Shown here: piece after piece, positions 1 through 60,690 of the stretch | Numbering within the stretch: the stretch's first letter is position 1 | How the letters are laid out: every line of letters starts with the position of its first letter | DNA from: Candidatus Poribacteria bacterium | GTDB taxonomy: Bacteria; Poribacteria; WGA-4E; WGA-3G | Assembly: GCA_026706025.1 (NCBI GenBank) | Contig: JAPOZO010000102.1 | Span: 1-60,690 of the forward strand | DNA: 60,690 nt | Direction: 5' to 3' | Position numbers and translations under genes: made by a program | The notes under the pieces: generated by a model | What the model saw: the letters and a program-made list of their open reading frames with translations, nothing else | Told to the model about the DNA's origin: nothing | Databases searched by the model: none

Positions 1-620
1 TTGGCTGTGTGTACTGTCCGGGTGAAGCGGATAAAACTTCAGGCTGACTATAAGTTCCCGGAGAATCCGACAAAACAGGGTCAGGCTGTGTATACTGCGG
101 TGGAGACGGTGATAGCTGTGGGCTTGGCTGTGTGTACTGTCCGGGTGAAGCGGATAAAACTTCAGGCTGACTATAAGTTCCCGGAGAATCCGACAAAACA
201 GGGTCAGGCTGTGTATACTGCGGTGGAGACGGTGATAGCTGTGGGCTTGGCTGTGTGTACTGTCCGGGTGATGCCGACAACATCGGGTCCGGCTGCGTGT
301 ACTGTCCGGGTGATGCCGACAAAATTTCAGGCTGACTATAGGTTCCCGGAGACGCTGATAAAATCGTTGGTTGCGTGTATGCGCTTGGCGAATCGGAAAG
401 CACGGGTTCCGGTTGCGTGTACCGCGTCGGCGAGGCCGATAACTGCGGACTCGGTTGTGTGTATTGTCCCGGAGACGGCGATAACACCGGGTCCGGCTGT
501 GTATACTGCCCCGGTGAAGGCGACAGCTGCGTAGGCTGAGTATACTGTGCAGGCGAGGGCGATAACACCGGGTCCGGTTGCGTGTATTGTCCTGGTGATG
601 GTGATAAAATTGGAGGCGGT
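1..620. repeat. Tandem coding repeat (123-bp units plus diverged 39-42-bp units)
   Basis: Bases 1-123 and 124-246 are identical 123-bp units (41 codons on the minus strand, made of 14+14+13 residue sub-units). Diverged 39-42-bp units follow to about 620. The same 123-bp unit recurs from about 60297 to the window end, so the array spans the circular junction and its true copy number cannot be read from this contig. Confidence 0.9.
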
Positions 621-931
621 TGCGTGTACTGTGGTGGCGGATCCCTGAGTAAAAGCCTTGAATAATCATTAATCGAGACTCGTCTTGTTGCCGGTTTCTC
701 ATTTCCGCGTTCAGCTTTCAGAATTATATACGAATTAACAGGTAAAGGATTTTCCCATCGGACAACCAAATCTCCACGACGAATAGATGCCGTAATTCCA
801 GCAGAACCCCAAGCCGTAATTTCAGCTGCTACCGAATATTTCAAAAAATCAGAAATATTCCGAATATACGCCACAGTATCATTGTGTCGTATTAAAATAT
901 CTGGAATTCTAAACCATTCTAAGGGGTTCAT
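1..931 (-). CDS. Repeat-stalk tail fibre protein, N-terminal part (continues at 60690)
   Basis: The ATG is at 931 and the frame is open to base 1. Joining through the 25-bp end overlap keeps the frame and continues to the stop at 59752, giving about 614 residues. The first ~100 residues (starting MNPLEWFRIPDILIRH) look like a small beta-rich virion-anchoring domain. After that come 13-14 residue units of the type LSxSPGQYTQPxP, rich in Pro, Ser, Gln and Tyr with almost no charge, which suggests an extended polyproline-like rod. It lies 15 bp after a glycosyltransferase gene and before two large fibre genes, so a tail stalk that may be glycosylated is the best reading. The repeat number is uncertain because the assembly ends inside identical units. 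The family was not recognised. Confidence 0.75.
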   Translation of the reverse strand, partial: MNPLEWFRIPDILIRHNDTVAYIRNISDFLKYSVAAEITAWGSAGITASIRRGDLVVRWENPLPVNSYIILKAERGNEKPATRRVSINDYSRLLLRDPPPQYTQPPPILSPSPGQYTQPDPVLSPSPAQYTQPTQLSPSPGQYTQPDPVLSPSPGQYTQPSPQLSASPTRYTQPEPVLSDSPSAYTQPTILSASPGTYSQPEILSASPGQYTQPDPMLSASPGQYTQPSPQLSPSPPQYTQPDPVLSDSPGTYSQPEVLSASPGQYTQPSPQLSPSPPQYTQPDPVLSDSPGTYSQPEVLSASPGQYTQP

Positions 932-946
932 ACCTATTACCCACAT

Positions 947-2236
947 CTATGCCGCGTCTTTTGCCTGCATCCACTCTTCAGGCCATTCTACTTTTTGACG
1001 AGAATCAAGCCAATCTGAAACAATTACCGGTTTGCCGCTATCAATACGTTGTAGGTATGCATTATGCTGGGGAGCAAGATACTCCCTCGAAAAACGCAAC
1101 CCAGAATCGCGAAGGACATAAGGATCTATTTTATCGAGATTCTCAACAGCATGCACAGCGGCATCAATATTATTAGAATCAACACGGTAACCATTATACC
1201 CATGCTGGATTGTATCAAGGAATCCCCCTGAATTTGCTACGATCGGAACTGTCCCGGAAATCAATGCCTCAATAGCCACACCTCCAAATGTTTCATAAAC
1301 ACGTGCCAGACTTAACACTGCCTTCGCGTGTGATAGAAGATTTCTGCGTTCATCAGCCCCCACATATCCGAGTACTTCAACATTTGGACCCGGTTTTCTA
1401 CCAATTGACGCTTCCAAATCACCCGGTCCCGCTACAATCAATTTCATACCTGTGCGTTCTGCCACTTCTACTGCCTCTGTAATCCCTTTACCCGGTAAAA
1501 TCCGACCCAAGTAGAGGAGATACTCATCTTTCTCGACACTAAAATCAAACAGCGAAATATCATAAGGGTTAGGAATTATAGCGTCAGACAACGGTGGCGT
1601 TTCCCAATCTATACAAGTAAACAGAAGGTGTGGCTTACCATTTTCTATCTGGTGAGCAGCCTCTTTGAGAAAATCCCGCCATTTCAAATTGCTATAATAC
1701 ACGCCATAATGATAGTCACGCATAAAGGTACTTTGAAAAATCCGATACGGTAGAAATGCGCCGATATAACCAATACCAGGTTCAACATGCCGAACTGGGA
1801 GATCCTTTAACTCATGATAAAGATCACGTTGACCGCCAAAAGGAGCTGTCCAATATATGAAATCATCAGGTCTGTATCTTTTTTTCAGCGCGAAACCTGT
1901 ATCAAGTGCCCATCTTTTTCCCAGAAATTCAATTGCTTCTGGATTTTCAGGCTTAACATTTATGTCGATATGTCCCAAATTTTCATGAAAATTCGGATAT
2001 GCCTCTGAGAGTATATCCTCTGATGCGATAATAACTTTTTCATCACATTCCACATCACAAGTTTCGTAACCATAATAGATAACATGATGCCCCGCCGACT
2101 TGAGCATCCAACAATAATTCCGTGCTTTTTGCGACCAATGTGACAAAACGTAGTGCGGATTCGCTGGCGCGGTCGGTGTTCCCATGACATGGCATGTTAA
2201 AGGGTTGTCGTTGGGTAATTCAAAAAACGGATTCAT
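947..2236 (-). CDS. GT4-like glycosyltransferase in the tail module
   Basis: A 429-residue protein with the two-domain layout of GT-B glycosyltransferases. The C-terminal half shows a nucleotide-sugar binding stretch (YLGRILPGKGITEAVEVAER, about residues 241-260) and the GT4 signature with two spaced glutamates (YETFGGVAIEALISGTVPIV, about residues 315-334). There is no signal peptide, so it should act in the cytoplasm. It starts 13 bp after a tail-tip gene and ends 15 bp before the Ser/Thr-rich stalk gene, as part of one minus-strand operon. Phage glycosyltransferases are known to decorate virion proteins or DNA, or to modify receptors. Here the position suggests decoration of the stalk or fibres, which is inference. 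The donor sugar cannot be read. Confidence 0.85.
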   Translation of the reverse strand: MNPFFELPNDNPLTCHVMGTPTAPANPHYVLSHWSQKARNYCWMLKSAGHHVIYYGYETCDVECDEKVIIASEDILSEAYPNFHENLGHIDINVKPENPEAIEFLGKRWALDTGFALKKRYRPDDFIYWTAPFGGQRDLYHELKDLPVRHVEPGIGYIGAFLPYRIFQSTFMRDYHYGVYYSNLKWRDFLKEAAHQIENGKPHLLFTCIDWETPPLSDAIIPNPYDISLFDFSVEKDEYLLYLGRILPGKGITEAVEVAERTGMKLIVAGPGDLEASIGRKPGPNVEVLGYVGADERRNLLSHAKAVLSLARVYETFGGVAIEALISGTVPIVANSGGFLDTIQHGYNGYRVDSNNIDAAVHAVENLDKIDPYVLRDSGLRFSREYLAPQHNAYLQRIDSGKPVIVSDWLDSRQKVEWPEEWMQAKDAA

Positions 2237-2249
2237 GACTACTTCCTTT

Positions 2250-4496
2250 TTAGTTAAGCGTGACCAGTTTCACAGCCGTTGCTGGCGGCCTCCGAAACGT
2301 ATCTCGAATTTCAAGCACTTGGCAAAGCGTGCCGTTGAGGTGCAGGCGTTCTGGGATTTTCAGAGAGACGACATCGCCGACAGACATATAGAAACTCGAT
2401 TTCAATGTTAGGTTTAGGATCTGGTGAATATCTTTGAAACGTGCGAGGTAACTTTTCGCGAGCCATTCCGCCCAGACGCGCTGATGCGCATCGAGCGGGA
2501 CGGTAACCTCCAAAAGCCGTGCGCCGTTCTCAGCGATAGAGGTCGCATCTTCAACGAGAACCGCCTCACCGTCCCCGTATCGGAGTCGTACCTGATTATA
2601 GAATTGGCGGTTATCATTGTTCGCTATGACTGATTTGATCGGCATCTCCAGTGTGTCGCTGTTTAGTGATAAAATATGGTCAACGAAAGTGATATTGAAT
2701 TTACCGGTATGTGCAGCAGCGGTAGTGTCCTCGGCACCGCGGACAAGATTAGCAAATTCGCCATCGTCATCCGCGCCACTGTGCTGAATAAGTTCACCGT
2801 CAATGAATAGCCAGCCGGTGGTAGGAAACGCGCCCCAGTTGAGTTCATCCGCGGTAACCTCACGCTGTGTCGCGGTGATACCTGATCCGCCGCCGTTGAG
2901 AGCTTTCTGGGGTTCACGGGGCCGCATGAAAAAGGTATCGTTCTTGAAGCCTATGATCGAATTCGTAACGATCGCGATGTCTCTCAACACATCGAACCCT
3001 GTGCGTCCGTTTGTCAGCACCTCGCTGAGGCGTTGATTGATCTGATCGTGGTATTGTATCCAGTTCCAATTCCCGATGCGGTTGACCGGGTGTTCACCGC
3101 GGGGCTGCCCGATGTCGTCAAAATTCCCGAAGCCGGTGATGATATGCAGAACCTCATCTGCTATCACTATCGGTGCAGACGTTCCGCCATGCACCCCGTA
3201 GAAGTAATCCGTTGCCTCGGTGTCCGGGTTATCCGTCGTCGTTGCGCTGCGCCAGTTGCGTCCGACTTCCTGAATTGTCCTTGGTGGGTGTTCAATTTTA
3301 TAGAGGTATCCGACTTTCTCGCGCCAATCGGGATCCGAAAACTCCGTCCCATCCTCGTACATATAATGCGAACCCTCCATAAAATAGAGCACAGTGTCCT
3401 CAACGGTGAGCGAACGCGCTGCGAGCGTTACATCCGAATACGCCTTCAAGATTTCAAATTGGCAATTCGCAGTGTTCACTCTCACCAGTGCGGCACCTGC
3501 CTGTAAGTTCGAGAGAAAGTTTTCCGGGGTATCTGGTATCACGAGATCGCCGTCATCATCAACGGTTTGCGTCAGTTTCCGAATTTGCGTTACGTAGTAG
3601 ACGTAATCGGCAATCTCCACAGGTTCAAAAACGCCGATAAAGGCACCGCCAGCGTTATCACCGAGATGCGGGATGACATCGTTGAGATAGTCGTTCTCGA
3701 TAATATCTTTCTCAAGCACACAGACACTATCAGCACCCGTGACCTGTGCAATTGCCGTTGGCGCGGCGATTTCAAACGTGCGCGAGGTATCATCTTCGGG
3801 ACCGAGGACAGCCGGATTAGAATTCGCCACCTGTGCGATCCGTGCCGAGACGGTAATCGTGGCTTTCGTCTTGGTGTTGGACTGCGGAATCGCGAGGTCG
3901 GCGGTGTACTTACTCGCATCACCGGTGACCTGTGCGAAGTTTCCGAGTGTGCCGACATCGGTATCCGTATCCGTTAGATCGAAATTCTCCATCGGTGCGG
4001 GTGTGCCGTCGGTGTATAGCCAATCGAAAGTAATCGGGACCGGTCTTTCGGTAATAGGGCGTTCAGTAGGCACACCGATTTTGACGATCGGGATTTCGCC
4101 TGCGAGTTGCATTGTGGCATTCGTATCTTCAGCCGGGCCTTTGATACTCGGATCGACTATCAGCGAAGCGGCAAGGCTTCTCACGGTAATTGTCCACTCC
4201 CCCGATCGGAGACTGAACCGTACATCGACAGAGTAGCTACTGGGGCTGTGTTGCGTAAAGTTAAAGAGTTCACCGCCAACACCAGGCGCGAGAGCGCCGA
4301 TACCGAAGCCGACGACCGGTGCAGGCTGATTCAAATTATCGACCCAGTCAAAGCGGATAGTGGCGATACGGCCGCGGTACGGGGATTCGCTCGGCAGCGT
4401 GATGTTGACGGACAGTCCCTGTGTGAGGACTGACGGGGGTTTACTGCCGGAAACGAGCGTGATTGATTGAGAATTGGGTTGTCCACGGAGTGCCAT
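2250..4496 (-). CDS. Tail tip / baseplate protein with N-terminal Ig-like domains
   Basis: 748 residues. The first ~230 contain two or three beta-sandwich modules (patterns such as ITFDWLYTDG and IRFDWVDNLN) that resemble those in the fibre protein at 56886-57959. The rest is a long mixed region ending in a part that resembles the C-terminal half of tail-hub proteins (MSVGDVVSLKIPERLHLNG). It follows the tape measure and distal tail genes in the same operon, which is where a siphovirus hub or tip protein sits. No enzymatic motif was seen. Assignment rests mainly on position and size. Confidence 0.6.
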   Translation of the reverse strand: MALRGQPNSQSITLVSGSKPPSVLTQGLSVNITLPSESPYRGRIATIRFDWVDNLNQPAPVVGFGIGALAPGVGGELFNFTQHSPSSYSVDVRFSLRSGEWTITVRSLAASLIVDPSIKGPAEDTNATMQLAGEIPIVKIGVPTERPITERPVPITFDWLYTDGTPAPMENFDLTDTDTDVGTLGNFAQVTGDASKYTADLAIPQSNTKTKATITVSARIAQVANSNPAVLGPEDDTSRTFEIAAPTAIAQVTGADSVCVLEKDIIENDYLNDVIPHLGDNAGGAFIGVFEPVEIADYVYYVTQIRKLTQTVDDDGDLVIPDTPENFLSNLQAGAALVRVNTANCQFEILKAYSDVTLAARSLTVEDTVLYFMEGSHYMYEDGTEFSDPDWREKVGYLYKIEHPPRTIQEVGRNWRSATTTDNPDTEATDYFYGVHGGTSAPIVIADEVLHIITGFGNFDDIGQPRGEHPVNRIGNWNWIQYHDQINQRLSEVLTNGRTGFDVLRDIAIVTNSIIGFKNDTFFMRPREPQKALNGGGSGITATQREVTADELNWGAFPTTGWLFIDGELIQHSGADDDGEFANLVRGAEDTTAAAHTGKFNITFVDHILSLNSDTLEMPIKSVIANNDNRQFYNQVRLRYGDGEAVLVEDATSIAENGARLLEVTVPLDAHQRVWAEWLAKSYLARFKDIHQILNLTLKSSFYMSVGDVVSLKIPERLHLNGTLCQVLEIRDTFRRPPATAVKLVTLN

Positions 4497-4624
4497 AGTC
4501 GTTGTCTGAATTCAACCCCCTAAAGAATCAACGGTATGAATGCCTTATGGGCATTCCCCGCCCCTTATCAGGGGGACTTTAAAAAGGTTATTTGTATAGC
4601 CCTTCGTCATTTGGCGAAGGGTCC

Positions 4625-5647
4625 TTAGAGTGCTTTTTTGAAAACGAGCGTTTGGCTGCGTCCGCCGCTGAGGAACGTCATGCCACCGATGAGCGTACTC
4701 CGGCTTATATTGAAGCCGATGCCGCCGTGGTTCTCAAAATTGTCCATGTTCATCGTAATGATAGCAGTTGGGGTGGCACCTGCAGTGGCAACTTTCGCAA
4801 CACCAAACTGCGAGTTGCCAGCATCCACATAAGCATAGTATAAGCCGTCATTTTCCCTATAGATCAGCTGCCGTCGCGAGTCGGGTTTCATGAAAACAGA
4901 ACCAACGCCGTGATAATAGTGCGCGAGTTGCGGTTGTAGGCTGACGGTGTGCGAGACAAAAACGGTTTCTGTCTTACTGGTGATGTCCAACTGGATAATT
5001 TGTGTTTCGCAGGAGTTTTCGTTTGCGTCGTAATTCCCACCGGTGGTAGCCAAAATATAAAGTGAAGTCCCGGACTTTGTAAACTTCCACACTTCGGTAG
5101 CAGCTGCGAAGCCGTGCAATTTGGTCTCGGTGCGGGTTGTCTTATCGTATTCAATCACCTGAGAAAACCCGTTCGGATTGTTCCGGTGCTTATTATAGAG
5201 AAAATACCGTTTGTTATTCGCAGTGTCATCCAGCTGATCTGTCACGTATCCATTCCACGTGACAGGATTAGAAGACCCTATATTCCCGATCAGGTCATAC
5301 CCAACGCGTCCATTGCTGGAGAAATGCGCGTCAACATCCTGTGGCGGTATCTCGATTTCGGAATCCGTGATGCCGGCATGCGTCAGAATATCGGCAATCA
5401 CATCTTTTATATGGCGGTACCTGTAAGGCGATTTCATCTTTAGCTGCGGGTAGCCGATGCCCCGATTAACGATAGGTCCGCCTTCCGTTCGCACGCCTTC
5501 GGCATCAACAACAAAGTTTTTTGGGTCCAGGACACCCTCGTTTTTCAACTTCTGAACGGGTGCGATCTCATCACCCACGCGCGTTGCCAACTTAACAGAA
5601 CCATCAGCAGCAGGCAGGATAGAACCCGTTTTCCCCAGATTGCGCAA
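4625..5647 (-). CDS. Tail protein, second part of a split or overlapping gene
   Basis: 340 residues from a TTG start at 5647. The start lies inside the preceding gene, in a frame shifted by +1. The text is beta-rich with repeated strands (for example RQLIYRENDGLYYAYVDAG), suggesting a propeller-like or solenoid fold. It is probably a component of the tail tip because it sits between the distal tail gene and the large tip gene. The poor start, the 44-bp overlap and the fact that the two products read as one continuous protein suggest one gene broken by a frameshift, either programmed or a base error. Confidence 0.6.
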   Translation of the reverse strand: MRNLGKTGSILPAADGSVKLATRVGDEIAPVQKLKNEGVLDPKNFVVDAEGVRTEGGPIVNRGIGYPQLKMKSPYRYRHIKDVIADILTHAGITDSEIEIPPQDVDAHFSSNGRVGYDLIGNIGSSNPVTWNGYVTDQLDDTANNKRYFLYNKHRNNPNGFSQVIEYDKTTRTETKLHGFAAATEVWKFTKSGTSLYILATTGGNYDANENSCETQIIQLDITSKTETVFVSHTVSLQPQLAHYYHGVGSVFMKPDSRRQLIYRENDGLYYAYVDAGNSQFGVAKVATAGATPTAIITMNMDNFENHGGIGFNISRSTLIGGMTFLSGGRSQTLVFKKAL

Positions 5648-6092
5648 GGTCTTCCGTCAACATAAAGTGCCGCGGTATCCCGAAGTCTGCAATCGCTTTC
5701 GTGCGCATATCCCCGAAGTTATCCGTGCAGACGACTTTCACAGTCGCGGGCTTCGCGTCTTGGACGAGGCGGATGATCGTCCCTTTAAAGACAGTTTCAG
5801 TGTGTCGTGTACCGTCCACAATGAAACCCGTCTTGATCTCGACAGGCGAATGTCGTCCAGTGCGTCGTCCCCCGTTTCGCGTGAAAAAGTTCGACGGATT
5901 GTTTGGCGAAAAATCGCCGTGGATGTCTCGGAGCGTGAAACTCGCCTCGCCGACGCGGAACTCTGTAAGGTTCGGGTAGTCAACGCCTCGTACAATATCG
6001 TCCATCGCAGCGATGGCATCTGTCACGTCTTCGTCGTGGATTTTCACTGTGAGGGCTATAGGGTTGCCTTGATAGCTAAAGCGTTTCAGCAT
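5604..6092 (-). CDS. Tail protein, first part of a split or overlapping gene
   Basis: 162 residues beginning with an ATG at 6092. It starts 3 bp after the stop of the upstream tail gene. The beta-rich text with a segment like FTLRDIHGDFSPNNPSNFF resembles N-terminal modules of phage tail-hub proteins, though no named family can be claimed. Its last ~14 codons, after LTEDL, look like an out-of-frame tail (ending YPACC). The +1 frame at that point reads LRNLGKTGSILPAADGSVK, which continues sensibly into the 4625-5647 product. Confidence 0.6.
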   Translation of the reverse strand: MLKRFSYQGNPIALTVKIHDEDVTDAIAAMDDIVRGVDYPNLTEFRVGEASFTLRDIHGDFSPNNPSNFFTRNGGRRTGRHSPVEIKTGFIVDGTRHTETVFKGTIIRLVQDAKPATVKVVCTDNFGDMRTKAIADFGIPRHFMLTEDLAQSGENGFYPACC

Positions 6093-6095
6093 CGG

Positions 6096-6887
6096 TTATG
6101 CCTCCCGCACAGAAAAGGGTACGCGCCGTCCGCCGCCTTTCCAGCGCGAGAGGTACCGAATTTGCGTCTCAGGGTTGGGCCAGAGTGCAGGGAAAACGCG
6201 GTCCGGGTATCGGTTATATTCTGCGGCAAAGACGAAGTTCTTGTATTTCCGAATAAACGAGATGAGGGCATCGGCAATCGTATCGCGTAACCCGCGTGTC
6301 CTCGGTGAAAGGAGTGTTAGGTTAGCGAGCCATTTATCGCGAGTGCCACCAATCGGTGGAACGTAAGAGAGGTTGCCAACAAGGTCATCGTCCACCGCGC
6401 CGAGGTCAATGGAATCGTATTCAATCCGTGAGAGTCCGCCATCGGAATTAAGTGTCAGCAGCCGGTTTAGGACCATGACTTCGTGGATGCGTGGTGATGA
6501 TCCAGTAAAGGTCAAAGTGATAGATTTCGCTTTAGGCTTCGCGGTGCTTTCGTCTGTCCAGAGATTGTGCAGATCGTTTTGGTATCCGTCAACGGTTATT
6601 GGCACACTATCCCCGGAATCGTTTTTGACTGTAGCGGGCAGTGTACGTGCCGCGGGACTGGTAATATGCTCCGGGTTGGTGAACGCTGCCAAGTAGCTGT
6701 TGATGCCGGAGCCTTTGATAAAGATGTCGGTAAAATCGCGCGCCGTGCCGGAGCCATCGCCAGCCGTGTCGATGTGCAGGAGCATAGAGGTCTCTGACGT
6801 GAAGGTGTTATAGTCGTTATCTGCTACGGCTCTATACTGAGATCTACCGCCGCCATAGTTCAAAGGATAATCAAAAAATTGCGCCAT
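6096..6887 (-). CDS. Distal tail-like protein
   Basis: 263 residues with no signal or membrane segment. It is placed directly after the tape measure gene (3-bp gap), the usual position of the distal tail protein that caps the tube and anchors the tip. The sequence is beta-rich in the middle (KSITLTFTGSSPRIHEVMVL) with an alpha segment (RGLRDTIADALISFIRKYKN) towards the end. The call is from position; the family was not recognised from motifs. Confidence 0.5.
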   Translation of the reverse strand: MAQFFDYPLNYGGGRSQYRAVADNDYNTFTSETSMLLHIDTAGDGSGTARDFTDIFIKGSGINSYLAAFTNPEHITSPAARTLPATVKNDSGDSVPITVDGYQNDLHNLWTDESTAKPKAKSITLTFTGSSPRIHEVMVLNRLLTLNSDGGLSRIEYDSIDLGAVDDDLVGNLSYVPPIGGTRDKWLANLTLLSPRTRGLRDTIADALISFIRKYKNFVFAAEYNRYPDRVFPALWPNPETQIRYLSRWKGGGRRVPFSVREA

Positions 6888-6890
6888 GAT

Positions 6891-9719
6891 CTAAAGCCTA
6901 TCTTCTTCTCGAAGTTCATCTTGGTAATCGGTGATTTCCCTCGTTTCATTTTCTCCGATTTTTAAGAACAACTGTCGCGCCCCAAACGCCTTATCCGGCG
7001 CAGCCGCTACGTTTGAAAGCAGACTGCCGATCGTATCTTTTATCCCGCCGGTGAGGTTCTTGATCTGTTCCGGGAAAAGTAGCGAGGCAGCCCCCAGCGC
7101 AACACCACCACCCGAAAGCGATCTGCCGATATTGCCGATATTTGCGAGTCCGGGAATGTTGCCTACTCCTGGTAACCCGATACCTGCCTGTTGTGCCGCG
7201 GCAACTTTCCGGATATTCGCTATCTTGGAAGCCGTCAGCGTATCATCCAAACGTTTCAAGATTTGATTTTCAACCACTGCCCTAAGAACGATGCGCAGCG
7301 ATTGTTGAATGAACGCCGTCGCGACGCTCTCAAAACTCTGTGCCCTACCTGTTGCCAAATCCAAGAACGTATTAGAAACGAGACTTGAAAACTGCCGATA
7401 TTGTCTGGCACGGGCATTGATACTGCGCTGTATGTCTCGCTCCTCGCCCCGGAGTACCCTGTTCAGGAATTGTCTGCCTTGTTCACCGGCAGCTTGGCGG
7501 ATATCGGTGAGCGTTTGTTGACCGCGTGCTTCTTCGGCGATGCGTTCATCGATGGCAGCCCCGCGGACAATCGGATCGGGTATCCGGTCCTCTAAATCTG
7601 TCGCAAAGGCGTAGTTCGCGATCTGCCGCATCACCGCCAACAAGCTGTGGCCTTGCCGTTCCGTCTCTTCAAAATCTCGCCGGAGCTGTGAGGTGAAATT
7701 GCCGTACTGGGCATCCGGGCTGCTGACGCGTGGAATTGCGTTTATCTGTCTCGTGAGTTGATCTATGTAGACTTGCCCCGCCTGTGCTGCAGCTTTGAAC
7801 CCTTCGACTTCAGCAGCACTAACAGCGTTCGCAGTGTCAATCCGTTGCTGTGAGAGCTGTTGCAGTAACCGTTGATTTTCAGCTGTGATCTGTCGCTCCG
7901 CTTGCAGCCGTTGTCTACCTAACTCAAATATCCGGGTTTGCAGTGTATTGTATGCCTCGGTCCCCGCTGTCTCTTGTGCGAGTGCGTTCTGGGCGTTCGC
8001 GATACGAGCATTATAGTAAGCGTTGCTCGCCGCGAGTGCTGCTTGGAAGCCGGTGGTTAACTGTTGCGGATTGATACTGATATTGAGTGCGTTGCGTGTA
8101 TCTTCCGCGTTTGCCCGGAGTTTCGCCAAAGTGAGACTGAAATTCTCGGCATTGCTTACAGCCTGTTCGGTAGACTTTGCGGTGCTTGTATTTGCAGAGG
8201 CTAAAGCGCGTAGGGCGTTAGCGTTGGTTGCGAGCTGCGTTTGAACTTCTTTGAGTGCTGCCCTTTTCGCGCTGAGCTGCCGATTCAACCCTTGTACCGA
8301 TTTCCCGGTGCGTCCGTTGATTTCATTTGCCAACGCTGCGATTTCTGTATTTAGTGTTCTCGCCTGTGTTGCGAGTCCGTTCTGAACATTCCTGAGATAT
8401 TCGGATTGCGCGGAGACGTTACCTTGGGCGGCTTGCAACCGCGCCAGTTCGGTCGTAATTTCTTTATAGCGTTGACCGGCTTCCGTATCTCTGCCTCGGA
8501 ATCTGAAATAGTTTGCGCGGCCTTCTGCTGCTGCGTCAAGTGCCTGTTTCTCTTGTTCCAAGAAAGCGATACGGTCTTCAAACGCTTTGTTCACTGCCCC
8601 GGCAGCCGTGGCGGTATTGAGTGCGGTTGTGAACCCTTCAACGGATTGTTTCGCAGCGTTTGTGTTTTGAATGAAGTTTGTGATATTATCAAAGAGTTCC
8701 GCGAAACCGCGTGCAGCACCGGAGACGACCGGTAGCAGCCTATCCCCGATCGCGATCTGGAGTTGATTGAATTCCTCCTGAAGGGCATCAATAGAACGGG
8801 CGTAAGAATCGACCGGCGCGGCAGGGATTTCCTGACGGAGTTTCGCTAAAATGGGTAAGAGAAACGTGCCTAATGTCTGACCGGAAGCATGAAAAGTTTT
8901 GTTCAGGCTATCCATGGAGCCATCGGTGTTGTAAACCTCTTGCGCGAGTTTATTGAAATTCGGGATGAGTTCTTTGATAGTCGAAAAGTTCTCTTGCGAG
9001 ATTTTGTTTTCACCGAACGCTTGTGTCAGCTGTAGCATCGCCCGCGAAGTGTCTGCGGCGTTACCGCCTAAGCCTACGATTGTTTGCCCGAAGGTGGTGA
9101 TAATCGCATCGACTTCTAAAGTGGTTGCCCCTGCTGCTCGCAGTGAATTAGAGTAGCGGATAATTTGGGGTGTATTGAGTCCGGGGAGTTTTGCGATCTC
9201 GTTGAAATCTCGGAGTCTGGCATCTGCTTGTGTGCCTTCAATGGCTCGGAGTCCCCGGAGTAAGCCCTCCATCTGCCCGGCAGAGCGAACGGACGATACG
9301 CCGAATTCAAAGATCTCGCGTGCAGCGAGTGCAGCACCTAAGCCTGTGAGTACCCCGCGGACACCGCCCAATGAATTCGCGAAGAGATCCGCACCTTGCC
9401 CGGCACTTACGAACCTACCGCGCACATCGCGAAGCCTACCGTTTGTGTCTCGCCAGATAGTGTTTTGCCGTTTCGCGGCGGTGGCTAATCGGTCTATTTG
9501 TGTTGCGCTCTGCTGTGATTCATCTCCGAGCCGGTCAATATCTCTTGAGGCGCTGCGCGAGCGATCGCCGAGTGCATCAATCGCTTCACCCGCGGCGCGT
9601 GCTTCAGATCGCGTGTCCTTAAACTCGGAGTCCAGCTGATCCACTTCTCGCTTGAGTCGCGAGAACGCTGCACGGGCACGCCTATCTTCTACCTCGAATG
9701 TCAAAAGAGTGTTTGGCAT
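6891..9719 (-). CDS. Tail tape measure protein
   Basis: 942 residues, mostly alpha-helical with long coiled coils (residues 1-110 and about 360-700) rich in Gln, Ala, Arg and Glu. Residues about 135-330 match the conserved tape-measure domain: helical pairs with GLNTPQIIRYSNSLRAAGA, LQLTQAFGENKISQENFSTI and IPNFNKLAQEVYN. The length fixes the tail length; by the usual 1.5 A per residue rule it would predict roughly 140 nm. A glycine-rich hydrophobic stretch near residue 860 (GIGLPGVGNIPGLANIGNIG) may be membrane-active during DNA ejection. It follows the chaperone genes, as in most siphoviruses. Confidence 0.93.
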   Translation of the reverse strand: MPNTLLTFEVEDRRARAAFSRLKREVDQLDSEFKDTRSEARAAGEAIDALGDRSRSASRDIDRLGDESQQSATQIDRLATAAKRQNTIWRDTNGRLRDVRGRFVSAGQGADLFANSLGGVRGVLTGLGAALAAREIFEFGVSSVRSAGQMEGLLRGLRAIEGTQADARLRDFNEIAKLPGLNTPQIIRYSNSLRAAGATTLEVDAIITTFGQTIVGLGGNAADTSRAMLQLTQAFGENKISQENFSTIKELIPNFNKLAQEVYNTDGSMDSLNKTFHASGQTLGTFLLPILAKLRQEIPAAPVDSYARSIDALQEEFNQLQIAIGDRLLPVVSGAARGFAELFDNITNFIQNTNAAKQSVEGFTTALNTATAAGAVNKAFEDRIAFLEQEKQALDAAAEGRANYFRFRGRDTEAGQRYKEITTELARLQAAQGNVSAQSEYLRNVQNGLATQARTLNTEIAALANEINGRTGKSVQGLNRQLSAKRAALKEVQTQLATNANALRALASANTSTAKSTEQAVSNAENFSLTLAKLRANAEDTRNALNISINPQQLTTGFQAALAASNAYYNARIANAQNALAQETAGTEAYNTLQTRIFELGRQRLQAERQITAENQRLLQQLSQQRIDTANAVSAAEVEGFKAAAQAGQVYIDQLTRQINAIPRVSSPDAQYGNFTSQLRRDFEETERQGHSLLAVMRQIANYAFATDLEDRIPDPIVRGAAIDERIAEEARGQQTLTDIRQAAGEQGRQFLNRVLRGEERDIQRSINARARQYRQFSSLVSNTFLDLATGRAQSFESVATAFIQQSLRIVLRAVVENQILKRLDDTLTASKIANIRKVAAAQQAGIGLPGVGNIPGLANIGNIGRSLSGGGVALGAASLLFPEQIKNLTGGIKDTIGSLLSNVAAAPDKAFGARQLFLKIGENETREITDYQDELREEDRL

Positions 9720-9736
9720 TGGGGTTAACTCCGGGG

Positions 9737-9760
9737 TCGCGAGTGAAACTCGCTCCTACA
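9737..9760. repeat. REP-like hairpin with GTAG foot
   Basis: The hairpin GCGAGT-gaa-ACTCGC is followed by CTCCTAC, which on the minus strand reads GTAGGAG before the stem. A near-identical copy lies at 12512-12534. It sits in the gap between the chaperone second part and the tape measure gene. Confidence 0.7.
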
Positions 9761-10007
9761 CATCGGAAGAAGCACTTTGCTCGGCTTCATCTGCTAATTC
9801 CGCCTCATGTTCTTTGCCGATGGCAGTGACGTACAGATCGATTTCATATTGGCTTTGGATAGGGATGTTGGGACCAAAGGCGTAATAACTTGGCTGCCGC
9901 TCGTTATCCTTTGCGGTGTAATAGAGGGCGAGGACTTCTTCCCTATTCTCCTCCTGCTGAATCCACGTTAGGAAACTGGGCGACCGATTTGCTCGGTCTG
10001 CTACCTC
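9756..10007 (-). CDS. Tail assembly chaperone, frameshift-expressed second part (T-like)
   Basis: An open frame of 83 codons lies between a TAG at 10008-10010 and the stop at 9756, in the +1 frame relative to the preceding gene. Its sensible protein text begins near SPSFLTWIQQEENREE and continues through ALYYTAKDNERQPSYYAFG to a charged C-terminus. It has no usable ATG near the front, so expression most likely comes from frameshifting within the G-like gene, as for lambda G/GT. It overlaps that gene by 65 bp and is followed by the tape measure gene. The shift site is not certain; AGGAGG stretches are near both the start of the overlap and the zero-frame stop. Confidence 0.65.
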   Translation of the reverse strand, partial: EVADRANRSPSFLTWIQQEENREEVLALYYTAKDNERQPSYYAFGPNIPIQSQYEIDLYVTAIGKEHEAELADEAEQSASSDV

Positions 10008-10479
10008 CTAAGAGTGCGTTGTGGAGGCTCATCACATAAAACGGGTCCCATGTCCGCATATCTTCAGCAGTCAAACCGGGGTGGCTAATGATACACGACT
10101 CAAGGATATTCAAGAGTTTCGTATCGTATTTCTTGACAGCGAGTTCATCTTGCAGCTTTTGTTCTTGCTCATCGTCAATTTCAATTTCACTTTCAGGATC
10201 AGGAATTCTGGCACTGGAAGCCTCGATGAGCGTGTGTCCGAGTAGCGTTTGGTAATAGATCGCTGTTTCGCCGGGTGTCATCGGTCGCATTTCAAAGTCA
10301 ATCGGGTCACCCCCTTCGGGGTCCGGGAAGCGAGCGACGATATTATCTGCTTCCAGTTTCTTTCCGAGTTTCTTCAAATCTCTGATGAAGTTAAGTTCGC
10401 CTTGTACCTCTTTCCGTTGCAATACTTGTGGCGAGTTGACGGCAGCCTTCGCCGCGATGTCTTCCATTTTTTTCGTCAT
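9943..10479 (-). CDS. Tail assembly chaperone (G-like)
   Basis: 178 residues, acidic and helical, no membrane segment. The start codon overlaps the stop of the tail tube gene by 4 bp (ATGA), showing translational coupling. Position between tube and tape measure genes, small size and an overlapping open frame downstream identify it as the chaperone that coats the tape measure during tail assembly. The central segment RMTPGETAIYYQTLLGH resembles no motif I can name. The extended form would be made by a +1 (or -2) frameshift into the frame at 9756-10007. Confidence 0.75.
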   Translation of the reverse strand: MTKKMEDIAAKAAVNSPQVLQRKEVQGELNFIRDLKKLGKKLEADNIVARFPDPEGGDPIDFEMRPMTPGETAIYYQTLLGHTLIEASSARIPDPESEIEIDDEQEQKLQDELAVKKYDTKLLNILESCIISHPGLTAEDMRTWDPFYVMSLHNALLGGSRPSKSVAQFPNVDSAGGE

Positions 10480-11969
10480 TCTGCAAACCCCTTCTCTGAA
10501 TAGAACCGCATTGATATTTCGTCAGGTGTTGTAGCCCCTACGGACCGGTTGGCTTCAAATGCGAGATTCCGTGTGACGGAGCCTCTGCCTTCGATGGGCA
10601 GTCCGGGGACTTCTGTGAGCCCGCAATTTGCGAATCGGCTTTCGACGAGTACCTGTCTACCGTCTGACAACCAGTTATAGTTTCGGATAACGATCGGCAC
10701 TTTGCGTTTCTCGAAATAGATGTCCTGCCAGTGTATCGTCTCGTTATTCTCGGTTGCATCATCGGTTTCATGGTAGATGCCGGCGTTGACGGTAACGGTG
10801 CGTGATTCTGTTTCACTGGTTACGGGTTGCCCTGCGAGCGGATCGCCTGTAAAGCCTTCGGGATCGACGTAGTTATGGTTGCCTTCTATATCGACGCTTG
10901 TCACTGCGATGGGTTCTGGCGCGTCGTCGCCATCGATGCGTGCGATAAGGTCCTCGAGGCTCTCGTCGGGTTCTCCGAGTACGACCGCTGTGCCGAGACT
11001 CGGATAAAAATTGAGGGGTCTGCGCGGATACTTTTTAAGGATACCATCATCAGCGCGCAAATTTGCCAAAGTGTTCGCGACGATGGTGGGATCAGCAAGG
11101 CTTCTCGCTTCCTGAACATAAGATGCCAGCAAGCCCAACAGCAGCCGGATATTCGCGCCGATCGACAACCGGAACAGATTCGGGATGATATTGTAAGCGA
11201 TATAGGGAGTAAACGCCTTGAGCATCTGAGATGTCCAGCCGTCGAAGGGGTTATTGTTCTCGTTGAGCGTCAACGCTGCCCATTTCGTATCCGGGAGGAA
11301 CTTGAGGGTTACACCTGTCGGCGCGGTGCCATTTCCCCAATCGAGTATAAATCTGTCGGCGCGGTGATAGAAATTTGTGGTTGTCTGTTTCTTTTCACCG
11401 TCCCCGAATGCAATTTCTTCGGTGGTTGGGGAATTGAACTGGTTGGAGCGTGAGCCGCGTTTTTGTCCGTAGGCTCGGATTTTACCTGCTCCAGAAGGGG
11501 AACCTGTTAAGGTGATCTCCAATTGGCCTGGCCATTTCGCGAGTGCCGTTTCATCATCGTTATCGATTGTCACGGTATTGCTGCTGGGGGCACCGATTTT
11601 GCCAGCGGGGATCTCCTGCGGTTTGAGGTCGGTATTCGTTGGGAGTGTGGTCGGGTTGAACCAACCGAGCAGCAGATGGATCGCGTCATCGGGTAGGAGT
11701 TCAAACTCCCATTCGCCGCCGCCACCACGTTTAGAGATGATGCTTTCTGCGGTCGCGCCACCACCGATAATGCTTTCGGATTCCGTTTCTTCTGCGGTCG
11801 GATCGAGTGTATTCCGTGTGAACACAAAATGGTTTCGGATGAGTTTCGCCAGTGAGGTTGTCGGGGCTTCCCCATCAAAAACATTTTCCCCGATGATGGG
11901 GACTCCGTATTTTAAGTTGCGGCCGATAAATATATAAGAATCGCCGCCTATTCTCCGTTTAGGTGCCAT
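10476..11969 (-). CDS. Major tail tube protein
   Basis: 497 residues, larger than typical tube proteins, so it probably carries an extra domain. The N-terminus (residues 1-70) has the look of phage tube proteins (SYIFIGRNLKYGVPIIGENV), and the last 120 residues contain strands typical of the tube fold with alternating hydrophobics (KVPIVIRNYNWLSDGRQVLV, VTRNLAFEANRSV). It lies immediately upstream of the chaperone gene. There is no signal peptide. An insertion around residues 120-350 could decorate the outside of the tail. Function is assigned from order and general features. Confidence 0.7.
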   Translation of the reverse strand: MAPKRRIGGDSYIFIGRNLKYGVPIIGENVFDGEAPTTSLAKLIRNHFVFTRNTLDPTAEETESESIIGGGATAESIISKRGGGGEWEFELLPDDAIHLLLGWFNPTTLPTNTDLKPQEIPAGKIGAPSSNTVTIDNDDETALAKWPGQLEITLTGSPSGAGKIRAYGQKRGSRSNQFNSPTTEEIAFGDGEKKQTTTNFYHRADRFILDWGNGTAPTGVTLKFLPDTKWAALTLNENNNPFDGWTSQMLKAFTPYIAYNIIPNLFRLSIGANIRLLLGLLASYVQEARSLADPTIVANTLANLRADDGILKKYPRRPLNFYPSLGTAVVLGEPDESLEDLIARIDGDDAPEPIAVTSVDIEGNHNYVDPEGFTGDPLAGQPVTSETESRTVTVNAGIYHETDDATENNETIHWQDIYFEKRKVPIVIRNYNWLSDGRQVLVESRFANCGLTEVPGLPIEGRGSVTRNLAFEANRSVGATTPDEISMRFYSEKGFAE

Positions 11970-11970
11970 A

Positions 11971-12204
11971 TTATTCTCCTGTCGGTTCTATAGTGATTTT
12001 CCCTCGGTAATCGTGTGAGATACGGGTCTTGACGAAGCCTCCAGTGTCCGTTTGCCGCCACGGTGACCAGTTCTGGAGACCGAAGCGTTTGACGAGTGCG
12101 TGTTTCGCGGACTTGACTGTATGCGCCTTGATCGTTTCTGCGATATGCTCAAGGATCGTGCCGTGCGGTGTGCAGCGGGTGTAGGTGAATTGGAAGTTTA
12201 GCAT
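11971..12204 (-). CDS. Small hypothetical tail-operon protein
   Basis: 77 residues, basic, no membrane segment. It begins inside the end of the preceding gene (7-bp overlap) and ends 1 bp before the tube gene, so it is part of the same transcript. The family was not recognised. Confidence 0.6.
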   Translation of the reverse strand: MLNFQFTYTRCTPHGTILEHIAETIKAHTVKSAKHALVKRFGLQNWSPWRQTDTGGFVKTRISHDYRGKITIEPTGE

Positions 12205-12497
12205 AGGATTTTTGGATTGCGATTGAACAGTCGCGCGAGTAGCCCGCGATTTTCGAGAGCCTTGATTTTCGCTTCTGCCGCGGTGAGGTGCTCCTGTGCT
12301 TCTTCCATCTTCGCTTTGAAGCGATCGCGTTGTCTGCGTGCCTCGTGCGTCTGAACCCGTATATCGAGTTTCTTGAGATCGGATTCGACGGCTTGCTCAA
12401 TGAACTTGGATTCTGAAAGCCCTAACGCCTTGGCGGCTTTCTGTACGCGTAGCTTCGTCTGTCTCGGTACATTTGAAGAGATGCGTTCTTTGGACAT
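12198..12497 (-). CDS. Ribbon-helix-helix protein with coiled-coil tail
   Basis: 99 residues. Residues 1-40 (RISSNVPRQTKLRVQKAAKA then LGLSESKFIEQAVESDL) fit a CopG/Arc-like ribbon-helix-helix DNA-binding fold: one strand and two helices. Residues 45-85 form a charged coiled coil. It could be a local regulator of the tail operon. A REP-like hairpin lies just upstream. It overlaps the following gene by 7 bp. Confidence 0.65.
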   Translation of the reverse strand: MSKERISSNVPRQTKLRVQKAAKALGLSESKFIEQAVESDLKKLDIRVQTHEARRQRDRFKAKMEEAQEHLTAAEAKIKALENRGLLARLFNRNPKILC

Positions 12498-12511
12498 AGT
12501 GTGGCTCCTTA

Positions 12512-12534
12512 TCGCGAGTGAAACTCGCTCCTAC
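12512..12534. repeat. REP-like hairpin with GTAG foot (copy of 9737-9760)
   Basis: The same GCGAGT-gaa-ACTCGC stem followed by CTCCTAC lies between 12498 and 12541. On the minus strand the order is GTAGGAG, stem, loop, stem. Confidence 0.7.
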
Positions 12535-12540
12535 AGGTGT

Positions 12541-13089
12541 TTAGGCAACCTTCTCGACGCGTAGGAAATGGCTCCTCGGTGAGCTCCCGTTTGCGGGAAA
12601 GAAAAAATAAAACTTTTCGGTGCCATCTGGTTCAAAGTCCATATAGATGAGTTCAAAGGTTGTCCGGATAGGTGCTGCAGCGGATGAATACCCCGGTGTC
12701 GATGCGAGAACAATATCATCTGTGCCTGTGTTTATTTTTTTCAGGTCAACCCTAAAAGTGGTAGTTGTCGCATTCACGTAGCCTTGAAAACAGAGATGAT
12801 ACCGTCCTTCTGGAAACAATAAGACCGAATTGTTGGGACCGGATCCGATGTCTATATCGGCTTCAGCACTGGCGTGGGTGATGCTGAGCAGGTCATTTTT
12901 CCCGCCGTCGAGGATTCGATCCGCGGTTGTTTTAAATTCGGCTGCGCGCTGGTTTCCTGTGCCGGCAGGTGTGTAGTGACCACCGAACTGTTTCGTCTGG
13001 TTCTTCCCGAAATAATAGCTAACAGGATTATTGCCACCACCGCCGCCTCGGTTTCCGTAAAGCCCGCCGACGATTCCGCCACGTATCAT
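12541..13089 (-). CDS. Hypothetical glycine-rich N-terminus, beta-sandwich virion protein
   Basis: 182 residues. It opens with a Gly-rich segment (GGIVGGLYGNRGGGGGNNPV) and then strands such as YHLCFQGYVNATTTTFRVDL and IRTTFELIYMDFEP, which fit a jelly-roll or carbohydrate-binding-like beta sandwich. A GGAG ribosome site precedes the ATG. It is paired with the next small beta-rich gene, 3 bp apart. A minor tail or head-fibre role is plausible from position; the family was not recognised. Confidence 0.6.
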   Translation of the reverse strand: MIRGGIVGGLYGNRGGGGGNNPVSYYFGKNQTKQFGGHYTPAGTGNQRAAEFKTTADRILDGGKNDLLSITHASAEADIDIGSGPNNSVLLFPEGRYHLCFQGYVNATTTTFRVDLKKINTGTDDIVLASTPGYSSAAAPIRTTFELIYMDFEPDGTEKFYFFFPANGSSPRSHFLRVEKVA

Positions 13090-13092
13090 AGT

Positions 13093-13395
13093 TTAACTCC
13101 CATGTGGATCGTCTCTCGCGATCCAGACTTCAGCACCGGCAGTTGCAGTGAAGAGTCGGTAATCGAAGCCCTTCTTGAGGGTTATATCGAGAACATCACC
13201 TTCCGCTGTGAGTTTGATTTCGTTACCGTTGTAGCGTGCATTTTTCCAAGCACCGCCCTCGCGCCGTATTTGCACGAAGACTTCATGTGCGGTGTAGGTA
13301 TCACAAAAGAGCTGGTATTCGCCATACGCGTCCGTGCCGAGGATGTCGGCATCAGCCGTATGGATTTGATCGGTTTTCAGGATAACTTTCGCCAT
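13093..13395 (-). CDS. Small hypothetical beta-rich protein
   Basis: 100 residues from the ATG at 13395, chosen because GGAG sits 7 bases before it; an in-frame ATG at 13410 lacks a ribosome site. Alternating strands (AYGEYQLFCDTYTAHEVFVQ) and no membrane segment. It is probably co-expressed with the neighbour ending at 12541. Function unknown. Confidence 0.6.
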   Translation of the reverse strand: MAKVILKTDQIHTADADILGTDAYGEYQLFCDTYTAHEVFVQIRREGGAWKNARYNGNEIKLTAEGDVLDITLKKGFDYRLFTATAGAEVWIARDDPHGS

Positions 13396-13419
13396 GGAGG
13401 TACTCCACATTAGTTAGAA

Positions 13420-13532
13420 TGGTTATCAGTTGTCAGTACGGTTTTTCTGCGAAAAACCTTTCGGTTATCAGTTACAAGAGGGCTCTTAACCGATAACTGA
13501 AAGCGCAGCGTACTGAAAACCGACAACTATTA
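13420..13532. repeat. Dispersed palindromic intergenic repeat (TTATCAG / CAGTACG family)
   Basis: Contains CAGTACG, a hairpin GTTTTTC-tgc-GAAAAAC, then TTATCAGTTA and an inverted TAACTGA with GCGTACTGA. Related copies lie at 26785-26895, 47845-47970, 54861-54915 and 56037-56083, with looser relatives at 21199-21285, 29118-29197 and 45686-45727. All are between genes. Confidence 0.8.
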
Positions 13533-13556
13533 TAATGTAGAGCGTGAGGCGTTCAG

Positions 13557-13616
13557 AATGGGAATTTGGTAGGAAAACAATACAATAGCAATACAATAGC
13601 AATACATTTGCGAAAA
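13557..13616 (+). repeat. Left 60-bp inverted repeat of a 1.9-kb cassette
   Basis: Matches the reverse complement of 15407-15466 at 57 of 60 positions. The core holds an 11-bp direct repeat (CAATACAATAG) in two full copies and part of a third. The pair encloses three minus-strand genes. Confidence 0.9.
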
Positions 13617-13652
13617 TGCGATGGACTTAACGTAATAGGGAAAACGTTAAGT

Positions 13653-14651
13653 TCAGATTTTCATGGCGAGTTGCGCGCCCATGAGTTGTTTGATGGCGTG
13701 GCTGTAGCCTTTGGGTGTGCCGTGCTGCATATTGCAGAGGCGCGGGTATGGTGGGAGGTATGGGTTTTTCGGGGTAAACTGCTCCCAGGTGTTTCCCTCA
13801 ATCATGAGTGAATCGCAGAAGTTGTAGGCGTGTTGGCCAGTTTTTATCAGATAGAGTGCCGTGAGTGCATCCATTCCGAGATGTTTCCATTTTATGAACC
13901 ACTCGGATGCTTCCCCGACAAGGCCTGCGGCGTGGTATTGCAGAATGGATGTATCGATATGCCAGTTCGGTTCGCCATTTCCATTGAACAGGTAACTCGC
14001 AACATTCGGTGGATCCTGTTTTTTGTCATAACCCTCACCGTAGACAGCTCTGTTCGCATCATGTAGCCAGCGTGCGCGTTTGCCAGCATCCATAAAATAC
14101 TGTGTCAGTTGCACTTGGGTCGTCGGGGTATCGATCCCACTCCTTTTTAGATGTTCGAGGGGCATCCATGACGCTTTCGTTTCAATTGTGTTTGCGCTGT
14201 GGAGGCTATAATCCGCGACCCCCCAACCCCAATTATGCTGCAGGACGTGCCCGAGTGGGAGTTTGATTTGGTTTTTGTCTCCGCGGAACGCCCAGTAGTT
14301 GACATCCCACATACAGATAGAATCGTAGCCGAACCCGTGTTCTCCGAAGGTGATAAACGGGGCTGCGATCTCTTTGATCATGGTCGTGTCGTACTGAGGC
14401 AGGTCAAAGTTTTTGAGCGCAGTTTGGATACGGTCTTCGGTGCTGTCCTCGCACGTTATATAAAGATGTACGCCTTTCATGACGAGATCGGTGTTATTAA
14501 TCAGACTGGCGAGGGTCCAGGGTAGCATCTTCTCTTGCCAATCAATATCTGCGGCATTGATGGGGATAACAAGAGCGGTATGATTGCCGGGGATGAATGG
14601 CACTTCGTATTCAAGCGGGCATTCGGGGAGTTGGGTACGTATATCGTTCAA
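13653..14651 (-). CDS. Putative GT-A-type glycosyltransferase
   Basis: 332 residues from a TTG start at 14651 with an AAGGAG-type ribosome site. Residues ~25-70 have the beta-alpha-beta start of a nucleotide-sugar transferase (TALVIPINAADIDWQEKMLP, then VHLYITCEDST), and a possible DxD-like metal site occurs in SICMWDVNYWAF near residue 115. There is no signal or membrane segment. It is in the cassette bounded by the 60-bp inverted repeats. A role in decorating fibres or capsid, together with the GT4-like enzyme at 947-2236, is inference. Confidence 0.5.
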   Translation of the reverse strand: MNDIRTQLPECPLEYEVPFIPGNHTALVIPINAADIDWQEKMLPWTLASLINNTDLVMKGVHLYITCEDSTEDRIQTALKNFDLPQYDTTMIKEIAAPFITFGEHGFGYDSICMWDVNYWAFRGDKNQIKLPLGHVLQHNWGWGVADYSLHSANTIETKASWMPLEHLKRSGIDTPTTQVQLTQYFMDAGKRARWLHDANRAVYGEGYDKKQDPPNVASYLFNGNGEPNWHIDTSILQYHAAGLVGEASEWFIKWKHLGMDALTALYLIKTGQHAYNFCDSLMIEGNTWEQFTPKNPYLPPYPRLCNMQHGTPKGYSHAIKQLMGAQLAMKI

Positions 14652-14685
14652 TGTGTTGTCTCCTTTTCCATTTGGCTAACATTGA

Positions 14686-14707
14686 ACAGGCTAACAGCCT
14701 ATTCTAC
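14686..14707. repeat. REP-like hairpin with GTAG foot
   Basis: AGGCT-aac-AGCCT stem followed by ATTCTAC, giving GTAG on the minus strand before the stem. A related copy is at 56855-56878. It lies between two minus-strand genes. Confidence 0.65.
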
Positions 14708-14715
14708 AAAAGAGG

Positions 14716-15018
14716 CTACTTTGCCTTTGCGGGCAGCATTGCGCCGTTTTGGATCGTAAAGAGCCGGTTATCTTCAAAGGTAACCATCAGCGCGCCTTCG
14801 TTATCGGGGTTTGATAGCACGTCACCCAAAATAGATACGCCGTCCTGTTGGCAGCTTTTGTGTCCATCCTTCGCGAAATAGTCTACGCGATCGACACACT
14901 GATACCAGATCGTTTGCCCTTCCGTTTCTGATTCCGCCTTTTTCTTTTCGATATATGCCTCGACCTTCCCCGGCAAGACGGGTTCATATTCTTCCGGTAC
15001 GTTCATCCTGTTTCGCAT
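14716..15018 (-). CDS. Small hypothetical protein
   Basis: 100 residues, acidic N-terminus and a beta-rich second half (GALMVTFEDNRLFTIQNGAM). The start codon follows the upstream gene's stop directly, and the ribosome site AAGGAGGG lies inside that gene, so the two are co-translated. Function not recognised. Confidence 0.6.
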   Translation of the reverse strand: MRNRMNVPEEYEPVLPGKVEAYIEKKKAESETEGQTIWYQCVDRVDYFAKDGHKSCQQDGVSILGDVLSNPDNEGALMVTFEDNRLFTIQNGAMLPAKAK

Positions 15019-15321
15019 CTATCCCTCCTTTTTGTTTCGTGTCAATTTCGTCACGAATCGGACTTCCCTATCAATTGCGCTACGGACAACCTGCACGGCA
15101 GAGACACCTTTCAGGCGCGCGACTTCTCTGATATTCTGCAGCTGCTCAGGTGTGAGATATTGTCGCCGTTCTTTTTCTGCTTGAATATCTCTATAGTCAT
15201 CAATTGCGCGGCGGACGATTTCAACCTGCGGCAAGCCTGTTCTTTGACTTTCTAAATCGAGCCAATCGAGTTGTTGTTGCGGCATCCTGAAAGAGGCGGG
15301 TTTCATTTTTCGGGCGGGCAA
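15019..15321 (-). CDS. Tandem ribbon-helix-helix DNA-binding protein
   Basis: 100 residues holding two copies of a ribbon-helix-helix pattern: residues 7-43 (PASFRMPQQQLDWLDLESQR then TGLPQVEIVRRAIDDY) and residues 55-92 (LTPEQLQNIREVARLKGV then SAVQVVRSAIDREVRF). Two RHH units in one chain would form an internal pseudo-dimer. RHH proteins bind short direct repeats, and 11-bp repeats occur just upstream at 15407-15466, so self-regulation is plausible. The TTG start at 15321 has a good ribosome site; an ATG at 15306 is the alternative. Confidence 0.65.
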   Translation of the reverse strand: MPARKMKPASFRMPQQQLDWLDLESQRTGLPQVEIVRRAIDDYRDIQAEKERRQYLTPEQLQNIREVARLKGVSAVQVVRSAIDREVRFVTKLTRNKKEG

Positions 15322-15406
15322 TGCTGTCTCCTTGTGGGGAAGGGTTAAAATACTACCAACAATTATAGCACAATTTCAGGCGTTTTGAAACTGTTTTCGT
15401 CCCTAT

Positions 15407-15466
15407 TTTTCCCAAATGTATTGCTATTGTATTGCTATTGTATTGTTTTCCCACCGAATTCCCATT
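15407..15466 (-). repeat. Right 60-bp inverted repeat of a 1.9-kb cassette
   Basis: Reverse-complement partner of 13557-13616 with three mismatches. It contains the same 11-bp direct repeats, which could be an operator for the adjacent RHH protein. Confidence 0.9.
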
Positions 15467-15572
15467 TTAGACACCAACCCCTCCACATTATAATTGAAAG
15501 CAGAACATTAAACGGTTGTGTGGCTTCGTCATTTGACGGTGCATAGGTATCTAAAAAAATATGTTTTAAATC

Positions 15573-15627
15573 TGTCTGAAACGTGTTTGAAACATGTTTG
15601 AAGCATGTCTGAAACATGTCTGAAGGT
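15573..15627 (+). repeat. Five 11-bp direct repeats before the small terminase gene
   Basis: Five consecutive units of the form TGTyTGAArCA lie at 15573, 15584, 15595, 15606 and 15617, ending 5 bases before the start codon at 15633. The 11-bp pitch puts all units on one DNA face. Candidate terminase recognition site (pac/cos) or autoregulatory operator. Confidence 0.85.
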
Positions 15628-15632
15628 AAAAA

Positions 15633-16268
15633 ATGAAACACCGGCTTGACCAGTACATCATCAATTTGCTTAAAGAAAAGGGCGAGATGCGTTCAAAAGA
15701 CATCTACGCCTCGATGCCCGAACAAGAACGCAATTTAAAGTCGCGGTTGGGTCTTCTGAAGAAAGATGGCATAGTTGTGGTTCGGGACCGATTCTACTAT
15801 AGTCTGCCCACAGATACATCTTCGGTCGCCACAAAAACACGCCCCGATGAAAAACTCGACCAGATTTCCAAGCAACTGAAGCGCACAGAAGCCGACAATG
15901 AAGTGACAATTAACAAAGCACTCTTGCTCTTTGACAAAGTGCTTGACGATGCCGCAGAAACGATTGAAGGTGAACTTTACACCAAAGCGACAATGGCAGA
16001 TAAGGTTGACCTGATAAAAAGTCTGCGCTGGTTAGGTGCGACGCTCGATCAATTGATGAAACGCTGGAATCTCGAGCATCACGGTTACGACACGAATACA
16101 CGTCAGGCACAGGAAGATGCGAAAGCGAAAACCACAGAACGCGAGAAAGAGGCACTTGAGAACGCACCGCTTGAAGACAGAATTGTTGTTGTCGCACATT
16201 ACCAAGAGGGCATGCAGGAGATTTTGAGAAACCTGCCGAAGAAGGAATTAGAAGATAGAAAAGTCTAA
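15633..16268 (+). CDS. Terminase small subunit-like protein
   Basis: 211 residues. The N-terminal ~60 residues form a winged-helix-like DNA-binding domain (YIINLLKEKGEMRSKDIYAS, then LKSRLGLLKKDGIVVVRDR). The middle and end are helical and charged, as expected for an oligomerising small terminase. Its stop overlaps the large terminase start (TAATG). The five direct repeats just upstream would be natural binding sites. No small-terminase family signature can be claimed with certainty, but no other role fits the position as well. Confidence 0.65.
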   Translation: MKHRLDQYIINLLKEKGEMRSKDIYASMPEQERNLKSRLGLLKKDGIVVVRDRFYYSLPTDTSSVATKTRPDEKLDQISKQLKRTEADNEVTINKALLLFDKVLDDAAETIEGELYTKATMADKVDLIKSLRWLGATLDQLMKRWNLEHHGYDTNTRQAQEDAKAKTTEREKEALENAPLEDRIVVVAHYQEGMQEILRNLPKKELEDRKV

Positions 16269-17713
16269 TGTATGGCAAACAACCTGTCTACAAATATTCA
16301 CCTGACGGCTATATGCCCTATGGGACAATGGTGGATTTATATAGGTCGCATGCGAGCGTGAAGATCGCAGGTGGCACTTATGACGCAGGAAAGACCTTCG
16401 GTTGTGTTGCTTACATGGACATGCTCGCAAATGAGTATCCGGGTTCGCGAATGACGTTCGTGCATCGTAGCCTGAACCGCGTGTATCGGAACATTATCCC
16501 GACGTTCGAGAAATATCTTGGGTATAAGCCCACGAGTCGGGATCATCCAAAACCGACAGAAGTCACGCGGTATGGCGGCGAAAAACCGGAGTTTTTTGAG
16601 TATTGGAACGGCAGCCGGATTTGGATCAATGGGTTAGATCAACCGAATAACTTGTTATCCGATTTCTTTGATGCGGGGTTTGTTAACCAAGCGGAACTCT
16701 TACCTTTTGAGGCGTGGGACGAGTTGACAGCGCGAGTTTCCGAGCGTGCTGGCATCATGCCGATTGCAACCCTTACCGGTGATTGTAATCCGAGCGTGTC
16801 GCACCACTGGATACGACGGCAGGCGAAAGAACAGAAACTCGCATATTTCAAGATGTCGTTTTTGGACAACCCTGAGATTATCGCAGATCAGGAGTCCCCG
16901 CGATTAGCGGAATTCAAAAGGGAATTTGCGAACGATCCGAGTCCGAAACTTATCGACAAAATCATAGACATGTTCTCGCCGAGCGGTTTACGACGTGTCG
17001 ATAAACTCCGAAATCTTGAGGGCGTGCGTTTCAAGCGCGGGTTCCTCGGTGAATGGGGAGCGGGTGAAGGGTTAGTCTTTAAGAAGTTTGACCCTGAAAT
17101 CCATATCGTTGACGCAACGATTATGCCGAACTGGAAACGGTATCTGAGTGTGGATTGGGGCTACCGCGGTCCTGCGAGTGTGATATGGTGGGCACAATCG
17201 CCCGATGACAGATTGTACGCCTACAAAGAAATTTATCTATCGCAGCTCATAAAACCCGAATTGATACAACTGATAAAAGACAATTGCGATCGCTACGACC
17301 GTATCCAGTATGCCGCGGTAGACTCTGCAGACCAAGATGGTGTTGAGCAGCTCAAGCGTGCCGGCTTCCGTGTCAATGAACCAAAAAAGGATAAGGTCGC
17401 ACAAATCCAGGCTGTCCAGCAGCGGTTGAAAGTCGATGCAACCGGTCAACCGGCGATTATGTTTTTACGGAACCGGTTGGTGCATCCAGTCGATCAAGAC
17501 CTCAAGGAGGACTACCGGCCACTGGAAGTGACAGATGAGTTTGAGAGCTTGAGTTATAACGAGAAGTTGAAAAACACGAGCAAAGACGATGAGGATACGG
17601 TTGGCGACGACCATGGTGTCGATGGCACCGGGTATTTAGTGCAAAGCCTGGGAACGAAACAAAGTGTTGGCTCCGGGCGCGTCGTTCACGGTTCGGTTAC
17701 GATGAGGAGATAG
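16268..17713 (+). CDS. terL: Terminase large subunit
   Basis: 481 residues. The ATPase domain has a Walker A variant GGTYDAGKT (residues 35-43), and the later stretch FFDAGFVNQAELLP is the expected Walker B/catalytic region, although with Asn-Gln-Ala-Glu rather than a standard DE pair. The C-terminal nuclease has its first acidic site in LSVDWGYRG, the second in AAVDSADQDG and the third region around DEDTVGDDHGVDG. It would cut and pump genome concatemers into procapsids. It is coupled to the small subunit by a one-base overlap and followed by portal. Confidence 0.95.
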   Translation: MYGKQPVYKYSPDGYMPYGTMVDLYRSHASVKIAGGTYDAGKTFGCVAYMDMLANEYPGSRMTFVHRSLNRVYRNIIPTFEKYLGYKPTSRDHPKPTEVTRYGGEKPEFFEYWNGSRIWINGLDQPNNLLSDFFDAGFVNQAELLPFEAWDELTARVSERAGIMPIATLTGDCNPSVSHHWIRRQAKEQKLAYFKMSFLDNPEIIADQESPRLAEFKREFANDPSPKLIDKIIDMFSPSGLRRVDKLRNLEGVRFKRGFLGEWGAGEGLVFKKFDPEIHIVDATIMPNWKRYLSVDWGYRGPASVIWWAQSPDDRLYAYKEIYLSQLIKPELIQLIKDNCDRYDRIQYAAVDSADQDGVEQLKRAGFRVNEPKKDKVAQIQAVQQRLKVDATGQPAIMFLRNRLVHPVDQDLKEDYRPLEVTDEFESLSYNEKLKNTSKDDEDTVGDDHGVDGTGYLVQSLGTKQSVGSGRVVHGSVTMRR

Positions 17714-17817
17714 CAGTAAGAAAGTTTGCAAGTGTAACTAAAGTTGTGAAGTTGCTAGAAGAAACACCCAAGCAAAAACACTTTAGAACACTTTTAAACT
17801 TTAGAACACTTTCAAAC

Positions 17818-20091
17818 ATGAATCTACAACGGACACTTAGCAACCTCAACAAACGAATCTTCGGTCGGAACCCAGCAGCAGCTGCACGTTCCCGAAACAC
17901 ACGGGCACTTGCTGGGGGCCGGGTCTCCATGCAGGACCCGTTCAAGTCACAGACGCTCTACCATGTCGCGCCACCCGAACGGACCCGGAGCGTCTTCCAG
18001 TTGAAAAACTGGACCGAAGAAGAGCTGTTGCATCTACCTGTCGATCAGTTCATGAAGGTTGTCACGAGCATCAGCCCGGAGGTTGCCAAGGCGTATAGGG
18101 ATTTTCTGCGGAACTGTAACGAATCTTGGTATTACCAAGTCGAGCCTGAAAGTGCGACACCGGTTATAGACGATTTCATCGCACGGCTGGAGACGAAACA
18201 CCACGACTTTGATGTGATTTTGGATCGGATTTTCGCCGGTATCTATAAAGGCGGTGCTATGTTCATTGAACTCGAACTCAACGAGTCAGCAGATATGGCG
18301 ATAGACATCGCAGTGATGGATCCGTATGTTGCGCGGTTCCATAGAGTCGAGGACGAATGGCTACTCGGTCAATGGCAGAACGGGAAATGGGTGTATCTGC
18401 ACGAGGATCCGACAGTCATGTACGTACCGTTCAATGCCGGACCGAATGAACCGTTTGGCAAGTCAATGTTGGAATCCGCGCCGCTTGACGTTGTACGGAT
18501 GCTCGGTGTCATGAACGACTTTAGAAGGGTACTGGAATCACAAGGTTGGGCACGTGCCGATTTTGAGATTGACAGCGAGAGACTCAAGGATTTCATGCCA
18601 CCAGAGATTATCGGTGATGTCGAGGCAGAAGACGAATTTATCCTGGAGTTCATTAACGGTGTCAACTCGATGTACTCCCGTCTGAAGCCGAACGAAGGGT
18701 ACGGGCATTTAGACATCGTGAAAGTGAACATGCCCACCGGTGGACAGATGCAAAGCTCGTTCTTTGGGTTAGTGGACGGGCTGATGCGGTTGTATGACAG
18801 GCGTGTCGGTCGCGCAACGGGTAGTACACCGATTAAGCAGCACTCTAACGAGAACGTCGCTGAGACACATGCTCGTGAGCAACGCAAGGATTACCGGATA
18901 GATATATCGAGTATCCAGTCCACCGTTGCGGGTACGCTGTCAACGGAATTGGGATACGTGCTGCGAGCCGAGGGTGTCAAGGGTGAGGTGATGTTCTATT
19001 TCGAGAACACACCGGATCCCGAAGATGTTAAGGCAATCGCAGAAGCAGAGGGTGTCAAAATCGACAACCTCAAGAAACTCAAAGAGCTACGCGATATGGA
19101 GGGCATCGATGACGAGACGTATGAGGATGAGGTCAATAAGTACAAGGCAGAAAAAGATAAGCACTCCTCCGGGATGCGCAGTCTCGGAACATACAAAATT
19201 CAACGCCGTGAACATGACCATCTCCGTCGGGACCCGGAAACCTGTCGTGAATGTGGCAGTGAGACTGACGGCGAAAGAGCCGCAACGATTAGCCCAGATG
19301 GTTCGGAAGATCCGCTCCCTGTCGTGCCATCCACTTTTGAAGTGACTGCGGCGTTCTTGGAATCCGCGATTGAGTCTTTTGAAGATGTGATGTCTTCTGA
19401 TTACAAGAATCTGTTGAACGCCAGGGTTACCGGCATGACGCAGACCGATGCGATTGATACTGTGAAAAAAGGCGATTGGGTCTGGAACCAGTTGACGAAA
19501 CGGTATCGGAATTCCAAGACGAAAAAGACCGTCTCTTCCAACACAGTGCTGCGGTTGCGTGACGATCTCATTGATCTCAGTCGCGAATTCAGTGATTTGA
19601 CGGACGACTTAATCAACTCGCGAATTACCGTCCAAGAGTGGTTGCTTGATATGCGCAAACGCGTTCGCGATGTGAATAACGCACAATATATGCTTGCCCG
19701 CGGCGGTCGGAATGCGATGTTCCAAACCGATCTGGATGTGCTGACCGAAGTGATCAAGGAACAGTTTGATTTCCTTCAGAAGTTTGGGGAGGAAGTCCGG
19801 GCAGGTAACTTGTCTGCGAGTCAGATCACGGCGCGATCGGAAATGTACATTGAATCGTCTAAGTCGTCCCATGAGCGCGCGAAAGCTGCCAGTTTCGACA
19901 TAGAACTGCCGGAATACCCCGCGGACGGTAACCAGATTTGTAAATCGCGGTGTAAGTGTCGGTGGGAGATCAACGAGAAAAAAGACACAATCGAGGCGTT
20001 CTGGCTCTTGAACGTCGCGGCGAAACATTGTGATAGTTGCCTCTCGAATGCTGCCAAGTGGGCACCCTACACAATTCAGAAAGGAGAGTAA
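17818..20091 (+). CDS. Portal protein fused to a MuF-like C-terminal domain
   Basis: 757 residues from the ATG at 17818. A GTG at 17746 would add 24 residues containing an FRTLLN/FRTLSN repeat, and neither start has a clear ribosome site. The first ~450 residues are portal-like, with wing and clip regions and the segment RRVGRATGSTPIKQHSNENV. After about residue 510 the protein changes to a helical domain ending LPEYPADGNQICKSRCKCRW and CDSCLSNAAKW, with paired cysteines, which is the pattern of Mu gpF-type minor head proteins. Separate genes normally encode these two functions. The fusion would place the MuF part inside or next to the portal vertex. Confidence 0.88.
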   Translation: MNLQRTLSNLNKRIFGRNPAAAARSRNTRALAGGRVSMQDPFKSQTLYHVAPPERTRSVFQLKNWTEEELLHLPVDQFMKVVTSISPEVAKAYRDFLRNCNESWYYQVEPESATPVIDDFIARLETKHHDFDVILDRIFAGIYKGGAMFIELELNESADMAIDIAVMDPYVARFHRVEDEWLLGQWQNGKWVYLHEDPTVMYVPFNAGPNEPFGKSMLESAPLDVVRMLGVMNDFRRVLESQGWARADFEIDSERLKDFMPPEIIGDVEAEDEFILEFINGVNSMYSRLKPNEGYGHLDIVKVNMPTGGQMQSSFFGLVDGLMRLYDRRVGRATGSTPIKQHSNENVAETHAREQRKDYRIDISSIQSTVAGTLSTELGYVLRAEGVKGEVMFYFENTPDPEDVKAIAEAEGVKIDNLKKLKELRDMEGIDDETYEDEVNKYKAEKDKHSSGMRSLGTYKIQRREHDHLRRDPETCRECGSETDGERAATISPDGSEDPLPVVPSTFEVTAAFLESAIESFEDVMSSDYKNLLNARVTGMTQTDAIDTVKKGDWVWNQLTKRYRNSKTKKTVSSNTVLRLRDDLIDLSREFSDLTDDLINSRITVQEWLLDMRKRVRDVNNAQYMLARGGRNAMFQTDLDVLTEVIKEQFDFLQKFGEEVRAGNLSASQITARSEMYIESSKSSHERAKAASFDIELPEYPADGNQICKSRCKCRWEINEKKDTIEAFWLLNVAAKHCDSCLSNAAKWAPYTIQKGE

Positions 20092-20096
20092 ACCCC

Positions 20097-21200
20097 GTGG
20101 AAGATGTACGCTATATCCCTGGAATCATATCTACTCGTGCGCTGGGCGCGGAGGACTTGCCGGAAGACGATGACGATCTCTATTGGCTCCGAATTCTGGC
20201 AAGCAATGCGGAACTCGATAAACACAACTCTATCATGGATCCCGACACAACGCTTGTGAATTTTAGAGATGATGCCAAAGACAAGTTAGGCGTTGTGCTA
20301 AATGACCATCATCCCTACCGGTCATTTGGCTATGGCCGGTCTCGGAACGCAACTTTGACATCGGATAACGAGTTATGGATAGATTTTGCTATCCCGAAAG
20401 ATTTTGAGTATGACGACCCCTCCTGCCGATTCAAGTCGAGCGAAAAGTTGATGCGTGCGATCAAACTCCAGCTTGTCAACCAGGTATCGGTGGAGTTTTT
20501 TCAAGCACGTGAGATTTGTAACATCTGTGGAAACCCGATCCGACGCTATTCCTTTTGGGATTGGGAACCGGATGGCGATGACAAATGCCCCCACAAAATG
20601 GGGAAGTACTACAAAGTAGACGGTAAGCCGGATCCGGTAAAAGCCACGTATACCGTCTTTGATGCCCGGCTCAAAGGGGTCAGCCTCGTTGAGTTTGGGT
20701 CTAACCGAAACACTGCCATCGAGAAAAAGCGAGAGATGCGCAGTTTCATGGAGGAAATCATGACAGACCAAGAATGGACCGCGAAATTACGCGAAGTACT
20801 GAACATCCCAACCATCAAGACAACCGACGAACCCGATGAGATTGTCAGAACCCTTGAAGCCGAAATGACCAGCCTCCGCGAGAAAGTTGAGGAACAGAAA
20901 GACGAAATCGCGGACCTGACGCTCGATGCAGAAGACGGCAAAGCGTATCGCCAAGCGCGCGTTGACGAAGGCATCAAACAGGGCATCCGTGCACACGGTG
21001 ACGATTTTGATGAGGAATACCACCGCGAGTATTACGCCGATCTGCCGCTCGATAAACTGAAGAAGGCGATCGAGAGCAACAAGAAAATCGGTGATACCAA
21101 ACTGCCTGAGGGTCGCAGCACCACCGATACGCACGAACCGCCACCGGAGAAACAGCAGGCAAGTGCGCGCGATCGGAAACGACGCGGGCGGAGACGATAG
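20097..21200 (+). CDS. Head maturation protease and scaffold-like protein
   Basis: 367 residues from a GTG at 20097 preceded by AAGGAGAG. The first ~215 residues contain segments seen in prohead proteases (GVVLNDHHPYRSFGYGRSRN, QVSVEFFQAREI, LKGVSLVEFGSNRNTAI) and a four-cysteine-like insertion (CNICGNP then CPHK). After residue 230 a coiled coil and a charged, basic tail (RDRKRRGRRR) look like a scaffold. It precedes decoration and capsid genes. The catalytic residues are not assigned with confidence, though His in DHHPY and Ser in the VSVEF strand are candidates. Confidence 0.7.
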   Translation: MEDVRYIPGIISTRALGAEDLPEDDDDLYWLRILASNAELDKHNSIMDPDTTLVNFRDDAKDKLGVVLNDHHPYRSFGYGRSRNATLTSDNELWIDFAIPKDFEYDDPSCRFKSSEKLMRAIKLQLVNQVSVEFFQAREICNICGNPIRRYSFWDWEPDGDDKCPHKMGKYYKVDGKPDPVKATYTVFDARLKGVSLVEFGSNRNTAIEKKREMRSFMEEIMTDQEWTAKLREVLNIPTIKTTDEPDEIVRTLEAEMTSLREKVEEQKDEIADLTLDAEDGKAYRQARVDEGIKQGIRAHGDDFDEEYHREYYADLPLDKLKKAIESNKKIGDTKLPEGRSTTDTHEPPPEKQQASARDRKRRGRRR

Positions 21201-21302
21201 TTATCAGTTACCAGAGTAAGAGACTTTGGATATATCCGAAACCGCTTTTAACTGGCCACTGGGTACTGGCAACTGGCAACTCTAATAAAGGAGAATTAGA
21301 AA

Positions 21303-21803
21303 ATGTTAAAGGAACACCCGTTTTTAGTGACCACGACCTTTCAAGGCGACGGGAAAACGATTAAGTACGACATCACGAAACCCAACCGCTCTGAGGCTGT
21401 CGGTAAAGCATTCAAGATTAACGCTGACGGCAAAGGTGAACTCGTTGGGGATGGTGATGAAATCGACGGCAAGGTGATCAGCGTTGACGACGACCACAAA
21501 TTCACCGGTGCCTATATGTTCGGCGGTCTGAATTTACCGCTGGGCGAAAATGCGACTGTAGCACGCGGCGATAAGATTGTCGGTGCGCTCGGTGCGAGTT
21601 CGGCAAAAGGATACGTCAAATCCGCCACGGAACCGGCAGCCCTCGCGGATATTGAAGCCGCCGATTTTGATACCGCGGCAGAAGAACTAGTCGTCCATAA
21701 CGCCGCACGCGCACAGATCACGAACCTTGTGAATGCGCTCAAAGGGAAAGGCTCTGTGCATAATTCCGACACGACGCATGCCCTCGTCGCGCTGGGTGCA
21801 TAA
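21303..21803 (+). CDS. Head decoration-like protein
   Basis: 166 residues, no signal or membrane segment. N-terminal beta-rich text (VTTTFQGDGKTIKYDITKPN) followed by a GGLNLPLGENATVARGDKIV segment that resembles the beta-tulip core of decoration proteins. It has a GGAG ribosome site and lies just before the capsid gene, the usual order. The upstream gap carries a dispersed TTATCAG-family repeat. Confidence 0.65.
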   Translation: MLKEHPFLVTTTFQGDGKTIKYDITKPNRSEAVGKAFKINADGKGELVGDGDEIDGKVISVDDDHKFTGAYMFGGLNLPLGENATVARGDKIVGALGASSAKGYVKSATEPAALADIEAADFDTAAEELVVHNAARAQITNLVNALKGKGSVHNSDTTHALVALGA

Positions 21804-21927
21804 TTATAGGGGAAACCGGACCTTCGCTAAAAACCGATTCCCCCATTTCATTGAATTTCAACAGGTACATTGTAGCACAAACGCACGGTTAAGGAAACTA
21901 CATGTACCGCAAAAAGGAGACAAAGCA

Positions 21928-23325
21928 GTGTTAAACACACGAGAACTCAAAGATCGGGTTAATAACGAGGGCGAGCGGATAAAAGTCGTCGAGGAAGCCG
22001 CTGATGCTGGTATGCCGGTTTCTGCCTATCTCGATTCCGAATACGACCCAGAGAAAGATGGCGAGCTCGGTCCGGACGACGAGCGGCTCTCCGCAGCGGA
22101 AGTCATCACTGACGAGTTAGACATGCACACGGAGTGCAACCCGGCTGCGGGTATCTGGCCGGCACGCTGTGAAGATGTAATCGGCGATCCGAAAAGAGAA
22201 TTCTGGCTCAAAGAGATGTGCCTCAACGCGTATCGGAGCGTGTCTTATGCCCCGCAGATCGCTGCGGCAGCCCGGAAACAAGAACGTCGCGCAAGATGGG
22301 AACGCGCTGGGACATTCAATAGCGTCTATGACACCGAGCCCGGCTCCACGCTCACACCGTATTATGATGCGATGGCACACTGGGACCAGGACGTAGAAGT
22401 AGACATCCGTCTCGAAGAGCTCACGAGTCGTTACGCCGAAACCTCGAAAAGCGACTACCGCGCCACCATCCTGAAATACGACGAAGCCGCCTTCCGTGAA
22501 GAACGCCGAACCCCGGCTTCCGATCCTCCGATGGCAACCTTCGAGACCTCTGAGCGTCCGATCCGCCCGAAAAAGCGGATGCTCGCGATTCCGTTCACCT
22601 ACGAACACCTTCGCGAAGTCGAATTCATTGACAAAGCGATGGAACACGTAGAGGAAATCGCAGTGCAGCGGATAATGGCGAAAGTCGACGAAGGGCTTGA
22701 AGTGATGCTGACAGGTGCGCCCAATGACGACGGGAAAAACAGCCTCGGTGGCACGATTATCCCGCTGACCGATCTGGACAAAGACGCAACAACCATGACC
22801 CCGAAGGCGTGGCTCACACTCCAGAAAAAGTTCAAACGCTCCTACATGATGACCTCCGGCATCGGCTACGACGACGACATCACGGACATCCAACTCGCAA
22901 AAATTTCCGGGACAAACGTGATGATGAGCGCATTGATTGAGCGCGATAACGCTGTGCTGAGCGGCTTCGGTGGCGCGTTTCGCGTCATGAACCAGCTGTC
23001 ACAAGGCATCGGTATCGGTTGGCATGATGCGTTAAAAGACCGGTTGCAATGGTTCCAGTCCAACGGCACGACGAAGCGCGGCGGCAAATACAACGCCTAT
23101 ATCGCTTACGATCTGCGGAAAGCGATTGAGTTCGTCACGCAGATGAACACCGACATCATCGAGACGACGCGGGACATGCTGAAACAGGTTGAGTACATCG
23201 TCTGCTCCGAGATTTGGGGCTGGATATCCTATCAGCCGAAGAAGGCGTGCTACATCATCCAGATGGGCGGACTCCCGAATAACCACGCCAGCACCGATAT
23301 TCTGAAGGTTGTTGATCCATCTTAG
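21928..23325 (+). CDS. Major capsid protein (HK97-fold expected)
   Basis: 465 residues from a GTG at 21928 with AAGGAG seven bases before it. The first ~110 residues are charged and helical and may be trimmed or act as scaffold. The rest shows an E-loop and A-domain-like pattern, with IRPKKRMLAIPFTYEHLREV and VEEIAVQRIMAKVDEGLEVM in the P-domain spine region. The order protease, decoration, capsid, connector supports it. The call rests on position and general fold features. Confidence 0.85.
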   Translation: MLNTRELKDRVNNEGERIKVVEEAADAGMPVSAYLDSEYDPEKDGELGPDDERLSAAEVITDELDMHTECNPAAGIWPARCEDVIGDPKREFWLKEMCLNAYRSVSYAPQIAAAARKQERRARWERAGTFNSVYDTEPGSTLTPYYDAMAHWDQDVEVDIRLEELTSRYAETSKSDYRATILKYDEAAFREERRTPASDPPMATFETSERPIRPKKRMLAIPFTYEHLREVEFIDKAMEHVEEIAVQRIMAKVDEGLEVMLTGAPNDDGKNSLGGTIIPLTDLDKDATTMTPKAWLTLQKKFKRSYMMTSGIGYDDDITDIQLAKISGTNVMMSALIERDNAVLSGFGGAFRVMNQLSQGIGIGWHDALKDRLQWFQSNGTTKRGGKYNAYIAYDLRKAIEFVTQMNTDIIETTRDMLKQVEYIVCSEIWGWISYQPKKACYIIQMGGLPNNHASTDILKVVDPS

Positions 23326-23334
23326 GAGAAATCG

Positions 23335-23829
23335 ATGGCAACTGTTTTGACGAGTTCACACTATGACGGCATAAGAGGGTTGATTGCGCCGGATGTTACT
23401 GCGGAACATATCTCAGACGACTATCTGTCGCAACACCCTTTCGCGCCGGAAGCGGAACGCGCGGTTCGTAAGCGTCTGAAAGCTGCAGGTATCGATGTCA
23501 ATTCGCTTACCGGTGATAACCTCGACGACGCGCTGTTAGCAATGATGCACGAGTGTGCAGCGGTGTTGTGTATCACCGCGCCGCAGCAGTTGCGGCAGAC
23601 GCTTATTCAGGTTGTCACTGAAGTTCAGACAATCGACTGGCAAGCGAAACGGGCGTTCCATCTCTCGAAAGTCGACGAACTGGTGAACGACATCATAGAA
23701 AACGCCACTGAAGCCGGTAGCGCGTCAACGCAACGGAAACGTCGCAACCCGTTCGGTGCGGTTGGCACGGAACGATCGGAAGTCGAAACACCGAGCTATC
23801 CCTACAGGAGGGTGTACACGGACCGATGA
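23335..23829 (+). CDS. Head-tail connector protein
   Basis: 164 residues, largely helical, with a compact first part (VTAEHISDDYLSQHPFAPEA) as in adaptor proteins that bind the portal ring, and a basic C-terminus (TQRKRRNPFGAV). It comes directly after the capsid gene. Named from position. Confidence 0.6.
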   Translation: MATVLTSSHYDGIRGLIAPDVTAEHISDDYLSQHPFAPEAERAVRKRLKAAGIDVNSLTGDNLDDALLAMMHECAAVLCITAPQQLRQTLIQVVTEVQTIDWQAKRAFHLSKVDELVNDIIENATEAGSASTQRKRRNPFGAVGTERSEVETPSYPYRRVYTDR

Positions 23830-24053
23830 TAAATCAAAGAATAGAGAAGGTTGTGCAGTTTATGCGTGAAGCGCGCGATGAAGCCGATGGCTTGGGAGAG
23901 CGTATCATATTTTTTGTATCGTTTTTGATGATAGGCACCATTGCGGTCGGCGGTGCGTTTATGCTCATTTCACTGGTGTTCACGATTCCGAGAGTATTCA
24001 TCCCGCTTTATCTTTCTATCTTTATTTTATGGCAGGGATATAAACGCCTATGA
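23826..24053 (+). CDS. Small two-helix membrane protein
   Basis: 75 residues with two hydrophobic segments (about residues 27-50 and 53-70: IIFFVSFLMIGTIAVGGAFM and FIPLYLSIFILW) after a charged helix. It overlaps both neighbours by 4 bp, so it is translated with the connector genes. A membrane protein inside the connector block is unusual; a holin or superinfection function is possible but unproven. Confidence 0.65.
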   Translation: MINQRIEKVVQFMREARDEADGLGERIIFFVSFLMIGTIAVGGAFMLISLVFTIPRVFIPLYLSIFILWQGYKRL

Positions 24054-24364
24054 GATTCAGAATACCGCCCCAACTCAAACAGACAGTGACCGTCGTCCGT
24101 CAAGACGCGTTTGTGAAAAGTAACATCATGACCGTCGCTGAAGACGTTGTGTGCCTGATCGCACCTGAAAGCGATTTGATTCGAGTCGCTTCCGGTGTCG
24201 CGACCGGCGGTACAGGCTGGGCAGCGTTGCTCGAAAAACCGAACCCGGACATCATCGGTGGCGACATCCTACGGCGCGCAGATGGCAGCGAACTGACGGT
24301 ACATCGTGTCCGTCCGCTCGGTGATACGATGATACTCGAACTCAGAGGTGACGAAATTCCGTAG
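24050..24364 (+). CDS. Head closure / joining protein
   Basis: 104 residues, beta-rich, with the compact barrel-like text seen in head-closure proteins (TVTVVRQDAFVKSN, LRRADGSELTVHRVRPLGDT, MILELRGDEIP). It lies between the connector and the gpG-like gene. Called from position and strand pattern. Confidence 0.6.
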   Translation: MRFRIPPQLKQTVTVVRQDAFVKSNIMTVAEDVVCLIAPESDLIRVASGVATGGTGWAALLEKPNPDIIGGDILRRADGSELTVHRVRPLGDTMILELRGDEIP

Positions 24365-24376
24365 AGGTGATAGACG

Positions 24377-24883
24377 ATGTTTGACATACAAATCGACGGC
24401 TTATCAAAACTACAGGCGTACGTTACCGAGCTTGAGAGCCGGTTAACAGATCGGACGCGGTTGTTCTCGGATTTCCTCGCGCCATTGGTTGCGGGTGAGT
24501 CTGCAGAGGTCTTTGAGACAGAAGGCCGCGGTGAATGGCCCCCGTTGGATCCCATTTATGCGGCAGAGAAAGAAATCACGCATCCGGGGAAAACGATGTT
24601 GCGTCGCGACGATAACTATATCCAAGCGGCAACAAGCACATCGCACCCTGGTAACATTGCCCGTTTCGGACCGAGTGAGATGGTGTTCGGTGTCGATGGC
24701 GGCTATTTCGAGGCTGCCTATGGCGAGAACTATCCTGAAAAGCATGAGTTAGGCGAAGGTACGCGGGCGCGCCCTGTGTACGAACTCATCTTGGTCGGCG
24801 GACGGTTAGATGAGAATATCGAGAAACTCACAGAGAAATGGGAGAGAGAAGAAATCGCCGAAGTGGAAAGGAGACTTTTTTAA
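24377..24883 (+). CDS. Virion morphogenesis / neck protein
   Basis: 168 residues. The segment FETEGRGEWPPLDPIYAAEK followed by HPGKTMLRRDDNY is characteristic of Mu gpG / P2 gpS-like tail completion proteins (W-x-P-L...). The helical ends fit a ring-forming neck protein. It follows the head closure gene. Confidence 0.75.
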   Translation: MFDIQIDGLSKLQAYVTELESRLTDRTRLFSDFLAPLVAGESAEVFETEGRGEWPPLDPIYAAEKEITHPGKTMLRRDDNYIQAATSTSHPGNIARFGPSEMVFGVDGGYFEAAYGENYPEKHELGEGTRARPVYELILVGGRLDENIEKLTEKWEREEIAEVERRLF

Positions 24884-24884
24884 G

Positions 24885-25556
24885 ATGAAGACGCTTTTGA
24901 CGCTGCTGTGCCTCTGTCTCATACTTGGACTTGGGTGTGAAATCCCCTACACCGGTCGCTTGGGACCAGAAGGGTTTAATGGCTGGATAGAATCCGAAGA
25001 AAACGGGTTTGTTTGCCTTTGGAACGGGTTCGATCGGCTCTGTATCAAGACGATACCTGGACGCGACGGCAAAGATGGCAAGGACGGACAAACGCTTATT
25101 GCTATTCATGAAGTCCGTGTTGAAGTGGTTGTTGACAGGATAATCAAAGAAACTGTAACTGAAATAGAATACGTTGATCGTGAGGTTGTCATCGAACGTG
25201 TTTCGACCGAATTTATTGATCGAGAAGTGCCAATTGAGGTTTTTGTTGGCAGAACGCAAACCATCATCAAAGAAGTTTGCTCAGAAAAAGACGTTATCAT
25301 CAAGGAAGTACCTGTTGAAAAGATTGTTGAAGTCGTAAAAACAGTCTACGTCAATCAAGATGATCCCGTCTCTGTTACAGCAGGTGCAACCTACACGGAA
25401 TCGGGCTACCACAATCCGCCTGCCGGCTATCATGCGCATTCTTTCACGCATACACATGACGGGGCAACACATACGCATCGGGTTATCCATCCCGACGGCG
25501 AAAAAGACGATTGGGCTCGCGAACACGACGGCTTTTCAGGATTAGCGCACGATTAA
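24885..25556 (+). CDS. Lipoprotein with collagen-like stretch and histidine-rich tail
   Basis: 223 residues from the ATG at 24885. A lipoprotein signal ends in the lipobox LGLGC (residue 18 is the Cys). A short GRDGKDGKDGQT stretch follows, then about 90 residues of alternating Val/Ile and Glu/Lys/Asp (for example EYVDREVVIERVSTEFIDRE), which would form a long beta or fibrous spacer. The C-terminus is His-rich (HAHSFTHTHDGATHTHRVIH) and may bind metal. It lies between virion genes and lysis-like genes, so an outer spanin or a superinfection-exclusion lipoprotein is conceivable. The exact role is unknown. Confidence 0.7.
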   Translation: MKTLLTLLCLCLILGLGCEIPYTGRLGPEGFNGWIESEENGFVCLWNGFDRLCIKTIPGRDGKDGKDGQTLIAIHEVRVEVVVDRIIKETVTEIEYVDREVVIERVSTEFIDREVPIEVFVGRTQTIIKEVCSEKDVIIKEVPVEKIVEVVKTVYVNQDDPVSVTAGATYTESGYHNPPAGYHAHSFTHTHDGATHTHRVIHPDGEKDDWAREHDGFSGLAHD

Positions 25557-25567
25557 GGAAAGCATTA

Positions 25568-26134
25568 ATGACACTCAAGAAACTATGCAAGGCACTCAAC
25601 TGGCAAGGAAAAGGCATCAGACGCTGGAAGGACTTCATAGAGGAACTCCAGTTTGTTGTCGCTGTCGGTGAGGACGCGCTCCGTGAACTTGAAGCAGAAG
25701 ATGCCGCACGCAATCTCATAAAAAAGCACATCTCCGTAGCGTCTGCTGACGAAATCAAGGCAGCCGTCGAACGTTCACCCCTTGGTGCCGGCATACAGGT
25801 GTTACCATGTGACAGAAGATACCAAATATTGAATTCAGAGGGTTGGGGTGGTGCACTCGACTATACCGGTATTGACCGTATCAGATATATCAGTGAATTC
25901 TTTGACTGTGATAACTTTGCACTCGCACTTGCCGTCGTATGTGCAATGAAATTTCACATAAACAGCGTCGGCATCTGTTTAGACTTTTCAGGCGGTCATG
26001 CTTACGCCATTTTGCCCGTCCGTCAACCCGACGGCAGCATCGAAATAGTTATCCTTGAGCCCCAAAACGATAAATACATTATCAGTTTAGGCGGAATGTA
26101 TCAGGGCAAATTCGGAATCGCGATTTTCGCATAA
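25568..26134 (+). CDS. Cysteine-peptidase-like protein (MOA C-terminal domain type)
   Basis: 188 residues from the ATG at 25568. The order FFDCDNFALALA (Cys about residue 118), FSGGHAYAIL (His about residue 142) and ILEPQND (Glu/Asp about residue 162) matches the papain-like C-terminal domain first described in the mushroom lectin MOA, which is also found as small stand-alone proteins in phages. No signal peptide. It sits between a lipoprotein and a holin-like gene, so a role in lysis or host takeover is possible. Confidence 0.65.
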   Translation: MTLKKLCKALNWQGKGIRRWKDFIEELQFVVAVGEDALRELEAEDAARNLIKKHISVASADEIKAAVERSPLGAGIQVLPCDRRYQILNSEGWGGALDYTGIDRIRYISEFFDCDNFALALAVVCAMKFHINSVGICLDFSGGHAYAILPVRQPDGSIEIVILEPQNDKYIISLGGMYQGKFGIAIFA

Positions 26135-26147
26135 AAAGGACGACACC

Positions 26148-26489
26148 GTGAACGATTTTGAACAACAGATTTTGGACGCACTGCACGCCTTAGAGGTGAA
26201 AGTCACCGAGGAGCTCGGAGAGATACGTGGCGATCTCAAAGCCATGAAAGAAAAAAACGAGTCGGATCATAACGCGATTCGGCACCTCGTTGAGCAGAAT
26301 GTCCAGATAGATACCCATCGCCTCAACAAGCATAGCGCAGAAATCGACGCACACAGTCAAGAGATCGCGAAATTCAATGAATGGAAAGAGCAGTACCAGA
26401 AACAGGTCGCTAACCGAATCGCAATCTCACAGAGCATCTCCACAATTGCTGCGGTCGTCATCGCGTTTTTGCTAAGCAAGTTCTTATGA
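26148..26489 (+). CDS. Holin-like protein with coiled coil and C-terminal helix
   Basis: 113 residues from a GTG. The first ~90 form a charged coiled coil, and the last ~22 (ISQSISTIAAVVIAFLLSKF) are one membrane helix. This is the layout of XhlA-type hemolysin/holin partners, which anchor at the membrane and help lysis. Confidence 0.65.
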   Translation: MNDFEQQILDALHALEVKVTEELGEIRGDLKAMKEKNESDHNAIRHLVEQNVQIDTHRLNKHSAEIDAHSQEIAKFNEWKEQYQKQVANRIAISQSISTIAAVVIAFLLSKFL

Positions 26490-26591
26490 AAAATCACAAA
26501 CGTAGTCCGTAATGTAATGGAGGACGGACGCACGGAGAGGCACTCTGAAGTTACAGACACACCTCACCGAACCGCAAGGAAAGTTAAAATT

Positions 26592-26789
26592 ATGGATGCG
26601 AGATTGAAAAAGATTCAGATAACGCCCATGAAATTTGATAAAGAAGGCGAGCCACAGCAGGAAGAATTCGCCACGATTACGCTCGAAGTACCGATGGATA
26701 GCACCGGGCAGCGTGCCGAGATTATAGAACTCTGTGAGCTGCTCGACCAGCAATGGATTGTTGCGAACATCGGAAAAACAGCTAAATAG
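26592..26789 (+). CDS. Small hypothetical protein
   Basis: 65 residues from the ATG at 26592 with AAGGAAAG before it; an in-frame start at 26517 is less likely. Beta-alpha text (EEFATITLEVPMDSTGQ) without membrane segment. Function not recognised. Confidence 0.55.
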   Translation: MDARLKKIQITPMKFDKEGEPQQEEFATITLEVPMDSTGQRAEIIELCELLDQQWIVANIGKTAK

Positions 26790-26895
26790 TTTTCAGTACG
26801 ATTTTTCTGCGAAAAATCTTTCAGTGGTCAGTTATCAGTTAAGAGGGGTTAGGTTCATCAAAGACCTCTTAACTGATGGCTGACAGCCAATAAAA
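26785..26895. repeat. Dispersed palindromic intergenic repeat
   Basis: Same family as 13420-13532: CAGTACG, hairpin GATTTTTC-tgc-GAAAAATC, TTATCAGTTAAGAGG and the inverted CCTCTTAACTGA. It may act as a transcription end for the upstream gene. Confidence 0.75.
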
Positions 26896-26909
26896 ATGGA
26901 GGTTTCACC

Positions 26910-27164
26910 GTGCAAGAGCTAAAGGCGTGTATGCGGTACATCTTCATCCTGTCCGTGATGATTATCGTTGGCGTGTTCGCCACAGACTGGTGGTTCACAA
27001 GGGATGGCGATCTGCTCAATGATACGCTCGTCGGTGTCATGATCGGCGCGCCTATAGGTTGGTTCGGCTCCTTTGTCGGGTTCTATACCACCGAGAAAGT
27101 GAGTCAAATGACGAAAAAAGAGGAGGTAGAGAATGGAAACGCACCGCCGGGCAAAGATCATTAA
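26910..27164 (+). CDS. Small two-helix membrane protein, holin-like
   Basis: 84 residues from a GTG with a GGAGG ribosome site. Two hydrophobic segments (IFILSVMIIVGVFATDWWF and LVGVMIGAPIGWFGSFVGFY) and a charged C-terminus resemble small class II holins. It overlaps the next gene by 32 bp. With the XhlA-like gene it could form the lysis pair. Confidence 0.6.
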   Translation: MQELKACMRYIFILSVMIIVGVFATDWWFTRDGDLLNDTLVGVMIGAPIGWFGSFVGFYTTEKVSQMTKKEEVENGNAPPGKDH

Positions 27165-27615
27165 TGCGCTCACGGAGATATTCGGGACGCTCACAGCACC
27201 TGTAGAGGAATCCGGGTTCCCTATCCAGGTGAAGACTGTCCAGAAACGGTTTGTCCACTGGACAGCACTGGATCAGCAAGGCGCGATCCCGGCATTGCTC
27301 TTGACGGTTGGCGATGGCGGTGACGCGCCGGATTCAGATGTCGTCGGTTACGTCGATGAGCTATATCCGATTGCGGTCACTGCGGTCATGAAAGAGGAAC
27401 CGCATCTCAAAGACCTGACAGATCAGGCATCCGATATGCACTATTCGCTCGCCCGGCTCATTAACAGTAACCCGACGCTCGGTGTTGAGGGTGTCAATCC
27501 AGAAAAGACACGGCTCAGGCAGTGGAGAGGTAGCGAAGGTGCTATCTCCAAATTCGAGATCATCAAGTGGCGGGTGTTTGTGGAACACCGGTACCACGCG
27601 ACAGAAAGCGTATAG
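27133..27615 (+). CDS. Tail terminator / completion protein
   Basis: 160 residues starting with a helix (HRRAKIINALTEIFGTLTAP), then beta strands with IPALLLTVGDGGDAPD and ISKFEIIKWRVFVEHRYHAT, the alpha-beta-beta pattern of lambda gpU-type tail terminators. Curiously it is in the head arm, separate from the tube genes on the other strand, and inside the holin-like block. Confidence 0.65.
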   Translation: METHRRAKIINALTEIFGTLTAPVEESGFPIQVKTVQKRFVHWTALDQQGAIPALLLTVGDGGDAPDSDVVGYVDELYPIAVTAVMKEEPHLKDLTDQASDMHYSLARLINSNPTLGVEGVNPEKTRLRQWRGSEGAISKFEIIKWRVFVEHRYHATESV

Positions 27616-27666
27616 CATCGCAAAATGACGATGCATCATTTTAATCAGAAAAGGAGTAACTTTATC

Positions 27667-28479
27667 ATGTATTTCCAGAAGACGAGACTTTGGTTTTGGG
27701 CAGCCACAATCGTTGCAATGCTCATGCTTTACGGCGCGATCGCCCAAGCGCAGTTACCGACAACGGTCGACGAATCGAGTGTTGCTTTCACGTATAACGA
27801 TGTTGCCGGACAGCGCGGTTGGGGCGTGCTGGGTGCTACACCTTACGAGGTTGGCAATTTGCAGGGTTACACCGCGGTGATCGCACAGAAAGGCGGGACA
27901 CTGCTCCGCAGTAAGTACCATGCCGAAATCGGTACATCCTTCCACAATTGGGATTTCAACGTCTACACCAACGGCTTGGTTAAACAATATGAAAACGCCG
28001 AAGCCGGTCGTGTTTCCGGTATCGGAGTCGCTGTTGAGGCACCGGAACAAGACATCGGTGTTTTTCATGTGACCGCGGGCTTAGGTGTCGAGGGTCAGAA
28101 CGCTGGGCAGATCGGTGCCCCGAATGCCGGTGACACGCTTGAAGCGTTAGGCTACGATCCGACAACACTTGAATCGCTTGGGCTTTATAGTCTGAATCCT
28201 GCACCGACAGGCCTCACTATCAAGCAAGGCAATGCGTTAAAGGCACTGCTCTATGCAGAAATATCGCATCCGAGCGGGATCGTGTTCTCGCTGAAAGGGT
28301 TGCCTGAAATCTCGCCGAGCGAATCGCCTGCTCACCAGTTAGTTGTCTCCGCGTCCACAAGTTTCGAGTTAGGCGAGAACATCAGCCTCGAAGTCGGTGC
28401 CGATCTCGGACTCCAGACGTATGACAGCGAAATCGAGAAGGAACTGGCGACACTTGCTGCAATCAAACTGTCATTTTAG
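27667..28479 (+). CDS. Outer-membrane beta-barrel-like protein
   Basis: 270 residues from the ATG at 27667 (AAAGGAG site). A signal peptide (residues 1-28) ends near IAQAQLP. The mature part alternates hydrophobic and polar residues, and the last strand ends in Phe (ATLAAIKLSF), as outer-membrane barrels do for assembly. A phage-borne barrel could block or replace a receptor, or change the lysogen's surface. It implies a diderm host. No family could be named. Confidence 0.65.
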   Translation: MYFQKTRLWFWAATIVAMLMLYGAIAQAQLPTTVDESSVAFTYNDVAGQRGWGVLGATPYEVGNLQGYTAVIAQKGGTLLRSKYHAEIGTSFHNWDFNVYTNGLVKQYENAEAGRVSGIGVAVEAPEQDIGVFHVTAGLGVEGQNAGQIGAPNAGDTLEALGYDPTTLESLGLYSLNPAPTGLTIKQGNALKALLYAEISHPSGIVFSLKGLPEISPSESPAHQLVVSASTSFELGENISLEVGADLGLQTYDSEIEKELATLAAIKLSF

Positions 28480-28540
28480 GTAGTCATTTAAAAAGCCGAG
28501 GCGAGTGGGATATGCCGCGAACCTCACTATGGCTGCTGTC

Positions 28541-28575
28541 GTGTGTGGGCTGCATATCCGGTGCCACACATTTTT
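28541..28575 (+). terminator. Probable terminator after the barrel gene
   Basis: GTGTGG pairs with CCACAC across a 15-base loop and is followed by ATTTTTAT. A second hairpin, GGCGGGGTT / ACCCCGCC, lies just after at about 28579-28600. Confidence 0.5.
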
Positions 28576-28618
28576 ATAGGCGGGGTTTAGAGACCCCGCC
28601 ATCACAAGAAAGGATATT

Positions 28619-28849
28619 ATGAATACCATAGCATACAGTTTTCATGGGAAATTTATTGTGATTGATCGCGACAAAGATCCTGTTTTATATCATCTTGCCA
28701 AGTGGTTCATTGAACCTATCAAATTGTTTCAGATCGGCTGGAAATTGACATCTCGAAAAACGAGGCTACAACCCATCAAAAATGGTATACATCGCAGATG
28801 TTATCGGGCGTGGAAGCACACGTATAACCATTTCATCTACAAGAGGTAA
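28619..28849 (+). CDS. Small basic hypothetical protein
   Basis: 76 residues with an AAAGGA ribosome site 7 bases before the ATG. Rich in Lys, Arg, His and aromatic residues; no clear membrane helix. It ends 3 bp before the next gene. Function unknown. Confidence 0.5.
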   Translation: MNTIAYSFHGKFIVIDRDKDPVLYHLAKWFIEPIKLFQIGWKLTSRKTRLQPIKNGIHRRCYRAWKHTYNHFIYKR

Positions 28850-28852
28850 CGC

Positions 28853-29116
28853 ATGGATAGACACGGAAACCGGATCATGAGTCCAGAAGAACTGCTGCTA
28901 ACGTTGCCCGAAAAAGAAGTTGAGACTGTCCCGCGCAAGATCACGCCGGAAGAATACTTTTCAAGTCCTGCATTTCAGCGGCGACAGAAACTTGTGCGAG
29001 AGGCAGCAGACCGCGCAGCCTTTGAGAAAAAAGTCGCTTTCCGGTCCGCACAGGAACAGAACCCCATCAAGCCGAAACCGAGACGCAAGCGTAATCGGAA
29101 GGTTAGGTCAAGATAA
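28853..29116 (+). CDS. Small charged hypothetical protein
   Basis: 87 residues, highly charged, ending in a basic patch (KPKPRRKRNRKVRSR) that could bind nucleic acid. It is co-transcribed with the previous small gene. Function unknown. Confidence 0.5.
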   Translation: MDRHGNRIMSPEELLLTLPEKEVETVPRKITPEEYFSSPAFQRRQKLVREAADRAAFEKKVAFRSAQEQNPIKPKPRRKRNRKVRSR

Positions 29117-29215
29117 AACTTATATCAGTCACCAGTGTCCAGTTGCCAGTAAAGAGACTTCCCTTCTGGAAACTGGTTACTGGTAACTGACAACTATTAA
29201 CCGAGGAAAAATATC

Positions 29216-29830
29216 ATGATTAAGAAACTGATTTACATCGCCGGTTTTTTGACGATACTCACGGTTGCGTCTGTGCTTTTTCATCTGCATACTGCGGATA
29301 CATCTGGGGACGATGCGCTGATGGATGAGACACCCCCCGACGGCATGTTTGATAGCGAAGCGCAACCGGTTTATATCTTCGCGCACTTGGCATACAAACA
29401 CGATGTTAGAGCCATCGACGCATACTTTCTTGAGATTCAAGACCACCCCGGTGAGGGGATTGATGAGATCGTGGGGGGGTTCGTCGCGACGAACTTCCAT
29501 GCACATGTCCGATTGCGGGACGTATCCGTGCCGACGAGCTGCGACACAACCGAGGCACACAGCAGACCGCACATCGAAATAGACCGCGAACGGGAAAGAT
29601 GGGCAGAAGGCATGGACTTTGTGCAAGGGTTGCTGATGCTGAATCAGTCGTTGCGTCTGTCAAATGTATCTGTTGAAGGCGAAATACTAATGTGCGATGT
29701 CCAGTTTTCTCTGGGCGGAACATGGCACGATCTGACAACAACGTTGAGCCGTGACGGTTTCGCGAGACCTACCATCGACGGATATGCATGGAACTGGGGC
29801 GCGGAGCAATTGGAGCCCCACGAACAATAA
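29216..29830 (+). CDS. Exported protein with possible nuclease-like (SNase-type) fold
   Basis: 204 residues. A hydrophobic N-terminus (LIYIAGFLTILTVASVLF) gives a signal or anchor. The rest resembles staphylococcal-nuclease layout loosely: a strand with VRLRDVSVPTSCDTTEAHSR where VRLxGxDxPE is usual, then a helix and strands ending in DLTTTLSRDGFARP. The key Arg and Glu positions are not clearly kept, so it may be inactive. It is followed by a strong terminator that ends the plus-strand arm. Confidence 0.5.
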   Translation: MIKKLIYIAGFLTILTVASVLFHLHTADTSGDDALMDETPPDGMFDSEAQPVYIFAHLAYKHDVRAIDAYFLEIQDHPGEGIDEIVGGFVATNFHAHVRLRDVSVPTSCDTTEAHSRPHIEIDRERERWAEGMDFVQGLLMLNQSLRLSNVSVEGEILMCDVQFSLGGTWHDLTTTLSRDGFARPTIDGYAWNWGAEQLEPHEQ

Positions 29831-29844
29831 TTGTATTTCCGCAG

Positions 29845-29880
29845 AAACGCCCGGGGCACCTGATGCGCCTCGGGCGTTTT
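29845..29880. terminator. Bidirectional rho-independent terminator
   Basis: AACGCCCGGGGC and GCCTCGGGCGTT pair across a short loop and are followed by TTTT; the minus strand also has a short T run. It separates the convergent genes ending at 29830 and 29885. Confidence 0.9.
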
Positions 29881-29884
29881 GGGG

Positions 29885-30121
29885 TTAAGCGTCTGTTTTC
29901 CGTTTGCGTCCTGCTTTTCGTACCCGGAAGTTACGTTCACCGTTGTAGCCGAGAATTTGCAGTACCTCGTCCCATCGCTCCGTCTCGGCGTATCGGTGGA
30001 TTGTCCGGTCGCTGGCCCCGATCGCTTTTGCGATTTCGCCAGCGTCACGGGTCTGCGTCGCGAACATCCACGCGGCGACACTGATATGGATGTCCCTTTC
30101 GGCTGTACTTCTATTAGCCAT
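29885..30121 (-). CDS. Small helix-turn-helix protein
   Basis: 78 residues. The segment GEIAKAIGASDRTIHRYAET is a helix-turn-helix, followed by a WDEVLQILGYNGERNF motif also present in the protein at 31791-32168 (WEKALNECRYTGDRNF). Probably a regulator. Basic C-terminus (RKAGRKRKTDA). Confidence 0.7.
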   Translation of the reverse strand: MANRSTAERDIHISVAAWMFATQTRDAGEIAKAIGASDRTIHRYAETERWDEVLQILGYNGERNFRVRKAGRKRKTDA

Positions 30122-30124
30122 CTG

Positions 30125-30451
30125 CTATTTCCTTTCTCGTCTCTGTTCGGATCGGTGGATTCGCTGCTCTTTGGTGAGCCGTTCTGTCTGCATTTTCATA
30201 ACTTCGCGTGGCACCCAGTGATGTCTTTGCGGATTAAACATGTATACAGGCCAGGGGTTATCCTTGGAATTCCTTTGGTGTATATTCCCGATCAAGGTTT
30301 CCCCTTCAAACCGCGCTCTGTAAACAGTGCGTTTGACGCGTTTGGTGCGTCCGTGGGTCCCCGCAACGACGACAACCTGATTTTCGAGATTAATCGAGAG
30401 GTCAATGTCTTCGGCTTGGGTTACGCGTTGTATGATTTCAAAGTCCAACAT
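30125..30451 (-). CDS. Hypothetical basic protein
   Basis: 108 residues, beta-rich first half and a strongly basic helical end (RLTKEQRIHRSEQRRERK). It ends 3 bp before the small HTH gene, so both share a transcript. Function not recognised. Confidence 0.55.
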   Translation of the reverse strand: MLDFEIIQRVTQAEDIDLSINLENQVVVVAGTHGRTKRVKRTVYRARFEGETLIGNIHQRNSKDNPWPVYMFNPQRHHWVPREVMKMQTERLTKEQRIHRSEQRRERK

Positions 30452-30463
30452 GATAATTCTCCG

Positions 30464-30847
30464 TTAATCAAAAGCATTCGCGACTTTTATGAGTTCAGCA
30501 GCAGAAATTACGCCATCCTTCCAATCTGCAACCGGAAATGACAACTCACCCAGAATCGCGACGGCTTCCTCGATTGTTGTCACCAGCGGTTGGATATCTT
30601 CTTTGATAAGATCGGGCAATTCTACATGAAATTCTTCACAGACCCGAACCGCGAGCCACAGCGAGATCTCATCAAGTCCGCGCTCATAGCGAGAAACCTG
30701 ATAGTACGCAATCCCGATGCGTTCCCCGAATTCTGTCTGGGTCAACCCCGCCGTCTTCCGAATCCTTTTTAGGCTTCGTCCGACGCGCTTTTTAAAAGCT
30801 GACGGGGTGATGGCAGTAGGCCTCTTAACCGTATCTTTTTTTGGCAT
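30464..30847 (-). CDS. XRE-family repressor-like protein
   Basis: 127 residues. A Cro/C1-type helix-turn-helix occupies residues 18-80 (LKRIRKTAGLTQTEFGERIG then IAYYQVSRYERGL). The C-terminal helical part is too short for an autoprotease domain. It is the best candidate for lysogeny or copy control of the early region; the promoter at 31570-31598 lies upstream. Confidence 0.85.
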   Translation of the reverse strand: MPKKDTVKRPTAITPSAFKKRVGRSLKRIRKTAGLTQTEFGERIGIAYYQVSRYERGLDEISLWLAVRVCEEFHVELPDLIKEDIQPLVTTIEEAVAILGELSFPVADWKDGVISAAELIKVANAFD

Positions 30848-30923
30848 TGGATTATCCCGCCTCCTGTAGAAGTGCGGGATTGGACGCTCCCGCGGGCGTT
30901 TCTCAAATTGGAACTATAAAAAA

Positions 30924-31439
30924 CTATGCACTCAGCCGTATCCGCTCAAGCCGGTTTTCTTCGGCTTCATCAATCGCGTCCTCAACTTGCTGCTGAACAT
31001 CTAAATCTTCAAAGGAAAGATGCCAAACGCAATCTCCTGCTTCAGCGACATCAAGATTGCATCCTTCCTTATCATCATCATCAAGCCATGCCGCGACCTC
31101 ATCAACGGAGACAATCACTGCAGCATCCTCGTCGATATTCGATTCAATCATATCAACGAGATTTTCAGCAGAGATATGAGGGTCGCCACTGATGATAACA
31201 GAATCAATCCCGTATGCTGCGCCGTCTCGGATTTCGGACCAACCGAGCGAGATTTCGCAGACTTCAAAGTTGAAACTGTCAAGCGTGCCGACGAATTCTT
31301 TGTCGTCGAGCAACCCGCCATTTTCAAACTGGGTCTGTCCGACGCGGGAATCGGAATCGGCTGTGAAGGGCGCGTCTGCCCAGATACCCCATTGCGATTC
31401 GATACTGGATAGGTTCATCAAACGGTCTTTCAATTTCAT
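30924..31439 (-). CDS. Acidic hypothetical protein
   Basis: 171 residues, very acidic (many Asp and Glu, for example AAWLDDDDKEGCNLDVAEAG), without Lys-rich parts. Such DNA-mimic-like acidity is common in phage anti-host proteins, but no family is recognised. It is first after the TTGACA/TATAAT promoter at 31570-31598. Confidence 0.6.
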   Translation of the reverse strand: MKLKDRLMNLSSIESQWGIWADAPFTADSDSRVGQTQFENGGLLDDKEFVGTLDSFNFEVCEISLGWSEIRDGAAYGIDSVIISGDPHISAENLVDMIESNIDEDAAVIVSVDEVAAWLDDDDKEGCNLDVAEAGDCVWHLSFEDLDVQQQVEDAIDEAEENRLERIRLSA

Positions 31440-31790
31440 CTGTTCTCTCCTATTTGGATATTGACTTCGGCGGGGCGTTCTGGTATGATATTAAAACGCA
31501 ACGCCAAAATCGGTTCTCAGGTTTTCGTTGCCGGAGGGTGTCCTACCACCCTCCATTTCTTATGTATATATTATACACTATATACACCTAATTGTCAAGT
31601 ATTTTTTCAAGAAAAATGCGTTTTTTTTGCCAAATTCGGTATTTTTTCCCGAAAATTCGTAAAAAAATTGTGTTCAGTGGTGCGAATTCGGTAGGAATTG
31701 GGGCAAGATCACGACAAATCGCGCGTATCGACGATAGAGCTAAGCCTACAGGTGTGACAGTTCCTTGTCAAAATACTTGTCAAATATCGT
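31440..31790. promoter_or_regulatory. AT-rich intergenic control region
   Basis: No gene here. It holds the minus-strand promoter at 31570-31598, an A/T-rich stretch with TTTTTT runs, and two TTGACAAG copies on the minus strand between about 31767 and 31785, which may be further promoter or operator elements. Confidence 0.6.
31570..31598 (-). promoter_or_regulatory. Consensus sigma70 promoter for the early minus operon
   Basis: On the minus strand TTGACA (31598-31593), a 17-base spacer and TATAAT (31575-31570). The -10 region is surrounded by a TATATA palindrome that could be a repressor site. It drives the acidic-protein and XRE genes. Confidence 0.85.
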
Positions 31791-32168
31791 TCAATTTTCT
31801 CGCCACCCATATTTCACTGCCCAATCGTGTATGCGTCGCCGCGGTAAGCCGACGGTATCACCAGCGATCGTTGCCCACCGGTGTTTCGGTTCTCCTGCCC
31901 TGATTGCTTCCTGATAGGCTTCGCGCGCTTTTTCAAAGAGTTCACCGGCTTCACGCTCAATGTCGCGGTAGGGCTGCGTCTCGAAGTTGCGATCACCGGT
32001 GTACCTGCACTCATTGAGTGCTTTCTCCCATTCTTCATCTTCAGCCCAGCGTCTGATGCTTCTGTCAGAGGTATCGAAAGCGTCAGCGATCTCCTTAATA
32101 TCGCGTGAAACGAAAGCAAAATAAGCGGCAGCGCAATGGATTTTTACGATGGGTTTGACCTGTGGCAT
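31791..32168 (-). CDS. Helix-turn-helix protein
   Basis: 125 residues. Residues 20-46 (RDIKEIADAFDTSDRSIRRW) are a helix-turn-helix related to 29885-30121 and loosely to 50830-51042. A second possible DNA-binding helix pair is at the C-terminus (GDTVGLPRRRIHDWAVKYGW), giving a two-HTH chain. Probably a regulator of the early region. Confidence 0.7.
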   Translation of the reverse strand: MPQVKPIVKIHCAAAYFAFVSRDIKEIADAFDTSDRSIRRWAEDEEWEKALNECRYTGDRNFETQPYRDIEREAGELFEKAREAYQEAIRAGEPKHRWATIAGDTVGLPRRRIHDWAVKYGWREN

Positions 32169-32244
32169 CGTGTGTATCTCCTATGTTGTGGCCCCCGAAG
32201 GGGCCGGTTATATGATGGGACGATCATAAGACCGTCCCGTTAAT

Positions 32245-32487
32245 TTACGATGATACTGGGTACTTATCAACAAACTTTTGATAATCAGGGTTCCGTGGTA
32301 CGCCTGTGGACTTATCCGGTATCGCCAAATGATACGCGTCGAGATTAAGAAAATGATAATCATAATCTCTTAGGAACCTCAAAACGCGGTATCGTTCTGG
32401 CATATAGATAAGAACCCGATTATTTTCCAATCGGCGTATAAAGTAGCCGGTGAGAACGGAACCGTGGAACATAAATTTGATTTTCAT
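32245..32487 (-). CDS. Small hypothetical protein
   Basis: 80 residues from the ATG at 32487 with GGAG before it; an upstream in-frame ATG at 32526 lacks a site. Rich in Tyr and Arg (RVLRFLRDYDYHFLNLDAYH). Function unknown. Confidence 0.55.
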   Translation of the reverse strand: MKIKFMFHGSVLTGYFIRRLENNRVLIYMPERYRVLRFLRDYDYHFLNLDAYHLAIPDKSTGVPRNPDYQKFVDKYPVSS

Positions 32488-32554
32488 TGCGTTGCTCCAC
32501 TTAGAGAATAGAGGCTGGCACCGCAATTGCGATGCCAGCTTCCGTGTTGTTTAT

Positions 32555-32860
32555 TCAGACAGTTTCCCAAAGGGTTAACTGCACTGGCGGTTTCGGCTTC
32601 GGACTTTGGACGGGGGCAGTCGGTTTCGGAACAGACGCTTCAACCGGAACTTCCGGAACTTCGCAATCCGATAGGATCTCTGATTCCGAAACGGTTATCT
32701 GTTCGTTTCCGACCCGCAGCGCACTCGCCTTGTCCAGTATGAAAGTCGCGTGAAAGAAGGGCCAAAACGGATGTTCTTCCGTTTTGACCCGTTTACCGCG
32801 GAGGACGATAAACTCATCGTAATCCTCCGCTCTAAACAGAATATATTCCATTATCTCCAT
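32555..32860 (-). CDS. Small protein with C-terminal sliding-clamp-binding-like motif
   Basis: 101 residues: a folded N-terminal part, a proline-rich linker (KPTAPVQSPKPKPPV), and the end QLTLWETV. QLxLW/F fits the peptide that bacterial proteins use to bind the DNA polymerase beta clamp. It overlaps the next gene by 10 bp. A role in hijacking or blocking host replication is inference. Confidence 0.55.
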   Translation of the reverse strand: MEIMEYILFRAEDYDEFIVLRGKRVKTEEHPFWPFFHATFILDKASALRVGNEQITVSESEILSDCEVPEVPVEASVPKPTAPVQSPKPKPPVQLTLWETV

Positions 32861-33507
32861 TCCCCATGATTCAGAACCCAGTCAACCGCATCCCCAAAAG
32901 CCGTTATCTCTTTTGGGATCGGTTTTCTGAGCTTGAAAATATCGGCTTGCACGATCTTCAACCAAAAGCCGCCGTATTTGCTTGGGTTCAACCAGGCAAT
33001 AACGTTGGCTTTCGATTGAGGTGCCATTTTGCGGTCATCAAAGAATATCCCGGTATCCGCGCGGTGGGCGGAATAGCCAAGTCCGCGTATCGGTTCCGGT
33101 GCATCTGGATCCACGATGGGCGGTGCATCGCTGTTTTCTCGCCACACGCGCGGCTTGAAACTTTTGATAAGATGCGGTTCGTGCCGCAGACACCGGACGA
33201 GGTAACCCGTCCGGTTCGCGTAGGTCTGTGCCCGCCGTTCCATATCTTTATCGAAAACCGATCCCTCAAAGATCAGTTTATCCTTTGCACCGAGATGGCT
33301 AATCCGGTAAATACGGATATTGCCAGCGGCACCAGGCGTGACCGTTTTCTTTCGAGAAGCGGCGGCTGCCTTGTGCTTTTTGTGTTTCTCGGCGATTTGT
33401 GGGACAAGCCGTTTCATGTGCGCAGCGATGGGTTGCCACGAGTCGATATACGGTTTCGAGTTGATCATGGCGCGGGAGTCCGCGTCTGACAATCGTTTTT
33501 TCATCAT
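32851..33507 (-). CDS. Hypothetical protein
   Basis: 218 residues, basic N-terminus with a Lys/Ala-rich helix (KHKKHKAAAASRKK), then an alpha-beta body (FEGSVFDKDMERRAQTYANR). No membrane segment and no known motif recognised. It is translated together with the clamp-motif protein. Confidence 0.6.
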   Translation of the reverse strand: MMKKRLSDADSRAMINSKPYIDSWQPIAAHMKRLVPQIAEKHKKHKAAAASRKKTVTPGAAGNIRIYRISHLGAKDKLIFEGSVFDKDMERRAQTYANRTGYLVRCLRHEPHLIKSFKPRVWRENSDAPPIVDPDAPEPIRGLGYSAHRADTGIFFDDRKMAPQSKANVIAWLNPSKYGGFWLKIVQADIFKLRKPIPKEITAFGDAVDWVLNHGEWR

Positions 33508-33546
33508 TCTGCTCCTATAAAAAAGGAAAGGGCAGGGGGATGACCC

Positions 33547-34032
33547 CTACCCGTTTTTTTCTTCAGATTCGCAGTTGGCACACCAAACGAGCCGACGACC
33601 GTGGAAGGTCATCGTGCCGGCAGACTGATGCGGCAAATAACACCGTTTGCACCCTTCACAGGTGACCGGTTCAGGGCGTTCACATCGGTAGTCCTCTTGC
33701 CAGCAGCGCCATCGGGTGTTTATCCAATCGCGATCCGAAGAAAAAGATTCTCGAATGACAACTTGATTATCAGCGACATCGCTCTCTATAGAAGCTTTGC
33801 CGTACTCATATTCAAGATGCTGCTGATATTGTGCATCAAGGTGTGCATCTTCAGCAGCCTGAACAGAAGCGAGTTGTGCGCGCAGTTCATCAAGATGTGC
33901 CTGTGCGCATTTCAGCTCGAATTCGGCACGTTCTATCTGCTCCTCGAGGGAAAGAGCGTCGAGCGATGGGAGATCGGTGGGTTCCGCGAAAAGGATTTCG
34001 CGGGCATCTTCAACAATGAAAGGATTTGACAT
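33547..34032 (-). CDS. Zinc-ribbon protein with coiled coil
   Basis: 161 residues. Residues 20-90 form a long coiled coil (LEEQIERAEFELKCAQAHLD). The end has CEGCKRC and, 25 residues later, CANC, a probable zinc site. A GGAG ribosome site precedes the ATG, and the promoter at 34254-34282 lies upstream. Function unknown. Confidence 0.65.
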   Translation of the reverse strand: MSNPFIVEDAREILFAEPTDLPSLDALSLEEQIERAEFELKCAQAHLDELRAQLASVQAAEDAHLDAQYQQHLEYEYGKASIESDVADNQVVIRESFSSDRDWINTRWRCWQEDYRCERPEPVTCEGCKRCYLPHQSAGTMTFHGRRLVWCANCESEEKNG

Positions 34033-34253
34033 TTGAAATCTCCGTTGACTTTTAGACCGTCAACGGTTATAATTAAAGAAGCGATTGACGATCTAAAGTC
34101 GGTTATCTGCCTCGCGGTGCTTTGTATGCTTGGCAGGTTGCCCGTCTAACCGGTTCGGCTTGGACGTGGCTTTTGATGTTCTATCGTGATGTTTTAACAG
34201 CATCGGCGGAGGGTATAACTTGGCGGTTTCCCTTCGCCATTTCCATTATATAT

Positions 34254-34282
34254 ATGATACCACATTTTAATCAAAATGTCAA
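34254..34282 (-). promoter_or_regulatory. Sigma70 promoter upstream of the early gene block
   Basis: On the minus strand TTGACA (34282-34277), 17 bases, TATCAT (34259-34254), inside a strongly AT-rich stretch. It would drive 34032 and the genes after it. Confidence 0.8.
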
Positions 34283-34393
34283 ATAAAAATGAACTTTTTT
34301 TGCGAAAAAAAGTGAAAAAATCCAATTTTTTTTTATATTTTTTTATGCCATTTTCAGACCATAAACCCATATAATACTTGTGTTTTATCCCGA

Positions 34394-35271
34394 TTATTCC
34401 CACGCCGTAAACCCGCCACTGGTATATCCAAAACCCTGTATGCCGTCAGCCTTGTAAATGTCGTTTATCGTGACGTTTTCGTGTTGTCTTTCCGCAGCAT
34501 GCCAATCGTACCAAGAACGCAGCGCAAGCGTCTTTTTCCTTTTCGCATTCCTGCGCCTGCCGTTTCTGCGGGCCCCACCCTGAGAGCAGAACGGCACAGC
34601 GCATCTTTGTCCTGCGAAAAATCTACCGCTTGCGCGGCAGCGTGACCAGTGACGTTTTGAAATTGCTTGCCTTCCGCCAGCCGTAACGAAAACGCACCGA
34701 ACGGAACGGAAACCTGCCCGCAACAACGGCGCGGGCAGAGCAGAAACCCCAAAGCAAAAGCACCAACCCCGCCAGCGCGACGCGGAGACTGCTGACACCA
34801 CCACCACACTTTACCTTATTGTCAATTGTCTTTTCGCAGTACCTCAACCGATTAAATTTGCAAAATGCTGCGACAGGCTGCGACAGGCTGCGAAAATTTC
34901 AAGGTTTTTTTAAAAAACATAATATATATGAAGCGTTAACGCCTGCGAAAGTTGCGGAGAAAAATGGCAGCACAGGGTGGACGCTGTCCTGCTATTTTCT
35001 CTCAGGTGCAGGGCGTGCCTTATCTTTAAAAATGCGCACTTCGGCGTTTATTGGGGCGTTGCACGAGGGAGCGTGTAGCGGAGGCAGCGCGGTATTGGCT
35101 GGCGGCAGTGGTGAAAAATGGAGCGTAGCGACTTTCGTATTTTTCATCTCTGCATGTCTTCGCCATGCCGTATTTCGCCTGCCGTAGCGGTGAAGCCAAT
35201 GATTACCTTGATACGAGAGACAAGCACCTTAATATCGGCGCGCACTGCAGGGATTGTGGGTGGGGAAAGTG
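34394..35271. other. Region without a confident gene
   Basis: An unusually GC-rich half (34394-34810) has two overlapping minus-strand frames of 114-137 codons. Only the end of one (NDIYKADGIQGFGYTSGGFT) looks protein-like, so this may be a decayed gene. The second half holds an 88-bp repeat (34863-34949) and no convincing coding frame. Base composition differs sharply from the AT-rich flank at 34240-34390, suggesting insertion. Confidence 0.5.
34863..34949 (+). repeat. 88-bp repeat, copy A
   Basis: Tandem GCTGCGACAG-type decamers, the palindrome GTTTTTTTAAAAAAC, then CATAATATATATGAAG and GCCTGCGAAA. Copy B is at 42557-42644 in the same orientation with roughly 87% identity by eye. Confidence 0.85.
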
Positions 35272-35838
35272 TTAGTCCTTAATGCGTGATACGCCCCTGT
35301 CTGTGATTTGCCATTCTCCTATTTTCGCGCCTCCTTTTACGCATTTTGTATACCCCTCATATTCCAGACGGACAAGAATACTCCAAATCAAATGGTCATG
35401 TTTTGCGTCGTCTTCTTTTAGTGTCAATTGTCGTATGCCAAGCTGATCGTGAATCTCGCTCATTTCTAAGACAGAGCCCGCTCTATGTAACACAAGAAGT
35501 ACAGACTTTTCCAATCGCTCTAACCCCATAGCAACATCAGTATTGCGTGAGTCGTTATTTATGCGCGATACGCCTCCGCCTGTGATTTGCCACTCTCCGC
35601 GTGGTCCTATATATTCCGCATAATTCTTATGTCGTAGACGTAAAAGAATACCATGAACCAACTGGTCAACTCTGGACTGTTGTTTTGGCTTCAATTGCTG
35701 TATGTCAAGCAGTGGATAAATATCGGTGATTGTTAAGAAAGGTGGATCTTTCTTGTGTTGTTCATATAAAAGAAAAAGCACAGACCTTTTGAGTATATCT
35801 AACCCGTCAGCAAATATATCGCGTGTGTTGTTATTCAT
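35272..35838 (-). CDS. Protein with two tandem winged-helix-like domains
   Basis: 188 residues made of an internal duplication: residues ~10-85 and ~93-187 both run LExLxxSVLxxLxx, a short helix pair, LVxxILxRLxxxxY, then GEWQITxxGVSRI. Each half resembles the N-terminal winged-helix domain of Mrr-type proteins. It may be a regulator or a DNA-recognition part. AAAGGA ribosome site. It lies near the restriction-modification genes but is separated from them by the repeat protein and recombinase. Confidence 0.65.
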   Translation of the reverse strand: MNNNTRDIFADGLDILKRSVLFLLYEQHKKDPPFLTITDIYPLLDIQQLKPKQQSRVDQLVHGILLRLRHKNYAEYIGPRGEWQITGGGVSRINNDSRNTDVAMGLERLEKSVLLVLHRAGSVLEMSEIHDQLGIRQLTLKEDDAKHDHLIWSILVRLEYEGYTKCVKGGAKIGEWQITDRGVSRIKD

Positions 35839-35858
35839 TGTAAATCCTTTCTATGAAT

Positions 35859-35963
35859 TTATCCGATTTTGACAATTTCGGCGGTTTCCTCGTCATCTTC
35901 GCGTAGGGGTTTAGAGAGGTCGTATCCGCGGAGTGCGAGTTTGAGGAAAAGGGTTTCATCATA
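35859..35963 (-). pseudogene. C-terminal gene fragment, copy 1
   Basis: A stop-bounded frame reads DETLFLKLALRGYDLS and ends in AEIVKIG. A similar text sits at 36967-37090. Neither copy has a start or an upstream body, so both look like remnants of one ancestral C-terminus. Confidence 0.5.
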
Positions 35964-35975
35964 CTAAAACCGAAA

Positions 35976-35998
35976 GGACGGGAGTAGGTTCCCGCCCT
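35976..35998 (-). terminator. Probable terminator of the 21-residue repeat gene
   Basis: On the minus strand GGGCGGGA pairs with TCCCGTCC across ACCTAC, followed by TTTCGGTTTT. Confidence 0.6.
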
Positions 35999-36088
35999 TC
36001 TTGGTAAATATAGGATATTAAGCCTAAAAATTGCACGTAGAATGGAATTCGCAGTACACTTTCACCAGTGATAGTAACTGCCGAGGAA

Positions 36089-36703
36089 TTAGCGTTCAAA
36101 GTCCACATCTTCATCCAAAATACGAATTGGACGAGATACTCTGATCACGATTTTCGTCTCTTCTGGGATAGGAATCGGACGAGATACCCTGAGCACGAAG
36201 TCTACATCTTCGTTTGGAATAGAAAACCGCTTTATATCTTTCTCTAAGCGAAGGGTTAAAGAACGACGAGACCGACCTGCCATCTCTACCTCCCGCATCA
36301 AGTCCCGTGCCAAGTCCCGCATCAAATGACGAGACCGACCTGCCATCTCTACCTCCCGGGCAAAGTCCCGTGCTAAAATCTGACGAGTCCGACCTGCCAT
36401 ATCTACTTCCCGGGCAAAGTCCGATGCAAAATCCCGCATCAAACGACGAGACCAACCTGCCTTATCCACTTCCCGGGCAAAGTCCCGTGCCAAGCCCCGC
36501 ATCAAATGACGAGACTGACCTGCCTTATCCACTTCCCGGGCAAAGTCCCGTGCCAAGCCCCGCATCAAATGACGAGACTGACCTGCCTTATCCACTTCCC
36601 GGGCAAAGTCCCGTGCCAAGCCCCGCATCAAATGACGAGACTGACCTGCCTTATCCACTTCCCGGGCAAAGCGAATTCTCTCTCTTGCAAACATATTATC
36701 CAT
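36089..36703 (-). CDS. Protein of seven 21-residue amphipathic repeats
   Basis: 204 residues from the ATG at 36703, which has GGGGAGGA nine bases before it; an upstream frame start at 36781 has none. Seven units of the form FAREVDKAGQSRHLMRGLARD follow each other (63 bp each; the first three are identical). One unit is shorter. Each unit would form a charged amphipathic helix, so a coiled or stacked helical solenoid is likely. The last ~45 residues have two copies of VLRVSRPIPI / VIRVSRPIRI. No family is known to me. The identical repeats suggest recent expansion. Confidence 0.7.
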   Translation of the reverse strand: MDNMFARERIRFAREVDKAGQSRHLMRGLARDFAREVDKAGQSRHLMRGLARDFAREVDKAGQSRHLMRGLARDFAREVDKAGWSRRLMRDFASDFAREVDMAGRTRQILARDFAREVEMAGRSRHLMRDLARDLMREVEMAGRSRRSLTLRLEKDIKRFSIPNEDVDFVLRVSRPIPIPEETKIVIRVSRPIRILDEDVDFER

Positions 36704-37079
36704 TTTACTATATCCTCCCCGCGTAGACGTGATTATAGATGGGAAAAACATCCTGACACGCCATTGAATGCGTTTTTCCATAAATTGAGTGTGACGAACG
36801 CTTTAGCATTGGATTCACCAGCCCAGTTTATTATCCCCCTGCTAAGGTGGGAGGGTGGCAGAAACGGAGTAAGGCTCCGAGTCTTAGCAGTGCCACCCAA
36901 AACTGGTTTAATTAATATATCACAATTTTAATAAAATTTGCAAGATTTTCTTAAAATTGTGCAAAATTATGAGATTTTCACAATCTCTGCTGTGTTAGGT
37001 TCGTCATTATAGTGCAAACTGGAGAGGTCATACCCGCGGAGTGCGAGTTCGAGGAATAGGGTCTCGTCTTTCTCTTTTT
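36704..37079. other. Intergenic region with a structured element and a gene remnant
   Basis: Contains the interleaved-stem element at 36823-36906, an AT-rich stretch at 36910-36970, and the gene fragment at 36967-37090. No other gene was seen. Confidence 0.6.
36823..36906. other. 84-bp element with interleaved stems (pseudoknot)
   Basis: The ends CCAGTTT and AAACTGG are inverted repeats. Inside, CTGCTAAG (36839) pairs with CTTAGCAG (36883), GGGTGGCA (36853) pairs with TGCCACCC (36891), and CGGAG (36865) pairs with CTCCG (36875). The first two pairs cross each other, making an H-type pseudoknot with a nested hairpin on either strand. It may be a small mobile element or a structured leader of the minus-strand gene at 36703. 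Confidence 0.6.
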
Positions 37080-37090
37080 TCAGCGAACTG
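36967..37090 (-). pseudogene. C-terminal gene fragment, copy 2
   Basis: Reads KKEKDETLFLELALRGYDLS and ends AEIVKIS, similar to the remnant at 35859-35963. It overlaps the end of the recombinase gene in another frame and has no proper start. Confidence 0.5.
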
Positions 37091-37718
37091 CCCAAAACGT
37101 CATTATGTGCAGTTCATTTTCATCACTTACCGACATCTCCTCAACGGCTTCCCGGACATTCGCGTAATTGACACCCAAGTACTTCTGGGTCGTCGCGACG
37201 TTCCGGTGACCCAACATCTCTTGCACCATGAAAATATCACCGGTGCGATCATAAAGCCGTTGGGCGAAACTTTTCCGCAGGGAATGCGTCGCCAAGTGTC
37301 CGTTCAGCCCCGCCAAGATGAAAGCCTCTTTTAAAACATCGTGTGCGGTTCGGCGGGACATCCCCTTCTCGCCCCGACCGTTCCTCGATGGAAACAACGG
37401 ACGACTCGCCTCGGCGTTTTCGTATCGCTCTCGATGCCAACTGACGAGATCCTCAATTCCCTGCCTGCCGTCTCGGTTTACAGGAACAGCTCTTGAGACT
37501 TCACCGCCTTTGACGATAGATTTACTGTAGAGCAGATCGGTTACCGGTCGACCGTTCTGGTAGACATCCCCGACGCGTAGGCTGAGCAATTCGGAGATGC
37601 GTCCGCCTGTGCTCACACCGAGCATGAAAAGCCCGCGGTTACGGATTTCAAAGCTGCCGTCAAAGCATGCTGAAACGAGCAATATCTCGTTATTGTTGAG
37701 GGGTCTTGTACCTTTCAT
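37080..37718 (-). CDS. Tyrosine recombinase, catalytic domain only
   Basis: 212 residues with the family's active residues: Arg in GGRISELLSLR (about 40), Lys in SIVKGGE, HSLR (about 145), LGH (about 170) and the Tyr in TTQKYLG (about 180). The usual N-terminal core-binding domain is missing, so the protein is shorter than phage integrases (about 300 or more). It overlaps the upstream gene by 4 bp. On a phage-plasmid it may resolve multimers rather than integrate; no att site was found. Confidence 0.85.
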   Translation of the reverse strand: MKGTRPLNNNEILLVSACFDGSFEIRNRGLFMLGVSTGGRISELLSLRVGDVYQNGRPVTDLLYSKSIVKGGEVSRAVPVNRDGRQGIEDLVSWHRERYENAEASRPLFPSRNGRGEKGMSRRTAHDVLKEAFILAGLNGHLATHSLRKSFAQRLYDRTGDIFMVQEMLGHRNVATTQKYLGVNYANVREAVEEMSVSDENELHIMTFWAVR

Positions 37719-38107
37719 GGTGTCTGCCCAAGTGTTTCTGCTAAATACTTGTATAAAAACCCATTTTTGTTAAGCCTATAGATACCATAGTCTTCACTAT
37801 ACACTACTATTTGACCAATGTTGCAAAATTTGTCTAACATCCGCTGCGCGGTTACATTCCATTTCTCATCACGCCCTTGTATTTTGGCGATCTCTTGCAG
37901 ATTACCGATACCGATGTGATTCTCAAAAAGGTCTCGATCCTCTACACGTTTTATTCCAAAGGGTATGTTTTCCAGCAGAATATCCTCTCCGATTTTCTCA
38001 TAATTGCGCTTGTTGTGTTCATGTGTCCTCACTACAATCTCAATAATAACATCAGCAAAAAGTTCTTCCTCTTTAGTAAAGTCAGAAAAAGTTGTCACTT
38101 CATTCAT
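37715..38107 (-). CDS. Hypothetical protein in the restriction-modification operon
   Basis: 130 residues from the ATG at 38107 (GAAGG site); an in-frame start at 38179 overlapping the previous gene by 4 bp is the alternative. Helical N-terminus and a winged-helix-like end (GIYRLNKNGFLYKYLAETLG). It is between the nuclease and the recombinase and coupled to the latter. It may be a regulator. Confidence 0.6.
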   Translation of the reverse strand: MNEVTTFSDFTKEEELFADVIIEIVVRTHEHNKRNYEKIGEDILLENIPFGIKRVEDRDLFENHIGIGNLQEIAKIQGRDEKWNVTAQRMLDKFCNIGQIVVYSEDYGIYRLNKNGFLYKYLAETLGQTP

Positions 38108-38175
38108 CTTTTTATTACCTTCATAAAAAGCCTGTTGTTTGGTTAGGTAGGTTTGTGGGCATGGATAGGGATGTG

Positions 38176-38700
38176 TCAAATGTCTAGAACCTGTTGGGTT
38201 CTTGAGGGTAGAATTCCATATTCTCGACCTTTTTCGATTACTATTTCCTCATTTTTGCAGTTTTCTAAGATAAAGTAATTCTCCTTTAAAGGTTCAATCT
38301 TGCTGATAGCAATACTCTTCTGACCAAGTTTTTCAATGAGTATTGTTGGAATAAAATAAAGTTCAAAAGCACTATCGTTCTCGTCTATTGGATGAATACC
38401 GATGACGACATCTGAAGTCTCGGTAGAATATGTGTAAGTCTTAACGCCCGATTTGTATTCTCTATCAACTCCCCCTCTACCCCCACCTGTAAAAGGAATA
38501 CTCGTACGTGCCGTTTTCACTTGTGCCCGGATAATATCCTCATGCTCACCGGTATTCCTAAGATCAATGAGCAGGTCGTAGGACGATAAAGGAACATCCA
38601 TTAATGAAACGTGGTGGTATCTTTTCATCAAAATAGCAGCAGCTATATGCTCGTTGGCAAATCCATCTACTGAAGCTTGTTTCCCTGCCCGACTCTGCAT
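38176..38700 (-). CDS. Putative restriction endonuclease (PD-(D/E)XK-like)
   Basis: 174 residues. GFANEHIAAAILMK gives a helix with a conserved Glu, then SSYDLLIDL supplies the Asp and IRAQVKTAR supplies the QxK of a PD-(D/E)XK-type nuclease site. It lies 16 bp after the methyltransferase gene on the same strand, as expected for a type II system. The site is degenerate (Gln in place of Glu/Asp), so function is probable but not certain. Confidence 0.6.
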   Translation of the reverse strand: MQSRAGKQASVDGFANEHIAAAILMKRYHHVSLMDVPLSSYDLLIDLRNTGEHEDIIRAQVKTARTSIPFTGGGRGGVDREYKSGVKTYTYSTETSDVVIGIHPIDENDSAFELYFIPTILIEKLGQKSIAISKIEPLKENYFILENCKNEEIVIEKGREYGILPSRTQQVLDI

Positions 38701-38716
38701 GTATTACCTCTATTCC

Positions 38717-40009
38717 TTATTTTTTCAAAACGAGAACCCAGTCTGTGTTGATACGCTCTCCCCGCGGAACCTTAATAAAGTGTTTGATAATTTCCGAACC
38801 AAAATAAGTTTCGATCCCAAACCCAATATCTTCGGCAATTGACATGAGATATTTCCAATTCTCAAAGACCTGTCCCCTAATACGATTATTACCGACAACA
38901 ATAACGTATCTACCGGCCTCACGCAAAACCTTGTGGACTTCGATAAGGTTTTTTCGCATGTCGTCTAAATACTTAAAGGCGATGTACGCACGCCTCGGAT
39001 CCTGCATAAAAATGTTTGCTATCACTCTATCCGCCTCTGGTACACCTATTTTGTGTACAACCTTGTAATGCTGAGCCGAAACACTTTCTGTTCCGACATT
39101 CTGTTTTTTTAGAGTAAGTAATGATTCTTGTTCAAAGCCAAGCCAATACATCTCCAATTGGTGGGTTCTCGGATAGTCAACAGCATTGACATAAGGTGGT
39201 GACGTTAACGCTAAATCAAAGTGATTCGCGTTATATTTGATGTTCCTTGCCTCCATGTCCTCTGGAAATTCGACAGTTATGTTAGGTGGACAGTTTCGAG
39301 AGAATTCTACCATTTTGGGAACTTTGACTTCGAGTGCTTTCACGAATCGCTTCAAAGCATCGTTAGGATTAACTGATTTATTTAATTTCTTGCGGATTAC
39401 TGTCCGGGTGCAATTGTTATCAGCATTAGAGACGGAACGGATGATAGAGGAAAGACAGACCTTGAAGAAGTCTTTAACTTCTTCGTTATTATCAAGGGAC
39501 TGAATCTGCTTTCTTAAATAGGTTATCTCTAATAGAATTTCTTTATTGAACCAGTTGTCTCTGTAAGGGAAATCCGGTAGATCTGATTCATTAACCAGTG
39601 AAGGTCTATAATGAAGAACAGCCTCCAACAGGGCTTTTTGCGCGGACTTCATTTCTTTTTCCACCAAAGGCGTTACTTTCACTTTTGAAATGAAGCGGGA
39701 AAATGGATCGACATCAATTCCTACAGAGTGGCGTTTTGAGAGAAGTGCTTCAACATTTGTAGTGCCGCTCCCAGCAAACGGATCGAGTATCCTGTCGTTT
39801 TCTTGAGAATATCGTTTAAGAAGCCAACGCGGCAATTCCGGGAAAAACTTAGCAGGATATTTGTGCAAGCCGTGCGTTAGGATACTCTGATCATAACTGA
39901 TGAATAAAAACCTATCGCCATCCTTTGTTGACAAATCAACAGGAATGTCGCCATCTACTTGAACAATGCTTTCGCCAAAGTCATTGACAATTTGAGTAAT
40001 GTTGTTCAT
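38717..40009 (-). CDS. DNA methyltransferase (amino-type, TSPPY)
   Basis: 430 residues. DPFAGSGTTNVEALL (about residues 76-90) is the S-adenosylmethionine motif and LTSPPYVNAVDYPR (about residues 270-283) the catalytic motif IV. TSPPY is typical of N4-cytosine or N6-adenine methyltransferases. A terminal PRGERINTDWVLVL segment is also typical. It heads the operon with the nuclease-like gene, so it probably protects phage or host DNA. Confidence 0.9.
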   Translation of the reverse strand: MNNITQIVNDFGESIVQVDGDIPVDLSTKDGDRFLFISYDQSILTHGLHKYPAKFFPELPRWLLKRYSQENDRILDPFAGSGTTNVEALLSKRHSVGIDVDPFSRFISKVKVTPLVEKEMKSAQKALLEAVLHYRPSLVNESDLPDFPYRDNWFNKEILLEITYLRKQIQSLDNNEEVKDFFKVCLSSIIRSVSNADNNCTRTVIRKKLNKSVNPNDALKRFVKALEVKVPKMVEFSRNCPPNITVEFPEDMEARNIKYNANHFDLALTSPPYVNAVDYPRTHQLEMYWLGFEQESLLTLKKQNVGTESVSAQHYKVVHKIGVPEADRVIANIFMQDPRRAYIAFKYLDDMRKNLIEVHKVLREAGRYVIVVGNNRIRGQVFENWKYLMSIAEDIGFGIETYFGSEIIKHFIKVPRGERINTDWVLVLKK

Positions 40010-40197
40010 CTTTTTTCTATCGTCCTGTATAGAGGATTATCTTCTTATCAGTCACTCCCAGACTGATCGTTTATCTTGGATTTTCCAGTCTCCAGTCCTT
40101 TATTCCCTTGCTACAGTGGGGGGAGGCAAGACTTTTGAATTTAGTGTTAATCTTCCTCAGCAGTAATTTCAACTTCTCATGGGTTATCTCTGTCGGA

Positions 40198-40638
40198 TCA
40201 AGTTCGCCAAAGTTTTTCAGAGTCTATCTGTAAGTTCTGTTCCCAAGTTTTGGCGTTACCGAAAAGATCAGGGTTCTCTGCCCATGAGGAAGTTAACAGC
40301 CATTTAACAATACAAGCAATATCCATGCGTTTTTTCTGGTTCTGTAGATACCAACTTTCCAAACTTTGATGGAGATCGGGGGCTAATTCCCGATTGCTAC
40401 GATATGCCTGAAGTTCGCGAATGAGCCTTTTACGTCCTTCTCGTTGCTGTCTCTTGAAACGCCAGATAGCAGCGGCATCACCCAAAAGACGCTGCTGGAT
40501 CCACCGACGCTCTAAATTATAACGAAGATTCCAATAACGTCGCAAATTCTGAACAAGTCTATCTTCAAGGGTTACCTTTTCAGATCTCCACTCACCATCT
40601 TCAATGCAGTTGAATTCGTAGAGGAATCCGTTTTTCAT
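40198..40638 (-). CDS. Hypothetical helical protein
   Basis: 146 residues, rich in Arg, Trp and Gln (RRYWNLRYNLERRWIQQRLL), largely helical. AAGGAG ribosome site. No family recognised. It is upstream of the methyltransferase but 188 bp away. Confidence 0.55.
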   Translation of the reverse strand: MKNGFLYEFNCIEDGEWRSEKVTLEDRLVQNLRRYWNLRYNLERRWIQQRLLGDAAAIWRFKRQQREGRKRLIRELQAYRSNRELAPDLHQSLESWYLQNQKKRMDIACIVKWLLTSSWAENPDLFGNAKTWEQNLQIDSEKLWRT

Positions 40639-40826
40639 TAATCATACTCCTTCCAAAAAATTAGAGTCTATGAATACTTCCGTTTGCACAAGCGAGCCGC
40701 CCAAGAAGGCTCTATCGTTGCTCCCCAGTGAAAGTTTCCAGTCAACGTATAAAAACTGATTTTTAACAAGGAACACTTGTCACTCGCCTATCTACCATTC
40801 CACAGGTACGGACAGGACTCGGCACT

Positions 40827-40863
40827 TGGAGTGCGCCGAGGTGGAATCCCTGTCCAGCAAGTT
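40827..40863 (+). repeat. 37-bp dispersed repeat (inverse copy at 55011)
   Basis: Reverse complement of 55011-55047 with three mismatches. It is in a gene-free stretch (40639-40926) where nothing else was seen. Confidence 0.75.
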
Positions 40864-40926
40864 AATGAAAAGTATATTACAAAGTTCAAAAAATTACAAT
40901 CCTTTTTTTTCAACTATCGCGTGCCA

Positions 40927-41124
40927 CTAAGATTTAAACGCTGGCTCTGCTACGGCGTTCTGGGCATCGGTGTAGAGGACCTGCAACGCCTGCAAATACT
41001 CCATCCGCGCCTGTTTGATGCCTTCCGGATCGCCGTTGGCGCGCGCTTTCTTGAGTTTCTCAAAACACATCAACAGGTCGCGATTTGCATTTTCTAAGAT
41101 TGTCCAATAAGTTTTAGAAATCAT
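40927..41124 (-). CDS. Small helical protein
   Basis: 65 residues, two amphipathic helices (LLMCFEKLKKARANGDPEGI, EYLQALQVLYTDAQ). Function unknown. Confidence 0.5.
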   Translation of the reverse strand: MISKTYWTILENANRDLLMCFEKLKKARANGDPEGIKQARMEYLQALQVLYTDAQNAVAEPAFKS

Positions 41125-41180
41125 AAAAAAAAGTTTGCGAGAATGCTCATAGAACGCTTTCCAAAAGCCTGTCCTGTGTG

Positions 41181-41468
41181 TTACCCTTTTCCACTTTCGG
41201 GGGGAAACGCATCTTTTACCGCCAGTCCAACGTATCCCAAAATTGAAATCATGACGAGCGAAGCATCTTCCTTTAAATCGTCCTGAAACATAAAAAGCAT
41301 TATTCCAACCAAGATGAACAAACCCAGGAGTGTCAGTGTAGAATCAAATTCCCTATTTGTCCAGCCCTTGGATTCCCGCTGCTCCCGATTCGCAAAAACG
41401 AACTTATGGACAAGAAAGCCGCCTGCAAAAATCAAAATATATATGACAATGTTCGTTAAATTTGACAC
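41181..41468 (-). CDS. Small membrane protein, three helices
   Basis: 95 residues with hydrophobic segments near residues 7-25, 47-62 and 70-88 (IVIYILIFAGGFLVHKFVF; LLGLFILVGIMLFMF; LVMISILGYVGLAV). Function unknown; the partition genes are upstream on the same strand. Confidence 0.6.
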   Translation of the reverse strand: MSNLTNIVIYILIFAGGFLVHKFVFANREQRESKGWTNREFDSTLTLLGLFILVGIMLFMFQDDLKEDASLVMISILGYVGLAVKDAFPPESGKG

Positions 41469-41495
41469 GATTTATCTCCGCATTCTTTTTCGACT

Positions 41496-41756
41496 TTACG
41501 CGATGGGTGGTTTATCGTGCATGCGGAAGACGGCGTTTAGACCTTCCGCTAATATGTCCTGGGTTGTCATACCGGTTTCTGCGCCGAGGACTTTCAGCTG
41601 TTGGTAGACATCGGGTGGAAAATAGCCGCCGATGTGTTTCTTTTTCGCTTTCGCGGTAGGCTTCGGCTGAGGCTCAACGACTTGGAGTTCAGGTTTCGGT
41701 TGCAGTGCGTTTTCATCTACTTTAAAAGCATCTGCGAGATTCGTTTTCTTCGGCAT
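41496..41756 (-). CDS. Ribbon-helix-helix partition partner (ParG-like)
   Basis: 86 residues from the ATG at 41756, just after the ParA stop. A flexible, Lys/Pro/Gln-rich N-terminus precedes a ribbon-helix-helix (GGYFPPDVYQQLKVLGAETG then MTTQDILAEGLNAVF). Short RHH proteins after a small ParA are the DNA-binding partners in type Ib plasmid partition. The repeats upstream of parA would be its sites. Confidence 0.75.
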   Translation of the reverse strand: MPKKTNLADAFKVDENALQPKPELQVVEPQPKPTAKAKKKHIGGYFPPDVYQQLKVLGAETGMTTQDILAEGLNAVFRMHDKPPIA

Positions 41757-41757
41757 T

Positions 41758-42378
41758 CTATACTCCCATTTCCGCTGATATGTACGTGTAAAGGTCTCTG
41801 ATCTCACGACTCGCTTTTCCGCGCGGTTCGTACTCCTGTGCTGTGAGTCCGGCGTTATAGGAATCGACAAACGCGACACGGTCACCGACATCACACGGTG
41901 CGCAGGGCACGTCAAACGGTTTGACGGCTTCACGCGCTTGCTCCGCCCGATCGCCTCTTGGCGGAACAGCGTTAAAGACGATCCGTGCGGGCACGTTGGC
42001 GAGACGGATGACATTGATTGTTGAGGTAATCGCCTGTAGATCGATCAATGCCGGCTTACAGGGTATCAACGCCATTTGTGCGGCGTTTGCGGCATCCAGG
42101 GCTGCCGTCTCGGTATGCGGTGCGGTATCCAAAATTGCGAGTGTCGCGCCGCCGGCTTTGGCACGGTCTAAAACTTCCGGCAATCGCGATGCGGGTGCGG
42201 TTACGACGAAAGGTGTGTCGCCTTGGCGATGGTCGTTCCATTTCGCCGCGGATGCTTGCGGATCAAGATCAATAAGAATGGTCGTATGCCCGGCGCGTTC
42301 AGCGGCGACGGCAAGGTGAATCGCGAGGGTTGTTTTGCCGGTGCCACCTTTCCGGGAAAGGACGGCTAAGGTCTTCAT
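41758..42378 (-). CDS. parA: ParA-family partition ATPase
   Basis: 206 residues from the ATG at 42378 with GGAG before it. A deviant Walker A (KGGTGKTT, residues 10-17), LIDLDPQASA as motif A' and LAILDTAPH as Walker B identify a ParA/MinD ATPase. There is no N-terminal HTH, as in type Ib systems. It would move plasmid copies over the nucleoid with its RHH partner. Confidence 0.92.
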   Translation of the reverse strand: MKTLAVLSRKGGTGKTTLAIHLAVAAERAGHTTILIDLDPQASAAKWNDHRQGDTPFVVTAPASRLPEVLDRAKAGGATLAILDTAPHTETAALDAANAAQMALIPCKPALIDLQAITSTINVIRLANVPARIVFNAVPPRGDRAEQAREAVKPFDVPCAPCDVGDRVAFVDSYNAGLTAQEYEPRGKASREIRDLYTYISAEMGV

Positions 42379-42395
42379 AGTATTATCTCCATTCT

Positions 42396-42470
42396 GCAGG
42401 GTTGCAACCTTGCAGGATTTCAAGATTGATGGATTGCAATGTTGCAGGATTTCAAACCTGCATGGAGATA
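42396..42470 (+). repeat. Candidate centromere repeats upstream of parA
   Basis: Two copies of TTGCAGGATTTCAA (42410-42423 and 42442-42455) with further TTGCAA, AACCT and CCTGCA fragments between and around them. Another copy and an inverted one lie at 43081-43117. Confidence 0.75.
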
Positions 42471-42556
42471 AAACGTTAGCTTTGCGGGTTCGGTTTCAAG
42501 ACCAGAGCCATTCAATTTTATTTAAGAAATTGTCTTTTTTTCCAGGATCCGGTGCG

Positions 42557-42644
42557 AAATGCTGCGACAGGCTGCGAAATGCTGCGAATTTTTCAGCGTT
42601 TTTTAAAAAACATAATATATATGAAGTATTAACACCTGCGAAAA
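42557..42644 (+). repeat. 88-bp repeat, copy B
   Basis: Like copy A at 34863-34949: GCTGCGAAAT/GCTGCGACAG decamers, GTTTTTTAAAAAAC, CATAATATATATGAAG and CCTGCGAAAA. It lies in the gap between parA and the gene at 42686, which holds no other gene. Confidence 0.85.
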
Positions 42645-42685
42645 GGACAACACCAAAAACGGACAGCGGTGGACATCCACAGTTG

Positions 42686-43027
42686 TTATCGGTTGGGTTT
42701 CCATTTGCGCTCCTTTTGGGTTTGGGTGCGTTTGAGTGCCTTCTGGAACCTTTCTTGTCCGAGTGCCTTGATTTTGGCGATGGCGTGCTGGACGGCTTCA
42801 TCGCGCGATGTTGTCGGCGGTATCTCGATGGAGCTGCCAGTGGTCTGTTCGGAGACAAACCACTGGTCTTCCCGGAAATGACCGGGCAAACGGTGTACGA
42901 CGATAGATGCCCAGTCTAAGTCTGTCCCGTCGACGCGGTATGCTGGCGAGACTTTCTGCTGGTAATGGTAGAACCCTTCCTTGAGGGAAATTTGGAAGTC
43001 GATTTCTTGATAGGTAAACGCTGGCAT
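42686..43027 (-). CDS. Hypothetical protein
   Basis: 113 residues, beta-rich first half (FQISLKEGFYHYQQKVSPAY) and a basic helical end (RFQKALKRTQTQKERKWKP). No motif recognised. It lies between the two clusters of candidate partition repeats. Confidence 0.6.
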   Translation of the reverse strand: MPAFTYQEIDFQISLKEGFYHYQQKVSPAYRVDGTDLDWASIVVHRLPGHFREDQWFVSEQTTGSSIEIPPTTSRDEAVQHAIAKIKALGQERFQKALKRTQTQKERKWKPNR

Positions 43028-43044
43028 TCTATAAACTTCTCCGG

Positions 43045-43120
43045 TGCTTGCAACCTTGATATATTGAATACGTGCAATCCTTCAATCCTGCAACCTTGCA
43101 ACCTTGCAGGATTTCAATCA
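43045..43120 (+). repeat. Second cluster of TTGCAGGATTTCAA-like repeats
   Basis: One direct copy at 43104-43117, an inverted relative TTCAATCCTGCAA at 43081-43093 and two CAACCTTGCA units. Matches the motif in front of parA. Confidence 0.7.
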
Positions 43121-43693
43121 GTTTTGTACACAACTCGGTTCCAATCGGTAGCCTGCTACGGATACCGGCTTGCGTTCCGCCATGTCGGAAAAGACGGACA
43201 TCGCGAACCCGTGCAGATGCTCATGGATCCGGTTATAGATGGCGGGTGTGAGGAGTACCGCGACCACCTTCATATCGCGGACGGCTATTGTCCTGAAATG
43301 CGGGATCAGATCATCGGGGTGCCAACTCTCAAAGGGACCACCACGTTGCACCAGTTTCAAGGCGATAGGGTTGGCATGCCGTTCTGGGACATCAAATAAC
43401 TCGACGGTTTTATAGTCGATTGGCGGATGTTCTTTAGGCACTTTACAAGATTTCTGCCATTGACAGATCGCCGCGGTATGCGCATCTGCCTGTGCTTTCA
43501 ATCCTCTCGATTTCCATTTTGGACAGGTATCCATGTGTGAGCCGTTCTTCTGGGGAGTGCCTGCCTCGTCGAAAGATACATCGTAAGGGTGTTTCTTGCC
43601 GAACATGTACCCCCACAAGATTACCTCTCGGCAGTACTTGCACCGTCCGATATCCTTTTTATGGTATCCGAGCTCGGTCGGCTTAGCACTCAT
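43118..43693 (-). CDS. Hypothetical zinc-binding protein
   Basis: 191 residues. CKYC near residue 18 and a later HMDTC and CQWQKSC supply possible zinc ligands. The C-terminal half is alpha-beta (IPHFRTIAVRDMKVVAVLLT). Function unknown. It starts 3 bp after the upstream gene. Confidence 0.6.
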   Translation of the reverse strand: MSAKPTELGYHKKDIGRCKYCREVILWGYMFGKKHPYDVSFDEAGTPQKNGSHMDTCPKWKSRGLKAQADAHTAAICQWQKSCKVPKEHPPIDYKTVELFDVPERHANPIALKLVQRGGPFESWHPDDLIPHFRTIAVRDMKVVAVLLTPAIYNRIHEHLHGFAMSVFSDMAERKPVSVAGYRLEPSCVQN

Positions 43694-43696
43694 GGT

Positions 43697-44149
43697 CTAC
43701 CTCCCATAAATCTGTTCAAGCCACACCTTCATCTGTTGCGTTTTCTGTCCGATGCCACCGGAGGCTTCCATCGTGGAGATCAAGTTTCCCCAATGGAAAT
43801 CCGCCAGCGTCCGCATGTAGCGTTTGCCCAAGTTAATGAACACCTGGTCATACTGCTGAACCGTTACAATTTCTTTGAGGCGTTCTTGTACAAAGGGTCT
43901 GAGTTCGTCGGCGCGTGCAGCTGTCATTTTCTGCTCGTAGTTCAGGATAGGTTCACGCCATTGCAGCAACCCGTACCTCGCTGAAATAATCAGCACATCA
44001 AGGTTATCAGGAAAACGTCCCTCACGATAGAGTTTCCGCAGACAACGGTAGGTGGGACCATCATAGCGGTACATCGCATAAAGAGTTTGAGATGGATGCG
44101 TTGAGACTTTGCGTTGGGAGCAGCCGATGATGAGCAATGCCTTGGTCAT
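43697..44149 (-). CDS. DUF6884/YaaA-like protein
   Basis: 150 residues. The start LLIIGCSQRKVSTHPSQTLY, the middle LDVLIISARYGLLQW and the spacing of a conserved Tyr and Arg fit the family typified by DUF6884, related to YaaA-type proteins and often found in phages and near DNA-modification genes. The biochemical role is unknown. Confidence 0.55.
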   Translation of the reverse strand: MTKALLIIGCSQRKVSTHPSQTLYAMYRYDGPTYRCLRKLYREGRFPDNLDVLIISARYGLLQWREPILNYEQKMTAARADELRPFVQERLKEIVTVQQYDQVFINLGKRYMRTLADFHWGNLISTMEASGGIGQKTQQMKVWLEQIYGR

Positions 44150-44156
44150 ATCAGTT

Positions 44157-44330
44157 TTATTCCTCTTTATCTGTCTCGGTTTCTATCGAAATGATTTCGT
44201 CAACGCCGGCGCATTCTCCGCAGGCGAACGGTTCACCGGATTCAGCGCGCCAGCGGGTCATGGCATCGGCGATCTCGTTGGAGACTTCAAACATCTCGTT
44301 GCATGCGGCACATTGTAGCCATGTTGTCAT
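44157..44330 (-). CDS. Small zinc-ribbon protein
   Basis: 57 residues, too short for usual ORF lists. Starts MTTWLQCAACNEMFEV and has a second pair CGEC, so CxxC-x(33)-CxxC is a zinc ribbon. Its ATG overlaps the stop of the upstream gene by 4 bp. Acidic C-terminus. Confidence 0.75.
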   Translation of the reverse strand: MTTWLQCAACNEMFEVSNEIADAMTRWRAESGEPFACGECAGVDEIISIETETDKEE

Positions 44331-44587
44331 CGGGTTAACCTTTTTACGTCTCTTATCGAGATTTGAACGCTTTCTGTTCCATTACGATTGACAAACCATT
44401 TTAAATCAAAATAGGGGCTTCTATCGAGAGCGTGCAACTCTTGATAGCATTCTCTGAGGTTAATCCCGCTTCGGATCGCTATAGCGGTTACCAATTCTTT
44501 TTTGTTTACTTCTATGGAGATGCAAGACTTTTGAATAAACGGCAGCTCGGAAATCTCTTTGAGCGTCATATCCCATTCTGAATTCAT
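44327..44587 (-). CDS. Small hypothetical protein
   Basis: 86 residues, alpha-beta (VTAIAIRSGINLRECYQELH). Coupled to the zinc-ribbon gene by a 4-bp overlap. Function unknown. Confidence 0.6.
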   Translation of the reverse strand: MNSEWDMTLKEISELPFIQKSCISIEVNKKELVTAIAIRSGINLRECYQELHALDRSPYFDLKWFVNRNGTESVQISIRDVKRLTR

Positions 44588-44591
44588 ACGG

Positions 44592-44846
44592 CTATGCCTC
44601 CTCTACCTGCACCCCTGCTTTCTTCAGTGTTTCTATCAACGCGTCTCTATCGTGGGTTGCAGGAACGATACCGAGGACACCTCGCCACCCGATTGGTTTG
44701 ATCGTGTGCCCGTTTTTGAGGCTCGTCATTTCTACATAATATAAGTAGTCGCCCTCATACCCTTGGATCACATTTGAGATGAGGACCCCTGCCGGATACA
44801 TTTGTCTCAATTTCTGGTTGCGCAATGCAACAGCTATGCCTCGCAT
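44592..44846 (-). CDS. Small hypothetical protein
   Basis: 84 residues with beta strands (YLYYVEMTSLKNGHTIKPIG) and a C-terminal helix (DALIETLKKAGVQVEEA). Part of the same minus-strand operon; function unknown. Confidence 0.6.
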   Translation of the reverse strand: MRGIAVALRNQKLRQMYPAGVLISNVIQGYEGDYLYYVEMTSLKNGHTIKPIGWRGVLGIVPATHDRDALIETLKKAGVQVEEA

Positions 44847-44873
44847 CTTTATCTCCTTTTACGACACATAAGA

Positions 44874-44897
44874 CACAAACTGGAAAGTTTGTGCTAC
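44874..44897. repeat. REP-like hairpin with GTAG foot
   Basis: CACAAACT-gga-AAGTTTGTG followed by CTAC; on the minus strand GTAG precedes the stem. It overlaps the last codons of the ASCH gene. Confidence 0.7.
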
Positions 44898-45325
44898 ATG
44901 TCTCCTTTATGGAGCGGTGTATCCAAAACAACCCATGCCCGCGGGTCACGTTTTGGGAACGGGAACGGATTGTCAAACGCTACAGGATCGCTGATATGGA
45001 TAAGCGTGGCGTGCTTGGCGGTCAACCATTTATCAGGCGGCCGATGCATCAAAGCAGATAGCGACGAAAAAATCTGTTCACGATATTCCTTATAGAATAG
45101 ATCGCATATCTGACCGTCCGTCAAGTGCTCATAAGTTTCTACCTTCTCGACTGTGAACATGCCTTTCACGAGTCCGCTGCTCTCCTTGAGATAGACAGTA
45201 TCACCGGCATGGACTTTGCCGAATGGCGCACAGCGTACTTTCGTGAAACGGCTCTCAATGGTTTTTGATCCGTCGAGGATGAGTTCTATCCAGCCTGGAC
45301 TTAGAATTGCGAGATGGTATTTCAT
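44894..45325 (-). CDS. ASCH-domain protein
   Basis: 143 residues. The start HLAILSPGWIELILDGSKTI then ESRF and the GDTVYLKESSGLVKGMFTV stretch are the ASCH fold (a PUA-like RNA-binding barrel). Such proteins act in RNA binding or as ribonucleases/amidohydrolases. Phage ones are of unknown role. It is coupled by 4 bp to the upstream gene. Confidence 0.75.
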   Translation of the reverse strand: MKYHLAILSPGWIELILDGSKTIESRFTKVRCAPFGKVHAGDTVYLKESSGLVKGMFTVEKVETYEHLTDGQICDLFYKEYREQIFSSLSALMHRPPDKWLTAKHATLIHISDPVAFDNPFPFPKRDPRAWVVLDTPLHKGDM

Positions 45326-45627
45326 TTATCAACTTCCTTGGGATCGTCAAGTGTAGCGTTGGTGTCGATTTCGGGTGCGTCCGGGAAAACCAAACGCCTG
45401 TAAGCGATGAGCTGCTCAATAAAATCGGTGAGTAGCACAGGCTCACGGAACGTAAAACGCGAAGCGAATTGCGCGCCCGGCACCTTGCAGTAGAGTTGCA
45501 CCTCGCTCGGTGTATCTCCTTCACCGGTGGCGGCGATACTGATACCGTTTCCGATCGGGAGTGCTTCGGGATTGTCAAAGTGGTGTTTCTCAACGGTACT
45601 CTTACCGTTCCCGTTATATTTGCTCAT
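45322..45627 (-). CDS. Hypothetical protein
   Basis: 101 residues, beta-rich (EALPIGNGISIAATGEGDTP) with an acidic end. Its end overlaps the ASCH gene start. Possibly a single-strand-DNA or RNA binding small protein, but no motif proves it. Confidence 0.55.
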   Translation of the reverse strand: MSKYNGNGKSTVEKHHFDNPEALPIGNGISIAATGEGDTPSEVQLYCKVPGAQFASRFTFREPVLLTDFIEQLIAYRRLVFPDAPEIDTNATLDDPKEVDK

Positions 45628-45726
45628 ATTTTTAACTTTCCTTGCGGTTTGTTGAGAGCGGGTTGAATAACTAACGTTCCTCTTGTTAACTGATAACTGA
45701 AAGCGCAGCGTACTGACAACTGTTAA

Positions 45727-45960
45727 CTATCTCCGCGGGCAGATGAGGATCCGGTCTTGGGATGCGCCGAGCTGTTTGCCGTTGTCCTGTAGTCGGAAAC
45801 CCTGTTTTTTTACATGCACGCCGGCAGGACTGTTCCATATCCGCAGGAAAACCGCTGTAGGCGACACCCAACACTCGCCGGACGGTGTGATCCCGCCTTC
45901 AGAGAAAAGTTTCATATTCCGGTATCCGTTAAAATCGGTATGAAGGTTTTCAGCGTGCAT
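45727..45960 (-). CDS. Small hypothetical protein
   Basis: 77 residues from the ATG at 45960 (AGGAA site); a GTG at 45987 is less likely. Beta-rich. Function unknown. Confidence 0.5.
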   Translation of the reverse strand: MHAENLHTDFNGYRNMKLFSEGGITPSGECWVSPTAVFLRIWNSPAGVHVKKQGFRLQDNGKQLGASQDRILICPRR

Positions 45961-46026
45961 GGTATCCGTTCCTGTAGAAGATTGCACAGGAAACCAACGG
46001 TCTCCTATGCTACAAAATATGCGAGT

Positions 46027-46089
46027 AAAATTCCCATAGTGTCACCCAAAATTCCCATAGTGTCACCCAAAATTCCCATAGTGTCACCC
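46027..46089 (+). repeat. Three 21-bp direct repeats
   Basis: AAAATTCCCATAGTGTCACCC occurs three times in a row (minus strand GGGTGACACTATGGGAATTT plus one T). The even spacing of two helical turns and the TGACAC core resemble iterons. They lie between the winged-helix replication-like gene and the next gene downstream. Confidence 0.85.
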
Positions 46090-46213
46090 CGTTATTTTTA
46101 ATAAGTATTTTAACCCTTGTATTTACTGGGTTCGTGAAAAGCGCGAATTTGGCTATATAAGTACTCTTTAAAAAGAAATTAATTAATAAAAGGATCGCGC
46201 GACCAACAAGTAT

Positions 46214-47170
46214 TTAAGAGAAAAGCGCGGATTCGACAACACGTTTAGCGTCGATAGCGCGCTCAAAATCCCGAAGTATAGCACTGGGCATCACTTGGTG
46301 TTTCTCATATTCAGAGATAGTTTTCCACATCCCGCCGCGTTGTTTCCTTTCGATTTCACCTGTTTCGAGGCCACACCGATACTGCTGATTATCGGAATAC
46401 CAGTACTCGCCATCTGTTTCAAGGGATCTGCCGCCTGCCCATTCTTGTCGTTTCTGTGTTTGGGACTGAACTGGACGCAGGAACGGTTTTGGGTAGAGTT
46501 GGAACACAGCGGCTTTTGACTTCGGTGTGAGCCGTTGCAGCATGCCGGCTTGTGCGAGTTCGGTGATAATCTTTTGAAAGCCGGCGTTCTTCACACGGCA
46601 CCTTTTTGAGAGCTCCAGGAGCGTCGCCTTTTCTGTTTGTCCTGCTGTATCCTCGTGTGCTTTCCAGTTTGATCGGAGCTTCAACACGATCCAGACGAGT
46701 GCGGCTTTCCATGAAATATCGCCATCGAAACACCGTTCAAGCGGACCGCCGGGACCGCGCGGCACAGCGAACTTCAAGGGTTTACCGTCTTGGTCAACAG
46801 GTACGTCCTCGGGATCACAGAGATGATGCCGAATCCGATAGCGATAGCCGGATGGATTGTCTTCGTCTATGGTTTCGATCCAACCCTTGTTTTTCAGACT
46901 GGTTAATGTCTTCAAGACATAACTTCTTGACATTCCGCTGCCAAACAACTTTGACAGGTAGGGTCCCGACATGCACCACGTTGCCCCTGAATTCCAAGTG
47001 CTGCCGTGGTTAAGGCAGAGATACATCATTGCTTCGGCACTTGTCAGCCTACCGTCTCGCAGTTCCCATAAGACAGAGAATTGCCCGCGCGGCACTGGCA
47101 TCGTGTCCGCCTCGAACTCGTACGGAATTGGATAAAGCCCTCCGAGTGGGAGGAATATCTGTTGGCTCAT
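46214..47170 (-). CDS. Winged-helix replication-associated protein
   Basis: 318 residues from the ATG at 47170 (MSQQIFLPLGGLYPIPYEFE); an in-frame start at 47251 would add a hydrophobic, unlikely leader. Two winged-helix regions are visible: residues ~35-110 (LTSAEAMMYLCLNHG, SRSYVLKTLTSLKNKGWIET) and ~170-240 (ATLLELSKRCRVKNAGFQKI). This is the pattern of plasmid and phage replication initiation or helicase-loading proteins. It is preceded by a promoter at 47468-47497 and a structured leader. Confidence 0.6.
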   Translation of the reverse strand: MSQQIFLPLGGLYPIPYEFEADTMPVPRGQFSVLWELRDGRLTSAEAMMYLCLNHGSTWNSGATWCMSGPYLSKLFGSGMSRSYVLKTLTSLKNKGWIETIDEDNPSGYRYRIRHHLCDPEDVPVDQDGKPLKFAVPRGPGGPLERCFDGDISWKAALVWIVLKLRSNWKAHEDTAGQTEKATLLELSKRCRVKNAGFQKIITELAQAGMLQRLTPKSKAAVFQLYPKPFLRPVQSQTQKRQEWAGGRSLETDGEYWYSDNQQYRCGLETGEIERKQRGGMWKTISEYEKHQVMPSAILRDFERAIDAKRVVESALFS

Positions 47171-47354
47171 CAAAAAGCAACTTTCTACTGCCGATGTACA
47201 ACAATATAAAGATGCAGCGATACAGATGCAAAGCGAGTGCAAAAGCAGCACTGCATCTATTGATAAAAAGTGGTATTGCAGTGACGTTCCGCTTCCACAA
47301 GGGAGGGAAACGTTTCAAACCATAGCATCAACACTTCACCAAAAGTGAGGGTTT

Positions 47355-47397
47355 GGAGAGGACATCCCTTCGATGAAAGGGATTGGTGAGCCTCTCC
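47355..47397 (-). ncRNA. Nested hairpin in the leader of the replication gene
   Basis: GGAGAGG pairs with CCTCTCC (outer stem) and ATCCCTT with AAGGGAT (inner stem). It lies about 185 bases before the start codon at 47170 and downstream of the minus promoter, so it is transcribed as part of a long leader. Candidate attenuator or antisense target. Confidence 0.55.
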
Positions 47398-47467
47398 GCG
47401 CCACTGCTATGATTTTACGGACACATAAAGTGACCGGGACAGACCGTCTCCAGCCCATCCAATAATA

Positions 47468-47497
47468 ATTATACCCAACTTCCAAAGGAAAAGTCAA
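47468..47497 (-). promoter_or_regulatory. Promoter for the winged-helix replication gene
   Basis: Minus strand: TTGACT (47497-47492), an 18-base spacer, TATAAT (47473-47468). Confidence 0.75.
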
Positions 47498-47539
47498 GTA
47501 AAATTATCCCATTCTTATTTAACACACACAATAGTAGCG

Positions 47540-47568
47540 TTGCTATTTTCCATCGTCTGTGCTATTAT
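47540..47568 (+). promoter_or_regulatory. Promoter for the structured RNA
   Basis: TTGCTA (47540-47545), 17 bases, TATTAT (47563-47568); the predicted start is at about 47575. Confidence 0.7.
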
Positions 47569-47574
47569 AAGAGT

Positions 47575-47660
47575 TGGCAATACCACTGCGCAAGTGGTCT
47601 GGTATTGCTGAGGGTCGCGAGGGAAATAGTTTCGCGGCTGGATCCCTCGTGATCCTCCTT
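47575..47660 (+). ncRNA. Predicted folded RNA with two stems
   Basis: Stem 1: GCAATACCA (47577) with TGGTATTGC (47600). Stem 2: GAGGGTCGCGAGGG (47610-47623) with CCCTCGTGATCCTC (47644-47657), 14 pairs if two G-U pairs are allowed. The wobbles work only on the plus strand, so a plus-strand RNA is favoured. No poly-U follows, so it may continue as a leader into the gene at 47971. Confidence 0.6.
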
Positions 47661-47844
47661 AAATATAATACCAAATTTGTAGTCTACAAAGAATATAGAC
47701 CTGCTATGTTAGTATTATATCAGTTTTCGCATATTAATACCACTTTTTTGTGATGCGTTCGCAGAATATGTTTAAAAAACATAATTCTTGATAAGTATAA
47801 CAAATAATAAGTAATTTTTACAAGGAAATAGTTTTCAGGGGGAA

Positions 47845-47970
47845 TGGTTATCAGTTATCGGTTATCGGTTATCAGTTAAAAGAGGGTTGGGACAATGCAA
47901 AAGGTCTCTTTACTGACGACTGAAAGATTTTTTCGCAGAAAAAATCGTACTGACAACTGACAACTACTTT
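47845..47970. repeat. Dispersed palindromic intergenic repeat
   Basis: TTATCAGTTATCGG units, GGTCTCTTTACTGACGACTG and the hairpin GATTTTTTC-gca-GAAAAAATC followed by GTACTGACAACTGACAACT. Same family as 13420-13532 but inverted. Confidence 0.75.
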
Positions 47971-48285
47971 ATGGTCGTCAGTGAAGTTCGGTCGCTTTAT
48001 CGAGATGAGAACGATCTGTTCCGGACGGTGCTGAAGCGGATCTATGAGGAATGGGATGCCGCGCGGGAACAGTGGAACCTGAAAAAGATTGAATACATCT
48101 TCTGTGAGCCGGAACTGCCGCTGCCATCGGATAATCCGGCGGTCTCGGTCGAAACACGACACGGTTGGCTGATACCGCCGGCATGGGAATTTCAGAGCGA
48201 GGTATGGGCATACGAGCGGAAGCCTGTGGATGAGGTGACGTACGATCATGACAGCGAGGTGTTAATAGTGACCAGTAACCAGTGA
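47971..48285 (+). CDS. Small hypothetical protein
   Basis: 104 residues, acidic, alpha-beta (LFRTVLKRIYEEWDAAREQW). It follows the control region and precedes a terminator. The start has no good ribosome site. Function unknown. Confidence 0.55.
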   Translation: MVVSEVRSLYRDENDLFRTVLKRIYEEWDAAREQWNLKKIEYIFCEPELPLPSDNPAVSVETRHGWLIPPAWEFQSEVWAYERKPVDEVTYDHDSEVLIVTSNQ

Positions 48286-48339
48286 CCGTAGAGGCGAGGT
48301 CCCCTCGTCCGCACGGGTTGGGAAACCCAACCCCTACGG
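48286..48339. repeat. Paired REP-like hairpins (BIME-like)
   Basis: CCGTAG begins a short GGCGAGG/CCTCGTCC hairpin. GGGTTGGG-aa-CCCAACCC with CCTACGG forms the second hairpin in the opposite direction. Two hairpins facing each other with GTAG at both feet is the layout of a BIME. Confidence 0.65.
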
Positions 48340-48377
48340 TAACGGTTTTATTTATTTATTGTTAAACAACAACACTA

Positions 48378-48412
48378 TCGGCTCTTTGTGTCCAGAGAGC
48401 CGTTTTCTTTTG
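48378..48412 (+). terminator. Rho-independent terminator
   Basis: CGGCTCT pairs with AGAGCCG and is followed by TTTTCTTTT. It closes transcription from 47971 before the iterons. Confidence 0.75.
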
Positions 48413-48496
48413 CAATTGTTGTTTAAACTTTTTAATATATAATTTTTAAATTGTTTAAGGGTGCCACGAGACCACGCCACACATACATTCTCAGAC

Positions 48497-48814
48497 TTAA
48501 AGGTAAAAGGAATTGTGATTAAAGGTAAAAGGAATTGTGATTAAAGGTAAAAGGAATTGTGATTAAAGGTAAAAGGAATTGTGATTAAAGGTAAAAGGAA
48601 TTGTGATTAAAGGTAAAAGGAATTGTGATTAAAGGTAAAAGCTTTTGTGATTAAAAAACTTAAAGGTAAAAACTTTTGTGATTAAGCAGGACTGGGCTGT
48701 GCTATAGGCGAGAATCCATGCGGCAAATCGTAATAGAACTCGATAAAGTCAAAAAGTGGATAATTTAAGGTTAAAGGTAAAAACTTTTGTGATTAAAGGT
48801 AAGATTTTATTTGA
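48497..48814 (+). repeat. Iteron array, 22-bp repeats (replication origin)
   Basis: Unit TTAAAGGTAAAAGGAATTGTGA repeats seven times head to tail from 48497 to 48650 (the seventh with CTTTTGT in the second half). Further copies lie at 48660 and 48771, and a partial one at 48793. The 22-bp pitch is two helical turns. Followed by an AT-rich stretch and the Rep_3-type gene, it is the likely plasmid origin. Confidence 0.92.
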
Positions 48815-48839
48815 GAACATTTTACCTTTATGGTAAAAT
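48811..48839 (+). promoter_or_regulatory. Promoter and probable operator of the initiator gene
   Basis: TTGAGA (48811-48816), 17 bases, TAAAAT (48834-48839). Within it ATTTTACC (48819) and GGTAAAAT (48832) are an inverted repeat sharing the TTTACC half of the iteron, as in self-repressed Rep systems. More ACCTTTAAT half sites lie at 48944-48975. Confidence 0.75.
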
Positions 48840-48996
48840 AGGGTAAAAATGCCGATAAAACGGTAGAAAAGTGGCAAAATTACTGAATTTTCGTTTCTTT
48901 TATTTCTCAAACGGCGGAAAATCGAAAGTAAATCCCAAAAACGTATACCTTTAATCCCAAAAATGTTCACCTTTTCAATAACTGTGAGGGAAACCT

Positions 48997-50301
48997 ATGC
49001 ACCTATTACAACGCGACGAATTCATTAAAGCCAGCCCAGCGATCCAGATTCAAGGAAAAATCACGCACTTACAACGCCGTGCTTGGAACGTCTTACTCGC
49101 TAACGCTTATGACGAACTCCCGAATAGAGAGATGCATCGCGTCAGTGTTGTCGAACTCTCTGAAAAGTTAGGTTTTAACAGCAGGAATCAAGAGCATCTT
49201 AAGGATATGCTCAAAGCACTCACCGAGTGCATCGTTGAATGGAATACTTTGGGTAAAGACCAGAAACAGGTCTGGGGCGTTGCCTCGCTGTTAGCATCCG
49301 CAGAGATCGAAAAAGGTATCTGCACGTATGCGTTCGCGCCGCATCTGCGATTGAAGCTCTATAACCCGCGCGTTTACGCCAAACTCAACTTAAGATTGCA
49401 GAACCGATTTTCGGATAGACATGCGCTGATCCTCTGGGAGCTCTGTTTCGACTATTTCGATTCCGCTCGCGATCACGGCGAAACGCCGTTCATACCGCTT
49501 GAAAAGTTTAGAGAGCTCATGGGTGTGGCGGGTGATGTATATCCAGCCTTCAAAACGTTGAACCAGTGTGTCATCAAACCGGCGGTCAAAGAGATTAACG
49601 CCTTGACGAACTTTTTTGTTGAGGTCGAACAGAAACGCGATGGCCGTAAAATCGGTTTCCTGAAATTCAGGATCTCGCGGTTAAGAGAACTCACAACTGT
49701 TGATGCCACGCAAGAGCCCCTATTTCCCGATATTGAGGACCTGCCTGCGGTTGCGAACGCGTTAGTCCAAGCCGGTGTGGCGCGCCGAGAGGCAGAGAAA
49801 ATCGCTAACCAGGAATGGAAAGCCGTAGATGCGGATGTACAATTGGGAGCCTATAAGGATTTTGAGGCATACATCCAAGAGAAGATAGGGCTTGCGAAAC
49901 AGGCAGCGGGTGTGAAAAATATCGGCGGCTTCATCATCCAAGCCGTCCGGGAAAACTATCAGGATCCGGTCGCGCAAGCCGAGTTTGCGGAACGGAAAGC
50001 GAAAGAACAACAGGCGATGCTCGATGCCTTGGAATCTGAGACTTCGGAGAAAAAGAACGCCCTGCTCCGCCAAGCCGTCCGCACCCACCCCGAACTGCTT
50101 GTGCAGGCGAGTGCGAAAATCCAGTCGCACATCATCCGTAAACGCCTCGAAGGCTATGCGTCCCTCGAAGAAGCCTATCGAGAAGGCGGGATGGTCACGG
50201 CGGAGATCAACGCCATTCTCGCTGAAGAGTTCTGTGTCGATCTGCTTGCCCCTGTCTACGAAGCCTATGCAGCGGAAAAGGCGCGGATCCTTGAGATGTA
50301 G
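48997..50301 (+). CDS. Rep_3-family plasmid replication initiator
   Basis: 434 residues. The first ~230 residues show two winged-helix domains typical of Rep_3 initiators (ITHLQRRAWNVLLANAYDEL; FSDRHALILWELCFDYFDSA; IPLEKFRELMGVAGDVYPAF). The later part is a helical, charged extension with WKAVDADVQLGAYKDFEAYI, as in larger Rep proteins. It would bind the iterons upstream and load helicase. It is the main argument that this phage replicates as a plasmid. Confidence 0.92.
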   Translation: MHLLQRDEFIKASPAIQIQGKITHLQRRAWNVLLANAYDELPNREMHRVSVVELSEKLGFNSRNQEHLKDMLKALTECIVEWNTLGKDQKQVWGVASLLASAEIEKGICTYAFAPHLRLKLYNPRVYAKLNLRLQNRFSDRHALILWELCFDYFDSARDHGETPFIPLEKFRELMGVAGDVYPAFKTLNQCVIKPAVKEINALTNFFVEVEQKRDGRKIGFLKFRISRLRELTTVDATQEPLFPDIEDLPAVANALVQAGVARREAEKIANQEWKAVDADVQLGAYKDFEAYIQEKIGLAKQAAGVKNIGGFIIQAVRENYQDPVAQAEFAERKAKEQQAMLDALESETSEKKNALLRQAVRTHPELLVQASAKIQSHIIRKRLEGYASLEEAYREGGMVTAEINAILAEEFCVDLLAPVYEAYAAEKARILEM

Positions 50302-50327
50302 GGTTCGTTTCATGTGTCACGGCGAAT

Positions 50328-50355
50328 GCCGCAAACTAAAAATTTGCGCTACTAC
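50328..50355. repeat. REP-like hairpin with GTAG foot
   Basis: GCCGCAAA-ctaaaaa-TTTGCG followed by CTACTAC, i.e. GTAGTAG before the stem on the minus strand. Confidence 0.55.
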
Positions 50356-50456
50356 AGCAATTTGGGTTAATTTAATATCGTAAAATCTATTTTAGGGTAG
50401 ATATATATTAATTTAATATCGTGAAATCTGTTTTTTTATAGAAAATTTAAAAAAAT

Positions 50457-50486
50457 TTGACTTAATTCTAAATTTTATCGTATAAT
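50457..50486 (+). promoter_or_regulatory. Strong promoter of a noncoding RNA
   Basis: TTGACT (50457-50462), 18 bases, TATAAT (50481-50486), in an AT-rich tract. The predicted start is at about 50493. Confidence 0.85.
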
Positions 50487-50492
50487 TTAAAT

Positions 50493-50640
50493 GTGAGGAA
50501 GATGTTTATTCTCCTCCACAGAAAACAAAAACACCCGTCAACACGCGCTGGCATTACGTTTCAGGGAGTAGGGAACCTTGAAAAACGGATGCGATCGGCG
50601 CGTGTTTCGGGTTAAAGTCCCACCATTTCTTTTTTTTTTC
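50493..50640 (+). ncRNA. Structured noncoding RNA of about 150 nt
   Basis: Downstream of the promoter: a small GAGGA/TCCTC hairpin, then a long stem ACCCG-tc-AACACGCGC (50533-50548) with GCGCGTGTTTCGGGT (50598-50612), enclosing an inner arm with CGTTT/AAACG around CAGGGAGTAGGGAACC. A run of T's (about 50627-50639) follows 15 bases later and could end transcription. There is no open frame of note. No known RNA family was recognised. The strong promoter and compensated stem make it a good RNA gene candidate, perhaps an antisense or regulatory RNA of the plasmid. Confidence 0.7.
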
Positions 50641-50747
50641 CACTCCTTTCTTATCCGCTATTTTCATTTTTTTTATCTTTTTTTCTTGACAAATTGCAAC
50701 CAAAATGTTTTAATTCTCGTTAAATCAAAGGAAAAGGGATTTTTAAC

Positions 50748-50776
50748 TTGACAAATCTTTTTTTAGTGCGTATAAT
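50748..50776 (+). promoter_or_regulatory. Perfect consensus promoter of the small HTH gene
   Basis: TTGACA (50748-50753), 17 bases, TATAAT (50771-50776). It drives the gene starting at 50830. Confidence 0.9.
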
Positions 50777-50829
50777 TAAATGTAATCGTTGCATTAGAGA
50801 CGCTAATTTTACCGAACGGGGGATTTCGC

Positions 50830-51042
50830 ATGCCGAAACGAGTCAGTGCGAAGCAACTATTAATAGCTTGCCGGATGTCATTTGATGGCAAAAGCAACCG
50901 CGAAATCGCGAACGCGTTGGACTTCAGCGAGACAACTGTATCGAATTGGCGGAAGTCTGAGGTCTGGCAGGAATTCGAGGCGGAACTCATTGATGCCTAC
51001 AAACAGCAAGTCTTGAACCTCGAAAGTGTAACCCCATCGTAA
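50830..51042 (+). CDS. Small helix-turn-helix protein
   Basis: 70 residues. SFDGKSNREIANALDFSETT then VSNWRKSEVW is a helix-turn-helix. A GGGGG ribosome site precedes the ATG. The fold is like those at 29885 and 31791. Its perfect promoter suggests high expression. Confidence 0.75.
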   Translation: MPKRVSAKQLLIACRMSFDGKSNREIANALDFSETTVSNWRKSEVWQEFEAELIDAYKQQVLNLESVTPS

Positions 51043-51217
51043 TATAGGCACTTATGCACAATGGCGCGGGGAACATATACCCGCACAAAAAAAGGTTAGT
51101 TTATTTTGTAAGAATGGGTTTATTTCCCTGAATCCATTCGACTGTTTGAATGGAAGTTTTGCTGAAAAGCGAGACTTAACACTATTTTTTTCTATTACAT
51201 TTGGAGGAAAATAACCT

Positions 51218-54200
51218 ATGTCAAATCGATTGACATTTTCCTTAGCAAGTTTAATTCTAATGTTCGCTTTCGTGGCGATGCCCGTAATGGCGCACGATAA
51301 TGCCGGTGGTGATGATGCAACCACTCCGCGTCCGCATTCGCATCCATTGACAGAAGGCCTTGATGCAGCTACAGATGCTGCTGATGTAACAGCAGGCAGA
51401 GCAGGAACAGCAGTTACAACACACGATACTCACCCCACAGTGATGTCCATCGTAGCGACACCTGATGCGGCGGACGCGACCCTTCGAACAAGCGACGGAC
51501 GGGATGTCATACTCCTTGATTCCACTGCAACTGACCCTACTGCTTTGACGATAGCGGCGGGTGGTGGTACCGGTGTCTTTAACGTGAGAGTCACGTTTAG
51601 TGGAACGTTGGCTTCTGATGCTGTGTTAGCATCTAGCGAAGTTACGGTCAGAGCCCGGAAACCTGATGGAACACCTATTACTACTGGAGTTTCCGTCGGT
51701 AGTACTGTTACTGGTGATGCTGGGCAAAATGTATTTGATGTGCCAATTGAAGTCACTGCTGATGCTTATTGGGATGCTACTGCTACCCCTGCTGCGTCCA
51801 ACTTGCCTATAGAGGTATTTATAGATGTAGCCAGAGATGCGGTGGCGACTGGAACAACAAGTAATGCGCATGGCGTAACACTGAATCCTGCATCCAGTGA
51901 TGCTTATATGTCTGATTCAATGACGAAGTTCACTATCGTGGATGAGCTTGATGCTGAAAACATGCGTCCGACCCTTACTATTAGTGATACCACACCTGAA
52001 CCTACAGCTGCAGTAACAACCGGCTCGTTTAACATCATGTATACCACTATGGATGCCGATATGGACACAGTTACGGTTGCAGCGGAAGTTACTAGTGTGA
52101 TTCCGGCAGGTGCGATGGCGCATTATAGTGTTGATACATCTGTAGACGGTACGGTTACAGTGATGCAGGCGATGCCTACTGCCACTATGATGACTGTTCC
52201 AGGGGCAGCTGTTACGGTGACCCTAACACCCAGCGATTCTGCAGCTGGAATGCCTGTAACGTTTAACATTCTCTTTGCTGAGGCAACGTATACTGATCCT
52301 GGCGAGACTGATATGGGCGACATGCTTGAAGCCGGTGATTACCTCGTTGTTGTCCGAGATGCGTCTATGGTAACATCGGGCTACTTCGGTGCCAACGGCC
52401 CCTCGATGGCTGATGTGCACGTATGGGCTGATATGCCGAACCTGGAAAGACTGTTTAGCGTAGGCGGTAAACTGGAACTGACTGTTACAGGTGCGACAAC
52501 TCGACAGGTCGTTATCAGCGAAGTTATGTGGGCTGTTGATAACCGGTTAATCGGTGACGATGCGTATGACGATGGCCAGTGGATTGAAATCCATAACCGC
52601 ACATCCGGTGATGGTGCTAAAGACTTTGCTATTTCTGGTATAACGCTTAATGCAGCAGAAGGACGTTTTCCTACACCTACCACGACTGACTGGCTCATGA
52701 ACACGCCTTCTGGTGATAGATGGACAGTTCCTGGTCAGAGCGGTAACAGCGGTGATGCTGAAGGTGCTGGTAAAGTGGAATTCGTCTCCGTGTGGCGTAA
52801 CAACTACGGTGAACCCGGTCATCAATCGAATCGCTGGACGGCATCCTCAGAGTTGTATAAACCGAACCATAAAGGCACGCCTGGTATGAAAGAGCGTCCT
52901 AACTTCGGTGGTGTTACACCAACGCCCGCGAACCGTGGACCCGTTATCTTTAACGAGATTTCCAACAACGACAATCCAGCCTACGAATGGATTGAACTTC
53001 GTAACGTCACTGACGGTGAAGTTAACCTCAAAAACTGGGAAATCACGATTGTAACCTCTAAAGGTGCAAACCAAGCCAACCATAACGCTGTTGAGTTCAT
53101 TCAGTTCCCGAATGCTGACCGGAAGATGGCAGCTGGCAGTCTCCTGCTTGTCGTGGCGACAGATCCGAGAAGCGATGACGATCATCCGTTACAGACAGGT
53201 TGGGATATTACGAAGGGCGCAGGTGATCAGATCAACGGTGTCAACCAGGAAACATCCCCACGTTATATCGTTCTTCCGTTCAAGACCGCCAAAGGGAAAG
53301 GTACTACCACCGATCTAAACGAAAGCGGTATGCCGGATGATGGCGAATTCGTGTTGATCCTGCGAAATCGCGGTGATCGGACCAGTTCCAACAACGATAA
53401 CAACGTCCGTGATGTCGCAGGTTATGTGCCAGGTAGAGCTTTGGCTACTAATGATGACGCTACAGGTCTATGGCCCCTAGCCAATTTCCCGCAACCGAAT
53501 TGGGATAACAATAAGTTAGCAGCGGGAATAGTTCAAAAGCGTGCGTTTGCTGATATTGATGGTACGAAGTCGAAAGACAAGAACCAGAACGACAAAACAG
53601 CTTTCCGTGATGATAATAACCGTTGGACGGGTATCGGTTATAGAAGGAATGCCGCTGCAAATAATCAGAACGGCGGAACACCTGGGTATCCGAATGGTGC
53701 CCTGCAAAGTAATGAGACCGAGGCAGGCGCGGAACCTGTGATTATCAGCGAAGTTATGTACGCCACGGGTAGCCGTGCGAACATACCGCAGTGGATTGAA
53801 CTCTACAACACGTCAAAAACAGTCGGTGTTAATTTAGACGGTTGGCGCGTTACTATCATCAACCATGACCAAGATGTCGGTGGTGAGACATTCGCCGGTG
53901 ATCTGAATAAGGATTACGCTATTAATGGTAAGATCCCACCGGGTCAGACGTTCCTGCTTGTCGCCTATCCGGGTCGTGATGATACGAAACTCCCAGACGA
54001 ACGTATCGAAACGCTCCGTGGCAACCGCGGTGAATTGATCCTGAGTCAGTATGGCTTTGAGATCACCCTGCTAACGAAGGGCAAGGACAATAAGGACGCG
54101 AATCGTAAACTGGCTGATAGAGTCGGTAACCTCGCTGCTGTCGCAGAAGGTGCGGGTCGTGTCCGTAGAAATCCACAATCCTACGAAGATCCTGCTTGGA

Positions 54201-54766
54201 TGTTGCCAATGGGTACGAATGACGATGGTGATCGTATCTCTATTGTCCGTGCTTCTATAATGGGCGATCCTATCAATGGGCAGCTGTCAGGTGCCTGGAA
54301 TAGGTTTGATATGAGCGGGCAGTTCGTTTCAACGCTTGACGCGACCTCCTATGGTCACGGAACTGATCTCAGTTCCCCAGGTCATACCGTTGGTGGTGTG
54401 CTCCCCGTATCGCTTTCTAAGTTCCGTCCGGAACGGATGAAAGACACTGGCGCAGTCGTTATCCGTTGGGTCACCGAATCTGAATTGAACAACGCTGGAT
54501 TCAACATCCTGCGGAGTGAAACGCGAGACGGTGAGTTCACGAAGCTTAACACGAAATTGATCGCAGGTCAAGGCACGACGAGTGAGCGTACGACTTACGA
54601 GTATGCCGATACATCTGCGAAACCCAATGTCGTCTACTACTACCAGATCCAAGATGTTTCCCTTGACGGTCAGGTTCAGACCTTGCGTCAGAGCCGTCTG
54701 AAAGGGAACGTCACAGCGGCTGGTAAACTCACAACGACATGGGGTGAACTAAAAGCGTTGCAGTAA
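51218..54766 (+). CDS. Secreted lamin-tail-domain surface protein
   Basis: 1182 residues with a signal peptide (residues 1-25, ...MPVMA-HDNA) and a GGAGGA ribosome site. The first ~420 residues are Thr/Asp/Ala-rich Ig-like repeats. Lamin-tail domains follow at about 430-520 (RQVVISEVMWAVDNR), 570-690 (PVIFNEISNNDNPAYEWIEL) and 840-960 (PVIISEVMYATGSRANIPQW). The end (VSLSKFRPERMKDTGAVVIR, NAGFNILRSE) is a fibronectin-like or sorting domain. Such proteins are abundant in Poribacteria-like genomes. On a phage-plasmid it probably changes the lysogen's surface. It is far larger than its neighbours. Confidence 0.85.
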   Translation: MSNRLTFSLASLILMFAFVAMPVMAHDNAGGDDATTPRPHSHPLTEGLDAATDAADVTAGRAGTAVTTHDTHPTVMSIVATPDAADATLRTSDGRDVILLDSTATDPTALTIAAGGGTGVFNVRVTFSGTLASDAVLASSEVTVRARKPDGTPITTGVSVGSTVTGDAGQNVFDVPIEVTADAYWDATATPAASNLPIEVFIDVARDAVATGTTSNAHGVTLNPASSDAYMSDSMTKFTIVDELDAENMRPTLTISDTTPEPTAAVTTGSFNIMYTTMDADMDTVTVAAEVTSVIPAGAMAHYSVDTSVDGTVTVMQAMPTATMMTVPGAAVTVTLTPSDSAAGMPVTFNILFAEATYTDPGETDMGDMLEAGDYLVVVRDASMVTSGYFGANGPSMADVHVWADMPNLERLFSVGGKLELTVTGATTRQVVISEVMWAVDNRLIGDDAYDDGQWIEIHNRTSGDGAKDFAISGITLNAAEGRFPTPTTTDWLMNTPSGDRWTVPGQSGNSGDAEGAGKVEFVSVWRNNYGEPGHQSNRWTASSELYKPNHKGTPGMKERPNFGGVTPTPANRGPVIFNEISNNDNPAYEWIELRNVTDGEVNLKNWEITIVTSKGANQANHNAVEFIQFPNADRKMAAGSLLLVVATDPRSDDDHPLQTGWDITKGAGDQINGVNQETSPRYIVLPFKTAKGKGTTTDLNESGMPDDGEFVLILRNRGDRTSSNNDNNVRDVAGYVPGRALATNDDATGLWPLANFPQPNWDNNKLAAGIVQKRAFADIDGTKSKDKNQNDKTAFRDDNNRWTGIGYRRNAAANNQNGGTPGYPNGALQSNETEAGAEPVIISEVMYATGSRANIPQWIELYNTSKTVGVNLDGWRVTIINHDQDVGGETFAGDLNKDYAINGKIPPGQTFLLVAYPGRDDTKLPDERIETLRGNRGELILSQYGFEITLLTKGKDNKDANRKLADRVGNLAAVAEGAGRVRRNPQSYEDPAWMLPMGTNDDGDRISIVRASIMGDPINGQLSGAWNRFDMSGQFVSTLDATSYGHGTDLSSPGHTVGGVLPVSLSKFRPERMKDTGAVVIRWVTESELNNAGFNILRSETRDGEFTKLNTKLIAGQGTTSERTTYEYADTSAKPNVVYYYQIQDVSLDGQVQTLRQSRLKGNVTAAGKLTTTWGELKALQ

Positions 54767-54819
54767 TAGCAACAACTCGGTTATTCAGGGAGAAGTCTAT
54801 AACCGAACTAACCTAACGC

Positions 54820-54850
54820 AAAAGCGGTGGATTCCCTGTCCACCGCTTTT
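54820..54850 (+). terminator. Rho-independent terminator after the lamin-tail gene
   Basis: AAAAGCGGTGGA and TCCACCGCTTTT form a 12-bp stem around TTCCCTG. Confidence 0.9.
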
Positions 54851-55010
54851 CATATTTAATAGTAGTCAGTACGGTTTTCTGCGAAAACCTTTCAGTTGTT
54901 AGTTGTCAGTTAAGAGAGAATAGAAGTCGGTGTGGTTTGTGATTGATGCCACGCCTTTTTTGTTTTATAACTGGTTTGTGCTTTTTTGCTTTTTGTGATA
55001 CACTCTTAAG

Positions 55011-55047
55011 AACTTGCTGGGCAGGGATTCCATCTCGGCGCGCTCCA
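55011..55047 (-). repeat. 37-bp dispersed repeat (inverse copy of 40827)
   Basis: Matches the reverse complement of 40827-40863 except for three bases. Confidence 0.75.
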
Positions 55048-55078
55048 GCAGTGGTTAGCATTCAGATAAGGAAAAAAA

Positions 55079-56026
55079 ATGAATAGACTTCAACGCCCTT
55101 TCTACTGCCTACTCATCCTAATACTCAGCGTCCTGGCATGCGACGAAGCAGACCTAACGCAAACACTCAACGATATAACAAGCGATGACTATGCTGGCAT
55201 GGTGCTAATCCCGGCTGGCGAGGTGACAATCGGAAACCCGAACGCACTCTCCACCCGTCCGGCACCTGTTCGCAGCGTTCACACCGATGCCTACTGGATA
55301 GACACACACGAGGTATCTTATGCAGAATTCAAGGCATTTATGGAGGACACCAGCTACAGTCCGGCTTCCTTACAGGACCATGAACGCGCAGCACAGGGCT
55401 TATCCATCGACACGCTCCCGGCGGTTGTTACATGGAAAGACGCAAGTGCCTATGCCGACTGGATCGGTAAAAGGCTGCCAACGGAAATAGAGTGGGAAAA
55501 AGCGGCGCGCGGCGGACTTGAAAATAAACGGTTTTCGTGGGGCGATGCTACGCCAACCCTTGCCGAGCAGCAAGAAATCATTATCTCGTATCTTGGCAGC
55601 GGGCAATTTACACAGATGGCAGCAGAGGGGGCTTTCGTATTTCACCCATTCACCGGGCGAGATGTCGGCGGCAGTGATGGCGACTCCACAGGCAGTGCTT
55701 TTACTTTTATGCCTGTCGGCTCCTATGCCCCGAATGGTTATGGACTTTACGATGTGATCGGAAACGCAGCCGAATTCTGTCAGGAGAGGTGGGAGGGTAA
55801 CTACTACAAGGATCCCTATTCTTTTACTCCGCCAGAGGCAACACCCCCAGTATACGTTGTCCGAGGCGGCGGTAGCCTACACAGTTTAGACGCAATCAAT
55901 TCTTGGGAACATCAGTTTGATACATTACCGGCTGAGCTACAATACCGATATGCGCGCCGCACCATCCACATCGGTGAACGTGCGGGATCCAGTTGGGCAG
56001 GTTTTCGTCTCGTTCGCGATCCCTAA
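55079..56026 (+). CDS. Lipoprotein with formylglycine-generating-enzyme (SUMF1) fold
   Basis: 315 residues. The signal ends in the lipobox LSVLAC (Cys about residue 21), so it is anchored to a membrane. The domain begins MVLIPAGEVTIGNPNALSTR, and the family signature RLPTEIEWEKAARGG (about residues 132-146) and GNAAEFCQERW are present. The paired catalytic cysteines of true enzymes are not obvious, so it may be a binding protein with the C-type-lectin-like fold. It follows the lamin-tail gene and may act with it at the cell surface. Confidence 0.88.
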   Translation: MNRLQRPFYCLLILILSVLACDEADLTQTLNDITSDDYAGMVLIPAGEVTIGNPNALSTRPAPVRSVHTDAYWIDTHEVSYAEFKAFMEDTSYSPASLQDHERAAQGLSIDTLPAVVTWKDASAYADWIGKRLPTEIEWEKAARGGLENKRFSWGDATPTLAEQQEIIISYLGSGQFTQMAAEGAFVFHPFTGRDVGGSDGDSTGSAFTFMPVGSYAPNGYGLYDVIGNAAEFCQERWEGNYYKDPYSFTPPEATPPVYVVRGGGSLHSLDAINSWEHQFDTLPAELQYRYARRTIHIGERAGSSWAGFRLVRDP

Positions 56027-56036
56027 CGCACCGTTA

Positions 56037-56083
56037 AATAGTTGTCAGTACGGTTTTCTGCGAAAAAATCTTTCAGAAGATAC
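56037..56083. repeat. Dispersed palindromic intergenic repeat
   Basis: AGTTGTCAGTACGG, TTTTCTGCGAAAAA and TCTTTCAG; a short copy of the 13420-13532 family. Confidence 0.7.
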
Positions 56084-56115
56084 ACTTTGAGACAACCTGA
56101 GAACGGAGTTACAAC

Positions 56116-56844
56116 ATGAGCAATTCACATAAAGACGATTTTGAGAGAATGATGCGACTTGCTGAATTTGGTGCAAGTCGACATAATGAAAGGCGGCAAG
56201 TCGAGTTTCGGGTCTTTATTTCTTATACAACGTTGCTGGCATTCGCTGTTTATCAAGTGTATAAAAACAACTCTTTTGACTTGTTAAACAACAATTCTCC
56301 GTGGATAATAGGGATATTAAGTTTGGTACACATTCTTTATATTCTTTGGGAGATTAGATTATCAATGGCAATGGACTGTGATACTTCGCGAAGAGATTTT
56401 TATACTGCAAAAGCGCAGTGTCTTCTTGAACACTTATTAAAGCAGCCTGATGAAACTTTTTATCCATGTCGGGATGTTCCTGTTACAATGAAACACAGTA
56501 AAGTAAAATCTTGTTGCCCTAAAAAGGATAAAGTGTATGAGTCAGAACTATTTGAAATGCATGAACCTTCCTTTGAGATACCAAGTCCCACGTGGAAAGT
56601 ATTAGCGGGTTGGAAACAAATTATTGATGATTGGTCTCGTGCTTTTCAAGTTTTTGTTCCAACAGTGATGATCTCTTTAGTTTTCCTGAAAGAAGTGGAT
56701 AAAGATACAGATGGGCTAAAAATTGTATTTGCGTTGAGTCCGATCATAATTGTGTTCCTTTTAGCTATTATATCCAAATTGTTGGATTACAGTATTAAAA
56801 AAGATGGGCTAAATGATATTCTTGACTTAAACGAGACAACCTAA
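56116..56844 (+). CDS. Four-helix membrane protein of unknown function
   Basis: 242 residues, AT-rich relative to neighbours. Hydrophobic segments: about residues 34-50, 62-78, 180-195 and 205-225 (VFISYTTLLAFAVYQVY; WIIGILSLVHILYILW; VFVPTVMISLVFL; IVFALSPIIIVFLLAIIS), with a ~100-residue cytoplasmic region containing a CC pair. Composition and position between surface and fibre genes suggest a recently acquired accessory gene. An exclusion or defence role is possible but not shown. Confidence 0.65.
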   Translation: MSNSHKDDFERMMRLAEFGASRHNERRQVEFRVFISYTTLLAFAVYQVYKNNSFDLLNNNSPWIIGILSLVHILYILWEIRLSMAMDCDTSRRDFYTAKAQCLLEHLLKQPDETFYPCRDVPVTMKHSKVKSCCPKKDKVYESELFEMHEPSFEIPSPTWKVLAGWKQIIDDWSRAFQVFVPTVMISLVFLKEVDKDTDGLKIVFALSPIIIVFLLAIISKLLDYSIKKDGLNDILDLNETT

Positions 56845-56854
56845 CCTTTTTTCA

Positions 56855-56878
56855 GCACAGGCTAACAGCCTATGCTAC
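56855..56878. repeat. REP-like hairpin with GTAG foot
   Basis: GCACAGGCT-aac-AGCCTATGC followed by TAC; the minus strand has GTAGCATAGG. It lies between convergent genes ending at 56844 and 56886. Related to 14686-14707. Confidence 0.65.
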
Positions 56879-56885
56879 AAGGGTG

Positions 56886-57959
56886 TTAGCTGCCGATAGG
56901 ACCGCGAACGGCGTTTTCTCTGAGGGTGAGGTTGAGGATACCGGTATTTTGGGGATCCGGGAACCTTATCAAGAAATACTGTCCTTCTTCGCCGTGCCAT
57001 TGGCCATCGGTATCAAAACCGTTCTGGTTCGGTGTCGGATCGCCCGCAGGCGGTGTTGCGAGTAGCGTCCAGTCGGTGCCAGTCAGATCGGCAGGCATGG
57101 CGGCATGTATATCCGGTGGCGAAGTGCCAGTCCATTTATAGGGGAGTGCTGTCCCGAGTCGCACGCCCTCCTCGATAAAAATCTCTGTCAGCGTATTATT
57201 GACGTGCCACCCTGTGACCAATACATTGAATGCAACGAGCACATCAACAGGGGTGCCGAGGTCATAATTCGCGGGTATCTCGTAATCGACGATGCGTGGG
57301 ACGATGGTCCCGTAACTCACCGTTTTCGGTGTGGCAACCACCACGTTATCCCAAACGCCACTACTCGCTTTCAGAGCGTATCCATCCGCCGACACCACAA
57401 ACCGCCCCTGCTTTTCCTCCGCAATGTGAACGACCAACGCATACGCCGCATCCTCGCCAACGAGATAGTACGCCGCTATCCCCAAAATCCCATCGCCGGC
57501 GTTGCTACTCGGATCGCTAAACTGAAAAATTGTCTTACTCGGCGCGATCACATTCTCACCGAAAGTGACAGGGAGCACGACCACGCCACTGTCTCGATAG
57601 TCCACTGTGCCGAAGGCGACAGAGATCGTTGTGATGTTATCGTAAGCCACCGTCACCGGCGTTGAAACCACTGCTTCCGGTGTACTGCTGCCCTCACGCG
57701 TCACCATCCCCGTGATCGCGACTTGCAGCGAGCCCTTCACATCTTCGGGCAGTTGGAACATCACGTTATGCGTCGCCGAATTCATATCGTCATCCGGCAG
57801 CACTTCAAACATCACACCTGTGATACCGTTGCCCGACACAGGTGTGACCGTAAGCGTGGCAGCCGTTAAATCTGTAACGCTAACCTCCAGCGTTATATTG
57901 ACTGTGAAATTTCCGGGTTGTGTGCCTGAAGGGGCGGTTATAGTTGCATTGATTGCCAT
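56886..57959 (-). CDS. Tail fibre protein with Ig-like domains
   Basis: 357 residues without signal or membrane segment, composed of two or three beta-sandwich modules (PGNFTVNITLEVSVTDLTAA; YGTIVPRIVDYEIPANYDLG). It resembles the N-terminal modules of 2250-4496 in style. It is the last gene of the tail operon, 4 bp after the preceding gene. Possibly the distal receptor-binding protein. Confidence 0.65.
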   Translation of the reverse strand: MAINATITAPSGTQPGNFTVNITLEVSVTDLTAATLTVTPVSGNGITGVMFEVLPDDDMNSATHNVMFQLPEDVKGSLQVAITGMVTREGSSTPEAVVSTPVTVAYDNITTISVAFGTVDYRDSGVVVLPVTFGENVIAPSKTIFQFSDPSSNAGDGILGIAAYYLVGEDAAYALVVHIAEEKQGRFVVSADGYALKASSGVWDNVVVATPKTVSYGTIVPRIVDYEIPANYDLGTPVDVLVAFNVLVTGWHVNNTLTEIFIEEGVRLGTALPYKWTGTSPPDIHAAMPADLTGTDWTLLATPPAGDPTPNQNGFDTDGQWHGEEGQYFLIRFPDPQNTGILNLTLRENAVRGPIGS

Positions 57960-57963
57960 AATA

Positions 57964-59715
57964 TTATGTTAATGCGTCTAAAAATACCGGATTGTCCAAA
58001 CCAGATGGTAGAAACAGATGAAAATCCCAAATGTAACGAGTTGCGTGAACTTCAGGGTTTATTCTAAAAATTGTAAGATAAGTGGAATCTCTGCTATATA
58101 TATTATTACCTATCACCTTAAATCCAGTGCCAATAGTAATCTGAGTCTGTGCACTCTGGTTGTAAAAAGGAATCTCTCTATTTTGACTAAATTTTTCACG
58201 ATCAAAAGCCCGTAATCTATAAGTATTATGGACACGGTTTATAATACGTCCCCATATTTCTTCTGCCGTTACCGATAGTCCTTCAGCACTAATACTTACA
58301 GTATTCGATCCAGTTCTCCTTGTTAATTCTGTGCCATTGGCAGACGGTATAGGAATCACTGACATTCCTCGCCACTGCGTATGTCCCTGACTGAAATAGA
58401 TATACAATTCATTATTATACTCCCCCATTCCTTCAGCGATAAGATTAGCACCGGCTGCGCTTGGAAAAGTATTTTTTCTATCTTGCGTAAGCCGAGATCC
58501 GTCGGCAGCACTTTCTATCGTATCCGCTTCAAAAGTATAAAGTGCTTTTTCATCAGCTGAACCACCCAAGTTCAGTATAAAAACATCACCATTACGATTA
58601 ACAGCAAGTCCGCCGAAATCCGGTCTCATTAAAGTAGTTGGCAGCAGCAACCTTTTTATACGAGGCGCTATAGTTCCGTTAGGAGCCCCCGTGTGAAAAA
58701 TATACAGCTCGTTATTGGTTCTATCTGATGATTTATACTCAATGGAATAAACAGTTCGTCCTCCATAAACCAGCACAGAAACAGGCGTATCAGAGATCCA
58801 AGGGCTTGCTACACGAAAAAAGGCCCTATACACCTGACCTTCTTCAAGGTTTGGGATAATTATCGTTATCATATTGTTCGCGATTGTGATAACCGCATCT
58901 GTCCATTCGGTCAATTCCCCGCTATCAACATTTTCGATCTGATACTGATAAGCGTTTGCACCGGATACCACGGGGAACTTTATGGTCGCGCTTAAGTGTC
59001 CGGGTTCAACAGTAGTATTCCGCAGGTCGATATTCCCGCGCCCTGTACCAAATCGATTCCAATTATCATCACCATCAAACTGCCATTCATATTCGATGGC
59101 GTGCTGTACGTCCGGGAGAGTAACTTCCGCAAAATTCCCGAACAGTCCGCTCACAACCGGTGTCCCTAATGCGGGCGGCGCGCCTGCTTCAATCGTATAC
59201 GGTTGATTTTTCATCACATCACCTCCTATATGCGGTGCTACCAGTTCGATAACCCCTTGCGATACCGTGAAATTAGCATCCGCACTAATCTCTCCATCTA
59301 CTAATGCACCTTCCGAGTTCGTTTCCAATCCTAAGCCGAGCAATAAAGTATTGGCAGTGACTTCGTTCGGCGGATTCGCAATCGGAATTGGAAGATTAAT
59401 AGGCACACCCCGATACAGATGAATATCCGGCAACGTACCAAAAATCGGTGCGGCGGGTATAACATTGAACGCTATATCCCTTTCAAGTATAGTATTGTCC
59501 GAATAAGTTGCTTCTATGTGCCAGTTTAATCCATTTAACAACTCTCTCGGAGTCCCATAGATTTTTACCTCGTTATCGGATGACCGCCAATCATATCCGA
59601 AGTATTTCATATCCCCAGTAACCTCCACAGTTGTCGGGTTACCGGTAATTGAGACCGGCAGGCGGTAATCTGTATCAATAATTATGTTTTGCTCGGATAC
59701 CATCGCAATCGACAT
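57964..59715 (-). CDS. Large tail fibre / spike protein
   Basis: 583 residues. N-terminal beta-rich domains (residues 1-180), a fibronectin-like part at about 200-330 (VVSGANAYQYQIENVDSGEL, ...FFRVASPW), then repeated blades with LYIFHTGAPNG and LYIYFSQGH that suggest a beta-propeller. It probably binds host surface. It follows the stalk gene with 36 bp between. Confidence 0.65.
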   Translation of the reverse strand: MSIAMVSEQNIIIDTDYRLPVSITGNPTTVEVTGDMKYFGYDWRSSDNEVKIYGTPRELLNGLNWHIEATYSDNTILERDIAFNVIPAAPIFGTLPDIHLYRGVPINLPIPIANPPNEVTANTLLLGLGLETNSEGALVDGEISADANFTVSQGVIELVAPHIGGDVMKNQPYTIEAGAPPALGTPVVSGLFGNFAEVTLPDVQHAIEYEWQFDGDDNWNRFGTGRGNIDLRNTTVEPGHLSATIKFPVVSGANAYQYQIENVDSGELTEWTDAVITIANNMITIIIPNLEEGQVYRAFFRVASPWISDTPVSVLVYGGRTVYSIEYKSSDRTNNELYIFHTGAPNGTIAPRIKRLLLPTTLMRPDFGGLAVNRNGDVFILNLGGSADEKALYTFEADTIESAADGSRLTQDRKNTFPSAAGANLIAEGMGEYNNELYIYFSQGHTQWRGMSVIPIPSANGTELTRRTGSNTVSISAEGLSVTAEEIWGRIINRVHNTYRLRAFDREKFSQNREIPFYNQSAQTQITIGTGFKVIGNNIYSRDSTYLTIFRINPEVHATRYIWDFHLFLPSGLDNPVFLDALT

Positions 59716-59751
59716 AATTCATCCTATCGTTAAGAGTTACAAAAATTACAA

Positions 59752-60690
59752 CTAACTATCACCTTCCAGTGCCGTTATTCTTGTCCCGAAATCCGCAAGA
59801 ACCGCATGCACCGTTATAGCAGGCACGCCATAATAAACCCTATTCGAGTTCATCACAAGATTACCCGAATAATCTTGAAATGGCGTATTCGCAATAACTA
59901 AATCCCTAAATGAATTATCGTTAAGAACCAAAATGCCTGGTGGTGTCGATGTTAAAATTGGCTCAGGCTGGCTATAAGCCGCCGGTGATGGTGAAAGTTG
60001 CGGCTCAGGCTGGCTATAAGCCGCCGGTGATGGTGAAAGTTGCGGGTCCGGTTGCGTGTACTGCCCTGGAGACGGTGATAACTGTGGGCTTGGCTGTGTG
60101 TACTGTGGTGGCGAGGCAGACAACACCGGATTCGGTTGCGTATACTGTCCTGGAGATGCGGACAGCATTTCAGGCTGACTATAAGTTCCCGGTGAATCCG
60201 ACAAAACAGGGTCCGGCTGTGTGTACTGCCCTGGAGACGGCGATAACTGTGGACTCGGCTGTGTGTACTGTGGTGGCGAGGCAGACAACACCGGGTTTGG
60301 CTGTGTGTACTGTCCGGGTGAAGCGGATAAAACTTCAGGCTGACTATAAGTTCCCGGAGAATCCGACAAAACAGGGTCAGGCTGTGTATACTGCGGTGGA
60401 GACGGTGATAGCTGTGGGCTTGGCTGTGTGTACTGTCCGGGTGAAGCGGATAAAACTTCAGGCTGACTATAAGTTCCCGGAGAATCCGACAAAACAGGGT
60501 CAGGCTGTGTATACTGCGGTGGAGACGGTGATAGCTGTGGGCTTGGCTGTGTGTACTGTCCGGGTGAAGCGGATAAAACTTCAGGCTGACTATAAGTTCC
60601 CGGAGAATCCGACAAAACAGGGTCAGGCTGTGTATACTGCGGTGGAGACGGTGATAGCTGTGGGCTTGGCTGTGTGTACTGTCCGGGTGA
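59752..60690 (-). CDS. Repeat-stalk tail fibre protein, C-terminal part (starts at 931)
   Basis: The frame is open from the window end to the stop at 59752. It continues the Pro/Ser/Gln/Tyr repeats (LSPSPPQYTQPDPV, LSDSPGTYSQPEV and LSASPGQYTQPSPQ) and then leaves the repeat for a ~65-residue end (ILVLNDNSFRDLVIANTPFQ ... ITALEGDS), which looks like a trimerisation or fibre-docking domain. An internal ATG at 60615 is not the true start. The full gene with the part at 1-931 encodes about 614 residues. Confidence 0.75.
   Translation of the reverse strand, partial: SPGQYTQPSPQLSPSPPQYTQPDPVLSDSPGTYSQPEVLSASPGQYTQPSPQLSPSPPQYTQPDPVLSDSPGTYSQPEVLSASPGQYTQPSPQLSPSPPQYTQPDPVLSDSPGTYSQPEVLSASPGQYTQPNPVLSASPPQYTQPSPQLSPSPGQYTQPDPVLSDSPGTYSQPEMLSASPGQYTQPNPVLSASPPQYTQPSPQLSPSPGQYTQPDPQLSPSPAAYSQPEPQLSPSPAAYSQPEPILTSTPPGILVLNDNSFRDLVIANTPFQDYSGNLVMNSNRVYYGVPAITVHAVLADFGTRITALEGDS
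59950..60690. repeat. Tandem coding repeats, second half of the stalk array
   Basis: From about 59950 the units are diverged. From about 60297 four starts of the same 123-bp unit occur 123 bp apart (60297, 60420, 60543, 60666), the last cut by the window end. The last 25 bases equal bases 1-25. Confidence 0.9.

Follow-up and report, generated by a model that had tools for sequence, protein, structure and literature searches.

A probable phage-plasmid of Candidatus Poribacteria with virion, Rep_3/iteron and partition genes on one contig

In phage-plasmids generally, a single replicon carries virion and packaging genes alongside genes for plasmid replication and partition; named kinds include P1-like and Leptospira LE1-like elements. 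The window analysed here, the whole 60,690-nt contig C102 of a Candidatus Poribacteria metagenome-assembled genome (MAG), has the same combination (Table 1) and is best read as a real phage-plasmid, representing a new lineage of this known kind. Its host phylum differs from those of the known phage-plasmids. Identity of the terminase large subunit (TerL) peaks at 29.6% against phage records in INPHARED (best 20 of 472) and at 26.9% against plasmid records in PLSDB (best 10 of 35), with Leptospira among the PLSDB matches. The capsid and Rep proteins gave no tblastn match in INPHARED. The Rep_3 protein shares 34–37% identity with those of Rep_3/RepB plasmids from Rhodobacteraceae and their kin (best 20 of 1,754 records); unlike in the plasmid records listed, it sits with a virion module and with poribacterial iterons. 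All nine genome matches of the capsid protein are Candidatus Poribacteria MAGs, which identifies this uncultured, sponge-associated phylum as the host group. No earlier report of a phage-plasmid from Poribacteria was found in the literature searched. Passages of PMC4451026 and PMC12977533 contain nothing on this subject, and an eLife article of 2015 (PMC4533152) places Poribacteria among newly covered virus hosts.

The virion genes named in the first-pass annotation were recovered: profile searches recognise TerL, portal, capsid and tape measure proteins, and the tail tube is recognised weakly, with a score below the cut-off and no PHROG match to its ORF. TerL is 76–92% identical to those of seven IMG/VR contigs, and the capsid protein, whose true start probably lies downstream of 21733, is 68–89% identical in relatives. 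The portal ORF also matches PHROG 24776, a family of unknown function, at 1e-23, and the tentative head maturation or scaffold-like protein shows 48–77% identity in five of the fetched relatives. Seven PHROG tape-measure families match the tape measure protein, for which the PHROG value is 1e-8, and the tail tip/baseplate ORF at 2250–4496 matches the PHROG 1101 tail protein at 0.0011. The two fibre-like genes are 51% identical to positions 6024–8828 of contig C177 from the related genome G063 (G063:C177), where the region adjoins a glycosyltransferase gene. Judged from its gene set, the particle would be siphovirus-like, and virions would presumably be formed.

Table 1. Features of the 60,690-nt window, with coordinates, strand and main evidence.
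Feature	Coordinates	Strand	Evidence or description
Junction gene	1..946 (5' part) + 59752..60690 (3' part)	-	Pro/Ser-rich repeat protein
Glycosyltransferase group 1 inside tail operon	947..2236	-	PF00534, 5e-21
Tail tip/baseplate genes, four ORFs (tentative)	2250..6887	-	same order in G063:C177, 76–84%
Tape measure protein	6891..9719	-	Pfam TMP_3 1.7e-9, just below cut-off
Tail tube protein	10476..11969	-	Phage_tube_2 2.4e-4, below cut-off; conserved place near tape measure
Terminase large subunit (TerL)	16268..17713	+	PHROG 2, 9.6e-27
Portal protein with C-terminal extension	17746..20091	+	PHROG 3753, 2e-10
Head maturation/scaffold-like protein (tentative)	20037..21200	+	weak PHROG matches; between portal and capsid
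Major capsid protein	21733..23325	+	PHROG 3922 major head protein, 5e-12
Neck/tail completion protein (tentative)	24377..24883	+	PHROG 26, 0.0034
Cro/C1-type repressor candidate	30464..30847	-	HTH_3 3e-10; PHROG transcriptional repressor 1e-9
Compact tyrosine recombinase, catalytic domain only	37080..37718	-	PF00589 3e-29
Type II DNA methyltransferase	38717..40009	-	PADLOC MTase_II 5e-76; PF01555 5e-18
RHH (ribbon-helix-helix) partner of ParA	41496..42014	-	Antitox_RHH 5e-17
ParA partition ATPase, Walker-type	41758..42423	-	PF01656 1e-15; PHROG 164 ParA-like 9e-38
Tandem winged-helix protein, candidate lytic replication initiator	46214..47170	-	AlphaFold2 pLDDT 86
22-bp iterons, seven, presumed plasmid origin	48497..48655	+	cores at 22-bp spacing
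Rep_3 replication initiator	48997..50301	+	PF21205 2e-17, PF01051 7e-13
Cargo: lamin-tail-domain and FGE-sulfatase-domain proteins	51218..56026	+	PF00932 2e-24, PF03781 3e-43
Two tail fibre-like genes, end of tail operon (tentative)	56886..59715	-	

The plasmid module, previously described as a Rep_3 gene with 22-bp iterons and a ParA gene with an RHH partner, holds up on both counts. The two winged-helix domains of Rep_3 (WH1 and WH2, corresponding to Rep3 N and C) score above curated cut-offs, and the seven iteron cores are accompanied by further copies at 48660 and 48771. Repeats with a 22-bp period lie upstream of Rep in 10 of the 13 relatives scanned. The three without this period are G062:C178 and G062:C202, for which 54- and 32-bp units are listed, and G075:C103, in which just 169 bp lay upstream of Rep for the scan. 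ParA likely starts at 42378, giving 206 aa, and the true RHH gene, likely at 41496–41756, abuts it. Repeats of 10 bp and 16 bp, possible centromere sites for the RHH protein, occur upstream of parA; those of the relatives have another form, and none were found in two of seven. The tandem winged-helix protein encoded near Rep matches a PHROG replication initiation protein at 4e-6. Its model aligns with RepE54 (Z 7.3–8.1, rmsd 4.6–5.4, 169–184 aa) at values tied with unrelated winged-helix rows, and its best Foldseek match in the PDB is YceH, which is no initiator. PDB sequence searches with this protein and with Rep returned nothing useful. The presence of an initiator-like protein near Rep suggests that plasmid and lytic initiation may be separate.

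The ends of the contig share an exact overlap of 271 bp, which consists wholly of a 123-bp tandem repeat whose period holds at 148 of 148 positions; the end array starts at 60297. Since the overlap is tandem repeat only, it proves little by itself and was rejected as proof of circularity. The junction gene had been reported to stay open from 931 to 59752. With the overlap collapsed, the frame is indeed open across the join to 59752 and encodes 537 aa, but it begins with the ATG at 946; position 931, an alternative start, marks the following ATG in the frame. Because the frame survives the gain or loss of complete 123-bp units, this continuity is by itself no proof of the join either. The gene order of G063:C177 supplies the evidence in their place: genes from both window ends adjoin inside this contig, which gives good support, at the level of gene order, to a circle of roughly 60.4 kb (60,419 bp once the overlap is collapsed). 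The earlier description as complete and circular stands as to the circle, and completeness is likely, with the true size depending on the number of 123-bp repeats. In DNA searches of the MAG for a different continuation beyond the repeat, with all 14 of 14 candidates scored, window positions 1–946 matched nothing outside the window. For 49501–60690, where 40 of 258 candidates were scored, there were 51 matches, and none extends the 59.7–60.7 kb end into a further contig. Among related stretches, end overlaps of 15–1000 bp occurred in 0 of 16 and 0 of 9, a test that is meaningful for the 14 of these 25 that are whole contigs (11 and 3) and meaningless for the other 11. Closure of G068 from its contigs C16 and C22 failed, as they have 31,790 identical bp in common but their other ends do not meet. 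G075:C103 opens with Rep and closes with tail genes, and G068:C16 runs from tail to Rep; both orders are compatible with a circle and prove none.

FimB and FimE represent a size class of compact tyrosine recombinases. The recombinase of the window is likewise about 200 aa long, comprises the catalytic domain only and keeps the catalytic residues; unlike that class, it is linked to parA and virion genes. The columns R..K..HxxR..H..Y, which we take to be the catalytic set of a tyrosine recombinase, are kept in all seven aligned copies. The protein has PHROG integrase matches and is conserved in relatives, and it may act in dimer resolution or integration. The proposed restriction-modification system was confirmed in part, as the type II methyltransferase is clear but Pfam and PADLOC recognise no restriction enzyme. 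The ORFs at 38176–38700 and 37715–38179 have no match in either at 0.01, the candidate restriction partner has no relatives in IMG/VR, and the single-sequence structure model of 38176–38700 (pLDDT 37) is useless. The lamin-tail-domain cargo protein has a paralogue on contig C10 of the MAG, and a signal peptide was noted in it by eye.

The combination of modules recurs in Poribacteria. TerL (at least 72% identity) and Rep_3 occur together on four contigs, the window included. Virion and plasmid modules share a contig in G062:C178, G075:C103 and G068:C16, as well as in G063:C79, whose TerL is weaker. In the three near-clade contigs besides the window that combine TerL with Rep, TerL is 72–75% identical to that of the window and Rep just 57–60%. 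Ten places have a TerL match of at least 70% identity that covers three quarters or more of the protein; six of these have no Rep_3 on the contig, and G097 has a lone, partial TerL (74%) in a 5.8-Mb single-contig genome. G063:C177 is without Rep and keeps the core head and tail genes in the same order, mostly at 70–92%; G063:C104 contains Rep together with four ORFs that flank it in the window. Relative to the window, this pair has TerL at 78% and Rep at 87%. C104 also has the start of a gene that, by eye, resembles the beginning of the lamin-tail gene of the window, and the 3' end of a gene of this kind lies at the start of C177. G092 has no TerL match, and its contig C185 carries Rep at 86% and five neighbours at 55–91%. 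The MAG of the window itself has four Rep_3 genes, with differing repeats upstream of each. G088:C38 (62.7 kb) bears ParA and the recombinase with no Rep_3, and a Pfam search of nine of its ORFs found no replication initiator. In G069:C82, ParA-side sequence is joined to a chromosomal hemA region across a many-copy element of about 915 bp. A TerL tree, suggested earlier as a check, unites 12 of 13 poribacterial rows in one clade (99/99), leaving the divergent TerL of G000:C64 outside; the placement of the clade against the outgroups is weak and long-branched. Outside the phage part of G062:C178, the ORFs appear mobile-element-like by eye, including DprA-like and helicase-like ones.

We consider it highly probable that the element is a phage-plasmid, in agreement with the first-pass annotation, and more precisely a siphovirus-like temperate phage that persists in Poribacteria as a circular, low-copy plasmid when in its prophage state: both modules share a contig here and in relatives, and the order across the ends is reproduced in G063:C177. 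The reading builds on observed gene content, synteny, iterons, host phylum and a circular gene order seen through a relative, and it implies a probable extrachromosomal state, the functions assigned to the parts and virion production. Counted against it are the tandem-repeat-only overlap, the tyrosine recombinase, the G069:C82 join, the six of ten TerL places without Rep_3 and the lone TerL of G097. In an ordinary integrated prophage, the recombinase would be an integrase, the circle an excised form, and Rep and Par leftovers of plasmid recombination. The conserved recombinase with its integrase matches and the chromosomal genes of G069:C82 fit such a prophage. However, Rep with its iterons and the ParA/RHH genes are open and kept in relatives, the G069:C82 join lies at a multi-copy element away from the recombinase gene, and no clearly chromosomal gene is found on the window or among the G062:C178 ORFs read, so that we judge an integrated prophage improbable.

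A plasmid with a captured phage block, no longer working as a phage, has little chance of being the correct account, given that the main head and tail genes have open frames and are ordered as in G063:C177 and that close relatives are found as phage contigs in IMG/VR. It would nevertheless agree with the similar Rep-bearing backbone of G092 and with a cargo gene that has a host paralogue. An assembly artefact, by which unrelated contigs were joined or a contig falsely circularised, is very improbable: the ends do fall in a tandem repeat, a typical break point, but related contigs show the two modules combined again, and also the gene order that spans the ends, and the dispersed repeats of the MAG occur across C102.

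Under the phage-plasmid reading, Rep_3 would bind the 22-bp iterons at 48.5 kb and start theta replication, while ParA and its RHH partner would segregate the plasmid copies. The compact tyrosine recombinase would resolve multimers (or integrate), and the Cro/C1-type repressor would keep lysogeny. Upon induction, lytic replication may be initiated by the tandem winged-helix protein (46.2–47.2 kb), and TerL would then fill long-tailed capsids with the genome.

A wider picture, tentative and somewhat doubtful, is that of a Poribacteria phage-plasmid lineage in which a conserved virion chassis with a second, phage-type lytic initiator is carried on interchangeable Rep_3/iteron backbones, and virion-less plasmids with the same backbone co-circulate. 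Interchange is hinted at by Rep and its neighbours in the TerL-less G092, by the four Rep_3 genes with differing repeats in the MAG of the window, and by the three contigs that keep TerL but have a more distant Rep. The different iterons would probably denote different incompatibility groups. The C177/C104 pair, in which both proteins stay close, speaks against interchange. With this element, an uncultured animal-symbiont phylum would enter the phage-plasmid world, with TerL, capsid, Rep and iterons as markers, and bacteria without genetics would gain a candidate autonomously replicating origin. If plasmid halves are split off in assemblies and viral catalogues, metagenomic phage-plasmids would be undercounted. 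Such splitting is suggested by G063, with its modules on C177 and C104, and by an IMG/VR record. Rep was found in none of the seven IMG/VR kin records, each possibly a fragment, and record 2744054414_000001 (45,816 bp) resembles, by comparison of coordinates only, the phage part of a 95,903-bp contig that bears Rep and ParA.

The window carries a virion module and a plasmid module on one contig (see table), and its reading as a phage-plasmid in the first-pass annotation proves right in substance. The element is well supported as a new lineage of this known kind of element. Among the PMC papers searched, none pairs 'Poribacteria' with 'phage-plasmid', and this literature yielded no phage-plasmid description for the host phylum. 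PMC13221032 screens IMG/VR for elements resembling phage-plasmids, and sponge, Porifera and Poribacter do not occur in its main text. PMC8245591 images a Poribacteria phage in sponge, the word plasmid being absent from the passages searched, and PMC4533152 names Poribacteria as one of its newly covered hosts and treats extrachromosomal prophages in general terms.

Features of the window
Feature	Coordinates	Strand
Glycosyltransferase	947–2236	−
Tape measure	6891–9719	−
Tail tube	10476–11969	−
Inverted repeat arms	13529–13616, 15407–15494	
TerL	16268–17713	+
Portal	17746–20091	+
Major capsid	21733–23325	+
HTH protein	30464–30847	
Tandem-repeat ORF	36089–36781	
Tyrosine recombinase	37080–37718	−
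Small neighbours of methyltransferase	37715–38179, 38176–38700	
Methyltransferase	38717–40009	−
RHH partner	41496–42014 (true gene likely 41496–41756)	−
ParA	41758–42423	−
Tandem winged-helix protein	46214–47170	−
Iterons	48497–48655	
Rep_3	48997–50301	+
Lamin-tail-domain and FGE-sulfatase-domain genes	51218–56026	+
Tail gene	57964–59715	
Junction gene	946 to 59752	−
Short dispersed repeats	4502–4586, 13419–13531, 26785–26890, 42532–42665, 47830–47969	

The plasmid genes named in that annotation are borne out: both Rep_3 domains exceed curated cut-offs, the RHH gene abuts parA, and seven 22-bp iterons lie 340–500 bp upstream of rep. The plasmid state would be kept through Rep and its iterons together with ParA and RHH. 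Repeats of 22-bp period but other sequences precede Rep in 10 of 13 poribacterial relatives; they are absent from G062:C178 and G062:C202 (genome:contig), and from the 169 bp upstream of Rep available in G075:C103. The nearest Reps outside the phylum (best 20 of 1,754 records) come from plasmids of Rhodobacteraceae and related bacteria, at 34–37%, and Rep has no INPHARED match. The window's own MAG (G000) holds four Rep_3 genes (C102, which is the window, C64, C85 and C38, the last cut by the contig end) with 58–74% mutual identity and differing upstream 22-bp units, which likely represent several compatible replicons. G095:C2, a contig of 288,641 bp from a genome of three contigs and perhaps a large plasmid, has three Rep_3 genes and three relatives of the tandem winged-helix protein. 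G092:C185 (15.2 kb) carries Rep (86%) and five neighbours (55–91%) in a genome without a TerL match.

Among the proposed virion genes, TerL, portal and major head protein are recognised by HMMs, as is the tape measure, just under the Pfam cut-off; the tail tube is weak. The particle is probably siphovirus-like, since no sheath is recognised among the window's genes. TerL shares 76–92% identity with seven IMG/VR contigs, whereas its identity to the top-listed records of INPHARED and PLSDB does not exceed 30%; a capsid search of INPHARED gave no match. In a 21-row TerL tree, 12 of the 13 poribacterial rows group in a single clade (99/99), and the thirteenth, G000:C64, is very divergent and lies outside it.

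Across 84 genomes of the phylum, TerL matches occur in 20 (1e-20) and Rep matches in 27 (1e-10). TerL of at least 70% identity, aligned across three quarters or more of its length, occurs at ten places, four of which have Rep_3 on the same contig (the window, G062:C178, G075:C103 and G068:C16). G063:C79 carries Rep and TerL at 63–74% by piece. G063:C177 lacks Rep and opens with the end of a lamin-tail-like gene (82% over 56 aa); G063:C104 has Rep (87%), four ORFs flanking the window's Rep and, by eye, the start of a gene resembling the beginning of the window's lamin-tail gene, suggesting one split replicon. In a comparison of nine of the ten TerL places (the tenth being G033:C37), ParA kin accompany TerL in C102, C178, C177, C82 and C38, and were found neither in C103 and C16 nor within the first 40 kb of C22. 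Gene content thus points to the phage-plasmid combination as a family, not a single case. The contigs of the remaining six TerL places carry no Rep_3, several of them being fragments; G088:C38, with no replicator found in nine ORFs, may use another. G097, a single-contig genome, carries a TerL that is only partial, and the surrounding 80 kb contain neither portal nor capsid kin. G061:C1 (5.3 Mb, single contig) has six TerL copies at ~56–62%, and one 60-kb stretch examined contains no portal or capsid kin.

The window is one of 103 contigs in a 6.27-Mb genome. Its ends share 271 identical bases, an overlap consisting entirely of a 123-bp tandem repeat. The gene described as starting at 931 is indeed open across the junction, with no stop until 59752, although its first ATG lies at 946 and 931 is the next; its product, with the overlap collapsed, is a Pro/Ser-rich repeat protein of 537 aa. 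The 123-bp unit is divisible by 3, which preserves the frame at any repeat number, and therefore neither overlap nor open frame proves a circle. In the 78.7-kb contig G063:C177, from a congeneric MAG, the tail-gene homologue directly adjoins a glycosyltransferase gene related (29%) to that of the window, and thus genes from both window ends adjoin in a relative. A homologue of 2250–4496 lies ~4.5 kb beyond, and no counterpart of the junction gene separates the adjoining pair. This gene order argues for the end join independently of overlap and frame. DNA searches of the MAG located 1–946 in the window alone, all 14 of 14 candidates having been scored; with 49501–60690, where scoring covered 40 of 258 candidates, no other contig with its end sequence was listed. 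The glycosyltransferase gene directly precedes the repeat gene in the tail operon, a pairing that perhaps yields a glycosylated fibre.

Less easily reconciled with a plasmid state is G069:C82, where chromosomal-looking genes (hemA, hemB and others, by eye) extend to 34.5 kb and phage-plasmid genes begin at ~35.6 kb. The intervening ~915 bp recur across many genomes, frequently where contigs end; the join is either chimeric at a repeat or an insertion-sequence-mediated integration. It is no evidence for site-specific integration, but the element may still integrate. Mis-binning of the window is unlikely: all nine capsid genome matches are MAGs titled Candidatus Poribacteria, and several dispersed intergenic repeats are common to the window and other parts of its MAG. 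G062 and G063, congeners of the window's MAG, show places and scores identical to G011 and G009, reached from two capsid-match MAGs. A lamin-tail-domain paralogue on contig C10 (85% DNA identity over 1.35 kb at the gene's end) adjoins genes resembling, by eye, hisF and an aminotransferase. The short dispersed repeats, also present on many MAG contigs, are MITE- or REP-like.

The annotated restriction-modification genes hold in part: the methyltransferase is secure, and a restriction half is a guess, because its small neighbours match nothing in Pfam or PADLOC. Lysogeny would be held by the HTH protein. The tandem winged-helix protein, with kin in 13 of the 84 genomes, the window's included, has two winged helices in its predicted fold (pLDDT 86). 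The model aligns with the RepE54 initiator over both (Z 7.3–8.1), tied with unrelated winged-helix rows; its best Foldseek PDB match is YceH, a replication initiator and replication protein O are among the five best BFVD rows, and PHROG replication families match the protein at 4e-6. It may act in the lytic phase, as an initiator or helicase loader. The compact tyrosine recombinase keeps its catalytic residues in seven of seven copies; multimer resolution is its favoured role, integration being possible. The genes lying between the tail and head operons are bounded by an inverted repeat (86%), and the recombinase could invert this segment. The tandem-repeat ORF encodes 21-aa repeats (63-bp unit, 6.6 copies).

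What the first reader, a model, noticed from the sequence alone, without database searches (positions are those of the whole stretch)
1..2236. Repeat stalk next to a glycosyltransferase: possible glycosylated tail fibre
The stalk is built from uncharged LSxSPGQYTQPxP repeats with regular Ser, Thr and Tyr positions, and the GT4-like gene lies 15 bp upstream in the same operon. A second putative glycosyltransferase lies at 13653-14651. Enzyme and repetitive acceptor encoded together suggest a self-contained virion glycosylation unit.
Basis: inference. Interest (0 to 1): 0.7.

Follow-up and report, generated by a model that had tools for sequence, protein, structure and literature searches.

The report
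Phage fibre stalk with adjacent glycosyltransferase
A virus of a sponge-dwelling bacterium carries a long repetitive tail-fibre gene right beside a sugar-attaching enzyme gene, and relatives show that the two are kept and exchanged together, so the virus probably coats its own fibre with sugar.

Summary
The window is an entire 60.7 kb contig of a Candidatus Poribacteria genome bin. It carries a complete siphophage head-tail module plus Rep3, ParA-like and integrase genes, so it looks like a phage-plasmid. The rest lies at 59752-60690. The joined protein is at least 532 aa: an N-domain, 26 units of LSxSPxxY(T/S)QP, and a short C-domain.

The gene 947-2236 is a genuine GT4 glycosyltransferase (phrog_3408) with its catalytic residues intact. 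All six strong stalk-N-domain relatives in 84 Poribacteria genomes have a relative of this enzyme beside the stalk. The repeat differs (Pro/Gln-rich or collagen-like) but is always Ser/Thr-rich. Tail-tip identity (77% vs 26%) runs opposite to stalk and enzyme identity, so stalk and enzyme travel as a cassette. Three Synechococcus phages also have the enzyme within two genes of collagen-like fibre genes.

Phage-directed glycosylation of the fibre is the best reading (about 0.6). Relatives without a stalk also exist.

The parts
947..2236 (-). GT4 glycosyltransferase, 429 aa, phrog_3408 family
   Evidence: PF00534 E 4.9e-21; phrog_3408 E 9e-48; R245, K250, E315 and E323 invariant in 9 homologues
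638..931 (-). Stalk protein, conserved N-terminal domain (start ATG at 931)
   Evidence: Profile A4 finds 6 relatives with E<1e-30 in 84 Poribacteria genomes; alignment
1..637 (-). Stalk repeat region, first part (13-14 aa units LSxSPxxY(T/S)QPxP)
   Evidence: positions 1-271 equal 60420-60690
59938..60690 (-). Stalk repeat region, continuation across the contig ends (last 271 bp duplicate 1-271)
   Evidence: Exact 271-bp suffix-prefix overlap and in-frame join
59752..59937 (-). Stalk C-terminal domain ending RITALEGDS
   Evidence: similar C-terminal ends in L015, L016 and L018
2250..4496 (-). Tail-tip-like protein upstream of the GT in the same late run of genes
   Evidence: phrog_1101 tail, weak; 77% identical in G004 and G029, 26% in G015
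57964..59715 (-). Next gene after the stalk, homologue in the same slot of the G004 phage
   Evidence: 67% identity over the first 238 aa with G004
56886..57959 (-). Next gene of the run, conserved in related phages
   Evidence: 53% identity with G004
13653..14651 (-).
   Evidence: hhalign probability 91% over 68 columns to the GT-A-like domain of relatives; DSD reads DYS; no library hit

Best explanation
The pair is a tail-fibre glycosylation cassette of a Poribacteria phage-plasmid. The stalk protein is a tail fibre: its N-domain is the conserved part and probably attaches to the tail tip, and the Ser/Thr/Tyr-rich Pro-rich repeats form an extended rod. The adjacent cytosolic retaining GT4 enzyme transfers sugar from a host nucleotide-sugar to hydroxyl residues of the repeats before or during tail assembly, so the released virion carries a sugar-coated fibre. 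Shown: genes, adjacency, intact catalytic motif, co-occurrence, cassette exchange, conserved hydroxyl positions. Inferred: that the stalk is the substrate, which residue is modified, which sugar, and what the coat is for (shielding, solubility, rod stiffening or adhesion inside the sponge).
For: GT4 family and catalytic residues. Six of six stalk-N-domain relatives with E<1e-30 are beside the GT in Poribacteria phages; in G029 the two contigs break inside the repeat but the stalk's 3' end adjoins the GT. Opposite phylogenies: tail tip 77% (G004, G029) vs 26% (G015), but N-domain 46% and GT 74% with G015 against 25-29% and 28-32% with G004 and G029. Gene order is swapped (stalk then GT in G004 and G024, GT then stalk here) yet adjacency is kept. 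In 19 distinct DNA units S2, S4 and Y8 are invariant and position 9 is only T or S despite 2-4 synonymous codons each. All associated stalks are 20-27% S+T against 11.3 +/- 3.3% in other window ORFs. In three Synechococcus phage species the homologous GT lies within two genes of a collagen-like fibre gene, with a 2OG-Fe(II) oxygenase close by in S-CAM7 and ACG-2014f. No transmembrane-like segment in the GT.
Against: No biochemical or proteomic evidence. Physical linkage alone could make neighbours move together. The same GT family occurs without a stalk beside a radical SAM-like gene in Pseudoalteromonas and in G004:C123 with both flanks visible. Attachment of the N-domain to the tail is inferred. 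No sugar-nucleotide gene was found among the scanned window proteins. The hydroxyl positions could be conserved for rod structure alone.
Confidence: 0.6

Rival explanations
1. The GT modifies the host cell surface (O-antigen or capsule) to block superinfection or alter receptors, and sits next to the fibre because receptor binding and receptor alteration are exchanged together.
For: This is how tail-fibre-region GTs of pelagimyophages were read by their describers (PMC7029224). Host-range modules are commonly exchanged together, which would also give the pattern. GT4 enzymes are typical of cell-surface glycan synthesis (weak hits).
Against: The enzyme lies in the middle of the late tail gene run and has no transmembrane-like segment, unlike classical lysogenic-conversion systems (own knowledge). 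It tracks repeat stalks of two different chemistries, and in cyanophages it is accompanied by a 2OG-Fe(II) oxygenase beside collagen-like proteins, which fits protein modification better.
Confidence: 0.2
2. The GT glycosylates another virion protein (tail tip, tube or capsid), as in mycobacteriophages, and the stalk is just its neighbour.
For: Capsid and tail glycans are documented in mycobacteriophages (Freeman 2023, cited in PMC11256854 and PMC12619734).
Against: Tail-tip identity does not track the GT, whereas stalk type does. The neighbour that recurs is the stalk.
Confidence: 0.12
3. Chance or selection-neutral neighbours: a GT moron gene that happened to insert beside the fibre.
For: GTs are frequent phage accessory genes. 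G004:C123 and Pseudoalteromonas relatives lack a stalk.
Against: Adjacency is retained at about 30% identity, with swapped gene order, in Poribacteria siphophages and three cyanophage species. Repeat genes are rare: 2 loci among about 71 window ORFs and 3 among 159 in S-CBWM1.
Confidence: 0.08

Closest known systems
Virion glycosylation of mycobacteriophages (Che8 type; Freeman et al. 2023, cited in PMC11256854 and PMC12619734)
   Same: Phage-encoded glycosyltransferases proposed to modify the phage's own virion proteins.
   Different: There the glycans are reported on capsid and tail tube subunits. Here the inferred acceptor is a repetitive fibre stalk encoded beside the enzyme. No mass spectrometry exists here.
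Collagen-like fibres with GT and 2OG-Fe(II) oxygenase in Synechococcus phages S-CAM7 and ACG-2014f
   Same: Same GT family (phrog_3408) within two genes of Ser/Thr-rich repeat fibres.
   Different: The fibre is true Gly-X-Y collagen there (PF01391 in S-CAM7) and Pro/Gln-rich in the window, and the window has no oxygenase in the scanned genes. I found no published functional test.
Mimivirus collagens with L230 and a collagen glucosyltransferase (PMC9546862)
   Same: Virus encodes both the repetitive fibre protein and its modifying enzymes.
   Different: Different enzymes, eukaryotic giant virus, hydroxylysine chemistry.
BclA exosporium collagen-like glycoprotein
   Same: Repetitive surface filament carrying O-linked glycans (own knowledge; BclA tetrasaccharide in PMC6222408).
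   Different: Bacterial spore protein; not related by sequence as far as known.
Serine-rich repeat adhesins with dedicated glycosyltransferases
   Same: Repetitive Ser-rich acceptor and GT encoded together (own knowledge).
   Different: Requires accessory Sec export and an anchored cell-wall protein; none seen here.

Membership tests
GT4 glycosyltransferase / phrog_3408 | Significant match to the family profile | tested here: met
   PF00534 75 bits vs cut-off 26.4; phrog_3408 E 9e-48
GT4 glycosyltransferase / phrog_3408 | Catalytic EX7E motif and basic R/K pair of the donor site | tested here: met
   E315-X7-E323, R245 and K250 invariant in 9 homologues
GT4 glycosyltransferase / phrog_3408 | GT-B fold | not testable with these tools
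Phage-encoded virion glycosylation system | Enzyme gene inside the late structural module of a complete phage | tested here: met
   Terminase, portal, major head protein, tape measure and tail genes; GT within the minus-strand tail gene run
Phage-encoded virion glycosylation system | Covalent glycan on a virion protein, lost without the enzyme | not testable with these tools
   Needs virion glycoproteomics
Phage-encoded virion glycosylation system | Enzyme and acceptor co-occur and co-vary | tested here: met
   6 of 6 stalk relatives; opposite identities
Phage tail fibre with collagen-like shaft | Gly-X-Y repeats | tested here: not met
   Window stalk is 4% Gly, 25% Pro; Gly-rich repeats only in relatives L015, L018 and L021
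Phage tail fibre | Encoded in the tail module with a conserved N-terminal domain and exchangeable shaft | tested here: met
   presence on the virion not testable
   DYS in place of DSD in the alignment, no library hit

The most novel reading that the evidence does not exclude
Marine phages carry exchangeable fibre-glycosylation cassettes: an attachment N-domain with an interchangeable Ser/Thr-rich rod, and a matched modifying enzyme ranging from a single GT4 to a ~1000-aa fusion of a GT-A-like domain, a methyltransferase-like domain and GT4, so that the phage builds its own methylated oligosaccharide coat on the fibre and can swap coat and rod together.
Probability: 0.35. Interest if true: 0.75.

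Novelty: new variant of a known kind. Interest (0 to 1): 0.55.

Why it matters
If true, phages of uncultured sponge symbionts and of Synechococcus glycosylate their own fibres with dedicated, matched enzymes. That would turn some phage-encoded glycosyltransferases now annotated as host-takeover or LPS genes into virion-modification genes. It makes a direct test possible on isolated cyanophages, and offers enzymes that may decorate simple repeat peptides.

Tried and rejected
Second GT at 13653-14651: tested and downgraded. L013 gene 9487-10449 between GT and stalk looked GT-B-like by eye, but hhalign against the GT4 alignment gave 0.4% and Pfam and PHROG gave nothing, so it is unassigned. IMG/VR scans with the GT and GT alignments found only the known G004 contig. 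Profile A6 found no solved structure. Rfam and tRNA scans of the window were empty. CRISPR spacers from G017:C58 gave no convincing match to these phages. Tail-tip loci without the stalk (L066-L070) lack the GT, but most are cut by contig ends, so this is a weak control.

Full report
What the window is. The window is the whole of contig C102 (60,690 bp) in a 6.27 Mb, 103-contig genome bin. Genome relatives that carry the related genes are titled Candidatus Poribacteria. The contig carries a large terminase subunit, portal, major head protein, tape measure and tail genes, together with a Rep3 initiator, a ParA-like ORF (read from its sequence) and a tyrosine integrase. It is best read as a phage-plasmid.

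The observation. ORF 2-946 (-) contains LSxSPxxYxQPxP repeats and begins just after the GT-like ORF 947-2236 (-). With the start at 931, where homologues begin, the gap is 15 bp. The first and last 271 bp of the contig are identical and lie inside a 123-bp tandem repeat, and the frame continues from 1 into 60690-59752. The gene therefore runs across the contig ends. Joined at minimal length it encodes about 532 aa with 26 units and a C-terminal domain. The actual copy number of the 123-bp unit is unknown. The region is acidic rather than uncharged (14 D, 8 E, 2 R).

The enzyme. The 429-aa protein matches PF00534 (E 4.9e-21) and phrog_3408 glycosyltransferase (E 9e-48), and solved glycosyltransferases such as the tetrahydrobiopterin glucosyltransferase 5zer (E 1.3e-16). 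R245, K250, E315 and E323 are invariant in nine homologues, as expected for an active retaining GT4 enzyme (own knowledge of the family). No transmembrane-like segment is present.

Enzyme and stalk occur together. In 84 Poribacteria genomes the GT profile has nine hits and the stalk N-domain profile six strong hits. All six stalks have the GT as neighbour or with at most one gene or a short gap between: window, G015 (L013), G053 (L021), G004:C177 (L015), G024 (L018) and G029, where the assembly breaks inside the repeat. The rods differ: Pro/Gln-rich in the window and G015, Gly/Thr-rich GTGITGATTKG or GYTGYTG in the others. Their S+T content is 20-27% against 11.3 +/- 3.3% in the window's other ORFs. 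In G004, G024 and G029 the enzyme is a ~1000-aa protein: a GT-A-like domain with DSD, a methyltransferase-like domain (weak Methyltransf_24 and phrog_21658 hits) and the GT4 domain.

They travel as a cassette. The window's tail-tip protein is 77% identical to those of G004 and G029 and 26% to that of G015. Its GT is 74% identical to that of G015 and 28-32% to those of G004 and G029. The stalk N-domain is 46% against 25-29%. Repeat type follows the enzyme, not the tail. Gene order also differs (GT before stalk here, stalk before GT in G004 and G024), yet adjacency is retained. Physical linkage can explain joint transfer, so this supports but does not prove an enzyme-substrate relation.

Acceptor positions are conserved. 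Among 19 distinct DNA units, S2, S4, P5, Y8, Q10 and P11 are invariant although each uses two to four synonymous codons. Position 9 is only T or S, while positions 3, 6 and 7 vary. The hydroxyl positions look selected, whether for glycosylation or for rod structure.

Outside Poribacteria. In the annotated phage collection, full-length relatives occur only in Synechococcus phages S-CAM7, ACG-2014f and S-CBWM1. In S-CAM7 and S-CBWM1 the GT directly follows a collagen-like fibre gene. In ACG-2014f two small genes lie between a collagen triple-helix gene and the GT; one of them looks like a methyltransferase by eye only. S-CAM7 and ACG-2014f also carry a 2OG-Fe(II) oxygenase close to the GT, and S-CAM7 a second weakly GT4-like protein. 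S-CBWM1 is annotated with sugar-nucleotide genes as well. Against exclusivity, a Pseudoalteromonas plasmid relative lies next to a radical SAM-like gene without any stalk, and G004:C123 shows none.

The second GT. The protein at 13653-14651 has no library hit. Only its first ~70 residues align to the GT-A-like domain of the relatives (hhalign 91%), and the second Asp of the DSD motif is replaced (DYS). It may be a degenerate relative and should not be counted as an active second GT.

Interpretation. The best reading is a fibre-glycosylation cassette: a host-supplied nucleotide sugar, a cytosolic GT4 and a repetitive rod as acceptor. Rivals are modification of the host surface, as inferred for pelagimyophage GTs (PMC7029224), or of another virion protein as in mycobacteriophages (Freeman 2023, cited in PMC11256854 and PMC12619734). 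My limited search of open papers found no report linking this GT family to repeat fibres.

Noticed in passing
window 36089-36781 (-): A second tandem-repeat protein (63-bp unit, FAREVDKAGQSRHLMRGLARD), outside the tail module, unrelated to the stalk.
   Followed up: partly
window 1-271 and 60420-60690: Exact terminal overlap of 271 bp: the contig is circular or the repeat is collapsed; a gene is split across the ends.
   Followed up: yes
window 48997-50301, 41758-42423, 37080-37718: Rep3 initiator, ParA-like and tyrosine integrase genes in a contig with a full head-tail module: a phage-plasmid of Poribacteria.
   Followed up: partly
window 51218-54766: 1182-aa protein with lamin-tail domain; its relatives accompany the related phage loci L015, L016 and L018.
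   Followed up: no
L015 9664-12669, L018 2252-5269: About 1000-aa fusion of a GT-A-like domain, a methyltransferase-like domain and GT4, directly beside collagen-like stalks.
   Followed up: partly
L076 6219-10155: Pseudoalteromonas plasmid: radical SAM-like protein, peptidase-like protein and a phrog_3408-type GT in a row, possibly a glycosylated peptide locus (read by eye, not scanned).
   Followed up: no
L071 (G017:C58) 7912-15919: CRISPR array of 90 repeats; a fragment of the stalk N-domain and of a gene beside the L013 stalk (relic prophage) lies at its edge. No convincing spacer match to these phages.
   Followed up: partly
L013 7046-7990, L017 4687-5934, L070 9429-10376, L071 8289-9245: Metalloprotease-like, dockerin-like proteins with signal-like N-termini recur beside these phage tail loci.
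   Followed up: no

What the first reader, a model, noticed from the sequence alone, without database searches (positions are those of the whole stretch)
50493..50640. Strongly promoted structured noncoding RNA, possibly a new family
TTGACT-N18-TATAAT is followed within 10 bases by a short hairpin, a long stem of about 14 pairs closing an inner arm with GGGAGTAGGGAACC, and a T run. The region has no coding frame and lies between the replication initiator and a small HTH gene with its own perfect promoter. It does not match any RNA I know (tmRNA, 6S, riboswitch classes).
Basis: partly seen in the sequence, partly recalled or inferred. Interest (0 to 1): 0.7.

Follow-up and report, generated by a model that had tools for sequence, protein, structure and literature searches.

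The report
Poribacterial antisense RNA silencing surface protein
A small folded RNA, previously undescribed as far as could be checked and found only in one genus of the sponge-symbiont phylum Poribacteria, sits next to a large secreted-protein gene and carries a sequence that pairs with the ribosome-binding site of a related chromosomal gene, which suggests that it switches that relative off.

Summary
Window 50493-~50622 (+) is a structured RNA ("R") behind an 11/12-consensus promoter. It has no Rfam match, its frame is not conserved, and its inner helices covary. R occurs in 14 of 38 genomes of one Poribacteria genus and nowhere else in the phylum. The promoter is conserved in 15 copies; the T run is not. 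R is not plasmid-specific: in a complete genome it is chromosomal. R usually lies upstream, on the same strand, of a small HTH gene and/or a secreted lamin-tail-domain (LTD) gene.

The linker between R's hairpins (50506-50533) is complementary at 26 of 28 positions to the Shine-Dalgarno block of one syntenic chromosomal leader ("T"). In the window's genome T encodes an LTD paralog. T carries this block in 13 of the 14 R-positive genomes (the 14th is cut by a contig end). Orthologous leaders in R-negative genomes outside the clade carry a different block. Two double changes restore pairing. The block stays 97% conserved in seven genomes that lost the start codon, against ~72% beside it.

Best reading: a trans-acting antisense RNA that masks T's ribosome-binding site. 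No expression data were available. R and T's block share essentially one origin, so the co-occurrence counts little statistically.

The parts
50457..50486 (+). sigma-70-type promoter of R: TTGACT-N18-TATAAT
   Evidence: the module AAATTTGACTTAAT..CGTATAAT is conserved in 15 homologous copies
50493..50622 (+). structured RNA R (full covariance-model match; the 3' end is not defined)
50493..50519 (+). 5' hairpin of R; its 3' arm holds the anti-Shine-Dalgarno sequence UCUCCUCC
50506..50533 (+). seed of R (UUAUUCUCCUCCACAGAAAACAAAAACA): loop and 3' arm of hairpin 1 plus the single-stranded linker; complementary to the SD block of the chromosomal leader T (G000:C45:17770-17796, minus strand)
50533..50612 (+). 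long stem of R with inner arm and the conserved apical loop GUAGGGAACC
50630..50639 (+). T10 run, possible terminator tail in this copy only
   Evidence: not conserved in homolog flanks
50748..50776 (+). 12/12 consensus promoter of the HTH gene
50830..51042 (+). small HTH protein gene (70 aa), which recurs downstream of R in other genomes
51218..54766 (+). secreted lamin-tail-domain (LTD) protein gene, MSNRLTFSLASL family, downstream partner gene of R cassettes
   Evidence: paralog of the T gene product
48997..50301 (+). Rep3-type replication initiator upstream of R in this copy (also in L051 and L053)

Best explanation
R is a genuine structured small RNA, the founding member of an undescribed family in one Poribacteria genus, and a trans-acting antisense regulator. 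It is made from its own sigma-70 promoter, usually as part of a cassette with a small HTH gene and a secreted LTD-protein gene. The accessible 28 nt at its 5' side (hairpin-1 loop and 3' arm plus the A-rich linker) pair with the Shine-Dalgarno block of a separate chromosomal LTD gene, locus T. This opens only hairpin 1, leaves the long stem intact, and covers the SD up to a few bases before the AUG, so ribosomes cannot load. Shown by computation: RNA structure, conservation, no conserved frame, complementarity, its specificity against control leaders, its presence in T of R-positive genomes, and conservation of the block without a start codon. Inferred: transcription, duplex formation in the cell, translational repression, and the purpose (a cassette or plasmid LTD gene silencing its chromosomal paralog).
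For: Structure and family. No conserved frame. Target: in the window's own genome the best non-R hit to R is the antisense of T's SD, and the near-exact pattern finds only R copies and T. Energies: duplex -33.7 kcal/mol, rank 1 of 231 control leaders, next best -24.4; net dimer energy -21.2 against -2.1 (sd 1.1) for shuffled T and -8.9 for the orthologous leader of an R-negative genome; T leaders of R-positive genomes -23 to -31 against 150 SD-bearing controls at -3.6 (sd 2.4, minimum -12.9). Distribution: the T block is in 13 of 14 R-positive genomes (in the 14th, G024, T is cut by the contig end), in 2 of 24 R-negative ones, and orthologous T leaders of R-negative genomes outside the clade carry another SD block. 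Co-variation: double changes that restore pairing in G027 (A-U to U-A) and G036 (U-A to A-U), with T changes in G006, G014 and G036 keeping G-U pairs; 26.0 of 28 paired within genomes against 25.5 between, permutation p 0.006 for pairs and 0.034 for energy. Conservation: the T block is 97% conserved in seven genomes without a start codon, with 71-72% in the 60 nt after it and 71% in the 84-nt stretch before the conserved 12 nt next to it. In R the paired seed parts are 99% and 94% conserved and the central position that is mismatched in the duplex 73%. T in the window's genome encodes a paralog of the window LTD protein, 47% identical over 852 aa.
Against: No transcript or protein data. R and the T block both belong to one clade of 16 genomes, essentially one origin, so the co-occurrence is statistically weak. 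G011 and G029 keep the T block without a detectable R. G004 and G005 have weaker pairing than their relatives. In about 10 genomes the T reading frame is lost, so repression of translation cannot be what keeps the block there. The antisense segment could descend from an inverted copy of an LTD leader (inverted half copies of R exist). There is no conserved terminator. Only two double changes were seen, and the permutation test ignores relatedness.
Confidence: 0.63

Rival explanations
1. R is a real structured RNA, but its match to T is a relic: R arose from an inverted copy of an LTD leader and no longer pairs with it, and R works through its long stem (protein binding or another role).
For: Inverted half copies of R lie downstream of the HTH gene in G000:C47 and G020:C26 and beside R in G025:C26. 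The reverse complement of R's 5' end resembles the T leader with the start-codon stretch missing (sequence comparison). G011 and G029 keep the T block without R.
Against: The R-T similarity stops at the boundaries of R's accessible segment and does not run into its long stem. The T block is 97% conserved without a start codon while its flanks drift. The seed is the most conserved part of R and the mismatched centre the most variable. Two double changes restore pairing.
Confidence: 0.2
2. T is now itself a noncoding partner: where its reading frame is lost, the T transcript titrates R (a decoy), and R's regulated targets are the LTD genes of its own cassette family.
For: T promoter, leader hairpin (99%) and block (97%) are retained in genomes without a start codon. 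Leaders of cassette LTD genes in R-positive genomes have moderate net pairing with R, -8 to -13 kcal/mol, within or near the best 5% of controls.
Against: LTD leaders of R-negative genomes pair with R about as well (-5 to -12), so this moderate pairing is a family baseline. In G000, G020 and G025 T has a full-length frame.
Confidence: 0.12
3. R is a plasmid copy-number control RNA acting on the Rep3 gene next to it.
For: R follows a rep gene in the window, L051 and L053.
Against: Most copies have no rep gene nearby and some are chromosomal. Pairing with the rep leader is ordinary, -15.9 kcal/mol against a control mean of -14.5. R is not antisense to rep.
Confidence: 0.03

Closest known systems
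Trans-encoded base-pairing sRNAs that mask the Shine-Dalgarno site (for example MicF, RybB, SgrS of enterobacteria; own knowledge)
   Same: Short structured RNA with its own sigma-70 promoter, a single-stranded conserved seed, and pairing over the SD of an mRNA for a surface or secreted protein encoded elsewhere.
   Different: The complementarity is unusually long (28 nt with one fixed central mismatch), no conserved intrinsic terminator, tied to a cassette carrying a paralog of the target, and the target leader outlives its gene. Dependence on Hfq unknown.
Antisense RNAs of plasmids and transposons (ctRNAs, RNA-OUT; own knowledge)
   Same: Strong constitutive-type promoter, stem-loop RNA, long complementarity over a ribosome-binding site, found on a replicon with a rep gene.
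   Different: The target is not the overlapping opposite strand but a distant chromosomal locus; R is not specific to plasmids and does not match the rep leader.
STnc410 (RF02060), the only Rfam family listed at E<=5
   Same: Weak overlap at 12.3 bits, E 3.3.
   Different: Far below the gathering score of 50; chance.

Membership tests
Structured noncoding RNA (any) | Covarying base pairs across homologs | tested here: met
   6 pairs with double changes, 95.3% of cells paired; slid controls reach at most 3 pairs and 51%
Structured noncoding RNA (any) | No conserved reading frame | tested here: met
   1-2 nt indels and an early stop in G027 break the only frame
Structured noncoding RNA (any) | Transcribed | not testable with these tools
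   The promoter is conserved, but no RNA data are held
Known Rfam family (tmRNA, 6S, riboswitches and others) | Covariance-model score at gathering threshold | tested here: not met
   No match in the window; best hit E 3.3
Trans-acting antisense sRNA | Encoded apart from its target with specific complementarity to a translation initiation region | tested here: met
   R at C102 and T at C45 in the same genome; 26 of 28 paired over the SD; rank 1 against controls
Trans-acting antisense sRNA | Seed conserved and accessible | tested here: met
   Seed 94-99% conserved; linker unpaired in the folds, 3' arm in a short hairpin
Trans-acting antisense sRNA | Compensatory change between sRNA and target | tested here: inconclusive
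   Two double changes and several G-U replacements, but also mismatches in G003, G004, G016
Trans-acting antisense sRNA | Hfq/ProQ dependence and effect on target expression | not testable with these tools
   One Hfq-domain match over cut-off in the genome, not verified further
Plasmid ctRNA (copy control) | Complementary to the rep leader on the same replicon | tested here: not met
   rep leader duplex -15.9, ordinary; most copies lack rep

The most novel reading that the evidence does not exclude
A two-RNA surface-protein exclusion system: an LTD-protein cassette, plasmid-borne or chromosomal, carries its own sRNA that silences the chromosomal paralog T by covering its ribosome-binding site. 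In many species T's reading frame has gone but its promoter, leader and pairing block are kept as a stand-alone partner RNA (decoy or regulator of R).
Probability: 0.3. Interest if true: 0.75.

Novelty: new member of a known kind. Interest (0 to 1): 0.57.

Why it matters
Within the papers searched here, no regulatory RNA was found described for Poribacteria, an uncultured phylum of sponge symbionts with large families of secreted LTD proteins. If right, this is a new sRNA family with an identified target, a testable case of one paralogous surface-protein gene silencing another, in the window's genome probably across replicons, and an example of an mRNA leader that outlived its gene apparently because an RNA pairs with it.

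Tried and rejected
(1) Plasmid copy control: rejected, no complementarity to the rep leader and chromosomal copies exist. (2) A short protein from the 25-40 aa frame: rejected, frame broken by indels. (3) R pairing with the LTD gene just downstream: only moderate pairing, no better than LTD leaders of genomes without R. (4) A second RNA (R') in R-negative genomes matching their different SD block: pattern search found only leaders, no antisense RNA. (5) R in other genera, phages or plasmids: none in 47 further genomes of the phylum, IMG/VR or PLSDB; genome contigs gave only Poribacteria. (6) Weak similarity of R's apical arm to the 5' part of T leaders in R-negative genomes: no significant covariance-model hit. 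(7) Literature: two searches gave nothing on Poribacteria RNAs; subscription journals are not held.

Full report
WHAT IS THERE. The window is a whole contig of a Poribacteria draft genome (G000:C102; the congeners with public names are all Candidatus Poribacteria). At 50457-50486 lies TTGACT-N18-TATAAT, 11 of 12 consensus. From 50493 the RNA, called R here, folds into a 5' hairpin (50493-50519), a single-stranded A-rich linker (50520-50532) and a long interrupted stem with an inner arm and a GUAGGGAACC loop (50533-50612), with z about -5.5 and no shuffle as stable. Rfam has no match. The T run at 50630-50639 is a feature of this copy only (flanks).

FAMILY. Blast and a covariance model find R in 14 of 38 genomes of the genus, at up to four places in a genome, and in none of 47 further genomes of the phylum. 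Fifteen copies share the promoter. The structure is supported: 95.3% of cells pair and 6 pairs change on both sides, all in the inner helices; slid controls give 1-3. The only reading frame is broken by indels and a stop. So R is a noncoding RNA family that is new to Rfam.

CONTEXT. R is followed on the same strand, usually within a few kilobases, by a small HTH gene and/or a gene for a large secreted protein with a conserved signal peptide (MSNRLTFSLASL...) and lamin tail domains, in nearly every promoter-bearing copy; G016:C105 is an exception. Several cassettes have further copies of R's promoter module ahead of these genes, which suggests common control (inference). Rep3 initiators precede R only in the window, L051 and L053, so R is not a plasmid-control RNA.

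THE PARTNER. The reverse complement of R's segment 50506-50533 appears once more in the genome, as the SD block of a chromosomal leader, T: GTTTTTGTTTTCTAAGGAGGAGAATAA, followed a few bases later by ATG. T is a single-copy, mostly syntenic locus with its own promoter (TTGACA-N17-TACAAT), a conserved leader hairpin and this block. In G000, G020 and G025 it precedes a full-length frame of 756-1095 aa; the G020 and G025 products carry LTD domains, and the G000 product is 47% identical to the window's LTD protein over 852 aa, with a nearly identical last 130 residues (no Pfam hit of its own). In the other R-positive genomes the frame is lost or cut to a signal peptide while promoter, hairpin and block remain.

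IS THE PAIRING MEANINGFUL? (a) Strength: duplex -33.7 kcal/mol, best of 231 control leaders; net dimer energy -21.2 against -2.1 for shuffles, with R's long stem kept; T leaders of R-positive genomes -23 to -31 against controls averaging -3.6. (b) Negative control: orthologous T leaders in R-negative genomes have another SD block (AGTTTGATTTAAATGGAGGAAAATTA) and pair no better than other LTD leaders. (c) Distribution: the block is present in 13 of 14 R-positive genomes; in the 14th (G024) T runs off a contig end. It is also in G011 and G029 without R. G002, in the same clade, lacks R, and the 1.5 kb upstream of its MKPY gene (the usual neighbour of T) holds no T. A tree of that neighbouring gene shows that R and the block mark essentially one clade, so this is close to a single event. 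(d) Conservation: in seven genomes whose start codon is gone, the block is 97% identical, the next 60 nt 71-72%, and the 84-nt stretch upstream 71% (the 12 nt directly before the block are 90%). In R the paired segments are 99% and 94% conserved and the mismatched centre 73%. (e) Co-variation: G027 and G036 each show a double change that restores a pair; G006, G014 and G036 have T changes that keep G-U pairs; within-genome pairing exceeds between-genome pairing (26.0 against 25.5 of 28, p 0.006), with the caveat that the permutation ignores relatedness.

MECHANISM. The best-supported reading is a trans-acting antisense RNA: hairpin 1 opens, 28 nt pair over T's SD to within a few bases of AUG, and 30S loading is blocked. 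Established computationally: structure, conservation, specificity of complementarity. Inferred: expression, duplex in the cell, repression, and the biological sense, a cassette LTD gene silencing its chromosomal paralog. In genomes where T has lost its frame, the retained leader cannot be explained by repression; a decoy role or a not-yet-finished decay are open. An Hfq-domain hit exists in the genome but was not followed.

COMPARISON. R works like enterobacterial sRNAs that mask an SD and, in length of complementarity, like plasmid or transposon antisense RNAs, but belongs to no known family. New are the family, the phylum and the link between paralogous secreted-protein genes. The kind of mechanism is known.

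Noticed in passing
G000:C45:17729-18170 (minus strand); L129, L132, L134-L136, L141: T leader: a ~250-nt leader with its own promoter and a 99% conserved hairpin (GGTTAGTTCAGAATAGATTTCATCCCTGAATCTGTTC), kept in many genomes after the downstream frame was lost; a related leader with another SD block precedes LTD genes in R-negative congeners.
   Followed up: yes
G000:C47:383-506; G020:C26:301-402; L056:8349-8405: Inverted half copies of R; in G000:C47 and G020:C26 they lie downstream of the HTH gene and are followed by a terminator-like hairpin, so the HTH mRNA 3' end would be antisense to R.
   Followed up: partly
window 51218-54766 and G000:C45 (L129:4479-7766): Plasmid-like and chromosomal LTD proteins are 47% identical over 852 aa but nearly identical in the last ~130 residues, which suggests gene conversion or a common C-terminal sorting domain.
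   Followed up: no
window 1-271 and 60420-60690: The contig's two ends share 271 identical bases within a repeat, so the contig may be circular or may have ended in a repeat.
   Followed up: no
window 50367-50434: Two 27-nt direct repeats (TTAATTTAATATCGTAAAATCTATTTT, 93% alike, starts 41 nt apart) in an A+T-rich stretch between rep and R; possible iterons or binding sites.
   Followed up: no
L055, L057, L058, L059, L060, L061: Solo R copies with decayed or missing promoters at unrelated chromosomal sites, some still with an intact seed.
   Followed up: partly
L045, L046, L047, L049, L050, L054: Tandem copies of R's promoter module (TTTGACTTAAT..GTATAAT) upstream of HTH and LTD genes.
   Followed up: partly
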